The notes under the pieces: generated by a model
Database searches by the model: none
What the model saw: the letters and a program-made list of their open reading frames with translations, nothing else
What the model was told of the DNA's origin: nothing
Part shown: in pieces, positions 1 through 59,241 of the stretch
Layout of the letters: each line of letters opens with the position of its first letter
How positions within the stretch are numbered: the first letter of the stretch is position 1
NCBI GenBank assembly: GCA_025057375.1
Contig: JANWWO010000010.1
Location: 1 to 59,241 of the forward strand
Reading direction: 5' to 3'
Source: Candidatus Absconditabacterales bacterium
Lineage (GTDB): Bacteria; Patescibacteriota; Gracilibacteria; Absconditabacterales; Absconditicoccaceae
Length of the DNA: 59,241 nucleotides
Translations under genes and position numbers: made by a program

Positions 1-2854
1 TTGAACCAGATCCAAGAGGTGGCACATTGGTATGTGTCGTTGGTGTCACAGTCAAATAAGGATTTCTACAGATATTGCCATATGTATCAGCGACCATGCC
101 AGAGGGACATGTTGCTTGACATTGCCTATTGTGTGCAAAGAATCATGATGGACATGAGAACAGACATAATCCTTGATGCTCAACTTTGTCTGCTGGACAG
201 CCAGGTAGACAGGTTCCATTATCATTGACTGTTGCACTGGGACATACGTCTTGACAGATACCATTATGGTTTACTCTTGGCGCAGGACATTGATCAAGGC
301 ATGTTCCATTATTATTAACTTTGGGTGCTGGACATGATGTTTCACAGATCCCATCATTATTGACCCATCATGTTGGACAGACTGATTGACATTGATCAAG
401 GTATCTGACTGTTCCTGATGGACAGGTTGGTCAGGGAAGACATTGGTTGGTGAGTGTATTGAATAATTGTCATGGAGCACATGATCATGATGTTGTTATG
501 CTGCCTACTAATACATCTCATTTCAATGCAAAAGATCATGTCATCGTTGTAGAAATTGTGGATGGTGCTGTATAGATAAGGTTGTAAGCTCCTGATTGTA
601 CAACATTGATATTTGCTGGTCATGTGCCGATTATCGCTGATCATGAACGAAGTGTCCATCATCAAGGTAAGGTAAACAGTCATCCTGTTGATGTTGTGAG
701 TGTTTGAGTTCCTGTAGATGAAGGAGTTACTCAGGAAACAGTAAGTGGTGTGATTTGAAAATACCAAAGTCTACAAACGCCTGCGTCATTGACGGGTCTT
801 GCAACTGGGCAGGACGAAACACAGGTGGTGCCGTCTCTGAGTCCTGATGGACATGAAGACACACATTGTGTACCATTGAGAAATTGTCATGATGGGCAGC
901 TACTGGATGTGGTAATTGATCATGTTTGTACTTCACCTTTGAGCGCAAATATTCATGTCATTGTTGTAGAAATTGTGGATGGTGCTGTATAGATAAGGTT
1001 GTAAGCTCCTGATTGTACAACATTGATATTTGCTGGTCATGTCCCGATAATGACTGATCACGAACGAAGTGTCCATCATGCAGGAAGATTAAATAATCAT
1101 CCAGAAAATATAGTCAGTGTTTGTATGCCTGTTGATCAAGGAGCTACTCATGTTATAGTCAGTGGTGTGATCTGAAAGTGCCATTGTCTACAGATTCCAC
1201 CATCATTGACAGGTCTTGTGACTGGGCATGATGAGACACAGGTATTCCCGTCTCTGATTCCTGATGGACAAGAAGCGACACATTGTGTACCATTGATAAA
1301 TGTTCCTGTGGGACATACTGTGACACAGGTGTTTGTTGTGGTGTCAGTAAATGCTGGACATGTTCATGTACAGATTCCATTATTATTATAAGGTCTGGCA
1401 GCAGGGCAAGTTCGTACGCAGATATCGTTGTCTCTGAGTCCTGATGGACACGAAGACACACATTGTGTACCATTGAGAAATTGTCATGATGGGCAGCTAC
1501 TGGATGTGCTAATTGATCATGTTTGTACCTCACCCTTGAGCGCAAATATTCATGTCATCGTTGTAGAAATTGTGGATGGTGCTGTATAGATAAGGTTGTA
1601 AGCTCCTGATTGTACAACATTGATATTTGCTGGTCATGTGCCGATTATCGCTGATCATGAACGAAGCGTCCATCATCAAGGTAAGGTAAACAGTCATCCT
1701 GTTGATGTTGTGAGTGTTTGAGTTCCTGTAGATGAAGGAGTTACTCAGGAAACAGTAAGTGGTGTGATTTGAAAATACCAAAGTCTACAAACACCCGCAT
1801 CATTGACGGGTCTTGCGACTGGGCAGGATGAAACACAGGTGGTGCCGTCTCTGAGTCCTGATGGACACGAAGACACACACGTTCATCAATTATTGAACTG
1901 TGGATAAGTAAATGAACAGTTGGCAGTCGATCATCCATGACTTCCTTGACAGCTTCGTGTTCTGGTCGAACCACAGGTTGTTTGATTATTATCATTGATT
2001 TTTGTTCATGCATCACACGTTCATGCTGCAGTTCCACATACTCAGTTTATTGGTGTCACAGAACATCAGTATGTCTCGTAACATGACTCTATATACCCAC
2101 ACCCATCAGATCTGGTTCCCCGTCCACAGCTGTTAGAACAAGGTGATCGATTTGGTACACATGTTCCTCATCATCATCCTCCTCATCATCATGAACATGG
2201 TGCTGTCGTACACGATCTTATATTCCCACAATTACTAGTTTGAAATCCTATATTTCCGCCACAGGTTCCTTCACATGGTCCCCAGGAAGTGTCTGTACAT
2301 GTAGTACATCAGACTGTCTCGTAACATGACTCTGCATTCCCACATCCATCAGATCTGGTTCCCCGTCCACAGGTAGTAGAACAAGGTGATCGATTTGGCG
2401 TACATGTCCCTCCTCATCATCATCCTCCTCATCATCATCCTCCTCATCATCATCCTCCTCATCATCATCCTCCTCATCATCATGAACATGGTGCTGTCGT
2501 ACACGATCTTGTGTTCCCACAATTACTGGTTTGCGTACCAGGATTTCATCAACAGGTTCCTTCACATGGTCCCCAGGAAGTGTCTGTACATGTAGGTGTA
2601 CACATTGGATGATTCATTAATTGATATTGATCATCTAGCATACAATTTCATACAAGGTTTACTATAGCCGTACAACTTAATGTTGTTCATATACATCCAC
2701 AGTCGTCTGGACATCAATCCGCAGGTCAAAATGCCTCAACTGTTGTCGGGGTCACTGCTACTGTCGCAATCACAGCAAAGGGAACAATCTGTATGGGGAA
2801 ATGAGAGAGTAAAAGAACCAGACTCGAAAATGCGGAAAAAAGCTTTTTGGTCAT
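1..2854 (-). CDS. Giant secreted cysteine-rich repeat protein, N-terminal part (3' end beyond window)
   Basis: With TGA read as Gly the minus strand is open for 951 codons from ATG at 2854 to the window edge. The start is chosen because it begins a clear signal peptide (MTKKLFSAFSSLVLLL, then a second hydrophobic run ending near TVEAF). Next come two thrombospondin-1-like blocks (WGPCEGTCGG, SPCSTTCGRGTRSDGC), each with a polyglycine linker. Then follow three copies of a module that joins a beta-rich stretch (FQITPLTVSGV, ANINVVQSGAYNL) to furin/TNFR-like cysteine motifs (CPSGQFLNGTQCVSSCPSG), and finally tandem short Cys units such as CPAPKVNNNGTC. Regular C-x-P and N-G-x-C spacing implies many disulfides and an extracellular adhesin or stalk role, which is inference. 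The published family is not recognised. Both other minus frames and all plus frames carry TAA/TAG stops. Confidence 0.85.
535..1882 (-). repeat. Three near-identical ~330-bp in-gene direct repeats
   Basis: Copies lie at about 535-868, 952-1285 and 1549-1882. The shared string beginning ttgtagaaat starts at 547, 964 and 1561, giving offsets of 417 and 1014. Copies one and three are almost identical at the nucleotide level; the middle one has diverged around 1080-1160. In protein terms each copy is a beta-rich domain between CPSG..NGTQC cysteine motifs. Such identity suggests recent duplication or gene conversion and makes the region prone to assembly collapse. Confidence 0.85.
2408..2482 (-). 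repeat. Polyglycine tract built largely from recoded TGA codons
   Basis: On the minus strand this is five tandem copies of TGATGATGAGGAGGA (the last ends GGG): 25 consecutive glycine codons of which 15 are TGA. A shorter paralogous tract of nine glycines lies at 2165-2191 in the second thrombospondin-like block. The 15-bp unit is a micro/minisatellite, so tract length probably varies. The tract sits between Cys-rich blocks and probably acts as a flexible linker. Confidence 0.9.
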
Positions 2855-3072
2855 GAAGGTGAAAAAAATAAAAAATACACACTCGTGCAACTTATCTATA
2901 TACAAAAAATATTACCTTGTCAAATTTTTGGCTACAAAAAAAAAGATCCCCATAATAGTTTTTTCTCTTCTCCTCACCGATGTCACGCAAAATAGCTGCC
3001 ACCTCAATATCCTCTTGCAAACACATCAAAAAAAAACTATACTGATACTCGTGATTTATTTTTTTCTGACCT

Positions 3073-4431
3073 ATGACAGCGCTTCCTTCATCGTTTCTTC
3101 AGCTACTTTCTCGTATGGGTCGATCATCAAACGATATCATAGCATATGAACAAAGCTTCCGTCAATCTCTCCCCAAATCATGATTCCCTCTCACGGCTCG
3201 CTGTGGCAGTCAGTGGCACTCTTTTTTTCCTTGACGACAACGACAGCAATGACCATTCCAACTTCCCAATTCTCGATATATTGAGAGAGACGATCGTACG
3301 ATCCCCTTAGGTCTCACATGGCAGCACAAATATGGACTGTGGTATAGTCAAGAATATGCTGCAAGCATCCCTGCACAGATTCTCCCTGTCAAAAAAGGCG
3401 ATAGAATTCTTGATATGTGTGCATCTCCCTGAGGTAAAACAATCCAAATCCTCAATCGTCTCCATGAATGTGGCTGAGGAGAAATCATTGCCAATGAGCC
3501 AGATCGTCAGCGTTTGACTGTTTTACGTGACTCACTTCTTCGTATCTGACTGCCTCATCGATTTCTCCTCAGTAAACTTGGTCAAGCAATCACCAATGAC
3601 GATATAGGATGATATGTCGATAGCATCATTCTCGATGCTCCATGTTCATGAGAAGGGACGGCTTTCAAATCCCAATCAGCCCTGCTTTTTTGGCGTAGAG
3701 AAGATATCAATAATATCGTAGGGCTCCAAAAACAACTAATTACCAACGCACTCTCCCTCCTCAAACCATGATGACGATTGGTATATAGTACCTGCACAAT
3801 TAATCCATACGAAAATGAGGGCATTGTAGATTGGATGATCCAAACCTATGGTGACCAACTGTCCCTTGAGTCTCTTTCATTGCCCAATACAGATCCAGGA
3901 TGTCTCTCATGGGGAGAAGAATCTGACTGACGAACGTCGTATGCAGATCGCTGCATTCGCTGTCTCCCTCATCGTCACGGAACAGGATGATTTTTTGTTG
4001 CATTATGGAGAAAAAACAATACACATCTCTACACACAAAAACCACTCCCCGCATGATGACACAAACATGATACAGCTCTCACAGAGTTATTTGCGTATTT
4101 TGGATATCAATGAGCCAAACCTGATCATCTCTTGTCTATCGACGACATAATCGCTTACGGCTACTCAGCACATTCATCTATTCCTCTCGCAAAAAAGGTG
4201 CATACCCACTACATTCCTCTTCATGGGTTTGCACAACTCTATGGTCACGCATGTACAGATCACTGTATTGACATTGATAATCATCGTTATCAAGAACTCG
4301 TCACAACAGGAAGAACAGATAATAGAGAATGATATCAAGGTCGATACATTCTCCGTCGTGCGTGATGCGGACTCACCGTCGTCAAATGTGTCTGATGAGA
4401 TATGAAAGGGAAACTTCCGCAACGAAAATAG
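3073..4431 (+). CDS. NSUN/RsmF-family RNA (cytosine-5)-methyltransferase
   Basis: A 452-residue frame with TGA=Gly. SAM-binding motif DMCASPGGKT lies near residue 115 (its first glycine is TGA). The DAPCSGEG and STCTINPYENE motifs that carry the paired catalytic cysteines of NOL1/NOP2/Sun enzymes follow, then a C-terminal domain ending near VGGDMKGKLPQRK as in RsmF-type proteins. The enzyme should methylate C5 of a cytosine in rRNA or tRNA in the cytoplasm. An in-frame ATG at 2980 would add 31 residues with no family resemblance, so ATG 3073 (MTALPSSFLQLL) is preferred. A CGA at 4342 sits where RsmF-like C-terminal domains often have Trp. It is divergent from the surface-protein gene, with 218 bp between them. 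Confidence 0.85.
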
Positions 4432-4504
4432 AGAAAACCTACCATACTCATCCATCATGTCCGTCTCTTTTTTTTCTCTCATTTTTATTGTTTTTTTCTC
4501 TCCT

Positions 4505-5278
4505 ATGAACCCTTACGAAAAACTCTGTTGAGTAGGATATAAAGATCGTGCCCCTCTCGCATTTCTCGATCATCTTTTCACCAAGATTGATGAACATATT
4601 GGGCGATGATGAAGAGTATTAATCCTTACTCTTACCAAAAAATCATCAGAAGAAATTACTAATTTTTTCTTGAGTAAAGGATACAAAGCATTTTATTTGC
4701 ATAGTGAAATTGATACTCTCAAACGTTGGGATATCTTGAAAAACCTCAGAAATGGAACAATCGATATCTTGGTGGGAATAAATTTATTGAGAGAAGGAAT
4801 TGATCTTCCCGAAGTGAGTCTAATTGCAGTACTTGATGCAGACAAAGAATGATTTTTGAGATCCAAAACATCCTTAATCCAAATTATTGGGCGCGCAGCG
4901 AGAAATCCTCGTGGCGAAGTTATTTTGTATGCAGATACATTTACATGATCAATTATCGAGTCAATCCACGAAACCCAAAGAAGAAGACATATCCAAGAAG
5001 CATATAACCGTCAACATGGAATCGAACCTATGCAAGCTATTTCAAATATCAAAAATCTCGAAACAGTCAAAAATGACGACAACCTAACGCAAAACTTTGC
5101 AGCACCTACAAACCATCATACAACAAAAAAACTCAAACGTATGACAGCAAAAGAAAAAAACCTCATCCATGATGACCTCAAAAAACAACTAAATGAAGCG
5201 ATACAAACACGAGATTTTGAACGTGCAGTGATAATTAGAGACCAAATCAAAGCTCTCGTTGGTAACGATGAATCCTAA
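4505..5278 (+). CDS. uvrB: Stand-alone C-terminal half of excinuclease UvrB
   Basis: 257 residues aligning with roughly residues 410-670 of normal UvrB. Visible landmarks are [44 protein letters not shown] (glycine encoded by TGA), [12 protein letters not shown], and a C-terminal UVR domain ([13 protein letters not shown]) that contacts UvrC. The N-terminal ATPase half, including Walker A and the beta-hairpin needed for damage verification, is absent, and the preceding bases belong to the methyltransferase gene. The start is ATG 4505 (MNPYEKLC); ATG 4458 would add a hydrophobic leader. Either a truncated remnant or half of a split uvrB whose other part lies elsewhere. The stop overlaps the convergent gene's stop. 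Confidence 0.85.
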
Positions 5279-5730
5279 AAAAACAATTTTTGGTGCAAAA
5301 GGCGCCATTTAAGCTCAATAAGATACTTCCATTCCTCTGAAGCAGGACGATACGTAATAGTGGTCTGTGCAAGAGGCAAGACAGCTCATGATATTGATTC
5401 TGTATTGGGAAGGTCTTCCTGTGTTGTCGCACCAAACACCACCACAACCTCTCATGGCAAATATCTTCCATTCTCATGACCCAAAAAATACGGAGAAAAG
5501 TCTGACAACAAGTAAGGTTCCATAAATCTTTGCGTGTACGCAATTTGTTCTTGCAGTGTTGCATATTTGATCTTTTCTGTTTGAATAGTATTGGTCAAAA
5601 TGAGATAGTTATTGAGTGTCTTAATAATCGTAAACATAAAAAAAATATTGAAAAAAAAGAGTAGATAGACCAATGTCCTCTTATATGTTTCAAAAAATTT
5701 TTGTAGTGTCTGCACGATGATACAAAACAA
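5275..5730 (-). CDS. DivIC/FtsB-like septum protein (probable)
   Basis: 151 residues: a short cytoplasmic N-terminus, one membrane helix (about residues 19-41, LVYLLFFFNIFFMFTIIKTL), a short coiled-coil-like stretch (TEKIKYATLQEQIAYTQRF), then a C-terminal region with GRYLPGEVVVVFG. This resembles the 'arexLgmvkpGE' segment of DivIC/FtsB septum-formation initiators that bridge FtsL to the divisome. Topology and size fit; sequence similarity is weak. It starts 13 bp after the upstream flavoprotein gene's stop, so they are probably co-transcribed. Its stop overlaps the uvrB-fragment stop tail to tail. Confidence 0.5.
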
Positions 5731-5743
5731 AAAAAATAAAAAT

Positions 5744-6442
5744 CTACCAGGCTTCTGTCAAAATATGAGATCACCCACGTTGCACAATCAAATTCTTCAA
5801 CGATTGAACAACAGGGCGAGATCAACACACATATCGCTCGGTCTCGGATGTCACATCAAGGGCATCCAAAAAATCGCTAATACGTCCCTGCGACCACCAA
5901 GGTCAATCTCCTACCTCACGTGACAAACAAAGTCTTTTTTTTTTCGTAGGATTATCTTCAAAAAAAGAGCGCAAAAATGGATATAGAGCATCCTGGGTAC
6001 GTTCTCCATACAAAAAATATGAATCTGATTTCTGGGGATGTGCGTGATACAAAGCTCGTATTGGTGCAAGTCATGATCATGTTGCTAAAAAAACAGCTGG
6101 ACGAGAACTTTGTAGCCCAAAATGTCCAAGCGGCATACGCAGATGAACCTCATCACCAATTGCTGCCATACGTACAAATCGATCTGATACTCATCCTTCT
6201 CCTTCTCTTTTAATACCAAGTGTCAGTGTTTGATCGCTGATCATCTGAGAAGGCAGAGAAGCGATAGAATACGGATTACTAAGCGGTTTCCCATTGGCTC
6301 TTACACGATGAGGAATCGTCACGAAAACAAATTGTCCAGGTAAAAAATCAATCACACGATCACAGACAAGTGTCACTCGAACACTCTCTCAATCTCATGA
6401 ATACTGACAATCTCTTATATAAGCACAACAATCGATAAGCAT
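5744..6442 (-). CDS. Ferredoxin-NAD(P)H reductase-like FAD oxidoreductase
   Basis: 232 residues in one TGA=Gly frame. The N-terminal beta-barrel holds the FAD motif (FLPGQFVFVTIP, then NPYSIASLP, the R-x-Y-S-type flavin motif with Asn in place of Arg). The C-terminal Rossmann part has TGSGLAPIRAL and ends YVCGSRPVVQSLKNL...EAW, matching the CG-P and terminal aromatic region of FNR-family enzymes. It should move electrons between NAD(P)H and a small carrier or quinone. The physiological partner cannot be told. It is followed 13 bp later by the DivIC-like gene. Confidence 0.75.
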
Positions 6443-6532
6443 AGAGCCTATAAAATAAAAAACTATTAGTCATAGAAAACATATAGAACTTTTGAAGTAT
6501 TTTTCAAGCAAAAATTTTTGATAAAAAAAAAT

Positions 6533-6604
6533 TGACCCAGCCAGGAGTCGAACCTGGATCTCAGTCTTCGCAGGACTGTGTCCTATCCATTGAACGACAG
6601 GATC
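6533..6604 (-). tRNA. tRNA-Arg, anticodon GCG
   Basis: A 72-nt cloverleaf: acceptor GATCCTG/CTGGGTC with one T-T mismatch, D stem GTTC/GGAC with A20 in the loop as usual for tRNA-Arg, anticodon stem CAGTC/GACTG, seven-base loop CTGCGAA giving anticodon GCG, T arm CCAGG-TTCGACT-CCTGG, discriminator A, no encoded CCA. Most bacteria use ACG, which becomes ICG and reads CGU, CGC and CGA. A GCG anticodon reads only CGC and CGU, leaving CGA unread, as expected if CGA is reassigned. Confidence 0.9.
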
Positions 6605-6630
6605 AAAAAACAACATACAACAAGAATATG

Positions 6631-7047
6631 TTAGACAAGATCAATATGATCTGGTGCATCATCAGATGGATGTTTTGGTTGAACAACCTTAGATTGATCT
6701 TGGTTAAGATGACGCTCAAGATCCTCATTTACTCACGAAAAAAAAAGAGCTAAATCTGCTACTTTTGCACTTCACTGCTTAAAAAGATAATAGTACCTTG
6801 ATAACTCAGATACCACATTAGCAAGATCTCAATGTTTTTTGGTACTAGTGAGAACTGACTCTTTGAGAATGGCATTTTGTGCACGCAATTCATCATTTTC
6901 TTTGTGCAACTGTGTCACTTGTGATGTCAATGTAGCATTTGTTTCTCTCAATGACAGGACAATTCCTCTATCTTGAAACCTAAAATAAAAGAATGCATAT
7001 CAACATCATAGTCCAAGAAAAAACGAAAGCATTATTCGAGCAACCAT
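6631..7047 (-). CDS. Small membrane-anchored coiled-coil protein
   Basis: 138 residues, four TGA codons read as Gly. The N-terminal helix is MVARIMLSFFLGLGCGYAFF. A heptad-rich stretch follows (about residues 32-66: SLRETNATLTSQVTQLHKEN...), then a mixed C-terminal region ending DAPDHIDLV. The architecture resembles small CPR envelope or divisome spacers. No family is recognised. It lies 26 bp upstream of the tRNA-Arg gene and 70 bp downstream of HU on the same strand. Confidence 0.65.
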
Positions 7048-7117
7048 GAAGAGACAACATGATACAAAAAAAAACGGATATGCAAAACATGTTTCCATAC
7101 CCGCTTAAAAAAAATAG

Positions 7118-7402
7118 TTATTTAGACTTTCTTACTGCAGCTTTAAATTCACTTCCTACCTTAAATGTAGCAACATTCATTGCTGGGATTTTGATTTTTT
7201 GTGAAGGATTTTGTGGATTTACACCTGTTTTTGCTTCTCTTCTACTTCTAGCAAATGTCCCAAATCCTTGGATTCTTACTGCATCACCTTTTGCAACTGA
7301 ATCAACAACAACACTAATAAAACCATTAAGCATGTCAGATGCAGCTTTTTTTGAAACATTAAGCATTTGAGCTAATTTAGCAATAAGTTCAGTTTTGTTC
7401 AT
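7118..7402 (-). CDS. HU/IHF-family DNA-binding protein
   Basis: 94 residues, the usual HU length. The sequence starts MNKTELIAKLAQ, has the dimerisation helices and the GFGTF turn (IQGFGTFARSRR), and a minor-groove arm region around NPQNPSQKIKIPA. All arginines in the arm are AGA codons. It bends and compacts DNA as a dimer. The longer reading from 7444 adds a hydrophobic leader not found in HU, so the ATG at 7402 is chosen. No TGA codon is used in this small abundant protein. Confidence 0.95.
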   Translation of the reverse strand: MNKTELIAKLAQMLNVSKKAASDMLNGFISVVVDSVAKGDAVRIQGFGTFARSRREAKTGVNPQNPSQKIKIPAMNVATFKVGSEFKAAVRKSK

Positions 7403-7771
7403 GGAAATAAGAAAAAAAGAAATAAAAAAAATACCAGCATTCAACAGTGGGTTTATAGCTATTTTTTTTTATTTTGCAAGAGAATATAAGGAAAATCAAC
7501 GACAATCGTCCATTACTTAAGACAAAAAAAATCCTAAAAAAAACGCTAAAACAAGGTGATACCTATAAAAAAATACAAGACAAATCCATAGAAAAACGAT
7601 AGCAACTATTGTACTTTTGACCAGCTAATCATACTTTTTTTCTATCATACAAAAGACATTTTCCAAATTTATGAATAAATAAAACATCTAGCTAAATTCA
7701 TAACAACAATTAAAAATAATGCTACATATATTAATAATATATATTAACAAATAAACCGATACAAACCACTA
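7403..7771. other. AT-rich intergenic region upstream of HU
   Basis: 369 bases with many T/A runs and no open frame of note on either strand. It must hold the HU promoter (minus) and the end of the PriA-like transcript. No strong hairpin terminator was seen. Confidence 0.6.
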
Positions 7772-8449
7772 TTACATAACACAGTCAACAGTCCATCACC
7801 ATGAGGCACAGAGCAACGCCTCATGGACAGGATCAATCCATGGAGATCTTCTACGAACATAATACTCATTCCGTGGATAATAAACAACAATATGACGAAC
7901 CCACCACCAATCACGAAACAAGCCTGCACCCGTTGTCAGAATAATAGATTTCTTACCTGCACATAGTTCTTTATAGACGGTTCCCTGGGTAGATTCAGAC
8001 AACGATGGCGTCAACACAACACAGGCAGGGTGATGAACCAAATCTCCCATAACAGAATACATAATCCATTGATTGGGAAATAAAAGAAGCTGTTGTCAAG
8101 AATACTCAGAGCATACAAAAGGTTTTCCCTCGAAATCAGTAATATGATTACACGATTGAAGAGACTTTGGGAGACGATGTAATGATGATAACTTTTTTGT
8201 TTTTTTATCATCAATCAATCCTACAATATCATCAACCGAAGAAGGATAATGAAACAACGAAAAAAGTGACACAAACGAAGTATACCAACGGAAAACCATT
8301 CCTACCATCCAATCAATAGTATGAGAAGATACAAGACGACCCAGTACATGCCACTGATCATCCGCCTCACGACACTCACCACCAAAACGAGCCAGACGTT
8401 TATCATCTCAGAGCACAAGCCACACTGTCACACCATGACATAAAACCAT
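7772..8449 (-). CDS. PriA-like (primosomal protein N') fragment, uncertain
   Basis: 225 residues, TGA=Gly. The order of segments resembles the N-terminal half and first helicase motifs of bacterial PriA: a DNA-binding-like region (HVLGRLVSSHTIDWMVGMV), a hydrophobic segment GQQLLLFPNQWIM, then CAGKKSIILTTGAGLF, which parallels the 'G...IviGtRSAlF' part, and HIVVYYPRNEYYVRRRSPW, which parallels the motif with the exposed Tyr-Lys and P-x-Y. A clear Walker A is not visible and the C-terminal half is absent. It may be a reduced CPR-specific homologue or a truncated gene. ATG 8449 is the first in-frame start. Confidence 0.4.
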
Positions 8450-8691
8450 TCACTGTACCAATTTCGTCTTGCAATTACTTAAAAAAAGTATATTATCACG
8501 TCAATTTTTGACGCCTATTTGTACACAATACATTCCCTATAGATATAATAAAAAACGCCTATCGTGAAGAATATACATACATCACAATTTTCTTCGCATA
8601 GTATACATCTTTTTTCTATTTTCACTTCATATATTCTTTATATTAATTATTCTTTTTCTTTATATTAATGGTTCTTTATACTAATAATCAT

Positions 8692-9930
8692 ATGTCATCA
8701 CTTCTTTGTTGCCTTGCTCCGATGGACTGATTTACTGATGCAGCATGTCGTTCAATATTTTTTCGCATACGAAAACAATACGGAAATCACACAAAAACGC
8801 AATATAAAATGCGAACAGAATTTATGAATGCAGATGGGTATCTCAGACAACCCTCGAGAATTGTCCATCATCTCCTTTCATGCTCCGACACACCTTACCC
8901 TATTGTCCAAATTTACGGAGGGAACAGAGAAACACTTGTAGAGGCGTGTCATGATATCTGTCGCAAGTACCCTTTTTTTCCAGGGATTGAGCTCAATATT
9001 TGATGCCCGTCTCCAAGCGTCATGAGCTGTGAGGCGGGAGCTGGGATGATGAAAGATAAAGCCAAGACGCTGGAAACAGTAAAACAGATGAGCGAAGCAT
9101 GTGCTACATATGGGATGCCCTTTTCTATCAAAACCAGACTTGGACTGACGAGCAATGATAAACAAGATCAAATCGATTTTATCCATCGTGCAGTTCCTTA
9201 TTGTTCGATGATTTCTGTGCATGCCAGGACATTCAAACAGGGACATAGTGGAGACGTCGATCGAGAGACCCTATATCAAATCAAAGAGCACTTTGGTGAT
9301 ACAATAACCTTGATCGGTAATGGTGGCATCACCTCACGAGACGATATGCGATCCAAAGCAAAAAATCTGGATGGTATAATGATCGCCCAAGCTGCGATTG
9401 CCAATCCTTGGATTTTTACTCCCCATATCCCAACCCCACAGGACAGATACGATATCATCAAAGATCATTTTCTTTTGATGCTTGGGCAAGAACACTGGAT
9501 GAATGAACAAAAAAAAATCTTGACCGACGACCCCACAAGCGTTTTGATGATGCCTTCAACAGATGAATTGCGTTCACGTTGAGTTGCCGTCAAACAATCG
9601 TATGCTGACCAAAAACTTTTTTCTGTCCTCGAATATCGTAAGCATCTCTTTGGGTATCTCAAAACACTGGTATGAGCAAAAGATCTCAAAGTCAAACTTG
9701 CAACCATCACTGATCCAAATCACGTCAGCGATGCACTTGATGAGTTTTTTTGCAAATTGAGCGTCATAGAAATGAATCTGTCTAATCGTTGAGAATCACC
9801 TATCAAAAAAATACTGCATCGTTCTACGAACCTATCCCACACGCAATATAGCAATCAAAAGCATCCACATCACTTCCGTATACATCTCCATGAAAGCTCA
9901 TCTTATACAGAAACAGACACCTCATTATAG
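8692..9930 (+). CDS. dus: tRNA-dihydrouridine synthase
   Basis: 412 residues. N-terminal FMN-binding motif CCLAPMDGFTDAACRS (Gly of MDG is TGA), then MNADGYL, QIYGGNRE, the active-site LNIGCPSPSV, KTRLGL, the phosphate-binding SVHARTFKQGHSGD, and TLIGNGGITS...DGIMIAQAAIANPWIF. It reduces specific uridines in tRNA with NAD(P)H via FMN. The usual MIgRG motif reads MIAQA, so a common Arg is missing. The C-terminus runs about 80 residues past the usual end. CGA at 9262 lies in GDVD-CGA-ETL, where Dus proteins have ADW, supporting Trp. The start is the ATG that places LAPMDG at the usual distance. Confidence 0.9.
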
Positions 9931-9985
9931 CAAAATTATAGCAAACATTATCATCTTTCATACTTTTTACTTTCTCTCTCACTGC

Positions 9986-12900
9986 ATGAACCAACAACCC
10001 ACTGCGCCACAAACACCGTCACACACACGTCCTTCCATAGTCTCATTACCGAAACGATGATATATTGGCATTGGTTTGGTCATGATGCTCATCATATGAT
10101 TGTGAATCTGGCGAATGATGAGACCTTCACCATTTGAGTTGGTGAGTTTTTCTCATGTATCAAATTCTCCCATCCTTCTGAGTTCCAACCCCACCTTGAC
10201 GTTTAGTTTTTCGCATCATCTTAGTAATCCTGATGCTATCATCATCGAACCAAGCAATGCGGTGAGCGTTTCTCATCAATGATCACATCTCACCATGACC
10301 CTAAACGATATTGTCCTCAGAGACGCTCAATCGCTGACAATCACCTTCCCCACGACGCTCAAAGACACAGCGGGACGTCACCTTAGTCAGGATCTTGTTT
10401 TTTTCTATTCTGTTTTTGATTTTCTTGAAGTAACCAATATCCCAAGTACACCTTTGGCAATTTGACAGGCACGAACTGTCACGTTTTCTCATCCTGTCCC
10501 AGACAATACTTGCCCTATCTCATTCCAGCCCACGATCCAGTGAAAATGCAAAAAAACATCTGCTTTTTCGTATAGTTTTGAGCCTTTGTGGATTGGTCAT
10601 GATTCGTATTCCTACACTATTTGATTTGATACGCAGACGACAGGAACGATACCAGCAACGCTTCCGACACAACCCACGATCACAACCAGTGACTCTGCTA
10701 TTGTCATCTCACTACCCACTGAGCTCGATAGTCAGACTATTCATAATAATCTTTCTGTGACGTCAGGAAGTACGCCTGTCGCATTTACTGTCTCAAGCGA
10801 AAATAATCTAGTCCATACACTTGCCCTCACTGATGTCACACCATGAACACAAGTCACGGTCACACTCAATGAAATTCCACTTGGTAATGGTAATGAGGTA
10901 ATGCCGTGAGTCTCCTCCTCATTACCAACGCCCTCATTGATTCAGACAATCAAACAAGATAGAGACTGACGAGGCTGGATGGAAGAATTGTGTGTGACGA
11001 GCAACCTTCGTCAACGTCAATCAACACAAGACGAACAGTACCAGCAATCATATACCTACTCTGATTTCTGTTCGACTGATTTGATCATTGATAGACCTCT
11101 TACTATCCAGATACATCCCAGTAACATCACAGATATTGTCCTCTCTGATGGTTCCAAAACGTATTGGAAAAGTAGTGATATCCAAGAAACAATGATGATT
11201 CCTCTTCAATCTATAAACATCTCACAAGCAACCAAACTATCAATCTCTTTGGTTGCAAACGGAAAAATAGTTCAAACAATCAATCTTCCAATTACACCAC
11301 AAAAAGCACACATCACTACAGTTGAAAATGTCAACGACATGGTTTGTTTGTATAGTTCCCATAGACTTCGTCGTGATTACCGTCATCAATCATTGACGGT
11401 GATATTTTCCAATCCAAAACACACTACACAAACTGATTTTGGATATGAATGATGCCCATCCAAAGATTGACTCGTGTGATACCTAATCCAAACCAAAATG
11501 CGACCTAATACTGATTATAGTGTTTCGTTTTCTTGAACAGTTAAAACAGAATTGGGGTATTCTGTACAGATCCCAACGAAAAAACTGTCTCTTACCTCGC
11601 CATGATTACAAGACTCTGACCGCAGTGTTTCTCGAAATTATCCTTATACCAGCACCTTCCCATCACACCAAGATCTCCGTGTTCGTTGGACAGCGACCAA
11701 TAGTACAGAAAGTTGGGTTCATTATTGTATCAAAGAATTTGATCCAAATCGACAACGTTCATGGGATTGATATCAATTTTGAGAAAGCAATGATCCATGT
11801 AAAAACCCTGTTTCTGTCCGTATCTCCTCCTCATGAGCACAAGAACCAAATTGGCACAAACCAATGTTACACAGCTTTGTAATCACAACTGATAAACGAA
11901 AGTGACTGACCAATCCAGAAATTTGGGTGACAGTTTCATTAAAAGAAACACGAAAAAGCACTGACCAATGGTCACGTTTTGTTCCCACCTCATTGTCAGT
12001 ATTTGTGGAAGCAAACAGTAATCAAACACTTTGGTTCGTAACAGATTGGGAAGGGAATCCAGCCACCAATCTCAATATTCGTGATGCAAAAACCAATGAA
12101 CCAATCACGCTCACACCCAAAAAACAATGAGTCCGAACATCTGGACCATTAGCAAATCTTTGGCAATCACCCTTTATTATCTCAGCAGACCAAGGCAACA
12201 CCATACTTGATGGCAATACGCATACCATGGATCAATGGCAACTTAATTTGTGACGAAGTCCTGATACAAGCTATGAAGATACCTTTGTGTATATATATAC
12301 TGATAGGCCACTCTATAAACCCAATGATGAAATATTTGTCAAATGAATTGCTCGTGCCTACTGACCCAAAGGTTATACACTCCTGCCCAAAGGAACACGC
12401 GGGACTTTGTCATTGATACACAAAGCTTGAGATGGTGAACCAATTTGGCAATGACAAATAACGCTTGATACTCTTAGCTCTTTTTCTTCTCGTATTCGTC
12501 TAAACAACGCAAAACATGGAAAATATATGTGGGAATTGACACTAAATGAACGTAATGAATCAAGAATGCGTGTTGGACCAAGTTATGTCCACATTACTGA
12601 CTATGTCAAACCAAACTTTGAAGTGACGACAACGCTTCCATCGCAATTGATAGGACATCAAACGCTCAATCTCACCTGATTTGCTCGTTTTTACCATGGA
12701 CTCAATCTTACCAACGCTCCCGTCTCTATCAATGTCATTCGTCAAGAAATAGACTTTTTGCCCAAAGGTTATGATGAGTATAGTTTTGGTGATCCAAGCA
12801 GATATTGGTATTGCTGGGCGTGGCAATGATGTGCCAATGATCCTGATTTTGTGCCATGATTTGAAATGCTAACAACAAGAACCAATACAAACGGTCAATT

Positions 12901-15900
12901 CAGTCAGCGTTTGGATCTTTCTCAGACCAATCCTGCAACTGGAAAAATCTATCTCTATGGCGTTTCTGCAAGTGTCACAGATCCGTTTAATGGTGAAACC
13001 GTCATAGGAAATGCAGAAACAATAGTTTATCCAAGTACCACGTTTTTTGGGATCAAAGCACCACGATGGGTGGAGGGTTCCAGAGTGTCGTTTTCTGCTA
13101 TCGCATTGGATACAAACCACAAACCAAAACCAAATACTACAATAACTGCCCAGCTTGCACGCACACGATGAACTTACGGTTACAAACAGTCACTGGATGG
13201 TAATCGATATTATAGTTGGGATATCAAAACAGAAGTCGTCCAAACAGAAAAACTCACAACCAATGATCAATGAACCATCTCTCACGCGTTTACCTTGCCA
13301 GCCAATGGAGACGAATGGAGCATCACGCTTTCTGATCCAAATAATCCACAAACACCTGTGACAAGTCATCGCTTTTGGCGTTGGACCAATAATAATCAGA
13401 CGTTTTCCAACACATCTGTCATCGAGCTCATCACTGACAAAAAAGCGTACAAACCATGAGATACCGCCCAGATTTCGCTTCGTGCACCGATTGACAAAGG
13501 AGCTCTTCTTGTTTTGATCCAAAGGGATGAGGAAATTCTTGATCAATGGGTAGAACCATTGACACAATTTGGGCATCAAATCAAACTCCCAATAAAAAAC
13601 ACCTACTGACCCAATGTGTACGTTAAGATTGCCTTGATCGGAACAGATAAAGATCTAGACTATCCCATCTACAGACGATGAGCAACCAATCTCAAAATCG
13701 ACAGTAGTGACAAACGTCTCACCGTCACTGTCTCTACTGACAAACAAACATATAAACCTAAAGATACTATTCAGACAACAATTCGTGTGACCAATACCCA
13801 ATGACAACCAGTTGCCAATGCTGATGTGTCTGTTGCTATCGTGGATATGTCTCTCCTTGCGCTCAAAGGAAATCCCAAAAAAAATCCCTACGCCTTTTTC
13901 TGGAACGTTGCCAGACCATTGAACACAATGACATTGCGGTCAGTGACGAATCTTTTGGATGCTAATATTTTACTTTCGCAAGATGATGGAGAAAAAGGTG
14001 GTGATGGCATTTTGGGCGAGGTAGACCCAAACAGAGTCAGATGAGATTTCCGTGATACTGCACGATGGCAAGCGTCAGCAACAACCAATGCTCAAGGCAT
14101 TTTGACTATTACTACCCCTCCCCTACCCGACAATCTCACCCAACGACAAATCGAAGCAATCGTCCATACGAATCAAACACAGCTTGGAGCTGGCTACCAC
14201 GTTTTCTTTTCCAAACAAGATATTAGCGTGATCGACAATCTTCCAAACATTTTCGTCAGTGCAGATAATCTCGTGATCCAACCGAGCATCATCAATAGCA
14301 CAAACAAACCCAAAACTTTGACGATTGAGTTTTCTGGCTACAACCTCCAAGCACTAGGTGATGTGACCCAAACAGTAACAGTCCCTGCAAACGACCGTAC
14401 GACCCTTTCTTTTCCTGTGAAAATTCGCCGTCTCACGACACATGAACCTGCTCGATCTCGTGTCCAATTTCTTGTAAAAGAATGAAAGAATGTCATTGAC
14501 GCAGTCCAGAGAGACATTCCCCTGCTCCCTCATCACGCTGCCCTCACGAGAAATCACAATGGCAATGCTCAGTCGCTGGATGTCACTACACCATCACATC
14601 ACTGATTTACGCAGATCACTGTCTCGACCAACCCTCTCGCCTCCATCATGCACCTCATTCGTAGTAACGAAGTCAACATTTATGGTTGTTTGGAACAAAA
14701 ATCATCGGCAGTCTTTCCTCATTTTGTCCGTGCAAGAATCCTCAAAGCATGGTGAAAAGGAGCATACTTTTCCTTTGATCCCAAAGACGAATCCAGCACC
14801 ACCAGACTCAGTTATAACGAAACCAAGAAGATTCAAGATTTTTTCAATAACCTTGGACAATACCAACAAGAAGACGGATGAATGATCTACTGGCTTGAAT
14901 ATGAGTCTGAAAGTGATCTCAGACTCTCAGCGTTGGTCAAATCATTGATCAGACAAGGAAAAGAGCTAGGATTTACCATCACCTGAATCGATACCAAAAA
15001 ACTTGATAACTATCTTATTACGACATGGAAAAATATTAGCACTGATTGAAATTATTGAACTACATGGTCAGCACGATCGCCTCGTTTTGATGCTCGTGTT
15101 GTTTGAGAGCTTATGATCCTTGATCCATCCCTTGTCCACAGTGCACTTCCCAAAACAATCTCATCACCAGACGATCTCATGCGACGATTGGCAAGTAAAC
15201 CCAAGGATAGTAAAACAGCGATTTCTCTCATCAACCAATGACTTGAATCCAATGATTATTGGTACAGAGGAATCTGGGCATCACAGGTTTTAGGATATCT
15301 TGCACAAAATACTACACTATGGAATGAAACACGCGTAATCCATAGCAAGCTTATGAATATGATTCTCTCAGATACCAAAGATCCACTCAACCGATCAACG
15401 TGGATGATTACCGAACTCCTTCTTCATCTCGAACCATACATCATCAAACTCGCACAAGAAAATACTCAGTCAGCATTTTTTTCTCTCAATGGAAAACGTT
15501 ACGAATTGGGAACAGGCACTCGAGGAAAAGAATTGACGATGAGTCTTCCTTGGACCAAAACATGAGAACAATTGCGTTTTGATTTTGGAGACAAAGGAAA
15601 ACTCTATTACCTCGTCCAAATGACTCAGTATGTCGAACCACTGAGTCTCAAACCCATTGTCCGTGGCTATGCAATTGAGCAAACCTATTACAATTACGCA
15701 GATATTATGGCACGATATCGCAAAACTCCCGAAAATCTCCAAACACTGGAACGTTTGAAACAAGATATTACACCATTGACAGGCACCATTATCCAAGGAA
15801 CACGTGTTGCAATTTTGACTCATATTTCCAATCCAGCAAACGAACGTCGTCATGTCGCTTTGGATAGTTTCATTCCTTGATGATTTGTCTTGTCCAATCC

Positions 15901-16195
15901 TAAATTTGTAACATCAGAAAAAATCCCTGATATCTTGTGTAAAAGACTTTTTGGTCAAGAACAAAATCGATGGTATGCTAATCCATGTCAGCCATGGAAT
16001 GTGACAGAATACCACGATAGCAAGTTCTTTGCTTACAATGCATATCTCAATGCAGGAGAATACTTTTTCTTAACCCTTGCGACCGCACGTCACCCATGAA
16101 CCTTTGTCATCAAACCAGCTACTGTCTTCTCTTTTTACGAACCGCAACAACGTGGACAAACACAAGGTCAAACCATTACTATCAAAGCAAAATAA
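9986..16195 (+). CDS. Membrane-anchored alpha-2-macroglobulin with thioester motif
   Basis: A single 2,069-residue frame in TGA=Gly, the longest in the window. A cytoplasmic N-terminus is followed by one membrane helix (about residues 26-43, YIGIGLVMMLIIGLGIW) instead of a lipobox. Many beta-rich MG domains follow, including YIYTDRPLYKPNDEIF near residue 770 and TDKKAYKPGDTAQISLR near 1150. A low-complexity bait-like stretch (about 1315-1355) precedes FRDTA-x-W and LPDNLT near 1381. The thioester motif GCLEQ is at residue 1568, then an alpha-alpha toroid-like region. Bacterial A2Ms trap proteases at the cell surface or periplasm. No pbpC partner is adjacent. CGA at 14144 (LTQ-CGA) occupies the Trp of the family's LTxW motif. 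Confidence 0.9.
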
Positions 16196-16283
16196 CATTC
16201 GGTCTTGTAATGAAAAAAAAAAGTAAATATACTTTATAATTCCAACACACATAAGAGATTATTTTAGACAACTATACAACTCT

Positions 16284-17936
16284 ATGAAAAAACCAATTAT
16301 CATCGTTGTCACCTGATGAGTTTTGTCTGGTATCGGTAAAGGCATAACTGCTTCAAGTGTTGGTGCTTTGCTTCGTGCCTGTGGCTATAATGTTTTTATG
16401 CAAAAAATGGATGGCTATCTCAATGTCGATGCAGGAACCATCAATCCCTACAAACATGGCGAATGTTTCGTCACTGATGATGGTACCGAAACAGATCTTG
16501 ATATTGGGCATTATGAGAGATTTATCGATACCAATCTCAATGCTCAAAGTATCTATACCATGGGAAAACTCTATCACGAACTAATTAGTGCAGAAAGAGA
16601 AGGTTCATTCCTTGGGCATGATGTGCAAATGATTCCTCATATGTCGAGTTTGATCAAATCCAAAATTATTGATGCAGGTGTCAGCGCTGGCGCCGATTTT
16701 CATATTGTAGAAATTGGCGGGACCGTAGGCGATATCGAGAACGAAATCCTTATTGAGTCTGTCAGACAACTCAAGGCAGAACTCCCTCTGGGTCAGGTTC
16801 TATTTTTCCATTTGACGTATATTCCTTACCTTCTCGCTTCCAAAGAGCTCAAAACCAAACCTACTCAAAATAGCGTCAAAGATCTCAGAAAAATGGGGAT
16901 CAATCCCGATATTCTATTTCTCCGTGCTGATTATGATATCTCTGATGAGATTAGACAAAAAGTCAGTATGATGTGTGGTATTCATGATCAGTATGTGATT
17001 CCTCTTCCAACACTTCCAAGCATTTATGCTATCCCCAACCATCTTGCCTCTTACAATCTGACCCAAATGATTCATACATTAACCAACCTGTCTGTTCGTG
17101 AGCCTATGATGCAGAAATGGACAACACTATGTAATCATATATCCTCAGCAACCATAACTAAACATATTGCGATGGTAGGAAAGTACGGCACACTAGAAGA
17201 TGCATACTATTCTCTCAATGAATGACTCAAAGTCGCTTGATTTCATTGTGGCTATAATGTGATGCTTCATTTTCTGGATCCGTGAGAAATTTCTCATAGC
17301 AATGTTACAACGCTGATGCATGATATGAATGGCATTTGTGTGCCTTGAGGCTTTGGAAAAAGAGGAATTGAAGGAATGATAATTGCTTGTCAGTATGCAA
17401 GAGAAAACAACATTCCATATTTGGGGGTATGTCTTGGGTCACAAGTGATGGCAATTGAGTTTGCAAGAAATGTGTTGGGGCTTGAAGATGCTACAAGTGC
17501 GGAATTTGATGAAGAATGATTAAGTAATAATCATGTTATCCATTTGATGGAGAACCAAAAACACCAAACCAAAAAATGAGGAACAATGAGACTTGGTTCG
17601 TATCCCTGTCATTTGCGTGAGGGGAAAAAAGTCACAGACCTCTATCGTCGTTTTGGTTGGCTATCATCGTGAGCGACGATTGTTCACGAACGTCATCGTC
17701 ATCGTTATGAATTTAATAATCAATATAGAGATATGTTTGAACAAGCATGATTCGTTTTTTCATGAACAAGTCCAGATGGAACATTGATAGAAATGATGGA
17801 ACTTCCTGATCATCCTTTTATGCTTGCAACTCAAGCTCATCCAGAATTTCTTTCTAGACCGCTCAATCCACATCCACTCTTTCGCTGATTTATAGAAGCA
17901 ATCACTATCATGACCAAAAACATATCACCATCATAG
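16284..17936 (+). CDS. pyrG: CTP synthase
   Basis: 550 residues, normal length. The N-terminal synthetase P-loop reads [18 protein letters not shown], where both first glycines are TGA-TGA codons, followed by [20 protein letters not shown] and [10 protein letters not shown]. The C-terminal glutamine amidotransferase domain has [13 protein letters not shown], the nucleophile loop YLGVCLGSQ (Cys about residue 383) and QAHPEF with the catalytic His. It aminates UTP to CTP using glutamine and ATP. This gene alone is strong proof of TGA=Gly because the conserved glycines fall on TGA throughout. It uses no CGA codons. Confidence 0.97.
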
Positions 17937-17970
17937 TCATTGCGTACACTTTTAGTTCCTTCATCTCACT

Positions 17971-18405
17971 ATGACAGCATCTATACTTACAACACTACGT
18001 ATCAATATCATCAAATTTTGTATTGGCTGCCTTCTCTTAGGAATCAACTATTATCATGCACAAGCAAGACCTGTCGAATGGGAAACACTCTCATCGTCAC
18101 TCGGAGTTTTGGTTTCCAAGATTGTGTATATCTGGCATGAACAACAATGACTAGGCACATCCTATCTTCAACGTCAAGAATACATCAAACAAGCACAAGA
18201 GCTCAGACTCAGTATTCGCACATCATGTTTTCCTGAGGAAGAAAAAAAAGTCCTTGATGATACCATAACGACCATGCGTCATACATCCGTCCAAGACTTT
18301 TGACGCCAACTCTTCTATTTTGCCAATATCTTAACCCAAACAAAAGACCTTCTTGATCAAAATTGCCTCATGATCAATCAAACAACAACTCATACTATCA
18401 ACTAA
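17971..18405 (+). CDS. Small secreted protein, unknown
   Basis: 144 residues, 34 bp after pyrG on the same strand. A signal peptide (IIKFCIGCLLLGINYYHAQA) precedes a mostly helical, charged domain with two cysteines (SIRTSCFPEEEKK and DQNCLMI). Two TGA codons are used as Gly. Family not recognised. Confidence 0.65.
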
Positions 18406-18515
18406 TCTCTCACATCACCAACCTACTGAATCGCAAAAATGCTGTCATCTGACAGCGATACTACATCCAACATATAGTCTAAGTTTTGTTCCTCAGTGTG
18501 TATATCATAATACTA

Positions 18516-18998
18516 CTACAACGGTTGCAACAAAATATACTGATGTGCCCTTCTCAACACGTCTCTCATTGCAGGATAAGTCAATAAGTTAATCGCTTGG
18601 GCAAAATCAGCCCACACATAAACACCCATATATCATTCTCCATTGATCAAGCAGACATCATGACATGAACCCAAATACTTCATCAAAAAAAATTTTGTAT
18701 CCTTTTCGACATGAATATAGGTATCAAAAGTAGATCTCAGCTGGACCAATCAGGCAAATGTCTCAATCACTAAAAATTCTCTCGACAATCATGTTTCCTC
18801 TCCTACTTCCCTCAATGCTGCCTGCTCTGGTGTTTCTCATGGTTCCAATTTACCCTTGGGACAAACTCGTTCGATTTTTTTTGATTTTGCTTGTCTTTTT
18901 ATGAGAAGATACTTTGGTTGATGATTATCCATAATATACACAACTCATCACGCACTCTGGACGACCGGTTTGGTTTTCCTTTTTTTTCATCTACTCAT
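18516..18998 (-). CDS. NUDIX hydrolase
   Basis: 160 residues. The complete NUDIX box G-x5-E-x7-REVGEETGL is present (GKLEPGETPEQAALREVG onward; the Gly before the first Glu is TGA). The fold starts VVQSAGGVVYI and LLIKRQAKSKKIE. The codon before VCPKGK is CGA (18867-18869), at the Trp of the NUDIX WxxPKG signature. It should hydrolyse a nucleoside diphosphate derivative. ATG 18998 is chosen because it keeps the SAGGVVY strand. No other start lies closer without losing it. Confidence 0.9.
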
Positions 18999-19023
18999 TC
19001 GATGAATAAAAGTATAAAAATAG

Positions 19024-19908
19024 TTAAGCCATCAACGAAAGGACAGCAGCATAGCTTGTACATGCACCTGTTGCTCATCACGGTGAACGAGCCTGTGAAA
19101 TTACATCTAATAATAAATATTTTACAGCATTTTGCAAGTCTTTCTCTGCATCAGAAGACAAAGCATACTTTTCTACAAGCCTAGAGCAAACGATTTCTTG
19201 AACATGAGAGAGATTTTCTGGTTGCGTCATAAGAGAACCAATAGACTTCTCTAACTCATTCTTCCAGTCATGAGGACTAGATGACTCACGAGACTCTGCA
19301 GACGCTGACTGACGACTGACCTCCAATGCCATATGTGCGAGATCAACACGATTACGATCAATAATCATAGTCAGTGCTTCTTTTTTTTCACTATATTCTT
19401 GTTCTGTAAGCTTATTCAGTGCGTTTTCATAGCATTCACGAATAATCGGACCCAATAATCATGCTGTCAAAGCGTTAGCTTTGAGACTATCACGAAGTTC
19501 CTCCCATCATGGGAATGATCACTGCTCAGTAAGTAAAGAAATAAAAGAACGAAGAAAATTCTTAACATCGTCAAGTGTGTGGAAGTTATTCACCTGAGCC
19601 AGGAGAACATCAACACGATCATCACTATGCCCCTGTGACGTCCCATCATTTCCCTGCCCTGACGTGTATCATCACTGTCCAGCAGCGTTGTTCATGATTT
19701 GTCTTGTGCGTACCAAAAGATCTGATAAATCTCCGGCTAATTGTATTATCTCTTCTTGCTGTCTTGTATGTTCTTGCAACTGCGTAAGAGAATCTGTGGT
19801 ATCAGCAACAGTTTCAGACTCTTGCTCAGGTCAGGTCTGTTTGGGGTCATCCTTGTCCCTAGAGTCGCCCCCTCCTCATAACTCAATGTATAAAATACGC
19901 CATACCAT
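19024..19908 (-). CDS. Coiled-coil protein of unknown function, N-terminus probably frameshifted
   Basis: 294 residues from ATG 19908 (MVWRILYIELGGGGDSRD). The body is hydrophilic and helical with a Gln/Glu-rich coiled coil (SLTQLQEHTRQQEEIIQLAG) and a C-terminal domain (VSRQSASAESRES, LSHVQEIVCSRLVEKY). In another frame just upstream lies a convincing membrane helix (LELLFCLWIVYGMAYFIHG) that would join this frame if the G5 run at about 19868-19872 were G4. The intact protein was therefore probably a single-pass membrane protein. No family recognised. It lies in tandem with the next, also damaged, gene. Confidence 0.55.
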
Positions 19909-19986
19909 ACACTATCCATAGACAAAATAAAAGCTCTAGTCTCAAGTATATCTACGAATCAAACAGAATGCAAAAAATTGACATCA

Positions 19987-21725
19987 TTAATGTGTTTCAT
20001 GACGAATAAATCACAATCTCAGTAAACGCATCATACATTCAAAACGTTTTCTATGATCAGGATGCTGCGCAATAGCATCCACGAGTGCCTCATTACTCTT
20101 AAAGTTACCCAATGCACACAGATGAAATAATGCGAGCATCAAACGTTCATCAGCAGACTTCATAGTAGGGAATTGTGGGTAAATTGTCTGTGTTTTGATA
20201 AACTTTTTGACAGCAGGTCTGTCTATATACTCTCTAAGCAAAGAAAGATAAGCAGAGATTTGAAGATCAGGGGTGGTAAGAAAATACTGGATACTCTGTC
20301 CACGAGCAATATGAGGAATATAAGTAAACAACACTTGAGTTATTCACAATGAGTGTGCTGGAAGATCGATAACATTGTAGTTGATCGAAGCAGCAAAAAA
20401 ATTCTTGATATCTTGATGTCATGACTCATAAGCAATCATAGCGACCAAAAAAGGAACCACCCACTCATGAGGCTGTCATCACGATCTAAGTTCATGTTCA
20501 AAATCATGAAATACTGACAACAAGGATGATCAGGAAATATGTCTATATTTGTAGGGAGACGAACGAAACGTCTCTACGGGATCTACTGACATATTCTCAG
20601 TAGAAAGAAAGGGATATCCTGCAAGACCATCTCAAGTAGGAAGAAGGCCCCACCTGAAATCTCAGGTCGTCATAATCTGAAGAAACAATCACATAAAGGC
20701 TGTCGGTGGATATTTTTTTTGTTGTCGATATAGACATAACTCTCCAAAAAACTTTTGGATACAAGTAAATATAATCTTTTTAATAGCTGGCTGTTGGACA
20801 ATATTGTAATCAATAAGCAGTCAAAATATTTTGGTATGAGAAAAATTTGGTAGCACAATCGGCAAGTCATCAGGATGATCATACATACAGTGTGCAAACA
20901 ATAAGGGATGGATAATTGGTAGAACATCGTTGATAAACTCCTCGGGCAGAATATAAGATTCATACGACTGATGCAATAATCAAGCATGACGTGTTAGTGC
21001 CTGTAAAACAGTAGCGTACATTTCATCTGTCATAATTCCCTTGGTCATAGCGATAAGGATACACAAGCTTTTCGATCTCGTCTTTAGACATGAAAGAAAC
21101 TCATGGCGTATCAAGCATCCGAAGAATTCTATACAAACGACGCCAATGTATCCAACCTAATGGAATAACAAAAGAGTCAAAGAGCAACGACTCTGTCTGA
21201 AGATAAGAAAAAAATTGTGGATGTTGGTACAAATAACGTCTTTCCTCAAATGTTGTTTCCAAAAAAACTGTGGAAATTTTTGACACAATACGAATATCTC
21301 TGTGTCAGTTCGCTGATCAAACTGGCGACGATCAATCGTATACAATCCATAACGTTTAAGGTCTCCTGGATACATTCATGCTTTCAAAAATTTTGCATCC
21401 ATAGTAAATACACGATGAGAAATCGACATTATATGAGCGTTACTCATAACTACAAGGCTATCAAGATAGGAATTGAGCCTTGGGAAAGGCAACGAATCTC
21501 TCTCACGACACAACGTGCATCTTTTCAACATATCACTTTGAGATAGTAACCTATAATCTATTGATTGTTGCTTTATCCACATTGTTACTGAAGACATTGC
21601 CAATAATCATGATATCGATAATCCTCAAAACAATAAGCACGCAATCAAAACACGGAGACCTGAAAGAGAAGAAGAGGGAAAAAAACGTGGTTTTGAGAGC
21701 GGGGTCTATTAACGATAGTCATCAT
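19987..21725 (-). pseudogene. Membrane-anchored protein gene with three frameshifts
   Basis: Four coding pieces in shifting frames join into one protein of about 579 residues. Piece 1 starts MMTIVNRPRSQNHVFF (ATG 21725). A shift at the seven-base A run 21679-21685 (T run on the coding strand) leads to a membrane helix LRVLIACLLFGGLSIS and LSQSDMLKRC. A second shift at the A7 run 21261-21267 leads to LETTFEERRYLYQHPQFF and LGWIHWRRLYRILRM. A third near 21036-21042 leads to MTDEMYATVLQALTRH, open to TAA at 19987. The first two shifts would vanish with one extra T each, the third with one fewer G. The last piece alone (353 codons from 21048) could be expressed. Function unknown. Confidence 0.6.
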
Positions 21726-21925
21726 AGTGTATAGATAAAAAACGTTACGATATAAATTATTTTTTTTATGAAAATCAATATAAAGAGAGAAAAATGTCAA
21801 TAATAATATAATAAGTGAGAAAGACAAGATCTGGATACTATAACTAACAAGGTATATTTTTTCTCTTGATTTTCTCCCAAAAAGCACTATAAGACAGTGA
21901 GTGATATTTTATTTTTTTGTATACT

Positions 21926-22534
21926 ATGACAGTAACTGATAACACACTTAATACTGATAACACACTTAATACTGATAATACACTCAATACATCCTCATAT
22001 CCATGAGACGAAACAAGATCTCCACAAGAGCAATCTTCACAAGAACAGCGTCTCACTGAACAGCTCATCAAACTCCAAAAAGACTATGCTGATCTCCAAG
22101 AAATCTGCAAAAAAGCACAAAATGATTATATTATGCTCAAACTCGATTTTGATCAGTACCAAAATCGTATGGAAGTCGCAAAGCAGGATCACAAAATCCA
22201 GACACTCATTGATGTCGTAAAAAAATTTCTGCCTTTTATTGATTGATTGGAAAAATCACTTGCTACAGTAAAAGACTCAGAAGATAATCCTCTTGTAAAA
22301 GGTGTAAAGATGACCTATGACAACTTTTTGACCGTTTTAGCAGGACTGATGATTTTCCCCATTGATACAACACTTCCTCTTGATTCCCTTCTTCATGAAC
22401 CAGTGGGGACAGTACCCGTCACCGATGAAAAGCAAAAATGACAAATCATTTCATGTGTCCAAACATGATTTGTTTATCGTAATGACCAGACAATCAAAGT
22501 TATCCAAACAGCAAAAGTCATCGTAGGAGCATAA
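21926..22534 (+). CDS. grpE: GrpE nucleotide exchange factor
   Basis: 202 residues. A disordered N-terminus is built from a tandem 18-bp repeat (TDNTLN three times), then a long coiled coil (LTEQLIKLQKDYADLQEI), a four-helix segment (FLPFIDGLEKSLA) and the C-terminal beta domain with VGTVPVTDEKQKGQI and VQTGFVYRND. GrpE releases ADP from DnaK. No dnaK or dnaJ is adjacent. A terminator follows 35 bp downstream, so the gene appears monocistronic. Confidence 0.9.
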
Positions 22535-22568
22535 ACCAGTCGCTGTGAAGTAATAAGTAATAACATAA

Positions 22569-22596
22569 GGAAGACAGTAGTCTTCCAATTTTTTAT
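22569..22596 (+). terminator. Rho-independent terminator after grpE
   Basis: Perfect 7-bp inverted repeat GGAAGAC-AGTA-GTCTTCC followed by AATTTTTTATTC. It lies between grpE and the ABC transporter genes and ends about 13 bp before the next start. Confidence 0.8.
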
Positions 22597-22608
22597 TCTT
22601 TTCTCACC

Positions 22609-23277
22609 ATGATAACCCTTTCTCATGTTTCCAAATCATTTATAGTCAATGAAGAAACACTTACACTCTATCGTGATCTCAATCGAATCATCAATGATGG
22701 TGAGTTTGTCTGCATCATGTGACCAAGTGGAAGTGGTAAATCAACACTTTTCAATATTTGTGCAGGATTGGATACCCCAACATCAGGAACAGTAACGATC
22801 GATGGGATAACAATTTCTGATCTCTCTCCTGACCAACGTGCAGAACGAAGAGCTCAGTCAGTCTGATTTATTTTTCAACAATTTCGTTTGGTTCCACACC
22901 TCACCGTAGAAGAAAATATTGATCTTGCTGTTGATTTAATCTGAGCTCCCAGAAGATTTGCAACAAAAGATCTCCTCACAATGGTCTGACTTGGTCCCAA
23001 GATCAACTCATATCCCAGTGATCTGAGTGGAGGAGAACAACAAAGAGTCGGTATCGCAAGAGCTGTTGTCGCTAACAAAAAATATCTCTTTGCTGACGAG
23101 CCTACAGCAAGCCTGGACCTAAAAAATGCTCATCGTATCATGGATCTTATTACTGACTTACACAAAAAACTTGGACTGACCGTGTTGATGATTACCCATG
23201 ATCACGCAATGGCTCGTTATGCCCAAACAGTCTATGAAATCGTTGATGAAACAATAAAACAAAAACATGATAACTAA
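22609..23277 (+). CDS. LolD/MacB-type ABC transporter ATPase
   Basis: 222 residues. Walker A MGPSGSGKST (first Gly is TGA), Q loop FIFQQFRLVPHLT, signature LSGGEQQRVGIARA, Walker B LFADEPTASLD and H loop ITHDH are all intact. The arrangement and length match ATPases that power mechanotransmission or lipoprotein release with FtsX-like permeases. The permease gene follows after 29 bp and is the obvious partner. CGA at 22684 lies at a normally hydrophobic position (DLN-x-I). Confidence 0.93.
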
Positions 23278-23306
23278 GAGTTCTGTGCTTTATCTCTCCT
23301 CCACCC

Positions 23307-25613
23307 ATGATCTCCTCACTCCGTATCATCCTCAAAACCTCACCCTCTCGTTTGTTACGAAGTTTCCTGATAAGCATCGTTTCAACCATCATCATTGGTG
23401 TCGGCGCATCACTTTTTCAAGGCGTAAGAAATGATATCGATGCTGGTTTGGATAGTCTCGTTCGTGGAGATCGAGAGCTCGACCAAAACACACCCTTTTC
23501 TCAAGAACAAATCGATCGATTGGTAAATCATCCTGATATCACATGAGTATACCCCGTCATCTCACTTCTGACAACGTGACTTCCTACCGAAGGAATTTTT
23601 TCTGGACAAACACGTCTCATGCGTTTGGAATGATGGACACAAGAAGGAATTGACCGTTTTTTTCCTTGAATAGGAATAATCGATAATAATACACTTGCTA
23701 TCCCACAAGAAACCGCCGACCAACGAAATGCAAAAACCATCCTCATTGCGGGAGAAAAAAAAACCATTCTGACATATTCATGAACTGTAGGACTCCAAAG
23801 TTTTAATCCTGGAACAAACGGACGTTTTGGCATTGTACCATTTACATGGCTACAACAAACACCATTGCTAGGAACAGGAACCAGAGCTGATTATGAAATT
23901 GTACTCGAATCACGCAACCCACGCTTGGAACAAATCATAGAAGATGAACCATTGTTTGCTGGTGTCGATATCGATAATGTGCGTGACGATCAGCAAAGCG
24001 CACAAGATCGTATTCGCTTAATCACGATTTTTTTGGCATTGATATGACTATTTGTTATTGTAATTTTTGTCTTAGTGCAGTATTTTTTATGGGAACAACG
24101 ATATCATGATTGTGAACCATTGGGACAAATATTGTTTGCACTTGGGAAAAAGCAGCAGCGATGGTATAGCCATATCTCCTTTATTATCATTGCTACCACT
24201 CTCATCGCTCATACAATCGGCATTGCCATTTTGCAGCCAGTCATCACCTTTATCATCCAAGAACCAAGCATTATCCATGCATTTTCTACTGAATGGCCAT
24301 TAATCTTTTTGTGGTCATGGTTGTGTAGTATGGTCCCCGGGTTTACGAGGATCCTTCCCAAACAACACTATTTCTTCAGCAATATTACCTTAGTCCTCGT
24401 CAGTTGGTGAGCATTGACATTGTTTATCCCAGGACGACGAAACGCTGGACAAACATTACTAGTTGCCTGTGGTGTTGTTATCAGTCTTCGACTCTGCGTC
24501 AGTTTGCTTTTTTCTTTTCTCAAGACACAAGCAGAAAAAATAAAAAAACACTCATTTGCTCGATTTGATGCAATCAGACTTATGCGAAAGCCATGATTTT
24601 TTGGAATTCCTTTGGTAGGAACACTCACGATCCTTATCACGGTTTCAGTCCTTAGTATCGTTTTGATCCGTTCGATCAAAACATCAATCCAACCATGATC
24701 TCTCCCTGATCTTGTTGCTATCAATCTAAGTTCTGGCGATCTTGCAACAATCACATCTTTACAAACAACAGGATTGACAATCTATGATCGTATTGGCGTC
24801 AGAATTGTTGCAATCAACAACATACCACTACTTGATTACCTTGAACGTCGCAATGAAGACTTCGGAAGACGTCGTTTCACGAGAGAATTTAATACTACAA
24901 CGACTCTTTTAGCCGACCCGGTCATCGCATGACGTCAAGCAACCAACCCTGGCGATATTTCACTCGACGCAGATTTTGCTCGCGATTTGGGCGTAAAAAT
25001 TGGTGATATAATACGTGTGAGTGTCTTTGGATCGGAACTTGATCTCCATATCGTCTGACTCCGCAAACGCAATCCTGATAATTGATTCTTTTTTTATCTC
25101 CAACTCAATAGAGAAGAATTTGATCCTGTACCCAAAACATACTTTGCGGCCCTTATCGCTCCAGATACAACACAAAGAAGAGCACTCCAAACCCAACTTG
25201 CCCAACGTATTCCTGGCGTGACAATTATCGATACAGTCGCTATTAGAGAATCAATTTTAGTCGTTATCAGAGAATTTGATCGTGCACTAGGTGGTCTAGC
25301 AGCAGTGATCTCATGAGTCGTCAGTCTTGGTATCATCGTTGTAGGATTGACAATTTGGTGACGTTTGCGTCCGTTGGGACTTCTTTATAATATCCTCTGA
25401 ACAAAAGTATGATATATGCCAAGACTTGGGCAAAAATATGGAATAGGACTGATGCTAGTAAGCGTCGGATTTGGGTTAATGATCATCCTGTGAGTAATGA
25501 TTTGGCTCTGGCGACAATTCCCTTTGCTGAAACTGCAATGGTTGCCGGTGTGAATGTTGCTGGGTATTCTCATTCTTGTGGGCTGAACAATACCAATCGT
25601 AAGACAAGATTAA
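23307..25613 (+). CDS. FtsX/MacB-like ABC transporter permease
   Basis: 768 residues in one TGA=Gly frame. The N-terminal membrane helix (SFLISIVSTIIIGVGAS) is followed by a long extracytoplasmic domain (about residues 40-240), helices around 245-265, 285-310, 340-360 and 375-405, a second extracytoplasmic domain (about 430-640), and three C-terminal helices (GVVSLGIIVVGLTIWG, LMLVSVGFGLMIIL and a last one). This duplicated FtsX-domain layout is typical of lipoprotein or macrolide/peptide ABC exporters. It pairs with the ATPase directly upstream. Substrate unknown; surface lipoproteins nearby are plausible clients, which is inference. Confidence 0.85.
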
Positions 25614-25623
25614 GAACATATAC

Positions 25624-26679
25624 TTAGGACAAGGCATTGCGTATTCTTTCGCCAATATCTCTTAAAGTAAGCTCCCCTGTCTTTGATCAGTTTAGTTTCG
25701 CAAGCTTCTGAGCATTGGGGCGTCAGTCAAAAATATTAAAGGATGGATTACGCACTTCCCCAGTATTGGGATCAATCGCTCATTGATGAATCGCATGCTG
25801 GACATATCATACACCAAAGCCACATACATACAAAACTGCTGGATCTGTTATTCTTTGTAATCATACAGATTTCAGCACTTTTTTTATATAGATAAACCGT
25901 CGATCAAGTTGCTGTGTCGCACTCATATTCTGATATTCCTCAAAGCTTGTTGATGGATCTATTGTTATCAAAGCCATGAGTGAAGCAGGCAAATCAGCGT
26001 TTTCTTTTGATGTTTGAGATAATTCTGTAAATGTTCACTGCGTGATCTGTGCCAACCCTGATGCTGTTTGTCACGGAGAGGTATTTTTTGCACGCGGATT
26101 AATGCTTGACTCATTATAAAACTTGGCTAGAACATGGAAAGGATTAAGTCACAAATACTGTGCCATTGCATAGAGTTTGGGCAAAAACGTCTCTTGATCG
26201 GGTAATTTTTTGATACATTTTGATATGTTTTTATAACGTCTAAGATCTTTAAGAAATATATCATACCCATGCATCGTATCAGAACTTTTTTCTTTTGATG
26301 ACTGAGCGTCAATCATGCCCGGTACATTCCCATCTCATCATAGATGTTGTGGATCATGAGACGGTTGTTCTTTCTGACTGCTTGGCATCGGCACATCTGA
26401 GGAAGGGGGTAAGAAATCAGATGATTGCGTTTCATAAGAACGATTATACTTCTCAATCAATGCATTCGCTTCATCCTGGAGTGATTTGCTTCATAATCAT
26501 CACGACTGTGCAATTTGCCTCTGTAGTGTCTCTGCTTCTTGACGCATAGATGCAATCACTGCTTTTTGAGTAATGGTTTTGAGTGCATTCTCCATCTGCT
26601 CTTGTCTCAATGCATCCAACGTACCCATCAATCATCAAACACTATATAAAACGATCACCCTAAGTATACGAATTTTCAT
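25624..26679 (-). CDS. Lytic transglycosylase (SLT-like) secreted protein
   Basis: 351 residues. An N-terminal membrane/signal helix (ILRVIVLYSVGGLMG) precedes a coiled coil (MRQEAETLQRQIAQ) and a Ser/Pro-rich spacer. The C-terminal lysozyme-like domain has FHVLAKFYNESSINPRA with the likely catalytic Glu, then SGLAQITQGTF, the G-L/x-Q-I motif of SLT enzymes, and an aromatic YVCGFGVGYVQH near the end. It should cleave murein glycan strands. It is convergent with the permease gene, with only 10 bp between stops. Confidence 0.7.
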
Positions 26680-26756
26680 CCTCAGTGCAAATTTTTGACT
26701 TGCTTTTTCTCTTTTTTTTCGCTATAGTGATATATAATTTATTTTCTTTCTCACGT

Positions 26757-27317
26757 ATGAAAAAACTTCTCATTGTCGCTCATCCAAACACGAATGGCCA
26801 TGCGTATATGCTCGCACATGCCTTTGAAACAGAAAGCATACAAGCCTGACATGAGGTAGACCGTATTGATCTGTATGCTCCTGATTACCGTCAAGATTAT
26901 CTTGTTTTTCCTGGTGATCCAGATCCCAAGCAGGCGTTGATGCATAAAAAAATTTCTCGAGCCGATGAATTGGTTTTTTTCTTCCCTATTTGGTGGTTTG
27001 ATTGTCCTGCCATTCTCAAAAATTGGTTTGACGTCAACTTTTCGAGCTGATTTGCCTTCAAATACAAAAAATGATCACTGACCCCGTACAAACTACTGAC
27101 ATGAAAATCAGCGAGGATCATCGCAACAGCGTGAGGACCTACCTGGCTTTATTATACATTGGGAGCAACCTTATGGATCAACTTTGCTATAGGAAGACTC
27201 GGATATTGTGGTATCACACTTCGCTCATACACAGTCTTTGGGTCAATTCATCAATGAATGGACAAACATAAGGAAGCAGACATCAAAGAAAAAGTAAAAA
27301 AAATTGCTCTTAGATAA
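26757..27317 (+). CDS. Flavodoxin-fold NAD(P)H:quinone reductase (MdaB/KefF-like)
   Basis: 186 residues. Starts KKLLIVAHPNTNGHAYM (flavin phosphate-binding loop), then DRIDLYAPDY, the signature LVFFFPIWWFDCPAILKNWF and TAGGPTWLYY. The family reduces quinones or regulates potassium efflux using FMN or FAD. CGA before AD (IS-CGA-AD, about 26962) sits where relatives often have Trp. It is divergent from the transglycosylase gene. Confidence 0.85.
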
Positions 27318-27360
27318 GAAAACAAGGGAATTGTATCAATTGTTTATTTTCTTATGTATC

Positions 27361-28119
27361 ATGCTCACTACTATTTCATTGTCATCTGATCTGATTAGTG
27401 AAAAAGAAATAATCAATAGCCTCCTCATGAGAGACCTGGATCAAAAATTTGTGTATTTTGGTGATTGAGCAAAAAAGTTTTATGATGTGAGAAAAAACAA
27501 AGACCTCGTGTGAGATATGAAAGCAATCTCATATGATGAATATGCGCATTTTTGGGGTAATACTATCCTTTCATGAGTAGATGAATGTATTATTGTCTCA
27601 TTGGGTGTATGAAATGCTGAATTTCAATCTTATATCCTCAAACCATTTGCATGAAAAAAAAAGATCACTCTCACTGCTGTTGATGCATGTGAAGATATGA
27701 TCATAATGGCTAAAAAAAATCTGAGACCACTTGCATGACTTTTTACCATTATTCTTATTCACTGAGATTTCTCATCTCGCGATTTTCATCAACGGTTAAA
27801 ACTATCAATCTTCTTCGTACACTTATGCGTCCATGAAGATTTGGTATGGCTTGATATTGTCATGAGAGAAGGAACAAAAAATAGCGAACTTGCCAAAGAT
27901 TTTCAGAGATATGAATCGCTCATAATATCTCCCGAAAGTACAGCATTTGCAATGAGTTTCCTTGAAACATTGGACATCAATAGAAGTGACTGAAGACAAT
28001 GATTATTTACCCACAGACTAGATGTCCTCAAATGTATCATGTTTGAAAAATTTTTTAGTGTTGAACAAAAAAACACTCTCACTATGACATCACACACTCA
28101 TTTTTGTGCCCTGAGATAA
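27361..28119 (+). CDS. SAM-dependent methyltransferase-like protein (EgtD-like, tentative)
   Basis: 252 residues. The order KFVYFGDGAKKFYDV, then VDECIIVSLGVGNAEFQSY, ITLTAVDACEDMIIMAKK and LIHGDFSS resembles the class I SAM fold (glycine-rich loop, acidic residue after strand 2) as arranged in histidine-methyltransferase-like proteins. The glycine loop is atypical. Seven or more TGA codons are read as Gly. It begins 43 bp after the reductase gene, so they may be co-transcribed. A perfect palindrome accttaattaaggt lies just after the stop (28125-28138). Confidence 0.4.
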
Positions 28120-28294
28120 AATAACCTTAATTAAGGTATATGCATATGATCCAGACTATCTTATACAATACTTTGATAATAATGAATTCCGTCCTCTCCA
28201 ACATCATGTCAAAGAAAAAACATGACACTTTCTCTTCCAAAAAATATAGATCATTATCAAAAACAGACGATTTTTTATTACTCTCCTCATCTCA

Positions 28295-30809
28295 ATGCAA
28301 CAAATATGACTACTTCTCAGCACATTTTTGCTTCTGATACCAATCATTTCGTATGCATCTGATTGGACAATTGATCCATGATTTACAGCAAATCCATGAG
28401 CTGAATGATCTCCACGTCGCATTCGTTCCCTCGCATCAGATACGCAAGGATACATCATTATCGGTGGAGATTTTTTTCGCTACAATGGCATAGCCAATAC
28501 CTGAATTATCAAGATTGATGCACAAGGAACAGTCCTCTCCTGATTTCTTGTATGAGAATGATTTGATAATGTCGTTGAAGTCGTCAAAACAGATAGCCAG
28601 GATCGTATCTATGTTGGAGGAGATTTTTCATCATATCATGGAGAAACAGTCTCTCGCCTAATTCGTCTTCTCCCAGATGGAACACGCGATACGAGTTTCT
28701 CTGTATCAGTCAATAATAGAATTCATTCACTTCTAATTGATGAAACTAACAACCATATCTATATTGGTTGACGATTTTCTCAAGTCCAATGACAACCAAG
28801 AAATAGAATCGCAAGGCTGTTTCTTGACGGCACACTTGATACAAGTTTTGATCCATGAGTATGACCAAATAGTACCGTAAGATGAATCGCATGAGGCCCA
28901 AATAATACAATTTATATTGTTGGAAGGTTTACAACAATTGGAGGCGTATCTCGTTGATGAGTGGCACGTCTTGTATCAGGCTGATCGCTAGATCTCAGCT
29001 TTGATCCATGATCGTGAGTAGCATGATGAGTTCCCAATGTGCACGATATAGCAAGTCTTCCCGATGGCAGTATAGTAATATGAGGAGATTTTGTTACCTA
29101 CCAAGGAGTGCCAGTTAATGGAGCAGTATGGATCAATCCTAATGGTTCAATCAGACATACAATTGTATCATGAGAACCAGTAAGAACATACAATGCGGTC
29201 ATTGTACAACCAGATGAAAGTATCGTTATCTGATGAGAATGATGAATTTTTCTTCGTTTTGATCGTCATGGTATTCGTGATACACCAACAACACAAACAG
29301 CATCATCAATTATCCATTCGCTCATGTACTATCAACCTACCCATTCTCTCTATGGCGGATGAGTTTTCGCAACCCATAATGGCCAGACAAGAAGATGAGT
29401 GACGAGTATTCTCCAGTCGCCAAGACGAGATAGTCGTCCAGATTGATTGGTATTTAACGAAACCTTTGCTACAACTCCATGAATTGTCGAATCTCCATCT
29501 CTCACAGTGGGATGAATCACAACATGAATTACTGTCACGGTCTCTACTTGATGTGAGATATCACTCAATAATGATACTTTTGATACCGGACCTCGCTATC
29601 GGATCCAACACAATGATATAATCAAGATACGCACCATCATACAAGATTACGCTATGCAGAGAGTTTGTGTCATTACATGAGGTCTCACTGTATGAGTACG
29701 AACTTGAATCGTGTGAAGTTTTTTAGATATTATATGGTCATGATGAAGTACCCAACTACTCAATTCCTGACACACTATCATTACATGACGAATACTCGCT
29801 ACATGACAATGGAATATCTCTTCACCAGATAATTGGCAAATAGCAAGTAATTCATGAACTTTTGGTAGTATGGCAAGTGTATCGTCATGAGACATCATCA
29901 TCCTCTCATGACATCTTCTCTGACCAACAATACTTCTCATGACATGAACAACATGATGGCAAACACAACCGTTGACGATATCACTAGCACTTTCTACTCC
30001 CTCTCTCACACCAGTCATATGATCACCATCTACTATCCAACATTCCTGATCTCCATGATGATGATCCGCCCGAAGATTACTTATTGACGACTGTCCAAAA
30101 GGAGATTTTTCACCAAGTTATTATGATAAACGCTGTGATACAACACAAGACTCTATCACTAATGCACTTGATGACACGATACAAACACATACTGATACTC
30201 CTATACAAATACACGTTCAAACGGGGTCATGAGATAATAGCATGCCGGCATGTTGGCAACGTGCTGGCAAGGACGATCAATCAATGCTCCTCGTCTATCA
30301 ATGGCTTATTACTCAATGATTATCGCATACTATTGATGATTTCTGTCCGTATGATCAAATCACAAGAGAGATTGCTGCATCATTGTTGGTTCATATAATC
30401 AATATACAAAATACCATGACACCCTCTATTCATCCACTTCGTTCATGCTTGTATCGTGACTGGATGCAAATAGCTCCAAAGCATCACAATGCTACTCTCC
30501 GTTTGTTTATGTCAATATGGCATCATGGGACAAACAGCTCGAGGAACACCTGATAATTTTTTTAGGCCACAAGACCCTATTACGAGAGCCCAAATTATCA
30601 CTATCCTCTCAAGAATACTCTATGGAAATCGTGGGAACTGGAGCTCGATCAATCAATCATGATGGCGATATGATGGGCATAAAGACCTTTTGACACGTGC
30701 AGGAATTATCACTAATATCAACCCATGACTCCTTGAAAAAAATGAACCACTTTGACGATTCCTTCTCATGATCATAAGAGCAACAATGTACAATAATCAA
30801 CTAAAGTAG
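28295..30809 (+). CDS. Secreted delta-60-repeat beta-propeller protein with SLH-like tail, frameshifted
   Basis: The signal peptide MQQIGLLLSTFLLLIPIISYAS starts at ATG 28295. Repeated blades of about 50 residues carry the delta-60 pattern (SDTQGYIIIGGDF, DGTLDTSFDPG, DLSFDPGSG). A beta-rich middle (ILATGQWNISS) and a Cys-containing region follow. The first frame ends at TAA 30554 (753 residues). From about 30490 the +1 frame encodes a good S-layer-homology domain (YGIMGQTARGTPDNFF, then ITRAQIITILSRIL) down to TAG 30807. Removing one T from CGTTTG near 30510 joins them. The SLH domain would anchor the propeller to the cell wall. Many blade glycines are TGA. Confidence 0.75.
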
Positions 30810-30817
30810 ATTGTGTT

Positions 30818-31807
30818 ATGTTCTTCCTTTTAGTTTCTTTGCTTTTGCCGATGGTTTCTGAAAAAATGTCTTCACTCAAAAAAACACCATCTTCACAACC
30901 ATCCCTCAAACCACAGCTTGCTCAACTCAAAACATCAATTGAAGTCCACCACGACGCCGCAATACCCGAACAAGAACAAACAAAACAAACAACGCAACAA
31001 TCACTTGATGCACTTGCTTCCTCACTCAATCTCACCACACATCACGGATCATCAGGACAGACATCCTCACATGTTCATGCAACACGTGCACCCAAAGATT
31101 CTGTCCCCTTCACGACCTCATCCAACGGTCTTGAATCCAAAGTGCCTGACTTAACACAAACGATGGACGACAAGATTCGTCAAGCTTTTTTTTATGAAGA
31201 GTTTGTCAAAGCAGGATTAACAACAACGGATTTTGCAGACATCATAGATTTGATGGAAGATGATTGGAACAAAATCTGTGAATACCGATGATGATGACAT
31301 AGAATAACACATATTGCACAGATTATCAAAGTGCTCCGTCATAAACGTAGTATTGAAGCACAAACTAATGCACTTGCCTTCGAACAACACAAAAAAAAAC
31401 GTACTATTGACGAACGAAAAGACGCACTCGGGATCCTCATAGGAGACATGATTGCAGACAATCCTTGATGGATCGAAGATTTTTTACGTAATCCCAACAC
31501 AATCATTGATTTTTTTAATCAACATGGTCCCAAGCTTACGCAACTCCTTTCACTCTATCCAAACCTGCCGGATCAAACTAAAGAACAACTGTGAGCAATC
31601 GTCGATCAAATTCTTCTTGCTTTGATAAACGGTGCATTTCTCGAAATTTATGAAATACACATCGGAGATGATGGCAGTCTCATCATCAATGGATCAACAC
31701 TCACTATCAAACTCCCTGTCAAGCATATTCTCACTGATGAACAAAACAGCTACCATAGTACACTTGAAGCCTCATGGACAACGCTGTATTCACATCACAC
31801 TCTTTAA
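30818..31807 (+). CDS. Unknown protein with N-terminal membrane helix
   Basis: 329 residues, 8 bp after the propeller/SLH frame. A short hydrophobic N-terminus (MFFLLVSLLLPMV) is followed by a Ser/Thr/Gln-rich low-complexity stretch to about residue 110, then a helical domain (IRQAFFYEEFVKAGLTTTDF, HIAQIIKVLRHKRSIEAQTN) and a C-terminal mixed domain (EIYEIHIGDDGSLIIN). A GGG run at about residue 153 is TGA-TGA-TGA. No family is recognised. It sits 18 bp ahead of the flippase gene. Confidence 0.6.
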
Positions 31808-31825
31808 TTTCTCTCTTCTTGGTTA

Positions 31826-33325
31826 ATGAAATCATTGGCACGCGATGTCTCATGGCAAATAATAGGAAAAATACTGAGTGCAGGAGCAGGATTTGTCGTT
31901 CTTTTATTATTGACTATCTATCTTGATCCACTGAGATATGGTGATTATGGGACTATTCTTGCCTATTTTGCCTTCATATCTTCCTTATCAGATTTTGGTT
32001 TATATTCGTGGTGAGTCAAAGAATGCGCACAGTATCCGCCTTGATCACATGAAGAACAAGTCTTATATTCCAAAATCTTTTGGGCAAGGATGATGCTCAT
32101 TGGATGTATTTATGTGGTTGCTATACTGATCGTCTATTGTATTCCTGACTACAGACATAATATTTTTTTGGCACGAGGAATGCCAATAGGAATGCTATTT
32201 TCAGCGATTTTTATGGCAAGCGGTGTTATGACTCTTCCTCTCCAGCTGCGTACTCATATGCATCACGCTTCCATCGCCCTCATGCTCGCAAGACTAGGAC
32301 AAATAGGAATACTGGTCAGTGTAATTTTTTTTCTTCTCCCACGTTCAAGTACATATCCACTTCTCTCATTTATACTCGTCATGAGCTCCATTTTGGGCTC
32401 TGCAATTATTCAATTTGCATATACCTGGCGATTTGCAAGGAAAGATATTGCTCCGTTATGGATGCCATCAGTCGATTTTCTTGTAACAGTTTTGAAAGAA
32501 CAGCGACGTTATGGACTAGGTTTTTTTCTCTGATCAGCATCAACAATGGTCGTCAGTGTTTTTTTTTCACTGCTCTATCCGACACGAGAAGGAAATGTCG
32601 AAATATCGATGTGGACATTTGCCCTCCAACTTTATGCGATTGTGTTGATTATCCCACCTGCCGTTGGGAATAGTCTTCTGAGTGCAAAACACGATATGGA
32701 CCATGATGCTACCACAAGATTTGCAAAAGGCATTATGGTTTTGGTCATCTGTGCATTAACACTTTGGTGGTGATTTATCCTCGGAGGTCGTCCTGTGATG
32801 AATTTGATCGGTGCAACATCCTATATCACTGATCCGATTCTTTGGGAAAATCCCCTCCTATGGCGAGGAGCAAATATATGATCTGACGCTATTCTTATCA
32901 TGCTTGGCTGTGCACTTGTAGCTCATTTTTTTAAAATTGGTCAGCAATATCGACTCTTAGCAATCAATAAACAAGAAAGCATTTTGCGAATCAATGGCCG
33001 AAGCTTTGTCATTGGCTGCATTGTATCCTATCGGTGAATCTACACACGAGGACTCTGGGGATGAATCATTGGACAGTTCTGCTTTGATGCAAGTGCATGT
33101 CTCTTATGACGATGGAAACATCGTAGTACCAAAATTTTTAACCAGACACAGATCGTTCTCATTACAACACTTATTGGTGGAACGATTCTTCTCATGATTA
33201 TGTGACTAATGCATACGACAAGCATCCGCCGAATGCTGTGCATCATACGATCTGTATGCGTTGGTATAGGAGGATGGTGGTGGAGACAGAAGCACATCAA
33301 TCATCAAAGTCACGAAAAACAATAA
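31826..33325 (+). CDS. Wzx-like polysaccharide flippase (MOP superfamily)
   Basis: 499 residues with about 12-14 membrane helices. The N-terminus (ARDVSWQIIGKILSAGAGFV, then LDPLRYGDYGTILAYFAF) is the classic start of polysaccharide exporters ('y.g.i.~a~~~~~~~~l...Gl'). Later helices follow the MOP pattern. It should flip lipid-linked sugar units. The C-terminal tail after about residue 440 is basic. It ends the surface-gene run that begins with the delta-60 protein. Confidence 0.8.
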
Positions 33326-33545
33326 AGAACATCATCTCTCCCTAGATAATGAACAAAATCATACATATATAGAATCCCTTTTATGTTCTTGTCTAGTATA
33401 TCTGTCCACGGACCTTCATCAGTCCCTGATGAATAACTTATTTGGTTTACAAGACACATAGACCTTTCATGGCAGTATACGAAAACCATGTCACTCAGTG
33501 AATTTTCTCTTGATTTTTGGGGGGAAAACACTATTATAAAAGCAT
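33326..33545. promoter_or_regulatory. Inverted repeat upstream of tRNA-Leu
   Basis: This 220-bp gap holds a perfect 8-bp stem TTCATCAG/CTGATGAA at 33416-33434 with a 3-nt loop and no T tract, next to a smaller GTCC/GGAC stem. AT-rich bases TATTATAAAAG just before the tRNA may be its promoter -10. Role of the stem unknown. Confidence 0.35.
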
Positions 33546-33632
33546 GCCTGGGTGGCGGAATTGGCAGACGCGCTAGACTCAAAATCTGGTTCCCGCAAGG
33601 GAGTGAGGGTTCAAGTCCCTCCGCAGGCACCA
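33546..33632 (+). tRNA. tRNA-Leu, anticodon CAA
   Basis: An 87-nt class II tRNA with a long variable arm (TTCCCGCAAGGGAGT), acceptor GCCTGGG/CGCAGGC, anticodon loop CTCAAAA giving CAA (reads UUG), T arm GAGGG-TTCAAGT-CCCTC and an encoded CCA end at 33630-33632, unlike the tRNA-Arg in this window. Confidence 0.95.
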
Positions 33633-33671
33633 CAACATAAGCATATCATTACAAAAAAATACCATACATAG

Positions 33672-33697
33672 TCATCACGTATCGTGATGATTTTTTA
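33672..33697 (+). terminator. Rho-independent terminator after tRNA-Leu
   Basis: Perfect 8-bp stem TCATCACG-TAT-CGTGATGA followed by TTTTTTA, 39 bp after the tRNA end. Confidence 0.85.
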
Positions 33698-33779
33698 TTT
33701 TATATTTTATACTTGCAAGTTGTCTTTTTTTCACTATATTACAATGTACTGAGTTATTTTAGTGACACTTATCATACAC

Positions 33780-35087
33780 ATGCCGGCATCACTCTCTCTT
33801 TTTGATGAACTGTCAGCAAGATGATTCATCAACCAACATTCTAACCCTGCCATTTTTGAGGTCTACAATCAATGAAGTCAGAAGTTTTATTGTGGCTTTG
33901 ACCCCAGTGCTGATTCATTACAATTGGGGAATTTTGTGATGTTTATGTATGCAGCCCAATTTCTCAAACGTGGGAATATTCGATATCCCCTCATTGGTGG
34001 TGCGACAGGAATGATAGGTGATCCAAGTGGGAAAGATACTGAAAGAACAATCTTGAGTAAAGATCAAGTTCTCCACAATTGTGCCCAATTTGAAAAGCAA
34101 TTTGGTCATCTTCTCAGTAATCTTGCCAGGATCGCAAACCTTGAAACGATGGAATATCATCTTGTCAATAATGCTGATTTTTATACAGAGATGTGATTTT
34201 TGGATTTTTTGAGAGATGTAGGAAAATATATCACAGTCAACACTATGATGAACAAAGAAACAGTCAAAAAAAGGATTACTGACCCTGATAAGTCCATCTC
34301 CTACACCGAGTTTAGTTATATGCTCATTCAAGGATACGATTTTGTTTATTTACGTAAAAATCATAATGTCAGGCTCCAAATCTGCGGTTCTGATCAATGG
34401 GGGAATGGTGTGACAGGACTCGAACTGATTGACAAAATTCTGGGAACAAATGATTGCTTTGTGACGACGGCACCTCTTATTCTTGCATCAAATGGAAAAA
34501 AATTTGGGAAATCCGAAGGAAATGCGATTTGGCTGGACTCAACCAAAAATTCTCCGTTTTTTGTCCATCAATACCTTCTCAATACACCTGACGCTGATGT
34601 CGAAAAATATCTCAAATTGTTTACACTCTACTCTTTAGACGAGATAACAGATATTGTCAAACACCATATGCATGCACCAGAAAAAAGACAAGCACAAAAA
34701 ATACTAGCTGACTACCTTATTCGTTTGATTTTTGATGATGAATGTTTGGCTCGTATCGAACGTGTGACACCAATTATTTTTGGGGTTGGTGATGTTGCTG
34801 ACCGTCTCGCCTCCCTTGATAGACAAGACAAACAAACCCTTCTAGATGCAACGTGATGATGTCAGTCTGTTTCTTTCCCCATCCGTGTTGCTGACCTGTG
34901 CGTCATGGCGGGACTAGTCTCATCAAATAAAGAAGCAAAAAATGACTGCCAGGCAGGCGCGATTAGTATCAATGATCATAAAATCACGGATGCAACACAA
35001 AACATTGACGCAACTACATGTATCAATGGTGTTCTTTTGCTCAAAAAAGGGAAAAAAACGGTTAAGACCGTTCTTCATATGATGTAG
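33780..35087 (+). CDS. tyrS: Tyrosyl-tRNA synthetase
   Basis: 435 residues. Starts SLFDELSARGFINQ, then YCGFDPSADSLQLGNFV: the HIGH-equivalent reads QLGN, so the usual first His is Gln. Next are GGATGMIGDPSGK, ICGSDQWGN, LLANSNGKKFGKSEG-type KMSKS loop (KFGKS) and a C-terminal S4-like tRNA-binding domain (VADLCVMAGLVSSNKEA). It charges tRNA-Tyr. Four or more TGA codons are Gly. It follows the tRNA-Leu terminator by 82 bp. Confidence 0.95.
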
Positions 35088-35130
35088 GAATATGATATAG
35101 AAAAATACCACATAATACCTCTCATCCACA

Positions 35131-36057
35131 CTATTTTCATGACCCAAGAGAGATATTGCTCTCATGTTTTTTGTTTTCATTGAGGCGACTATTATGCACA
35201 TGCCACCGCACGAGACCAATCGTACACAGCAGCACAATACCTGCTTGGTGTCATCGATGCAATCACACCAAACGAACACCAAAAGAGATAGGAATAAAAA
35301 GGATCAAAACGATAGATCCTAAATCATACCTATCACCAGGAACATCCATAAAACGGAGCAAGAGACGGAGACAGATCACCATCCCATACAATACACAAAA
35401 AAGAACCGTTCCACCAACCAATCAGCCCATCAATACAACAATCAACCATATCAATCACAAACCTCGTTGCATCGAGGTAATGAGCGAGTGTCGTCCGCGC
35501 TCCGATCGTGTACCAATTCTTTCTACGATAGGCTCAATGATAGCCTGCGTCAACACAACGGGAGTAGTAAATGACGCCAAACGAAGATGAGGCATATACG
35601 TTGGTCCAGGATCAAGAAATCATGTGTTGATAAGCAATAATGATCTTGTCACAACAAACAACGCTTGATTTCCATCATCTCCCAACCAATTTGTAGGTTG
35701 TGGATCAGGGCGTGTATCAAGGACAAAAAGGAGCGAAGGAAGAGATCAGGTCATCATAGAAGGCTTATAGATACGGATGATAGACGTCGCATCAACTCAC
35801 TGATCAGATATCGTCAATGAAAATCATGATAATTGGGACCTCACTTGCGATGCAAGATCATCAATTTGTGCAAGATACTGATTCATCGCATCCGCAACAG
35901 GTTTCGATGTGATTAGTCACCACAAAAATATCCCTCTCACTACAAAAAGGATACAAACAAAACTGACCAACAGTCATCGTTTTTGTCGTCAAGAAAAGGT
36001 CTGTGAGACAATCCTATGACCAAGATGCTGCCAAAAAGATGAAGAAGAAATCGGCAT
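35131..36057 (-). CDS. Integral membrane protein, unknown
   Basis: 308 residues: a basic N-terminus, membrane helix 1 near residues 27-48 (LLVSFVCILFVVRGIFLW), an extracytoplasmic domain with a regular mixed fold (about 50-190), then four helices (LIWLIVVLMGGLVGGTVLF, SIVLILFIPISFGVRL, AGIVLLCTIGLVRW). The layout recalls DUF1189-type proteins but I cannot confirm it. Convergent with tyrS. Confidence 0.6.
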
Positions 36058-36089
36058 ATCACAACGAAAGATAAAACTACAAGGACTAT

Positions 36090-37650
36090 ATAATAATAAA
36101 GAAAAATTGCAAGAGGAATACGATCATCATCCGTATCTACAATGTGTATTCCACGTTTTCATCAAAAGAAAAAATGAAAACCCACAGATATAGCTTGGTA
36201 GAGAAGGAGGGATGATATAGATCAAGACCGATTAGCCATAGATGATACTATAAGACAATACCATACGCAAAACAACACTAATCTAGATCAATAAAATGTG
36301 AAGAAGATAGACTCAGGCATATGTATGTCGTGGGAAAATCATGATCAGGCAAAACGAAATTTATGTAATCATTGATGATCTCTGATATGCACAAAGGGAC
36401 ATGATTTGCAGTGATCGATCCTCATGGTGACTTGATGGATGAGGTGATGGTTTATATTTCCGTCCATCGTCGTGATGATGTAATTATCTTTGATCCAAGT
36501 GATGCAGAATTTCCTTTTTGTCTCAATTCTATCGCTTCTCGTCCTGATGATAGCAAACAAGTTCTTGCAAAATGATTAATTGATATGTTCAAAAAGTTTT
36601 TTTCATCCAATTGGGATAGCCAACTGAAACATATGCTCAGGATAACGTTTTTGGCTTTGTTAGACTATCCAAACGCAACACTCTTTGATATCGTTCGTGC
36701 TTTGACGGACAAAGATTTTTGTTATGGACTGATCAAGCATATAATGCCAATGTGGTTCGTAATTTCTGAACCAGCGAATTTGCTGGCCGGTCCCAACAAT
36801 TCAATACCCAAGTAATTATCCCGATTTTGAATAAAGTATGACACGTATTGTCGATTGATTTGCTCAACAATATGTTTGGAAACCCAGAAAATAATCTTGA
36901 TTTTCGTGATACAATGAATAGTGGCAACATTATTTTGATCACGCTCTCAAAAGGGGAACGCCAAGAAGAAATCGTGGCGTTCCTCGGCGCGATGTTTGTC
37001 ACCAAAATGTATCAAACTGCAATGGGTCGTTAAAATGTCCAAAAATCAGAACGTTACTCATTGTTTCTTTATGTAGACGAATTCCACAACTTTGCCACTA
37101 ATACTTTTGGGGAAATCCTTTCAAAAGCAAGAACATACTGACTGGATATGATTGTTGCTCATCAGTTTCTCAAACACATATCACCATCTCTGTCAAACAC
37201 TCTTTTTTGAAATACAGAAACGCTGATTATTGTCAGAATTTCTAGTGATGATACCATCAATCTTGCCAACAATGTTGAGCCATGAGTGAGTACCTCTACG
37301 ACCTTGCACATTTTAATATGAGAGCATTGTATTGCAACATGATGGTCAAAAGACAGGTAAAAGATACATTTTCTCTCAAATCGCTCTACACCCCCGATGC
37401 ACATATCGATCCTGATCACTGTCAAACAATCATCGACCTTTCTCGCACAAAATACAATCATCCATTGGCACAAGTCAAAGCAGAGGTCCAACAAAACAAG
37501 CAGATGTTGTCTCCGCGATTGAAGCGTTTGCAAAGCCGTTGTTGTAAAAAATGCATATTCGCCACTTTTTCTGATGTGGAGAATGCGCTCATCATGTATC
37601 TTATCCAAAAAATAAAGCAGATTCACTATATCTCAAGCATACAAAACTAA
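36090..37650 (+). pseudogene. Decayed type IV secretion / conjugation DNA-pump ATPase (VirB4/TraD-like, DUF87)
   Basis: Clear family motifs are spread over broken frames. Frame one has EEDRLRHMYVVGKSGSGKT (Walker A) interrupted by TAA at 36366, then IDPHGDLMDEVM, FDPSDAEFPFCLNSI and MFKKFFSSNWDSQLKHML. A shift near 36745 leads to QVIIPILNKVGHVLS, GNIILITLSKGERQEE, a TAA at 37031, LFLYVDEFHNFATNTFGEIL (Walker B) and MIVAHQFLKHISPSL. A further frame has LSRTKYNHPLAQVKAEV, the usual C-terminal motif. Upstream to about 36090 are weaker remnants. At least two TAA codons and two shifts rule out a working protein. Confidence 0.8.
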
Positions 37651-38174
37651 CTATTTTTGATTATATAAAAAAGATGAACACAAATATCATGTATATGTTC
37701 AAACAAGCAAAACTTAAAACAATTGTGTTTATTATAGTACATTGGGGATGAATGTGTTATGCGTGAAACGCAATTCATCCGATCATGTGCGTATAGCAAA
37801 AAATTGAAGTATACTAAATTACAAGTCAATGTAGAGATAGTATTCGTATTCGATACAGTGCAGTCTATCACTAAACGTTTTTGATTTCCCCTTGCATTTT
37901 CTCACCATTTCTCTATACAACCAACATGATTTTCTTCCTACCCGTTATCAACAACAATAATAAAAATAACACCTCCGCCTGGTAGGTCGTTTGGTGGTAT
38001 ACAAAAAACCTTTCAAACTCTCTACCATATCATGATGGCTAGAGATTTTTTGTAAAAAAACAACCCCTGACACTCTTGGAGTTTGGGCTTGAGATCTTGG
38101 AGAAAATATATAAAAGTGTAAGTGTGGATTTTTAGTTTTTTATTTATAAATCATAAGTCATTTTTTACCATATA
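37651..38174. other. AT-rich intergenic stretch with hairpins
   Basis: No gene seen. Around 37748-37782 an imperfect long hairpin (GATGAAT/ATTCATC outer stem, TGCG/CGCA inner stem, TGAA loop) can form. At 37976-38000 ACCGCC...GGTGGT could pair weakly. These precede a terminator-like hairpin at 38019-38051, so a small untranslated transcript is possible. Confidence 0.35.
38019..38051 (+). terminator. Terminator-like hairpin
   Basis: Stem TCTCTACCAT / ATGGCTAGAGA (one bulged C) with a short loop and six T residues after it. No intact protein gene ends upstream, so it may close the decayed ATPase transcript or a small RNA. Confidence 0.6.
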
Positions 38175-38584
38175 ATGAACTGACATTATGAGATGCGTGA
38201 GATATTTTTTGCACAATACCTGAAATGTAAAAAATATTTTATTTCTTTTGACAATGTTGAAAATGTACAAATACGAATCAAAGAAACACTCAAATATATA
38301 GAAAACAATAAAAAAAGCGAGTCATAAGAAATGATAACCAATTCATAGGGATGATAGCAGTTGATTATTAATATATTAAAACCTGAAATAAGACTATGGA
38401 TCAGTAACAACAGCAATGAAAATGATACTGATTCTCTGCTATAAAATTTATACAATCATTACATCCCAATCAAACACTTATATATACTGCTGATGCTGAT
38501 AATAATGCAAGCATACAACTCATTCAAAAAGCTTGATGAATATTGCTATCAACTGATAAAGAATACATATACTCACTAAATTAA
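38175..38584 (+). pseudogene. GNAT acetyltransferase relic
   Basis: ATG 38175 opens a 50-residue frame (REIFFAQYLKCKKYFISF, then IKETLKYIENN) that stops at TAA. Later pieces in shifting frames read ILKPEIRLWIS and GYGFSAIKFIQSLHPNQTLI, then ADADNNASIQLIQKAGGILL, which together follow the GNAT order (acceptor strand, KPE-R-WI, G-x-G-Y-G acetyl-CoA loop, D-N-x-S-x-x-L-x-x-K-x-G). Several TAA/TAG stops interrupt it. The assignment is moderate because the pieces are short. Confidence 0.5.
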
Positions 38585-38624
38585 TAGATATTTTTTTTCT
38601 TTTTTATTTTTCCCCCTACCACCC

Positions 38625-39926
38625 ATGTCTCACACCCTCATTTCTAAAATTTCCGCTGACCATGTGGGTCACACCATCACCGTCAAATGACGAGTACAAA
38701 CCATCAGATCATCAGGAAAGGTCTCGTTTATCGAACTTCGTGATGGATCTGGCTATATGCAATGTGTCATCGAAGCAAAAAACTTTGATGAAAGCAGATT
38801 TACCGAAGTCTCTACCATCGGTCTCGAATCGTCGCTCTCCCTCACGTGAACCGTCTCCAAACACCCAAAAAAGGATGAGTACGAGCTTCAAGTCAGTGAT
38901 TTTTTTATCTATCAAAATACCAAAGATTATCCCTTGGGGACTAAAGCCGATCACGGTCCAGAGTTTTTGTTTGACCACAGACATCTCTACCTCCGTTCCA
39001 AGACCCAAAGAGCCATTCAACGCGTCCGTGACACCATTATCCACGCAACCTATGACCGAATGCGTGACAATGGTTTCACCAAAATTGATGCACCAATCTT
39101 CACACCCAATGCCTGTGAAGGCACAACCGAGCTGTATAGCGTCGAACACGTCAACGGTGAAACCATGTATCTGAGTCAATCAGGACAGCTGTATATCGAA
39201 GCTGCAATGTATAGCGTAGGACGTTGTTTCGATTTTGGACCGGTTTTTCGCGCTGAGAAAAGCAAGACCCGCCGTCACCTCAATGAATTTTGGATGATGG
39301 ACGCAGAAATCCCCTTCATCCAGCAGGAAGAAAATATGCAAATCCAAGAAGATTTGCTCAAGTACATCATTAGACAAGTCTTGGAAAAAAATCACACTGA
39401 TTTCGTGACATTAGAAAGAGATGTGACACCACTTATGAATATCGTAGATAAACCATGGGAAAGAATAAAACATGTTGATTTTGTTGATGAATTGATCGCT
39501 AAAGGGTTTGATGTCAAACAAGGTGATGATATTGGATCAGATATTGAAATGCAATATATGTCCATGGTAGATACACCTATCTTCCTCACTCATTTCCCGA
39601 TGGGTATCAAAGCATTTTATACCAAAGAAGATCCCAACATGCCAGGCTATGGATTATGTAGTGACCTCCTTGCACCAGAAGGCTGTGGAGAAGTGATTGG
39701 AAGTTCGACGAGAGATGACAACTATGACGTTTTATTACAAAAAATTAAAGATCATAAACTTGATCCTGCAACTTTTGACCGGTATCTTGATCTAAGAAAA
39801 TATGGTTCTGTGCCACATGCAGGATTTTGATATGGATTGGAGAGATTGGTAAGATGGTTTTGTGGACTACACCATATCAGAGAAACTATCCCTTTCCCAA
39901 GATACGCAAATAGAATTAGACCATAA
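38625..39926 (+). CDS. asnS: Asparaginyl-tRNA synthetase
   Basis: 433 residues. The N-terminal OB fold ([20 protein letters not shown], first Gly from TGA) is followed by class II motifs: [53 protein letters not shown] (motif 2) and [12 protein letters not shown] (motif 3, with Gly from TGA). The [10 protein letters not shown] string and CEGTT mark AsnRS rather than AspRS. It attaches Asn to tRNA-Asn. CGA at the YD-x-M position replaces a residue that is aromatic in relatives. The mrr gene follows after 29 bp. Confidence 0.93.
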
Positions 39927-39955
39927 TTTTTGTTTTTTTTCTTTTCATATATATA

Positions 39956-40858
39956 ATGGATCAACTTCCCAAGTATCACGACACATTTTTCCCCATTTTG
40001 CAGACACTCGCAAAAAAAGAAACAATGCATCAAAGAGATCTTAGAATTGCTGTCCGCGATCAATATTACTCCAATCTTTCACAAGAGCTTCTTGATCAAA
40101 CGACGAGTACATGAGCAAACACATTGCTTGATCGCATTGGACGAGGAATGTACATTCTCAAGATAGCAAAGCTTGTTCATCAACCAACAAGATGAATGTT
40201 TGCAATTACACCAAAAGGGAAGGAAATAATAGAGAAAAAATGATCATTTACGTTGCAAGATTTGTACAATGACACAGACTATCAAGCACATCAACAGGAA
40301 CAAAAGTGAAAAAAACTAACGAATCAAGAAAACTCAACTGAAGAAGAAGTAAAAAATTCATCTCCTCAAGATTTGATGGAAATATGATACACAAACATCA
40401 TGAATCAATTAAAAAATGATCTACTGGATAAACTAAAAACAATTGATCCATATTATTTTGAACAGATTGTTCTCACACTCTTACACCGCATGTGATATGG
40501 AGATATGATCGAAACCAAAAAATCTAGTGATGGCTGAATTGATGGAATTATCAATGAAGATGCATTATGACTAGAAAAGATTTATATCCAAACAAAAAGA
40601 TACACTGACAAACACGTTCGTGAACTAGAAATTCGCAATTTTATTGGTGCAATGGCATGAAGAACACAAAAAGGCGTATTTGTGACGACGAGTAGCTTTG
40701 AAGCCAAAGTCTATGAAAGAGTAAAAGAACTATGATCTACTATTATTCTGATCGATGGATTACGTTTGGTCGATTTGATGGTTCAGTACGGTGTTGGGGT
40801 CCAAGTACGTCAGACATACGAAATCAAAGTTATTGACGAGGATTTTTTCTTGTGATAA
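39956..40858 (+). CDS. mrr: Mrr-type (type IV) restriction endonuclease
   Basis: 300 residues. The N-terminal winged-helix domain reads LLDRIG-x-GMYILKIAKLV then RGMFAITPKGKEII, where x is CGA (40142-40144) at the position of the near-invariant Trp of Mrr_N (R-x-x-W-A). After a charged linker the catalytic domain has FEQIVLTLLHRMGYG, SSDGGIDGII and KIYIQTKRY, giving the D-x(n)-Q-x-K nuclease core. Such enzymes cut methylated or foreign DNA. No methyltransferase partner lies next to it, consistent with a modification-dependent enzyme. Confidence 0.9.
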
Positions 40859-40911
40859 CAATATAGCTCCCTATATTCACCATCAGATTTATTCGTTCTG
40901 TTATCCCCATA

Positions 40912-41211
40912 ATGCCCAAACCTCTCATCACCCAAGACGATTTCCAAAAAATCGATATCAGAACCGGGACGATTATTGAGATACAATTATTTCCTGAAGC
41001 TCACAAACCTGCCTACAAACTCACGATTGATTTTGGTCCTGCGATTGTGATCAAACGCTCATCAGTACAGATCATAACCTATTACACACCACAAACCCTC
41101 CTAACCCTCCTACATAAACAAATCATTGCTATCATCAAATTTCCACACAAACAGATTGGGAAGTGTCTGTCTAAATGTGTAGGTCTCGGAATCTATGATG
41201 CTAATAGATAA
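40912..41211 (+). CDS. csaA: CsaA-like tRNA-binding protein, C-terminus cut by in-frame TAA
   Basis: 99 residues of a normally ~110-residue family: FQKIDIRTGTIIEIQLFPEA, KLTIDFGPAIVIKRSSVQI and KCVGLGIYDANR. After TAA 41212 the same frame continues MLLLTPDKEGTHCDNV, which matches the family's C-terminal 'vvLltPD..vpnG' segment that helps dimerise. So the gene appears to have acquired a nonsense codon about ten residues before its end, or the stop is read through. CsaA binds tRNA and has chaperone activity. Confidence 0.8.
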   Translation: MPKPLITQDDFQKIDIRTGTIIEIQLFPEAHKPAYKLTIDFGPAIVIKRSSVQIITYYTPQTLLTLLHKQIIAIIKFPHKQIGKCLSKCVGLGIYDANR

Positions 41212-41339
41212 ATGTTATTGCTCACACCTGATAAGGAAGGGACGCACTGCGATAATGTAAGTGCTTTATCTTGATTTTTTGGTGAGAAATCAATACGCTC
41301 GTCATATAAATTTTTTATTTTCATTTCCCATACTTATTT

Positions 41340-44018
41340 ATGCATCGTACTTCTTCCCCTCATGCAATTGATCTCGCATCATGCTATGCACAATTCAAAA
41401 GCTCTGAAATATGACTATCTACTCACGATGCTCAGCAAAGATTGAAGGTCTATGGACCCAATGAACTCCCTCGTGATCAAGGAATACATCCGATCATAAT
41501 GTTCCTCCATCAATTTCACAACCCACTGGTCTATATCCTCATCATTATTGGACTAGGTTCCGCATGGATGGGAAAACGAATCGATGCCATCGTCATCGCT
41601 GGTGTCGTCTGTACCAATGCACTTATCGGTGCAATCCAAGAGTACAAAGCACAAAGATCCATCAACGCATTGTCATCTCTCGTAGTCCCCATAGCCAAAG
41701 TAGTCAGGCAATGACAACTTCTACAGATTCCTGCTCGTGATCTTGTCCCTGGTGATATCATCGTCATGGAAGAGGGAGACTCTATCCCTGCTGATGCAAG
41801 ACTCATATCTGTGAAGAATTTTTCTACGATCGAAGCCTCCTTGACTGGAGAGACAGCCAGTATCAACAAATCGATCGAACAACTCAAAGAAAGTACTGGG
41901 TTGGCAGATCGTAGCAATATGGTATGGATGGGGACCTTTGTCGCGCGTGGGACAGCTCGTGCCTTGGTAACTGCTACAGGAATTCATACAACCATCGGAA
42001 TGATTGCAAAAACGATGAACAGTATACAAACGAGCGAATCCAATTTTGAAAGAAAAATCCATGGTCTGACCAAAAATATCGCCCTACTTGCACTAGGAGC
42101 GTCCTTGCTTACTGCAGGAATAGGATGGATCAAATGATTTGATCGAATAGAATTGATTAGTCTCTCGATTGCCTCTCTCATCAGCGGGATACCCGAATGA
42201 TTACCTGCTATCCTGACACTGGTTCTCGCTATCGGAGCCAAAGCAATGTCTGATCAGCGTGCGATTGTCCGTACCTTGACTGCTACTGAGACCTTGGGTG
42301 CCGTATCTGTTATTTGTACAGATAAGACTGGTACGCTGACATACAATACCATGACGGTCAAACATATCCGACTACCTGACATACCACACATCTATGTCCG
42401 TGGAGCAGGACGATCCTCTACAGGAGGATGCGAACAAGACTGAAAAGCAATAAAACGAGATCACATACCACGCCACTCCTCTCTTATCCATGCGTGTGCA
42501 CTAGCAACAACTGCCGTTGTCAACAATGAATGAGATGAGTACACCATCATCGGAGACCCTACCGAAGCAGCACTTGTCGTGCTAGCAAATAAAGCACATG
42601 TCAATAAGCAATCACTTGCATCTACGCATACGATGCTGGATGATATGCCGTTCAATAGTGACCTAAAAATGAGAGCAACACTCGTTCGTCTCTCAGACAA
42701 TTCTCGTATTCTCTATGTCATCGGTGCGAGTGAAATCGTATGGTGACGTGCCACACAAGTACATGGCGAAAATATTCGTGACAAGAATTCGTCAGACCAG
42801 TCGTTTTTTGCTGATCATATCCAGCAATGAACAAGTGAAGCAATGAGACTTCTGGGTATAGCATACAAAAAAATAAACACTGACACAATTGACGAAGCAG
42901 ACTTACATGATCTGGTCTGGATGGGAATGGTAGGCATCCTCGATCCTATCAGGGCAGAGGTCCCCGATGCAATTGCACAATGTAGACAGGCAGGAATGAG
43001 AGTTATCATGCTAACAGGAGATCACAAACAGACTGCTATCGCTATTGGAAAACGTATCGGACTCATCGATGAGGAACATCCAACAGCATATACCGAAGAA
43101 GAACTTGCACATCTACCACCAGAAGATTTTAATGAACTTCTCAAACACTGTAATATTTTTGCTCGTTGTACCCCTCAGCGTAAATTACTCATCCTCGAAC
43201 TTCTCCAATCACAAGGGCATATCGTAGCTATGACAGGAGATGGTGTCAATGATGCTCCTGCGCTCAAAAAAGCACATGTAGGTATTGCAATGGGGAAAAT
43301 AGGAACTGATGTAGCTCGTGAAGCAGCACAAATCGTACTCGCTGATGATAACTTTGCGACTATTGTCTCCGCGATCAAACATGGAAGAATCATCTATAAC
43401 AATGTCAGGAAAAGTGCCAATCTTGCACTTAACAGAATTATTGCTGGCGTGGGATGTATTGGGTGAGTAATGCTCCTAGGTGATACCATGCCCTTTATTG
43501 GAATACAACTGCTATGGCTCAATCTCGTCACCGAAACTATCACGGGTATTGGACTAGCATTTGAATGATCTGAAGGAAATGAACTGCAAGGTAAACCAGT
43601 TATGCTCGATGCAGGATTAATTTCTCGTGAAACATTACCATTTATTCTACGAAATGCACTCCTGATGATCATATTGACAACAGGAACCTATCGATACTAT
43701 ACCCAGTATACCGATGTGAGTGCTGCCTATGCAACAACCTTAGCATTTGTGGTTTTATATTTAACGCAGTTTGCAAACTTACTCAATCTCAGATCATTTA
43801 CGCAGTCATTGTTTCGTCTGTGATTATGGTCAAATCCAGTAATCATCATCGGCATCATCTGATCAATAGCACTCCAAGCACTGGCAATCTATCGACCAGT
43901 ATTGCAATCAGCACTCCAATTTACTGCCATATCAGCAACAGATCTTGCACGAATGGTAGTAATTGCATCAGGTGTATGGATAGGAGGTGAATTATACAAA
44001 CTGATAAGAAGCACATAA
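41340..44018 (+). CDS. P-type cation ATPase (type II, calcium-pump-like)
   Basis: 892 residues. N-terminal cation-ATPase domain (YGPNELPRDQGIHPI), TM1-2, actuator loop SLTGETAS, TM4 ISGIPEGLPAILTL (two Gly from TGA), phosphorylation site ICTDKTGTLT, nucleotide domain, hinge MTGDGVNDAPALKKAHVG, and TM5-10 with LWLNLVTETITGIGLAFEG. PEGLP and the NLVT helix indicate a Ca2+- or Na+/K+-type pump rather than a heavy-metal pump. CGA at 41577 lies in K-CGA-IDAIVI, where relatives have W-x-DA-x-VI. Ten or more glycines are TGA. Confidence 0.92.
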
Positions 44019-44149
44019 AAAACCAAAAAGCCTTTGATGATCCTCATATCTCCATCATAAAAAATACGATATACATACACTGATTATATGGCATAATATC
44101 AATAATCTCTTCAAAGAAATTTTTTTATTTTTTATTTTTTTGATTTATC

Positions 44150-44671
44150 ATGCAATCATCTTTTATGTTCTTTCTTTTCGTGTTTATCAGCCTTATTTTG
44201 GTAGGATGTAGCATGTCACAATCACCCATGTCTCAACAACCCGAGCAGCAACGTCAATTAACAGGCATACAAGCTGAAACACAAACAGGATCATTTGAAT
44301 TCGAAGTATGGAAAACATATCTGTCATGATCAACACAGATAGACTACACGACCAAAGATGAAAATGTAAGCCTGTGATATTTTGGAACAGTTGAAATCGA
44401 CATTAATTGAGAAACTATTCCGTATGAAAGGTACGTCTACATTACCAAAACACCATGAGCAAATCATGCTGCCCATTGAGCAATTGCACTCTTTGATTCT
44501 CGTTATACTGAAGTAATGACTCAATATTTCTCATCAATAGACACTAGACCATTCAAAATTTCTGGTGATGATGGTCTAGGTAAATCGTGGATTATTTTTC
44601 CAGATCCAAATAAAAAAGTTACCATCAAATATATTGCACTTTCTGCTGGAGATGCATCGTTTGAAAAATAG
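44150..44671 (+). CDS. Small lipoprotein, unknown
   Basis: 173 residues. The lipobox ILVGCS follows a hydrophobic signal, then a Gln-rich linker and a beta-rich domain (SFEFEVWKTYLSG, TVEIDINGE, DGLGKSWIIFPDP). Lipidated at Cys19 or so and surface or membrane anchored. Family not recognised. Confidence 0.7.
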
Positions 44672-44750
44672 ATTGGTGAATTATACAAAACTATGAACCC
44701 TATTTTTATATCAGTACTCATCTTCTCCTCTTTGTCATCTTTCTCCTCTC

Positions 44751-47387
44751 ATGCGCATTCTAGCTCTTACCTATCACAATATTGGCCCCTTTACCAAACC
44801 TATCTCTATCGTTCTCAAACAAGGCTGTTTTTTGATCAAAGCACCAATTGGGCGTGGAAAGAGTTTTTTGTTTTTTGATGGGATTCTATATGCATTGTAC
44901 AAAAAATCCCATCGTAGTATGCTCAATGCAACAGCAAAATCGTGATTTATCCACTGTCTTATCGATGTTGAAGGCACAGCCTACCTCATCCAAAGACAAC
45001 TCACCAAGACCAAAATAGGTAACGATAGCTGTCAGACCAGGCTTTTTTCACTGGCACATATTCCTCGTCTACCATCCTGAGCAGTCATTCGCCACGGCGA
45101 TTGTGTGAAGGAAATTATCGCAGATCTTGCGATGGAAGAAATAATGACTAAAAATGAGAAAGACCTCCAAGACGTTCTAGAATCTGTCCTACCTCCCTAT
45201 GAGTTGTGGGTCAATACAACTATGATCATGCAAGATTCCTCAAACATTTTCCTCCTTCCTCCTGCCCAAAGAATGGACGTCCTCAAATATATGTTTGACT
45301 TACTGAGCATCGAAGATGCAGAAAAAATTTTGTATGATAAGAAAAAAGAGCTAGACTGACAGATCAAGGCGTTGAGTCATACGGATGATGCAACAAATCG
45401 TCTTCGTGCTCAACTTTCCCTATTAAGCGATCTGTGGTCTCATCTTGATACATTTTGGCGGGAAGGCAAAGATCGCGGAACCCAGACGATTGCGCAGCTC
45501 GATGTGATTCGTGAGTCAGTCAGCATAGAAGATTGTGCATGGAATAGTGATGATTTTGCGGTGGAAGAAGGACTTAAAGAACTCGATAAAATACTTAATC
45601 AATGGCTGGTATATGAAACACTGTCGCATGATCTTCGTCATCAGATTGCTCATCAGGAACAAAGCATACGCGATCTCACCAAATATATAAATGACATAGA
45701 TCATCAGATTGCTCAATATCAAGATGTCGCAGTACCTGATAGTGAACCATTTCTCCACATACTTCGTGAAGAAGAAAACAAACGAATGACGCAACGATCC
45801 AAAATCCCTGATGCTTTTGTACAAGCAAGTAATATCCACATCCCCGTATCCTTTGATCCATCTGCTCTTACCTTAGTCCACACACGTATTGAAGCCATAA
45901 TCAAAGAAGGGAAAGACTGCAAAGCACGTATCGACGCACTCAATGCAGAAAAAGAGACAGTGACCAAACAACTCGCTGATCGACACTGACGTCTCCAAGA
46001 AAAAGCAGTAGGTTCACCAGCCTACGAAGCAGAAAAAGCACGCTTATTGAAGGATTTTTTGAGCCGTCTCGAAAAAGAGTATGCTCATAGACATCTCCTC
46101 AAAGCGTCACGAGAAGCTGACTACGCACAACGACAATCACTCATGACCAAACTCCATCAGGAATACGAGCACGAAAAAAAAAACCTGGAACTAACCACTC
46201 ATTTCTTTTGTGACAAAATTGAGGGAAATTGTCCCTATATCACAACGCTCAATACAACCGCTATCAAAAAACAAGAAACCATCGTCTCATCCCTCCGTCA
46301 ACGTTTGGATGAAGGTGAAGCAAGAAAAAAAACATTGGATATGCAGTATAATGAGCGGAAAAAGCAAGAGCACGAATACCAAACCTATCTGACCAATCCC
46401 GCTCAGCATCCAGATTATATCACAATCCAACAACAGTTAGACCAATGGTCACAGAACACTGACGTTCATCGTGCCATTAATGATCTCACCAACCGTTTAC
46501 ATCAAATAGAGGAGCTACTCACCACCCTCATACAGGAACGCGAACGCTTAGTCAGTATCTTTTCTTCCCGAAGCTTTAGACAGTATAACGATCGACATAC
46601 ACAGACACACGAGATACAGATATCCGTCCTCGAGGCACAGACTATCTACCAAAAACATCTTGCTACCGCCAATGAACTTGCAAAAAAATACGAACAACAC
46701 AGACAACGCCTCGCAGATCGTCAGGCACGTTCCCAGACACTAGAGGAAAAAAAAGCTGAACTGACCTCATTGCACGATCGTTTGGCGACATTGAAACAAC
46801 CAGAAATTGATCGTCAGCGTGCCGAACAATATCATGAGACCATAAGACAGATAGCACGTGTGATAGACAGCATTAATGTTTTGATTACAGGGGCAAAAGA
46901 ACGTGCTCTTCAAGCAACAACACTCAAACATCAAGCAGAAAAAATTGCAAATTTACACCATTTGATGAAACACGAGTTAGTTTTGCTTGCACTCAATCAC
47001 TACCTGCCCACGATCGAAGATACAATGAATGCGTTGCTCGCTCAGGTAGTCGATTATCGTGTCCAGATGAGCATTACGTGAGACACCAAACTAGAACTTG
47101 ATATTAGTGTTCATGATCAACTGGGGGCAAGAGATATCAAATCACTGAGCGGCTGACAAAATACCTTGATAAGATTATGCCGGACATTGGCAGTTGCTGC
47201 ATTTCAGCGTTCGCCCATGATTTTTCTTGATGAGACAATCAACAACCTTGATCAAGAAGCAATAAGTCGTGTAGCTGATTTGATTGCATCCGTTGTCAAA
47301 CAACAAACAAAAAGTCTCTACGTCGTTACCCATAGCGAGACTATCCAGGCAATGAGTATCTGGACCGAGATAATAGAGATCGACTAG
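44751..47387 (+). CDS. Rad50/SbcC-like SMC-family ATPase
   Basis: 878 residues. N-terminal LTYHNIGPFTKPISIVL and Walker A KAPIGRGKSFLFFDGILY, long coiled coils (about 190-330 and 400-780), a possible hinge/zinc hook with FFCDKIEGNCPYI (C-x6-C rather than the usual CxxC), then the ABC signature LSGGQNTLIRLCRTLAV, Walker B PMIFLDETINNLD and YVVTHSE. Likely a DNA-end processing or structural-maintenance ATPase. A paired SbcD/Mre11 nuclease is not in the window. The alternative start at 44693 lies in another frame. Confidence 0.85.
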
Positions 47388-47415
47388 CAATATTTTATCA
47401 AGAATAACCCGCTGT

Positions 47416-50298
47416 CTATTTTTTGTTCTCTTCATACGGCAGGGAACCTTGGTCATCAGAATTTTTTTTCAAATACACTACTCTTCAGCATACCTTTCAA
47501 TATGGTGAGAGATAAACTCGTGCATTTTCACAGAAAATATCTCTATACCATCATGATACAGATATTTTTCATTGGACATTGTGTAAAGGAGGTTGTCAAA
47601 GAAGAGTATACGGAAGATAGCAATCATGATACGATCAAGGAAATTGGTGAGAATCTCCTGTCACTACAAACGTACATCCACTAAACACATTATTATCAAA
47701 ATACTGTGCAATACGTTCGCATATAGACTCCCCATCCCCACTAAAGAAAATAGTAGAGTTGCTTATCGATTCTTTCGCGAACAAATCAAGATATTCTTCA
47801 TTTTTGGTGGATGCACAGTGTCAGAGATGCTCCTGCCACAGCCTAGGAAGAGCAGAATCGTTCAATATAGGAAGAATAAAATGCTTATATTCTCGATCAA
47901 CGGATGCGAAAGAAAATTGTTGTGCAGATCACATATACACAACCTCCAACTTACTTGTACCGTTTTTGGTTATCACATGACGATAAATAATAACATCCTG
48001 CATCTGAAGCGGGAATACATTACTATCGGGATTTAGTGGACGAGGCTCTCCTGACAGAGGAGGGAAAAGAAAACGATCAGTCACTATCGATCAATCCTTT
48101 GTTGTATATCAAGAATCCAGAAGAACACAGTTGTCAATATAATAAGGTCTTCTTCTCCTACTTGTTACACTGTCCGTTCAAGCCAACAAAGAAGCGTTTA
48201 TAACAGATGATCATATAGTGACTAAACAATCTGGATGGGATGGTAGATTATTCGTAGCAAGAATTCCTTGCACATGAAAATATGACAAATACATAAGTGT
48301 CGAGGGAAGCTGATATGCCAATCATCCTATGATAGCAAGTGATCTAAGAGAGGGGAATTGCGACACATCAATAATACCTCCATCGCTACCACATCACATT
48401 GTGACGGTTATAGTATGAATAGTTCATCTTACCGATTCTGGCAACAAAGGTATATCAACATCCTCAACAACAAGTGTGTGAGGAGATCAGTGCATAGACA
48501 AAAATCATGGTTGCTCAGAGGATGAAGACAAAGACAGTGGTGGTTGTTTTATAACTAACGTCTCACCATTATTTCTATATTCATAGACTAATAACTGAGT
48601 ACCAATCCATGGCTTTTGCCTAATAGATCATCTATCGACCATCTGTCAATCTCACGAAGAAGCTACAATACGATAGTAATTTTTTAAAAGCACAGAAAGG
48701 AATTCAACGATCTTATCCTTATGGTTTGTATCTGTCCCATCACCATTTATAAACAACAATGCACACTTTTTAATAAATCATCAAACATCATAGTATCCCT
48801 GTACAAAAGGAATACCCAACTGATCACATAGGGGGTAAAGATTATTGAATCTATCCTCACAAGGAATCGTCAGATAAAACAAATCGTGTTGATATCTAGC
48901 AAGAAGTGAATCCTTTTGTATAATTAGCTTCAAAAACTCCTCTTCCTGTTGTCGTTTTTCATGAATATCACGGTATCATAGTGAATCAGCACTTCATCAG
49001 GAAGGGGTATTTAAAGACATAATAGAATGTGGCAATGTAATGGGACCTCAAAATTGTCGTCAATTGCTACGAGCAATAAACTCTGTTCACGATGATGCAA
49101 TCGAAGGAGTTAAATCATAATATTGCACTCGTGGCTGGGCGGGATTACCATCAACGGGAGGATCATATCATCACACTGCCATCAAGGCATGAGGATATGA
49201 TCATGGACTATCGAAAGATGGATATTCTGCGTCCACTCTATAGATAACAACAGGCAACAAACGAGCAAGCAACGACAAAAACGTAGGAATCGTAGTACAT
49301 ACACCTTGGATTCAAGGATATCAATCGATCAACGCGTTTGGAACCATCAAAACAGCTTCAGCATATCAAACTCAGTCACCGGGCTGCGCATATTGTCCTA
49401 CTGTTGACGAATAATTATACACTGAGTGCTTGAGCATGATCTGCACAATGGTTTCTATCTGTTGTTTTGGCGAAATTTGATCATCATCAATGATATAAAG
49501 AATCTCCGCTATCCATGGAAATTGTGGCATTGCTTGCTCAAGCAAAGCTCTTACCCTTTTAGTCTCGTGTGGATCATCGTTGGTTACTTTGTCAATAAAA
49601 GCAGGTTGAAATCGCAAAGGTAAAGGAGACACAGTAGAACGTCCAACGTACAAGATTGTTATTCAACTATCTGTAGAACATCATCTCTGTACTGTCAAAA
49701 TAGGAACACTTCAAGAGAATGCAAGATTAAAGGAATACGTATCGGGGAGAGAAATCGCTACTAGTTCTTCTCATAGTTGCAGAGGCAGAGGAATAACCTG
49801 CCCTGTCTTCAATGAGCTAAGTTTGAGTGTATATGTCGTTTGTCATGGTTCTTGTGGTAATTGGTCATTTTCCCCTAGTAGACGAAGTCATCAACGAACA
49901 GTCTGCGAATCTGTACTAGTCCATAATGTAGGAGCATGAGCATAAGAATCAGATAGTTGTCTAAAACCATAACACAATGGCTTGAGTCGACGTGGATGTA
50001 TCGAAAGCTCAAAGGGAAGTGTGGGTGATGTACGTGCAGCATCTACTCCAACAAGATAGTCGGCATCAAAAGACAATGATGGACGAAGATTTTTTTTGGG
50101 TAACTGAGAGATGGTAGATGCAGTATCCTTGATGGTATACACATTTGACGTATATGATATAATATCAGAGCCGGGAATACTCAAATTTTTTTGACATCAG
50201 CTGATAAAAAGTGAGCACAACGCAACTGCAATAAAATGCAGGCATTGACCCCTCTGAGAGAGGACATATTTATAGGCGTTATCCGGAATCTTGTTCAT
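47416..50298 (-). CDS. Large lipoprotein with transglutaminase-like domain
   Basis: 960 residues in one TGA=Gly frame. The signal peptide ends in a lipobox FISGCQ whose Gly is TGA. Around residues 325-420 a transglutaminase-like core shows GVCTTIPTFLSLLARLLP (Cys), SYPHALMAVGGY (His) and VQYYDLTPS (Asp) in the right order and spacing, so a papain-like protease or crosslinking role is possible. The rest is beta-rich, with several cysteines (TVTMGCGSDGG, SHPDCLVTIG). It lies convergent to the SbcC-like gene with 28 bp between stops. Confidence 0.75.
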
Positions 50299-50566
50299 AA
50301 AAATATAACAATAAATACAAAAACTGTCTAGTAGGCTATTTATTTTTGACAGAAAATGCAAGATATTTTTAACATTCCTTACTTATATTTTACCATACAC
50401 AACTAATAATAATGATAGGGAGCTTTATATCATATAATACATCATGGTGATAAGAAGCATATAACAAAAAAGAAAAAAAAATGCAAGCAAATACGTGTAA
50501 GGAAAAAAATAACGATCTACACATTGAACGGAACATGAAAGTCATGTCGTGAAATATGACACGTTC
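50299..50566. other. Upstream region of the transglutaminase-like lipoprotein
   Basis: 268 AT-rich bases between the lipoprotein start and the end of the broken gene. No gene is seen. It should hold the lipoprotein promoter on the minus strand. Confidence 0.5.
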
Positions 50567-51431
50567 TTAAACATCATCATACAACGATGCATCGGGAAAG
50601 ATTCAACGCAATTCTCTTGATTGTTGATGAAATGTACATACATATAAACCGCTTGCGGCAGAAAAAGTATCCATCAAAAAAGACAAAAAGCGAATAGGAA
50701 TTATATAATTTTATGTAAAAACTGAGCAATGAGAATAAAGATATTCCATCTCCTCAACGATCCTACTAAAAAACGGCGAGTTGATGAAATCGTATGACGT
50801 TTACGGGCACAATAAAAAACGTATGTTTCATCACGCACCGTCTGCAGATATATTCGTCTGTATACCAATTAGCATCAATATGTACGTTTGTGAATGAAAG
50901 GTATAACAACAGACAGAAAAGAACAAACATAAGGCAAGTTACTGATGTCCCTACGATTACAGCAAGAGAAAAGCGTATTAATGATCGTTGACAAGTAGGT
51001 AATCGAACAGTCGATACAAAATTTTTTGTTCGGGACATCAGGGTGGAATCATTACTACACATGCAAACAACGTCTCTGTATGTACGTATGTATCCTATTC
51101 AACGTCTTTCATCTCAGCGTCTTCATAGTGTTTTGAAGTGATTACGTATGAAGGAAATACTGTACTCTCTTGCAAACAATAACGGACCAAAATGTACAAA
51201 ACGTACGCAAACATGTTTTTTTCTTCAATATTACATCATGTACTACTGATCCATAATGTTTTTGGCAAACATGAACTAATGAACAATCAAACTGATTGAT
51301 AAGACGATGTATCCCCTCTATGAACTCCCATAGCAGATATATCACCTATTCACATACAAACAATAGAACATGTGCTCAATCATCACCCTAGGAAGAAACG
51401 AGAATATCGTACACCTTATCAAGTACAGCAT
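50567..51431 (-). pseudogene. Broken gene of unknown function with several frameshifts
   Basis: Begins at ATG 51431 behind a textbook ribosome site (AGGAGGG six bases ahead), reading LIRCTIFSFLPRVMIEHMF. The coding signal moves to a second frame near 51345 (YLLWEFIEGIHRLINQF). At the seven-T run 51215-51221 it moves to a third frame (VRFVHFGPLLFAREYSISF, GIGYIRTYRDVVC). Later it moves again (TYVFYCARKRHTISSTRRF, WNIFILIAQFLHKI) to the end at TAA 50567. A membrane helix is present around LAVIVGTSVTCLMFVLFCLL. No frame is long enough alone and no family is recognised. Confidence 0.45.
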
Positions 51432-51494
51432 TCTTCCCTCCTGTCTGCTATTACGTAACGGTGCATGTCGCTTACACTTGTACAAAACATCACG

Positions 51495-52118
51495 CTATGG
51501 CAGTGGAGACATCTTGTGTCTTTGACGATACTTCCTTCAACAGGTCATAATTGCATCAAAAAAAGGAAACAATCATTGCTGACGCATATCAGAGATCAAA
51601 ACGATAATATTGACCAATGTCAAAAAAACAAAACACGATCTTATGCCAAGATGCACCCACAAAAACCATCCATCATAGGAAGACAGTTCTTTGAACACAA
51701 TCAAGAACACATCCCCTAGCAACAAAACTGTTTCGATGAAAATATTGAAGGTATAATCTCCCTCATCACGATTCCCTTGAACTCATCCTCTCAACTGGAG
51801 AGCTCACCTTGCAGACAAAGATGCAAGAATCACAAAAACCAAAAACAGTGGTCTTTCCCATCAAAAAGAACCCATCACATACCATCATACCAACCACATC
51901 ACAGGCTCAATCAGACAATCAATCATTCACTGAAAAAGCGTTGATACCTGTGTATACAAAAAATCGAAACGGCCAGATATCCACGCACGTCTCATAATCA
52001 TAGCAAGAGATAGCATCCTTGTTCGATAATATCGAATACCATACCCAAACACTACAAAAGGCAATATCACAAGACGAACTATCATGAATGTAAACAATAA
52101 GTAAAGCAAACCCATCAT
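51495..52118 (-). CDS. Membrane protein, unknown
   Basis: 207 residues, six TGA codons read as Gly, about four or five membrane helices (LLYLLFTFMIVRLVILPFVV, LFLVFVILASLSARGAL, FIETVLLLGDVFLIVF, FVFLTLVNIIVLISDM). A basic cytoplasmic loop follows helix 1 (GIRYYRTRMLSLAMIMRR). It starts 44 bp after mutL on the same strand, so probably the same transcript. Family not recognised. Confidence 0.65.
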
Positions 52119-52161
52119 CACTTAGTACCATTCTGTGATCACACAAACACACAGACATAGA

Positions 52162-53967
52162 TTATCTCCCAAACAATGCATCATAGTCTTTTTTTGGGAT
52201 TGCATGACAAAAAGGACGACCATGCTGACACACAAATCCTCATGGGATATGAGCAAATCACTCATCAATCAAACTCATGATCTGTTCTTTTGCAAGACGT
52301 TCTCCTGCTTTGATCGACAACTTACATGCTTTCATAGCAAATTGATCATGAAGAATCGTTCTCACATCAACATCATCAATCGCAACCAACTCATTGATCA
52401 CCATCTGGATATCCCAAGGATACTCAACAAATATCTGCGGCAATCCATAAATCATAATCTCATGACCACCCAGATCGGTAATATCAAATCACCATGACTC
52501 CAAGCGACGAATTTTTTGGTCGCGCAAGGGATGTTGTGGCATCACACAGGTCAACGGAGTCAGAAGCATCACACATGGGGGAGAGGGAAGCATCACAGCC
52601 TCTTCAAGAGCGCGAACCATTTTTTCATAAGCAATCCTCTCTGCAAGCGCATGATGATCAATCAAATACGCATACTGAGCATCATACGCCATCACATACA
52701 TATCCCATATCTGACCAACAATGATACATTTCCCTTCGATCCACGACTGATAGAATGGATCTATCAAACCACTTTCATATTTTTTCTCATCATCACGGGG
52801 ACGTTGTGTAGATACATGCGTCGTCTCTCACGCTGAAAAAAACAATCACTGACCCCCATCATGAGCTGTATGAGAAGCGAGAGACAATCCTCACAACAAA
52901 CGTCAGGATGATACAATATCCTGTCATAACACCGCTGCCTTATTCCTATATGAAGAGAAAAAATTGGTCACAGCTGCAGTCTTGTGTGAACCAATAACAG
53001 CATCGACACAGGCACGGACAGCACGATAAACTCTTTGAGGATCCTTAAATGATACGGCTGTTTTTCTAGGATGAATATTACAATCTACCTCTGCAGGAGA
53101 AAGATGTCAAACAATAACTGCCACAGGCCATGCTTTAGGGGGAAGATTATACATATACCCATCCATCAAGGCTTTCTTGATAATCTTGTCATCAATGCAG
53201 CGATTATTGACAGCAAATGTCAGCATATCAGGACGAGATACATGCACGGAAGGATGAGAAAGAACACAGGTCCAAACATAATCACCATCCTCATGGGTAT
53301 GAACAATCAAAAAATCTGCATACTGCGGATACAATTTTTTTGCTCTTGCAAGAAGAGAGTCATCAGAGGAAAGAGTCATCTCACACACACCATTATGCCA
53401 TACAGAAAAAGACAGAGAATAATTGATCAAAGCAAGATCACGAAGCAACGATCGACAACGTTTCCATTCCGTCTGTTCGGTTTTGAGAAAAGCTTGACGA
53501 GCAGGAATGGTCGCAAACAGGTCACTGACAACAATATCAGTTCCATAGTCATACGCAACACTCGTCTCTTCACGCACCACCTGTCCATCAATCACCGAAC
53601 AACGATACGCAAACTGCATACCCTGCTGTTTGGTTGTCAAAGAAACGGTTGCAACATCGACCATCGACGCCAATGCCTCACCTCTAAAGCCAAAACTCTT
53701 TATCGTCCACAAATCATCATACGTTGTAATTTTTGAGGTAGCAAACCTTTCAAAAACAAGCAATAAATCATCATACGAAATACCTTTCCCATTATCAAGC
53801 ACACGAACAACTGATTTTCATCCACGATCCAATCGGATCGTCAATGCTGTAGCTCCTGCATCAATACTATTTTCTACCAATTCTTTGACAATCGAAAAAG
53901 GACCTTCCACAATCTCTCATGCTTTGAGTTGATTGATCAAATAATCTGGCAAACGACGAATAGGCAT
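52162..53967 (-). CDS. mutL: DNA mismatch repair protein MutL
   Basis: 601 residues. GHKL ATPase motifs: QLKAGEIVEGP (Gly from TGA, and GP where relatives have RP), [21 protein letters not shown] and [13 protein letters not shown]. The C-terminal endonuclease domain has [16 protein letters not shown], matching D-Q-H-A-x2-E-x4-E with His for Gln, and a terminal [10 protein letters not shown] zinc/metal site. MutL links mismatch recognition to strand incision. MutS is not in the window. It is the third of a run of minus-strand genes. Confidence 0.95.
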
Positions 53968-54002
53968 AGTAATGAAGGGATAAAAGACACAAGACAACAT
54001 AC

Positions 54003-54386
54003 TTACACAGTGCTCTTATCAGGACGATCGTGCAACTCAGTGTTATTATGCTGATCATCATGAGCATGACTCCCATAGGGTTCCACACGCAAAGCCTGCC
54101 AATGAAGATGAATACGACGCAGATACTGATACCATTGATCACGCAATGTCGATCATGATGGGGGAAGATCAGAAAATTGTTGATGAGCAAGCATGTGCTT
54201 TGCATGACGACGATGATGATCCAAACGACCATACAGAGTCAAAAGAATAACTGTCAATGCTCAGACAAAAAATACCATAAGCAACATCAGCCCAAGCAAG
54301 AACAGGATAAGATCAGTATTAAGATGAAAAAGAGTAACCGACATGATACACACAACAGATAAAAAACAACGATCATAATTATTCAT
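54003..54386 (-). CDS. Small membrane protein with coiled C-terminus
   Basis: 127 residues. Two close membrane helices (CFLSVVCIMSVTLFHLN and LILFLLGLMLLMVFFVGA) and a His/Arg-rich cytoplasmic tail (LDHHRRHAKHMLAHQQF, YQYLRRIHLHWQALR). It lies 35 bp upstream of mutL and 64 bp downstream of the ligase-like gene. Function unknown. Confidence 0.6.
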
Positions 54387-54450
54387 GGAAGTAGCCCTAT
54401 ACAAAAGAAGCATGTAGCACACACAAAAACAGGACAGATACCATGGAGTT

Positions 54451-55701
54451 CTATCTTAAGGCAGCTATATCCTGATTCCTTGATCGTCAGACAATCATCC
54501 ACGTCCCCATCCCAAATATCAGCATATTAACTGTCGCATCTTCAACAGGATGCAAAACAAGTCATACAGCAGCCAATGCAGCAAGCCCTCCACATCGAGA
54601 TAACCAAACGTCATACACAACAAAGCGCTTGATCGCAAATACAAGAACCCATCGTGTTACGACTCGTCCAAGAAATCAGATAAGTCATAGATCAAGAATC
54701 ACTTGCAAATACAGATTTTCTGGGACAACCAATCACCCCCAAAAATACCCTGGGCCACTCATCCCAAGCCCATACCCAATCCGTGGACGCTGCACAATAA
54801 GATTAGCGGCTTCATGCCATTTTTCAAGACGTTCGATCGTTGATCAATATTTGAGATCTGAGAAACTAAGCCATCATACACACACAATCGCGAGAACAAC
54901 ACACCCCACTATCACCAAGCGGACGATACGACTTGTATACGAACACAACAACAAAAGGAACCACGTACTTACTCAAACCAAAAATCATCTCGCTATCGTT
55001 GCTACACCCATCAATCATCAGACGGTCCATACCACAATCTTTTGCCACGTATGAGCAACAAACGATCAAAGCAAAGGAAGAAAAAAAACAAGGACATACA
55101 TCAAGGCATTGGGTCAGGCAAATGCCCCAGCAAACCTTGGAATTCATCACGGACCGGTACGATAATACACAGGAGGAGCCTGATTTGCAACCCAATCTCA
55201 CACCGGTCAGTATCACAATCTTTCCATCATAGAAGGGAAAAAGATTTTGACTGACCCAAACACAAGACACCCGAGAGCAAACAATCATAATCATCGTTTG
55301 ATCATTCTACTCGATATCGGATAGACCAAGCCAAGAACAACCCCACTAATGAGAAGAACAAAAGGGAAAATAAGTGACTTGAATCCCACAAGAAACAACC
55401 ATGGTGTCGCAAATCCTGTACGCACAATCGCATATGCAGTTACACAAACCAAAAGACCAACACACAACCACCCATTTCCCCCCACAAAACGGACCAAACG
55501 TACTCCATTATCTTTCCATGACAGCAAAGGATCTCGAGCTTTGTAACATCATCGTACAAAAAAGATACACGTCATCATCATCCATCATCCATCACGCAGC
55601 AAACCAAATATCGCAACAGAACCACCAATATTGAGCCCAAAATGAAGCCATGTTGTCAGCCAATGTCGCAAAAGAAGTATTATAATCCACACAAGAAACA
55701 T
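54451..55701 (-). CDS. O-antigen ligase / polymerase-like (Wzy-C) membrane protein
   Basis: 416 residues with about ten helices. The diagnostic segment EKWHEAANLIVQRPRIGYGL then VPENLYLQVILDLGLIGFLG contains the conserved P-x-x-G-x-G and N-x-Y-L-x-x-x-x-x-x-G-x-x-G motifs of the O-antigen ligase family. In helices CGA would place Trp rather than a buried Arg (FLG-CGA-VVT-CGA-W). It transfers polysaccharide to a lipid or protein carrier. ATG 55701 is the first start; the open frame extends upstream into the preceding gene without a start codon. Confidence 0.75.
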
Positions 55702-55736
55702 AGCAAAAAAGAAGTAAAATATACGATGCCAGTTTT

Positions 55737-56834
55737 CTACGGTTGACGAAACATCGTTCCACTTCCCTGACGTTGATCAAGAATTCTTGCGAGTTCTCTC
55801 AAAATAACTCTTTTTTGAATCTGGGAACGATTATCGATGCGTTGTTCGGCATCACGAATACGCTGGATCAAGGTAGGAAGGTCGAGCTGATGTGTTTTTC
55901 TCATCCTCCAAAAAAACTCAATAATCTCACGGATCAAACCGACATCATCAGTCGTCAGACGATATTCATTCAGCATCTGCTCAAGCCATCGATCTTTGGG
56001 ACGAGCAATCAAACCATCCACCACATTCCTTTTCCCTGGTCAGACAAGATGACTACCACGATACCACAAGGCACTACTTGCTCATGCATCAAGATTGATT
56101 GCTCGATGACAGCCATATTCACGATTGATGAACTCACCCACATCAAGGAGCGGCATCGGTGGCGTATATCACCAAATCAACGATTTTTCATCGCGAGGAA
56201 TACAAAGAAATGCTCTTCTTATTGCAGAGCGAAATCTTGCTTCATTGACAAGATGAGCAATAGATGTCCTCAAAACAAAACCACTATCAACCAAAATAGG
56301 AAAATTTCCAATTCATACATAAAAATCACGACGACGCTCTGCATTGGTATTACCCATATATCATGGCATCGAAAGATTGTTTTGGACAAAAAGGGGACGC
56401 CCATTACGATCAAGCCCGATAATTCATCTTTCTCCCGTATCTTCACGATAACGAGAAATATCTACACCATCGATAATCCTTTCGCTACTCGTCACGTTAC
56501 CAATTGGACGCCCAAGATCATTAGGTTTCCAACACCGCTGATAAGCAGGTTCAGACGGACAAAAAAATGTCCCATTGATACCCACCTCACCTCAAACACG
56601 CATCGTCTCACGAGCAACAGATGACGTCTCTCCTGTCGGAGCAGCTCGAACGATAATATCATACTTATCAAGATCAAACTGAAACACAGTAGGAGCAAGC
56701 TGACGAGCATGGACAGCAGAAACGAGAAGAAGAAAGAGACAACACCAACGAACCATCAGATCAACAACAAGGAATAAAAATTCAAAGAAAAAAAGAAGGG
56801 ACTTGACTAGGAAACGAGAATGTCTATACATCAA
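55737..56834 (-). CDS. Secreted phosphodiester glycosidase (NAGPA)-domain protein
   Basis: 365 residues. N-terminal signal/membrane helix (SLLFFFEFLFLVVDLMV and CCLFLLLVSAVHA). The domain then shows GGEVGINGTFFCPSEP, MPGYMGNTNAERRRDFY, and near the end AINLDAGASSALWYRG with VVDGLIARP, matching the NAGPA core (G-x-N-G-x-F ... N-L-D-x-G-x-S-S ... V-x-x-x-L). Relatives remove sugar phosphodiesters or act in capsule and exopolysaccharide metabolism. It heads a minus-strand run with the ligase-like gene 35 bp downstream, suggesting a joint surface-glycan role. Confidence 0.75.
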
Positions 56835-57603
56835 TATACTCGTATTTTACAAGACAATCTCAAAACAAAAAATGAAAAAAATGAGTGAACATGGTGTGCG
56901 AGATATGACGACTACACAGTGTACAAAACGTATGTCGTTACACAAAACACAATCAAGATGATATAATGGACGTGTTGATAGTGGATATGATAAACATTGT
57001 AGAGTCAATCATAACAAAAATGACTGTAGTAATACATCATGAGTTCATATCAAGTGAATTGCAGCATAGCGACGTTTTTCACAAAGGAAATGAGCACCGT
57101 CTCATCGAGTAAACGTCACTTTCTCCCTACACGTGAAAGAATGTGAACGAAGAGAGAAAAAAACTGATCGTGCATCTATCAAAACATTGTATACAATGAT
57201 ATTCTCCCCTTAAAAAGAAAAAGGAAGGAGAACATCCATCATTTTTCTTCTTTCTCTGTGTGAAAAAGCTATTCATCTCACATGTGACACTTTTTTCTTT
57301 TTATACATGTTTGCTAGTCTAGAGCCGTTCTGTTTTTTATTGACACAATCAAATATACTGTTTTCACAAGAAGGGAAAAGGTATGACTATGCTTCCGTTC
57401 TTTTCTTGCTTGTTACGTATGTTTGAGGGAGACGATATCATAGCACTATTTGTTTCAATTTCAAGACATACTATTGTATCTATCGTTTTTCTCCCCACAA
57501 GTCAAGTCCAATGTGATCCTCACGTCCGGTTTTTTTGTCTCTTGCTATGGCTATCCATATACTTACTGATAGATAGATGTTTTTATTTTTTCCTTTATAC
57601 ACT
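56835..57603. other. Long divergent intergenic region
   Basis: 769 bases between the NAGPA-like gene (minus) and the PcfJ/LRR gene (plus). One short plus frame (56881-57069, 62 codons, MSEHGVRDMTTTQCTKRM, three TGA) and one hydrophobic 84-codon frame (57383-57637) that overlaps the next gene are open, but neither shows family features. No clear terminator. Promoters for both flanking genes should lie here. Confidence 0.45.
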
Positions 57604-59241
57604 ATGGGAGGACAAACCAATCCCAACAATCAAATAGAATATTGCACGTCTGCGGCAGAACATTTGCCTCCGGCAAAAAATCTTTTGCAAGATAGCAAAA
57701 ACACTATTGCTCAAGTGTTACAGTCTCGCCCATACAAAAAATTTTTTGCGACTGAAGTAGGCAAACAAGAAATCCTAAAGAATCTCAAAATATGAGAAGA
57801 TTTTGATGGTTTACAATTGAGACTCAATCAAGCAACAAAATACTTGAGACAATTTGGTGCACTTGCAGAAAATACGGATCTCAGCACAGAACAACAAAGA
57901 GCCATCATCAATGCACACAATCATTGCTGATCACAACCTGCACCTATCAGACAAGCATGACAATCTGATGAAGCATATGCCAAAGCATATAGCAGACGAT
58001 ATAACAAACTCATCGTCGAAAAAAAAGCTATCCTCACACAGGGGTGAGTATTTTCTCCTATCCAAGCAGATATCCTCGTTAGGAGTGGGGTGTGTGGGTC
58101 TCGAGAAGATGCCTTTGGTAAGCTCAATATCAAACAAGCTACAATAAAAGAGAGTATAGAAGCAAAAGGAGAAGAAGTGTTGTCAATCGTACAACATGAC
58201 CCTGATCTCAAGATATACTTCAGTGAATGATCAGAAAATGAAGAAAAGCTCATAAATGCATTAGTCAAATACTATGGGAGACAACAAGGAGACGCAAGCC
58301 CTGCAACAATCGTCGATGCGCTCAGGGATGTGTATACATACGATCCAGACGGTAATCAGTCGTTTCCTCTAAGAAAAAAGCTTCTCGAAAATAAGACAAT
58401 AGATATATATAATCTCTCTACAATTATACAAGAACACAGAAGAATTGGTAACGAAAAACTTAAGCAAATGAAAAAAAACCTCGCTGAATCAGACAAAGAA
58501 AAGGCCGTGCGTATCGAATGATTACCTGATAGATATGCCCTGTACGAATTACATTCTTACCCTGATTTGATGCGTGAAAGTGACCAATTGGATCATTGTG
58601 TGGGAAAATCAGATCATTATATCAATGAACTAAAAAAATGAAGAAGTAAAATCTATAGTATTCGCCATGAGAATGGCAAAAGTCTTGCAACAATAGAAAT
58701 AGTCAAAAATGGTGAATGATACACGATTAATCAATGATACACGATTAATCAATGCAAATGATATCAAGACAAACTATTCTCTGAACAAGCACCATGATAT
58801 GGGATAGTTGTAGAATGACTGAAAGGTATACTAAAGAAGAATACTATTACATGAATAACGTCTGATCTCCACTGATTTCTACATTCATGATCCTCTCTGT
58901 GGTCAAGTCTCACGAACCTCACAACACTGGATTTGAGGTTATATAAATGACAAATCCCCCCAGAGATAGGACAGCTTACGAAACTCACAACACTGAAGTT
59001 GGAGCGTTATACATGACAACTTCCCCCAGAGATAGGACAGCTCACGAACCTCACAACACTGAAGTTGACTTGATATGGATGACAACTCCCCCCAGAAATA
59101 GGACAGCTCACAAACCTCACAACACTGGATTTGAGCTGATATACATGACAACTCCCCCCACAGATAGGAAAACTCACGAAACTCACAACACTGGAGTTGG
59201 GGCGATATAGACGACAACTTCCCCCAGAGATAGGACAGCTC
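57604..59241 (+). CDS. PcfJ-domain protein with C-terminal leucine-rich repeats (3' end beyond window)
   Basis: 546 codons to the window edge, TGA=Gly. A helical N-terminal region (to about residue 290) is followed by a PcfJ-like domain: LMRESDQLDHCVGKSDHYIN (EG-x-x-x-x-HCVG motif), SKIYSIRHENGKSLATIEIV and a terminal Cys-Lys-Gly stretch, as in plasmid-encoded PcfJ. An 18-bp tandem duplication lies at 58717-58752. From about 58903 five 22-residue leucine-rich repeats begin (LTNLTTL, then GQLPPEIGQ). No signal peptide is evident, so it may be cytoplasmic or exported by another route. An in-frame start at 57577 (MFLFFPLYT) is possible. Confidence 0.75.
58903..59241 (+). repeat. 66-bp leucine-rich repeat array running off the window
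   Basis: The string acaacactg recurs at 58921, 58987, 59053, 59119 and 59185, exactly 66 bp apart, encoding 22-residue LRR units of the form LTxLTTLxLxxYxGQLPPEIGQ. Where most units have TGA (Gly) before CAA, the last has CGA, a one-base change. Confidence 0.9.

Follow-up and report, generated by a model that had tools for sequence, protein, structure and literature searches.

A run of 25 consecutive glycine codons, 15 of them TGA, lies near one end of the 59,241-nucleotide stretch of Candidatus Absconditabacterales DNA analysed here (the window). Our best reading, to which we give about three chances in four, is that this tract encodes a flexible tether and was lengthened by tandem duplication or slippage; its host would be a Cys-rich surface protein, probably with an SLH anchor. 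The tract is real, and it is not exotic, because strings of up to 64 glycines occur in many surface proteins of relatives. It is one example of a widespread linker type rather than a new mechanism. The useful extension is that linkers of this type recur in recoded lineages in association with anchor domains.

The glycine tract and its host protein

The tract occupies positions 2408-2482 on the reverse strand and comprises 15 TGA, 9 GGA and one GGG codon. Read as the reverse complement, it consists of five 15-bp units (TGATGATGAGGAGGA), each with three TGA codons followed by two GGA codons, except that the last codon of the fifth unit is GGG. Tandem Repeats Finder (TRF) reports the same array at 2409-2483 (period 15, 5.0 copies, 100% matches), limits that are shifted by one base from the phase used here. 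A sister tract of 9 glycines (6 TGA and 3 GGA) lies at 2165-2191 on the same strand, and the two tracts share one table-25 reading frame. Both had been described in a first-pass annotation made from the sequence alone, and the codon read-out and TRF bear that description out. Runs of this kind are not expected by chance: in 30 windows simulated with a dinucleotide-Markov model, the longest stretch of glycine codons was 4-5, compared to the 25 observed. An exact array of three units had no match in the genome and viral contig collections (from which the source genome itself was possibly left out), and a literature search for polyglycine in Gracilibacteria turned up no paper.

The host frame is open from base 2 to base 2911 of the contig (reverse strand, 970 codons in table 25). 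It is cut off by the contig start, and the C-terminus of the protein is therefore missing. The likely start is the ATG at 2854-2852, giving the N-terminus MTKKLFSAF (MTKKLFSAFSSLVLLLSHFPIQ...), and the translation of 2728-2854 contains a hydrophobic segment (MTKKLFSAFSSLVLLLSHFPIQIVPFAVIATVAV...) that looks signal-peptide-like by eye. Two cassettes follow on the same strand. Cassette 1 (2300-2590) contains a short Cys-rich module resembling thrombospondin type 1 repeats (TSP1-like), the 25-glycine tract and a second TSP1-like module (PN-CGA-SPCSTTCG-CGG-GTRSDGC, with two codons left untranslated). Cassette 2 (2063-2299), directly downstream, is a duplicate with 9 glycines in place of 25. The cassettes are 88% identical at the DNA level over the matched stretch and differ outside the tract by synonymous TGA/GGC and TGA/GGA exchanges. 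The rest of the protein contains Cys-rich repeats (CPSG...C) and a domain of about 95 residues (W[YH]FQITPL...) in three copies, all on the reverse strand: copy 1 at 1496-1780, flanked by the Cys-rich repeats, and copies 2 and 3 at 899-1183 and 482-766, within a 417-bp repeat reported by TRF. Differences between these copies concentrate at third codon positions (23/39, 14/29 and 32/61), which supports the host frame independently of stop codons. The possibility raised in the first-pass annotation, that the tract falls outside any coding region, can thus be set aside, and a polyglycine linker in which the TGA codons are glycine is the best reading of it.

The scan of the 970 codons with Pfam and NCBIfam found no family for the host protein, and no orthologue was found among 58 other genomes searched; its association with SLH domains is therefore by analogy. 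In particular, PF00395 (SLH) has no match in the 970 codons read, the C-terminus being off the contig. A 5'-open ORF elsewhere in the genome (G000:C16:3-728) ends in an SLH-like C-terminus (PF00395, 24.7 bits) and could be a candidate continuation of the focal protein. A paralogue in the same genome (L186:3470-6652) has similar Cys-rich repeats and SLH at its end.

Repeats are found elsewhere in the window as well. Both contig ends fall in repeat-bearing genes; positions 58909-59241, at the far end, hold 66-bp tandem repeats encoding units that look leucine-rich-repeat-like by eye. An 18-bp tandem repeat at 21935-21990, near an ORF start, encodes TDNTLN repeats.

Genetic code and UGA usage

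UGA is read as glycine in this genome by a dedicated tRNA-Gly(UCA). The tRNA gene (G000:C18:22343-22416) is labelled 'SeC (tca)' by ARAGORN, and is actually a normal tRNA of 74-75 nt with the anticodon UCA, G1:C72, C2:G71, G3:C70 and U73, judged by the glycine identity criteria of PMC8629427. Release factor 2 (RF2, prfB) scores above the cut-off in 93 of the 145 genomes of the class, and in neither this genome (97% complete, 21 contigs) nor any other of family f1; the same holds for families f14, f22 and f24, whereas most others have it. The single release-factor-type match in the genome is sub-threshold (2.3e-67) and RF1-like. In UvrA, 11 of the 13 alignable TGA sites fall on near-invariant glycines of standard-code relatives (glycine in at least 17 of 17-18 homologues, with one exception allowed at two sites).

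Besides UGA, CGA and CGG appear to be read as tryptophan. They align with conserved tryptophans, and never with predominantly Arg positions, in AsnRS (38691-38693, 39780-39782), Dus (9262-9264, 9337-9339) and UvrA; in the latter, one CGA site is Trp in 17/17 homologues, the CGG site is Tyr/Trp, and the remaining CGA sites are uninformative, though not Arg. G73 is present in the tRNAs with anticodons UCG and CCG (read by eye from their sequences). Table 25 supposes no other reassigned codon (CGA/CGG = Arg), which does not hold in this genome; the code found here agrees with the Absconditabacteria code in PMC8629427. Table 25 would thus mistranslate the focal protein, giving it six wrong arginines; CGA/CGG codons lie at 2390-2392, 2363-2365, 2147-2149 and 2120-2122. 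With tryptophan restored, the second module reads NWSPCSTTCGWGTRSDGC and is nearer to TSP1, yet it remains under the Pfam cut-off. Membership of PF00090 (TSP1) was rejected on score: the table-25 translation has no match, and the corrected one scores 13.6 bits, where 21.6 bits are required. Matches of the module in the PDB are to TSP1 domains only (TRAP and CSP, E 0.007-0.075). A single-sequence AlphaFold model of the two cassettes was uninformative (mean pLDDT 38).

The first-pass annotation had also held that translating the tract needs very efficient TGA decoding. This claim does not survive as a statement about the tract. Among the 1248 glycine codons of the window outside the focal gene, 491 (39%) are UGA, the commonest of the five, and in 12 ribosomal proteins it makes up 92 of 134 glycine codons (69%). 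Since UGA is favoured genome-wide, the 60% UGA of the tract is ordinary and calls for no special explanation: 15 UGA in 25 codons result from polyglycine combined with codon preference. A relative's 64-glycine run containing 40 UGA argues in the same direction. 'Very efficient decoding' describes the genome as a whole. The TGA share of glycine codons is uneven between genes, at 57/90 in 28250-30553 and 43/73 in 47419-50382, and 3/29 in AsnRS (38580-39923).

Polyglycine in related genomes

Relatives were surveyed with a pattern of 13 KGN codons, together with GGN patterns and frame checks. A pattern restricted to TGA and GGA was dropped, as it also matches the GATGAG (Asp/Glu) repeats of standard-code genomes. 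KGN matches that contain TGC, TGT or TGG (e.g. in G063, G046 and G064) were left out of the polyglycine counts; one listed match, G165:C61, contains TGT, and G165 has other, clean tracts. The 13-codon KGN pattern matched in 20 of 49 family genomes, and a reversed control did so in fewer. Read in frame, the family (f1) has 27 runs of at least 13 glycines, the longest being the run of 64 (in G003). Runs of 13-64 glycines mixing TGA and GGN occur in families f1, f14 and f22, in otherwise different proteins, and 19 of 40 recoded genomes in the class sample have them (hand count). Their codons are 375 TGA, 180 GGT, 171 GGA, 39 GGC and 17 GGG. All five glycine codons are used, so what recurs is the amino acid and not one DNA motif.

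Polyglycine is not produced by recoding, as standard-code relatives have GGN-only runs. For example, G025 has runs of 13 and 17 glycines encoded by GGN only (frame checked). A search for 13 successive GGN codons was positive in 27 of about 105 other genomes, a rate that is not closely comparable with that of recoded genomes because the frame was checked in G025 only and some of the matched runs are homopolymer G. TGA has joined a linker type that relatives make from GGN.

Shorter runs of 9-10 glycines are present in three other genes of the source genome. One of its contigs (L046:1-215, the start of G000:C6) opens inside a 30-bp tandem array that reads as Gly-rich (GGGGGNTGGG) or acidic (EEDEEEIQDD), and was left out of the polyglycine counts for its ambiguous frame. 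In another genome, L164:5599-6951 (G170:C30) encodes a 15-glycine run followed directly by CFIAGTTVRMADGTD, which resembles the beginning of a Hint/intein-type domain; in one of 45 scanned polyglycine proteins, Pfam finds a Hint-type family.

Association with SLH-like anchor domains

Many polyglycine proteins share a C-terminal region of about 170 residues, from which an SLH-like profile was built. A search with this profile found the domain in 20 of the 27 f1 proteins with runs of at least 13 glycines, a count that is partly circular, as some of these proteins had gone into the profile, and Pfam alone supports fewer. Pfam itself identifies SLH in 14 of the 45 polyglycine proteins, subtilase in 11 and right-handed beta-helix in 4. 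The glycines nearly always precede the SLH-like domain, usually by 20-80 residues; the order is reversed in G003. A query with the SLH-like and subtilase domains matched in 46 of 49 family genomes, typically several times in each. When loci were picked by this match and not by polyglycine, 23 had 60 aa or more of upstream sequence; 10 of these carried 8 or more consecutive glycines, and the longest run before the SLH-like domain ranged from 1 to 16. Two loci of the source genome (L048 and L049) have 9-glycine runs before C-termini that resemble SLH, where Pfam detects no SLH. The focal tract itself sits between Cys-rich modules, and no SLH domain was detected adjoining it.

Origin and function of the tract

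The reading that we favour can be set out in a few steps. A translated linker of 25 glycines would join two small Cys-rich modules near the N-terminus of what is predicted to be a secreted, repeat-rich surface protein. With UGA as the commonest glycine codon, the mixture of TGA and GGA is synonymous. The tract probably grew by slippage or unequal recombination of its 15-bp unit, a history suggested by the perfect repeats and by the sister copy with 9 glycines. Its role would be that of a flexible spacer, like the polyglycine beside SLH-like anchors in relatives. The order of codons is periodic clearly above shuffles in the focal tract and in those of G003, G151:C11, G162, G014, G083 and G036. 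Many shorter tracts show no such excess, and some tracts may thus have diverged or grown otherwise. The first-pass suggestion that the array can tune linker length is plausible, with indirect support from the 9 versus 25 glycines in the two cassettes, the runs of 1-16 and the periodicity of several of the longest tracts. A much bolder version, in which polyglycine arrays at the bases of SLH-anchored proteins are slippage-adjustable tethers across the lineage (a contingency-locus device made from a recoded stop codon), strikes us as quite improbable. If it were true, cells of one episymbiont-like population would show the same enzymes or adhesins at different reach.

Slippage could also have acted with no selected function behind it, expanding a TGA/GGA microsatellite in a glycine-tolerant loop as a neutral by-product. 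The perfect tandem array and the periodicity of the longest tracts fit such an origin, and the spread of 1-16 glycines over the 23 SLH-like loci suggests that length is loosely constrained. Nonetheless, we hold this account to be unlikely. Polyglycine recurs before SLH-like anchors in many genera, many codon orders are no more periodic than shuffles, and all five glycine codons are used; recurrence in one place, aperiodic codon orders and the full set of codons together suggest that selection has acted on the glycines and not on the repeat. Moreover, the same linker type exists in standard-code relatives.

The remaining alternatives turn on how the tract is read. It might act as a translational control element, in which ribosomes are delayed, or translation begins within the gene, because of the series of UGA codons or the five AGGAGG motifs. 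AGGAGG does occur at five in-tract positions; ATGATGATG comes after each of them in a different frame, which has an ATG after each AGGAGG and stays open for 95 codons. This is very unlikely to matter in a genome whose ribosomal proteins favour UGA for glycine, where translational pausing at the tract is itself unlikely. Furthermore, a Shine-Dalgarno-like motif precedes the ATG in none of the 13 ribosomal genes inspected (L185, G000:C18:78500-87770), nor in CTP synthase, and the ribosomal-gene leaders are T-rich. As these genes lack Shine-Dalgarno-like leaders, AGGAGG in the tract is probably inert and not an initiation signal. Finally, the array could be an artefact, or be read in another frame as an Asp/Glu (DDDEE) or Met/Arg (MMMRR) repeat. 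All three frames are open across it, and contigs of this genome often end in repeats (at the window's start and end, and at the start of C6). Against this stand the 970-codon frame with its third-position bias (other frames reach only 95-105 codons), the synonymous differences outside the tract in the duplicated cassette and the Cys-rich modules that carry on at both sides. We regard an artefact or another frame as extremely unlikely. The flexible tether remains our preferred reading. Polyglycine linkers also offer sharp targets for proteomics of UGA-glycine decoding, and for tests of tether-length variation in the surface proteins of recoded Patescibacteria.

Comparison with known systems

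Absconditabacteria and Gracilibacteria are known to read UGA as glycine (NCBI table 25; PMC4032931, PMC8629427). The present genome does not differ from these at the level of UGA: tRNA-Gly(UCA) is present, RF2 was not found and UGA is glycine throughout.

A closer parallel to the repeat itself is the gracilibacterium surface protein with hypervariable PTD tripeptide repeats (PMC6851277). Both cases involve a CPR bacterium with recoded UGA and a tandem repeat within a large protein that is predicted to be extracellular; in both, slippage is invoked and the assembly is fragmented at the repeat. The PTD protein, however, has 9-bp units without TGA and nucleotide variation shown at the read level, whereas the focal protein has polyglycine in 15-bp units, known from the assembly only. 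Periscope Proteins (PMC8201768) are surface proteins in which the number of repeats determines how far a domain reaches out beyond the anchored base. They are arrays of folded domains with demonstrated length variation, in contrast to the unfolded-type polyglycine seen here in a single assembly.

With respect to SLH-anchored proteins (PF00395), the focal protein, truncated as it is, shows no SLH, whereas polyglycine in relatives separates the SLH-like domains from an ectodomain (subtilase, beta-helix). Linkers that combine UGA with all four GGN codons have GGN-only counterparts in standard-code relatives, and they show that a reassigned codon can be taken up as a mere synonym even where it is packed as densely as possible.

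Follow-up and report, generated by a model that had tools for sequence, protein, structure and literature searches.

Bacteria very rarely reassign sense codons. One such case is found in the Absconditabacteria, whose code we take to be NCBI table 37. In this code UGA is glycine and CGA and CGG are tryptophan, as predicted by Shulgina and Eddy (2021, PMC8629427). The tryptophan meaning of CGA and CGG in the order Absconditabacterales is already known and is not a new discovery, because the accessible text of that paper had reported both there. The same text places the CGA and CGG changes at an earlier stage, with CGA below 37 per 10,000 Pfam-aligned codons, and names one species as more advanced (CGA 30, CGG 24, UGG 35). 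It also describes CGG as tryptophan in some Gracilibacteria, and a change of CGG to tryptophan with a CCG tRNA in Anaerococcus and in a clade of uncultivated Bacilli.

The window analyzed here is the whole 59,241-nucleotide stretch of contig JANWWO010000010.1. Its genome appears to be a member of the Absconditabacteria (SR1), sharing its GTDB family with SR1 bacterium RAAC1_SR1_1, which agrees with the original prediction's placement of the DNA in Absconditabacterales. Other SR1 members include A. praedator and V. lugosii, both kept in co-culture. As read from the sequence, its genetic code is almost certainly one in which TGA is glycine, CGA and CGG are tryptophan, and arginine is left with AGA, AGG, CGU, and CGC. 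The GC content of the sampled stretches is 0.387, just over the 0.26-0.38 published for four clades (accessible text of PMC8629427).

Columns of TGA aligned with standard-code proteins contain glycine in 407 of 694 cases. The UCA tRNA is of the glycine type (G1-C72, C2-G71, G3-C70, and U73). A match to the RF2 model above the cut-off was found in none of 49 genomes of the order, against 10 of 14 controls. The weaker RF2-model match present in 46 of the 49 is taken for RF1.

Three lines of evidence support the predicted reassignment of CGA to tryptophan, and likewise of CGG: homology, the exchange of codons between genomes of the order, and the identity bases of the tRNAs. Homology was measured between a sample of the genome and standard-code proteins; of the 427 frames, 92 contributed, giving 119 filtered pairs of a gene and its best hit. 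The 161 aligned CGA columns hold tryptophan 28 times and arginine 10 times, in line with the change from arginine originally proposed. The corresponding counts are 3 and 0 of 21 for CGG (fewer sites than for CGA) and 60 and 5 of 194 for TGG. Columns of AGA have arginine 291 times and tryptophan twice among 614, and columns of CGT 166 times and once among 535. Tryptophan at CGA (28 of 161) compares with 136 of 28,878 columns of non-arginine, non-tryptophan codons (Fisher p = 9e-34). Its share at CGA, 17%, is below the 31% at TGG in the same filtered comparison.

A homology-free test was applied to 300 genes. The density of CGA climbs with that of TGG (z = 8.3) and does not climb with that of the other arginine codons (z = -1.5). 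It also correlates with CGC (rho 0.41), which counts against the tryptophan reading.

The individual codon sites are collected in Table 1. The original prediction had named the NUDIX and dihydrouridine synthase codons as tryptophan positions, and both have tryptophan in every solved relative among the matches listed (four and two, respectively). It had also named the P-type ATPase codon at 41577 as a tryptophan signature, which was not supported: the aligned residue is valine in the three listed alignments, all with constructs of one Listeria Ca-ATPase. Where these three alignments cover the protein, arginine stands opposite none of the gene's nine CGA codons. The best tryptophan sites of the window are two in the asparaginyl-tRNA synthetase (AsnRS), at 38691 and 39780, neither of which was in the original list. 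Tryptophan motif sites with reassigned codons are also present in SOD, a RecQ-type helicase, and ClpB.

Table 1. Coordinates of the codon sites and of the tRNA-Arg gene in the window, with what is aligned or matched at each.
Feature	Position	Strand	Observation
AsnRS gene, two CGA and one CGG	38625..39926	+	PF00152 and PF01336; best solved relative E = 7.2e-113
AsnRS CGA, G-W-V motif	38691..38693	+	Trp in 4/4 solved relatives among matches listed
AsnRS CGA	39057..39059	+	F, W, Y, F in 4 solved relatives among matches listed
AsnRS CGG, W-Y-L-D-L-R motif	39780..39782	+	Trp in 4/4 solved relatives among matches listed
NUDIX hydrolase CGA, ahead of VCPKG	18867..18869	-	Trp in 4/4 solved relatives among matches listed; PF00293
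Dihydrouridine synthase (Dus) CGA	9262..9264	+	Trp in 2/2 solved relatives among matches listed; PF01207
Mrr N-terminal domain CGA	40142..40144	+	Within PF14338 (Mrr_N) match
P-type cation ATPase CGA	41577..41579	+	Opposite Val, neither Trp nor Arg, in 3 alignments among matches listed
P-type cation ATPase CGA (residue 373)	42456..42458	+	Opposite Trp in 3 listed alignments, constructs of one protein
CGA in large protein called A2M in the original prediction	14144..14146	+	
RsmB/F-type methyltransferase (probably NSUN in the original prediction) CGA, C-terminal part	4342..4344	+	Beyond PF01189 match
CGA in delta-60 GG-x-F motif, ambiguous case of the original prediction	28772..28774	+	
tRNA-Arg, anticodon GCG, expected to decode CGU and CGC	6533..6604	-	A20 and A73 in alignment

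Codon exchange within the order was counted in a stricter run of 15 genomes and 371 pairs. The 440 partners of CGA include 149 TGG and 10 of the four other arginine codons. The 2558 partners of AGA include 1384 of the four other arginine codons, 3 TGG, and 7 CGA. For CGG, 19 of 56 partners are TGG and none is an arginine codon. A wider, looser run covered 20 genomes, with totals that are sums of the listed rows. It places CGA opposite TGG 232 times and arginine codons 19 times, and CGG opposite TGG 49 times and arginine codons 3 times. In this run CGA of the present genome is opposite TGG 79 times and arginine codons 6 times, an arginine share above that of the stricter run. The invariant tryptophan of TrpRS is encoded by TGG in 28 of 38 rows and by CGA or CGG in 10, all of which are Absconditabacterales. 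The TrpRS gene of the present genome has CGG at this position.

These counts bear on whether CGA could be ambiguous, that is, mainly tryptophan and in part arginine through mischarging or near-cognate decoding. After filtering, arginine is slightly more frequent at CGA than at unrelated codons (6.2% against 3.3%, p = 0.07), and this excess, the arginine partners of the looser run, and the ambiguous sites of the original prediction all lean that way. Ambiguity is moreover not directly visible from sequence, according to the accessible text of PMC8629427. Against it, the 10 arginine-codon partners among 440 in the order, and the 3 among 223 for CGA of the present genome, compare with 7 among 986 for TGG itself in the same 15-genome run. 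Ambiguous decoding is considered very improbable.

The positive tRNA evidence for CGA and CGG as tryptophan is a pair of UCG and CCG tRNAs that appear to be of the tryptophan type, found on contigs 5 and 11 of the genome. Both tRNAs, which the original prediction had suggested searching for, have the tryptophan discriminator G73 and lack the arginine base A20, and are thus best read as tRNA-Trp. The GCG, UCU, and CCU tRNAs of the same genome have A20 and A73. Across the order, an automatic parse found G73 without A20 in all 35 distinct UCG genes and all 19 CCG genes that it read, and A20 in 11 of 11 GCG, UCU, and CCU genes. The UCG tRNAs of two sampled standard-code relatives have A20 and A73. 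As to the origin of the UCG tRNA, its arms differ: its anticodon arm is nearer to the standard Arg-UCG tRNA (0.73 vs 0.54), and its acceptor and T arms are nearer to Trp (0.69 vs 0.55).

The tRNA-Arg with a GCG anticodon was found in the window where it had been described. It had been presented as a match to the reassignment. It does explain why CGA need not be arginine, but it is not positive evidence for tryptophan. An ACG tRNA, which had been named as a possible counterexample, was absent from the 39 distinct tRNA predictions of this draft genome (97% complete).

Two further UCG tRNAs were set aside. The first, of the arginine type, was judged to be contamination of genome G138 and left out; it is on a 6 kb contig with frames almost without TGA and with a run of five consecutive tRNAs, of which four have an encoded CCA. 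The second is on a viral contig judged to be ordinary phage, with nine tRNAs and few in-frame TGA codons in most frames.

It could be argued that CGA and CGG remain arginine through the UCG and CCG tRNAs, and that the tryptophan matches are chance or poor alignment. ARAGORN does label both tRNAs as arginine. The label comes from the anticodon, and the contig 5 gene, which could have counted as the UCG tRNA-Arg named as a second counterexample, has the identity bases given above. An unfiltered comparison of all frames, made against a single standard-code genome and a stretch of E. coli, also gave arginine 14 times and tryptophan 13 times in 96 CGA columns. This comparison was misleading; its arginine count is discounted because many of the cases were rRNA or antisense frames, which were filtered afterwards. 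The filtered columns of CGA against those of AGA, the TGG partners of CGA within the order, and the tRNA identity bases all oppose an arginine meaning. The method itself does detect arginine at CGA in relatives in which TGA is glycine: 4 of 10 columns in G024 (family f14), and 17 of 35 and 8 of 19 in G096 and G066 (family f22), with no tryptophan in any of the three. Two others, G051 (f14) and G012 (f12), have no aligned CGA columns. Retention of arginine is hardly credible.

Plain code 25, in which only TGA is changed and CGA is arginine or unassigned, is still used in annotating Absconditabacterales (a 2026 mBio paper applies it to an Absconditicoccaceae genome in its accessible text, PMC13059738), but it lacks the tryptophan meaning to which all of the evidence for CGA and CGG points, the arginine at CGA of f14 and f22 was not the pattern here (R 10, W 28 of 161), and it is given practically no weight.

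With CGA and CGG read as tryptophan, decoding would proceed as follows. A single TrpRS, of which one was found in the genome, would charge the CCA, UCG, and CCG tRNAs, which have C35 and G73 in common. Genome G133, in contrast, has two TrpRS. ArgRS would reject the UCG and CCG tRNAs because A20 is missing. On the ribosome these two tRNAs would decode CGA and CGG.

In the present genome CGA makes up 40% of the tryptophan codons, about two in five, at 62 per 10,000 aligned codons, and CGA and CGG together make up 44%. The sampled frames, some of which are surely not genes, contain 1,237 CGA or CGG among 140,475 codons. The genome is a further, well-supported case of the CGA and CGG reassignment. 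Because the codon CGA occurs often in it, models of its genes built under code 11 or 25 contain wrong residues.

The use of CGA varies within the order. In three small samples it is 46-50% of the tryptophan codons. In genus g98 it is almost absent, CGG is found at tryptophan columns, and a UCG tRNA was not found. This spread inside Absconditabacterales is possibly new; the rebound of CGA is less so, because the accessible text of PMC8629427 already names one advanced species. Though this is less likely than not, the genera may form a graded series, from g98, with CGG as tryptophan, a CCG tRNA of the tryptophan type, and CGA almost vacated, to others in which CGA is minor or has rebounded to 40-50%, the present genome included. 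Should g98 preserve the earlier state, the reassignment of CGG would have preceded the capture of CGA, rather than both changing jointly, and g98 would represent codon capture at an intermediate stage in a living lineage. The occurrence of g98 beside genera with CGA at close to half of the tryptophan codons would make the order of steps in a reassignment testable. The placement of g98 is from the TrpRS tree alone; a 16S tree cannot place it, as 16S was not found in G138 or G139.

Among the known systems, and as far as the accessible text of PMC8629427 describes them, Anaerococcus and the Bacilli clade resemble genus g98 in having CGG as tryptophan through a CCG tRNA. They differ from the present genome in that CGA remains arginine, presumably through an inosine tRNA, whereas no ACG tRNA was found here. 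The Gracilibacteria code (UGA as glycine, NCBI table 25) shares TGA as glycine, but CGA aligns with arginine in the sampled families f14 and f22 and with tryptophan here. The closest system is the Absconditabacteria code of PMC8629427. The two are alike in the order, in the three reassignments, in the GCG anticodon for arginine, and in the UCG and CCG tRNAs of the tryptophan type. The combined CGA and CGG share of the present genome is lower than that of the advanced species in the same text, with counting methods that differ.

Under the standard code, the window contains 15 open frames of at least 150 amino acids; when TGA is read as glycine it contains 100, the longest being 2,101 amino acids. 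This longest frame occupies positions 9890-16195 and contains 25 CGA and 38 TGG codons. The window is contig 1 of a draft genome of 1.13 Mb in 21 contigs, with a completeness of 97%. Glycine stands at TGA in 407 of 694 columns aligned between this genome and standard-code proteins, and a glycine-type tRNA with a UCA anticodon was found. The Absconditabacterales are represented in the collection by one family of 49 genomes. Release factor 2 was found above the model cut-off in none of the 49, while 10 of 14 controls were positive; a weaker match to the same model, which we take to be release factor 1, is present in 46 of the 49. The assignment of TGA to glycine in this genome is sound.

Frames from 20 stretches of 20 kb each, taken from this genome besides the window, were compared with standard-code proteins with CGA and CGG masked as X. 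A first pass kept every frame; its targets were a single stretch of E. coli and a genome from the class to which this organism belongs. Unfiltered, it gave tryptophan in 13 and arginine in 14 of 96 CGA columns; many of these arginine cases sat in rRNA or antisense frames. The second pass added a second genome and four E. coli stretches, used non-overlapping frames only, and removed an rRNA-like stretch. Matches were obtained for 92 of 427 frames, giving 119 gene-to-best-hit pairs.

The original prediction that CGA encodes tryptophan, not arginine, is right for this genome, and so is its interpretation. In the second pass, CGA faces tryptophan in 28 and arginine in 10 of 161 columns, CGG in 3 and 0 of 21, and TGG in 60 and 5 of 194. 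The remaining arginine codons face arginine and tryptophan, respectively, in 291 and 2 of 614 columns (AGA), 166 and 1 of 535 (CGT), 32 and 1 of 145 (CGC), and 66 and 1 of 134 (AGG). By distinct CGA site (n = 135), 22 have tryptophan and 10 have arginine in some target. Several of the tryptophan cases lie in sharp motifs; examples, with families assigned by Pfam, are a superoxide dismutase (motif DVWEHAYYLKF and two further sites), a RecQ-type helicase (SHWGHDFRPEY), and ClpB (VAKWTGIPV). A further example lies in the motif LTNWYIRRSRRR of a protein that we take to be isoleucyl-tRNA synthetase. In our judgement of the aligned rows, most of the arginine cases look loosely aligned. The arginine share at CGA is slightly higher than at unrelated codons (6.2% versus 3.3%, p = 0.07) and the tryptophan share is lower than at TGG (17% versus 31%), so this test allows a small arginine share at CGA.

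Comparing members of the order with one another gives a tighter test. In a sample of 15 genomes (371 non-independent between-genus pairs), the 440 partners of CGA include TGG 149 times, CGA 51 times, CGG 6 times, and the other four arginine codons 10 times. The 986 partners of TGG include 144 CGA and 7 of the other four arginine codons, and the 2558 partners of AGA include 1384 of these four arginine codons, 7 CGA, and 3 TGG. A looser 20-genome run, with rows summed, pairs CGA with TGG 232 times and with arginine codons 19 times; for CGG the counts are 49 and 3. One invariant tryptophan of tryptophanyl-tRNA synthetase (TrpRS) is TGG in 28 of 38 rows and CGA or CGG in 10, all 10 belonging to the order, with CGG in the gene of this genome. 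Three other CGA codons in TrpRS of the order fall in columns that are neither tryptophan nor arginine. In the rows of standard-code organisms and of two TGA-glycine families outside the order (f14 and f22), CGA or CGG occurs in, among others, three columns that are mostly arginine. In a homology-free test over 300 genes, CGA density increases together with that of TGG (z = 8.3) and shows no such increase with the other arginine codons (z = -1.5). CGA density is also correlated with CGC (rho 0.41), which we read as base composition.

Several codons within the window can be placed in named proteins.

Positions of the asparaginyl-tRNA synthetase (AsnRS) gene and of CGA and CGG codons located in the window
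Feature	Position	Observation
AsnRS gene	38625-39926	clearest gene of the window
CGA in AsnRS	38691	Trp in all 4 of the solved relatives shown
CGG in AsnRS	39780	Trp in all 4 of the solved relatives shown
CGA in AsnRS	39057	F, W, Y, F in solved relatives shown
CGA in P-type ATPase	42456	Trp opposite in alignments to constructs of one protein
CGA in candidate Mrr N-domain	40142	within Mrr_N match
CGA in protein originally termed A2M	14144	position located
CGA in protein originally termed NSUN	4342	position located
CGA at delta-60 site	28772	position located

Of the signature tryptophan sites originally proposed, those in the NUDIX protein (18867) and in Dus (9262) hold, with tryptophan in 4 of 4 and 2 of 2, respectively, of the solved relatives shown. 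The P-type ATPase site at 41577 is unconfirmed: each of the three alignments shown, made to constructs of a single protein, has valine opposite this CGA.

Codon placement and tRNA gene content are read directly from the sequence. The arginine-box anticodons of this genome are GCG, UCG, CCG, UCU, and CCU; ACG was not found among its 39 distinct tRNA predictions. Its GCG, UCU, and CCU tRNAs carry A20 and A73, as PMC8629427 expects of arginine tRNAs. The UCG and CCG tRNAs, whose search had been proposed, are both present and carry T20 and the tryptophan discriminator G73, as does tRNA-Trp (CCA). One TrpRS gene was found, and we infer that its product would charge the CCA, UCG, and CCG tRNAs, the latter two then decoding CGA and CGG. 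This tRNA set explains the code.

Across the order, distinct tRNA genes were read by automatic parse, the genes of several genomes being known only by anticodon arms from a pattern listing; the contaminant UCG gene of G138, a viral and one truncated gene and named duplicates were excluded. G73 without A20 was found in 35 of 35 UCG and 19 of 19 CCG genes. A1-U72 or G1-U72, described as a weak tryptophan element in PMC8629427, occurs in 19 of 19 CCG and 30 of 35 UCG genes. A20 is present in 11 of 11 GCG, UCU, and CCU genes, and G73 in one of five GCG genes. The UCG tRNAs of two standard-code control genomes have A20 and A73.

Other tRNA and TrpRS records were observed. Genome G133 (L281, L287) has two TrpRS genes on separate tree branches. 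Contig 58 of genome G138 (L226), a likely contaminant, contains several clustered tRNA genes, among them a canonical tRNA-Arg (UCG). Close to one of its ends, a viral contig (L319) carries nine tRNA genes, UCG among them, and in-frame TGA is scarce in most of its frames. The UCG tRNA pattern of the order also occurs in records labelled Clostridia and Peribacteria (L246, L263), which are perhaps mislabelled or mixed bins.

Among 43,342 aligned codons of this genome are 380 TGG, 269 CGA, and 29 CGG; CGA thus amounts to 62 per 10,000 and to 40% of tryptophan codons. By the same count, this share is 46% (51/110) in G058, 48% (11/23) in G134, 50% (9/18) in G101, 9% in G065, and 7% in G050. CGA exceeds TGG in G112, G147, G125, and G058 when all frames, including some false genes, are counted, and TGG exceeds CGA in the same four by aligned codons. 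In G128 (L349, L350), CGG (24) exceeds CGA (20) by aligned codons.

CGA is nearly absent from the stretches of genus g98 (L225, L227-L229, L336-L345). Its genome G139 has 6 CGA and 12 CGG in 28,276 aligned codons, and G138 has 0 and 3 in 5,347. Within the order, their CGG codons pair with TGG 8 times and with other arginine codons 0 times, some sites being common to both genomes, and the rest face other residues; a SecY-like protein has CGG at the tryptophan column of YTRWLTFPLAF. The CCG tRNA of g98 has G73 and C20. No UCG tRNA was seen among those read of 36 tRNA matches in G139, and a pattern search of G138 found only that of the contaminant contig; since both genomes are less than 90% complete, a gene may have been missed. 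In genus g91, a UCG tRNA is present and CGA stands at 35%. The TrpRS tree splits g98, g91, and the other 24 rows at one open fork, and g98 may be either an old intermediate or the product of later loss. The suspicion of CGG as tryptophan in some Gracilibacteria, voiced in PMC8629427, would fit CGG having been reassigned first.

The reassignment in Absconditabacterales is already published: Shulgina and Eddy 2021 (PMC8629427) gives CGA and CGG as tryptophan with the same tRNAs, and a 2026 paper (PMC13092985) restates it. Among the papers listed by searches of the open PMC literature, PMC10746230 and PMC13059738 included, none further was seen to deal with the tryptophan meaning in the order. 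PMC8629427 puts CGA below 37 per 10,000 in every species and terms the change an earlier stage. It also calls one species more advanced (CGA 30, CGG 24, UGG 35), so a rebound is not in itself novel, though its extent across genera may be. The combined CGA and CGG share is 61% in that advanced species and 44% in this genome, by differing counting methods.

Follow-up and report, generated by a model that had tools for sequence, protein, structure and literature searches.

A gene that runs off the end of a contig in the genome of a Candidatus Absconditabacterales bacterium encodes a PcfJ domain joined, within one open reading frame, to an array of leucine-rich repeats (LRRs). The window analysed here is the whole of that contig (C1, 59,241 bases), one of the 21 contigs that make up an assembly of 1.13 Mb (completeness 97.03%, contamination 1.86%). 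The protein appears to be laid out as a helical N-terminus, a PcfJ-like domain with a predicted GNAT-type (N-acetyltransferase-like) fold and an LRR solenoid of at least 12 units. The reading we favour, to which we would give a little under an even chance, is that of an intracellular modular protein in which an exchangeable LRR tail directs a GNAT-like PcfJ head, with catalysis, targets and location all putative.

The frame at 57604-59241 is open to the contig end under NCBI code 25, in which UGA specifies glycine: it gives 546 amino acids, with 21 TGA codons read as glycine and no TAA or TAG, and translation with table 11 breaks it into short open reading frames. UGA is assigned to glycine in SR1 in a passage of PMC8080830. 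One of the TGA codons encodes a nearly invariant PcfJ glycine (Gly386), and the glycine at position 14 of the LRR unit is written as TGA in 10 of 11 units. Both profile matches lie above their cut-offs in this one frame, Pfam PcfJ (PF14284) at residues 276-388 (E 5.7e-8, 33.1 bits, cut-off 25) and LRR_14 (PF23598) in the C-terminal part (E 3.7e-14, 52.7 bits, cut-off 40), where residues 436-546 form the LRRs, and no stop or frame break separates residue 420 from the repeats. The fusion of PcfJ to LRRs, which a first-pass annotation had proposed, was thereby borne out. The gene and its parts are as follows.

57604..59241, plus strand: 5' part of the PcfJ-LRR gene; 546 codons (code 25) with no stop before the contig runs out
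57604..58401, plus strand: N-terminal region, residues 1-266, mostly helical (predicted), low model confidence
58402..58890, plus strand: PcfJ-like domain, predicted GNAT-like fold, residues 267-429 (Pfam part 58429-58767)
58594..58599, plus strand: His331-Cys332 (HCV motif), in the loop between the fold's first two helices
58715..58754, plus strand: perfect 18-bp tandem duplication, 2.2 copies, lengthening the loop and strand before the conserved Gln
58750..58761, plus strand: Gln383-x-x-Gly386 (Gly386 = TGA), strand end matching GNAT beta-4
58909..59241, plus strand: LRR array, five complete 66-bp (22-aa) units and the first codon of the next unit
Contig C3, L005:1-522: probable continuation of the LRR array

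Tandem Repeats Finder revealed a single 66-bp array at 58909-59241 (5.0 copies, 81% matches, score 440), and this LRR part has a G+C content of 46.5%, compared with 37.2% for the rest of the gene and 39.4% for the window. Elsewhere in the assembly, sequence similar to the gene occurs solely at the very start of contig C3, which opens with a partial unit and continues with six complete ones, a tail and a TAA stop. From these two contig ends we infer that a single gene, split within its repeat, probably spans C1 and C3, with C3 carrying the 3' end for which the first-pass annotation had suggested extending the contig. Since C1 stops at unit position 1 and C3 starts at position 6, the joined gene should have no fewer than 12 units and 723 residues, presuming that no unit is missing between the contigs. 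The units had been described as exact, which they are not: identity at the DNA level is 79-91% among the five window units and 76-94% among all 11 complete units of C1 and C3. IPPEIG itself is found once, and the remaining units read LPPEI or LPPQI.

The window protein is like the Leptospira-type LRR proteins in having LPPEIGQLTNLTTL units, and LRR proteins of Leptospira phages were matched by tblastn, but it differs from the Leptospira type in its 22-residue unit with a tyrosine and in its fusion to PcfJ. Bacterial LRR proteins with LPxEIGxL motifs are of this type. Asparagine is usual in LRR units at the place where the window protein has tyrosine.

The variation among the units is unevenly placed. 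Eight of the 22 codon positions (4-7, 9, 12, 18 and 20) are identical in all 11 units, and positions 8, 10, 11 and 13 are among the most variable, with 22, 3 and 21 varying too. Positions 8, 10, 11 and 13 are the x positions of LxLxxYx, which presumably form the concave, predicted ligand-facing side of the LRRs. Across the 11 units, pN was 0.508 and pS 0.267 at these four positions, and 0.079 and 0.131 respectively at the other 18, the values being computed between paralogous repeats, which may exchange by gene conversion. Only 4 of 7315 four-position sets, the observed set counted, had at least as many amino-acid differences, a figure that is descriptive because the set was picked from LRR geometry after the units were seen. 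In sequence terms, the pattern fits a ligand face that may be diversifying on a conserved scaffold. Scaffold codons are constrained, so that ordinary LRR constraint explains part of the pN contrast, and gene conversion contributes to the pattern as well. The nearly frozen scaffold also fits an array that was recently expanded, as had been suggested, or homogenised. A diversity-generating retroelement was considered and rejected: the genome (97% complete) contains no RVT_1 (PF00078) reverse transcriptase, and no template repeat was found in the assembly, where the array is confined to the ends of C1 and C3.

In its PcfJ domain, the window protein keeps the HCV motif (H331, C332 and V333) and the invariant Glu, Cys, Arg and Gln of the family (E325, C332, R354 and Q383). 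Glu, Cys, Arg and Gln are strictly conserved in an alignment of 19 phage and patescibacterial sequences (A3), the Cys of the HCV motif is invariant both there and in alignment A4, and Gln383 is invariant with Gly386 nearly so. The 18-bp duplication lies inside the domain, where it gives GYTINQ twice. The domain was modelled with the sequences of 18 relatives (pLDDT 82.7, pTM 0.73); the model of the whole protein had a pLDDT of 67.4, with 84-93 in the blocks 311 to 370. The order of elements in the model is b-b-a-a-b-b-b-a-b-a, which is that of GNATs, and the structure prediction recommended in the first-pass annotation has thus yielded a modelled PcfJ part of GNAT-like order.

Foldseek analysis against the PDB gave a best E of 1.4e-4 (prob 1.00), and 48 of the best 50 matches listed carried titles naming an acetyltransferase, GNA1/GNPNAT1 or an acetyl-CoA complex; TM values on the query against solved GNATs were 0.33-0.47 among these 50, all below 0.5. 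With VIA-align, Z was 8.4-9.7 among the best 50 matches listed, of which 43 were titled acetyltransferase, GNAT or HAT1, and the top match was HAT1 (2p0w_A, 105 residues, 2.5 A, 8% identity). As a best Z of 7-8 is typical without a clear match, 9.7 is moderately above background, and the strength of this model-based evidence is that nearly all of the listed rows belong to one fold. In a viral model library, phage PcfJ-like models ranked first (best TM 0.67), followed by some GNAT-named proteins. At the sequence level, profile searches of the PDB revealed no kinship to GNATs, profile and sequence searches found no relative of PcfJ among its solved structures, and profile-profile comparison of PcfJ with 30 GNATs scored 9.6-11.6, below a reversed GNAT alignment control (12.2-15.0). 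GNATs keep a Q/RxxGxG/A acyl-CoA loop motif after beta-4. At the corresponding element PcfJ keeps QxxG, and the last Gly/Ala is not kept. The PcfJ domain resembles GNAT acetyltransferases (HAT1, RimI and GNA1) in predicted strand and helix order and in fold matches, but differs from them in the missing profile link and the partly kept loop motif. Given the negative sequence searches, our claim is that of a predicted GNAT-like fold, rather than of membership of the GNAT superfamily or of activity.

The same observations leave room for a non-catalytic role, in which a GNAT-like fold, or another look-alike fold, would be a binding platform and the protein a scaffold or sensor that transfers no acyl group. 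The missing profile link and the incomplete loop motif speak for such a platform, as does the HCV motif of the four WG-type members described below, in which His is replaced by Ser or Asn and, in one of these, Val by Leu as well. The strictly conserved Glu, Cys, Arg and Gln, however, look like an active or ligand site, and we regard the platform as on balance unlikely, with a chance that is nonetheless appreciable. The prediction of a GNAT-like fold offers the PcfJ family a concrete, testable biochemistry. PHROGs matched the window protein only to families of unknown function, and none of the open-licence papers examined reports a function for PcfJ or deals with PcfJ in Absconditabacteria. In this literature, PcfJ is listed among shared mobile genes in a passage of PMC10782964 and appears, in the pCF10 context, in a plasmid gene table of PMC3084688; the PcfJ passages of these two papers contain no link to acetyltransferases.

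PcfJ followed by repeats is recurrent in Patescibacteria. The counts differ by query, with Pfam PcfJ found in 5 of 118 relatives and window residues 1-431 in 4 of 288 class genomes; a six-row PcfJ profile detected 10 of 353 class genomes, the rows of the profile matching by construction. In nine of these ten, a repeat or repeat-homologous region follows PcfJ: LRRs in the genome under study (G000), WG-type regions in G012, G048, G001 and G027, and a cap plus solenoid in G070, G191, G300 and G227. In the tenth (G046; L018:2-1153, minus strand), the contig runs out just past the HCV region, possibly because repeats interrupted the assembly there too. G046 also has a weakly GNAT-like N-terminus before PcfJ; by a home-made profile in a six-protein search, such a part scored weakly, with E 2.7e-5 in G654, 2.6e-4 in G046 and 0.053 in G070. 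Within the set searched, only the LRR version is unique, so that the search for other PcfJ-LRR proteins proposed in the first-pass annotation found none among the 353 class genomes and instead found PcfJ with other repeats.

The four genomes with PcfJ-WG genes belong to the same family as the genome under study (f1), and the recovered loci come from two candidate division SR1 entries, one Patescibacteria and one uncultured bacterium. Their WG-type regions are homologous to each other (including alignment A2), and of the two members scanned, Pfam WG_beta_rep passes in G048 and not in G027. These proteins (e.g. in JAPLUT010000006.1 and SKIU01000004.1) share with the window protein a PcfJ domain followed by a repeat-type region, but the region is of WG type, and they are much longer (about 1640-1930 aa), with PcfJ in mid-protein. 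Their N-terminal 600 aa (the SEHWMML region; L087:5977-11439, L088, L089 and L090) are strongly conserved. The cap-solenoid proteins, to which G594 of another class adds a fifth, likewise have PcfJ and then a repeat region, homologous among all five (E 2e-7 or better), but their repeats are of ~20 aa and not LRR_14; the name receptor-L-like that we use for this solenoid was given by eye, and no profile matched the region.

In a phylum-wide sample, Pfam PcfJ was found in 7 of 379 genomes, our own counted. Of the remaining six, the cap-solenoid type occurs in G594 and a 27-bp repeat array in G566; G654 lacks clear repeats, and the proteins of G396, G693 and G592 end soon after PcfJ. G680 was rejected as a PcfJ genome, its match being an SMC protein, so that the count in the 370-genome sample is 6, not 7. 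Periodicity in regions of at least 60 residues after PcfJ was above all 200 shuffles in 8 of 15 proteins (G000, G012, G048, G070, G227, G566, G594 and the viral L067), and not in G001, G027, G191, G300, G396, G654 and G693; the repeat types of G001, G027, G191 and G300 were assigned by homology to clear members.

Because related genomes put other solenoids behind the same head, the repeat tail can be seen as a swappable specificity part, and recognition, one half of the earlier suggestion of a recognition or effector protein, is the natural reading of the repeats. In the favoured modular protein, the concave face of the solenoid would bind a partner protein, and the PcfJ-like head would act on that partner or be presented to it. 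The array would grow by tandem duplication while the residues on its concave side diversify, in line with a changing partner, which could for instance be a protein of a phage or of the host bacterium. Exchange of repeat tails behind one head points to target recognition as the variable part, and should the LRR face of this host-dependent bacterium indeed be diversifying, the nature of the partner would become an answerable question. A bolder version, rather improbable in our view, is that PcfJ is a divergent GNAT-like transferase branch that modifies chosen proteins, turned by Patescibacteria into a toolkit with one enzyme head and at least four unrelated kinds of solenoid to aim it, here serving as an intracellular, adaptive-looking receptor without a retroelement, whose LRR array diversifies at the residues that face the ligand. 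Of greater interest than this gene alone is the wider pattern, one head with several kinds of repeat tail and an enzyme-like fold predicted for its family.

The diversified LRR face would also suit an antiphage or self-recognition receptor, in which the LRRs sense a phage protein and the PcfJ-like head triggers a response, and so would an intracellular location, suggested by the N-terminus of the protein, which has no evident signal peptide, export signal or transmembrane segment by eye (residues 1-266 have no Pfam match). This reading is improbable: none of the PADLOC families matches the window protein, PcfJ itself is common in phages, and the surroundings on both contigs are housekeeping, envelope or unknown genes rather than a defence island. 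The ten flanking genes tested include an SMC/RecN-type protein, MutL, O-antigen ligase, phosphodiester glycosidase, a weak VWA match, RlmN, a DsbA-like thioredoxin and three unmatched genes. No mobile-element gene is among them, so that the PcfJ-LRR gene is not visibly inside a mobile element.

An equally improbable reading is that of a surface adhesin, or of a protein delivered into a host or prey bacterium, which would attach through its LRRs. LRR_14 matches are common in the family, being present in 16 of 49 genomes, and many of these proteins have a hydrophobic N-terminal segment and a large, surface-type look (by eye); in oral Saccharibacteria, LRR proteins are often involved in adherence, according to a passage of PMC7739484. 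The window protein, unlike many LRR proteins of its family, lacks such a segment, and the absence of an evident export signal likewise leaves the effector half of the earlier suggestion unsupported. A PcfJ scan of all open reading frames of at least 120 aa in 20 regions of the family LRR loci, covering 12 of the 16 LRR-positive genomes, yielded no other PcfJ-LRR gene, the best E being 0.0051 (best domain 0.041), taken as a chance match to an LRR protein, and the next 0.11. One LRR protein of the family (L103:3655-4737, minus strand) has several near-identical TTGITSLPESIGNLQNLEKLELS units without an evident export signal, and no acceptable PcfJ match.

It is very improbable that the gene is what is left of a degenerating PcfJ gene from a phage or plasmid, with repeats acquired by chance. 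PcfJ is indeed a familiar gene of phages and plasmids, has a patchy distribution in the class (10 of 353 genomes) and here carries the 18-bp duplication inside its domain, but the frame is intact over 546 codons, the invariant residues are retained, the lengthened loop and strand are still formed by the model, and none of the ten flanking genes tested belongs to a mobile element.

PcfJ had been introduced as usually a conjugative-plasmid protein, a view that has to be revised, since a relative of one patescibacterial PcfJ protein was found in 260 of 50,697 phage records and the family is thus not mainly plasmid-borne. The window protein matches the profile of this phage and conjugative-plasmid family and shares its invariant Glu, Cys, Arg and Gln, but the members examined whole (three phage and one plasmid) end with PcfJ, and the window protein adds the 22-aa LRR array. 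A0A6J5L638, a viral model named leucine-rich repeat, was rejected as a phage PcfJ-LRR protein, being absent from the best 50 PcfJ-only matches listed; in another search it aligned over 468 columns. The huge-phage LRR locus L123 had no acceptable PcfJ match. Query P0002 gave no result in phages, genome contigs or viral contigs, nor did P0009 and the G594 protein in viral contigs. Elsewhere in the window, positions 47416-50361 (minus strand) encode a 981-aa protein with no Pfam match. A viral contig protein (L067:4983-6491) has PcfJ followed by TVAGGDYS-type repeats, and in Listeria phage B054 (L071:1209-2989) the PcfJ gene comes straight after a gene annotated as a Cas9 inhibitor of the AcrIIA9 family.
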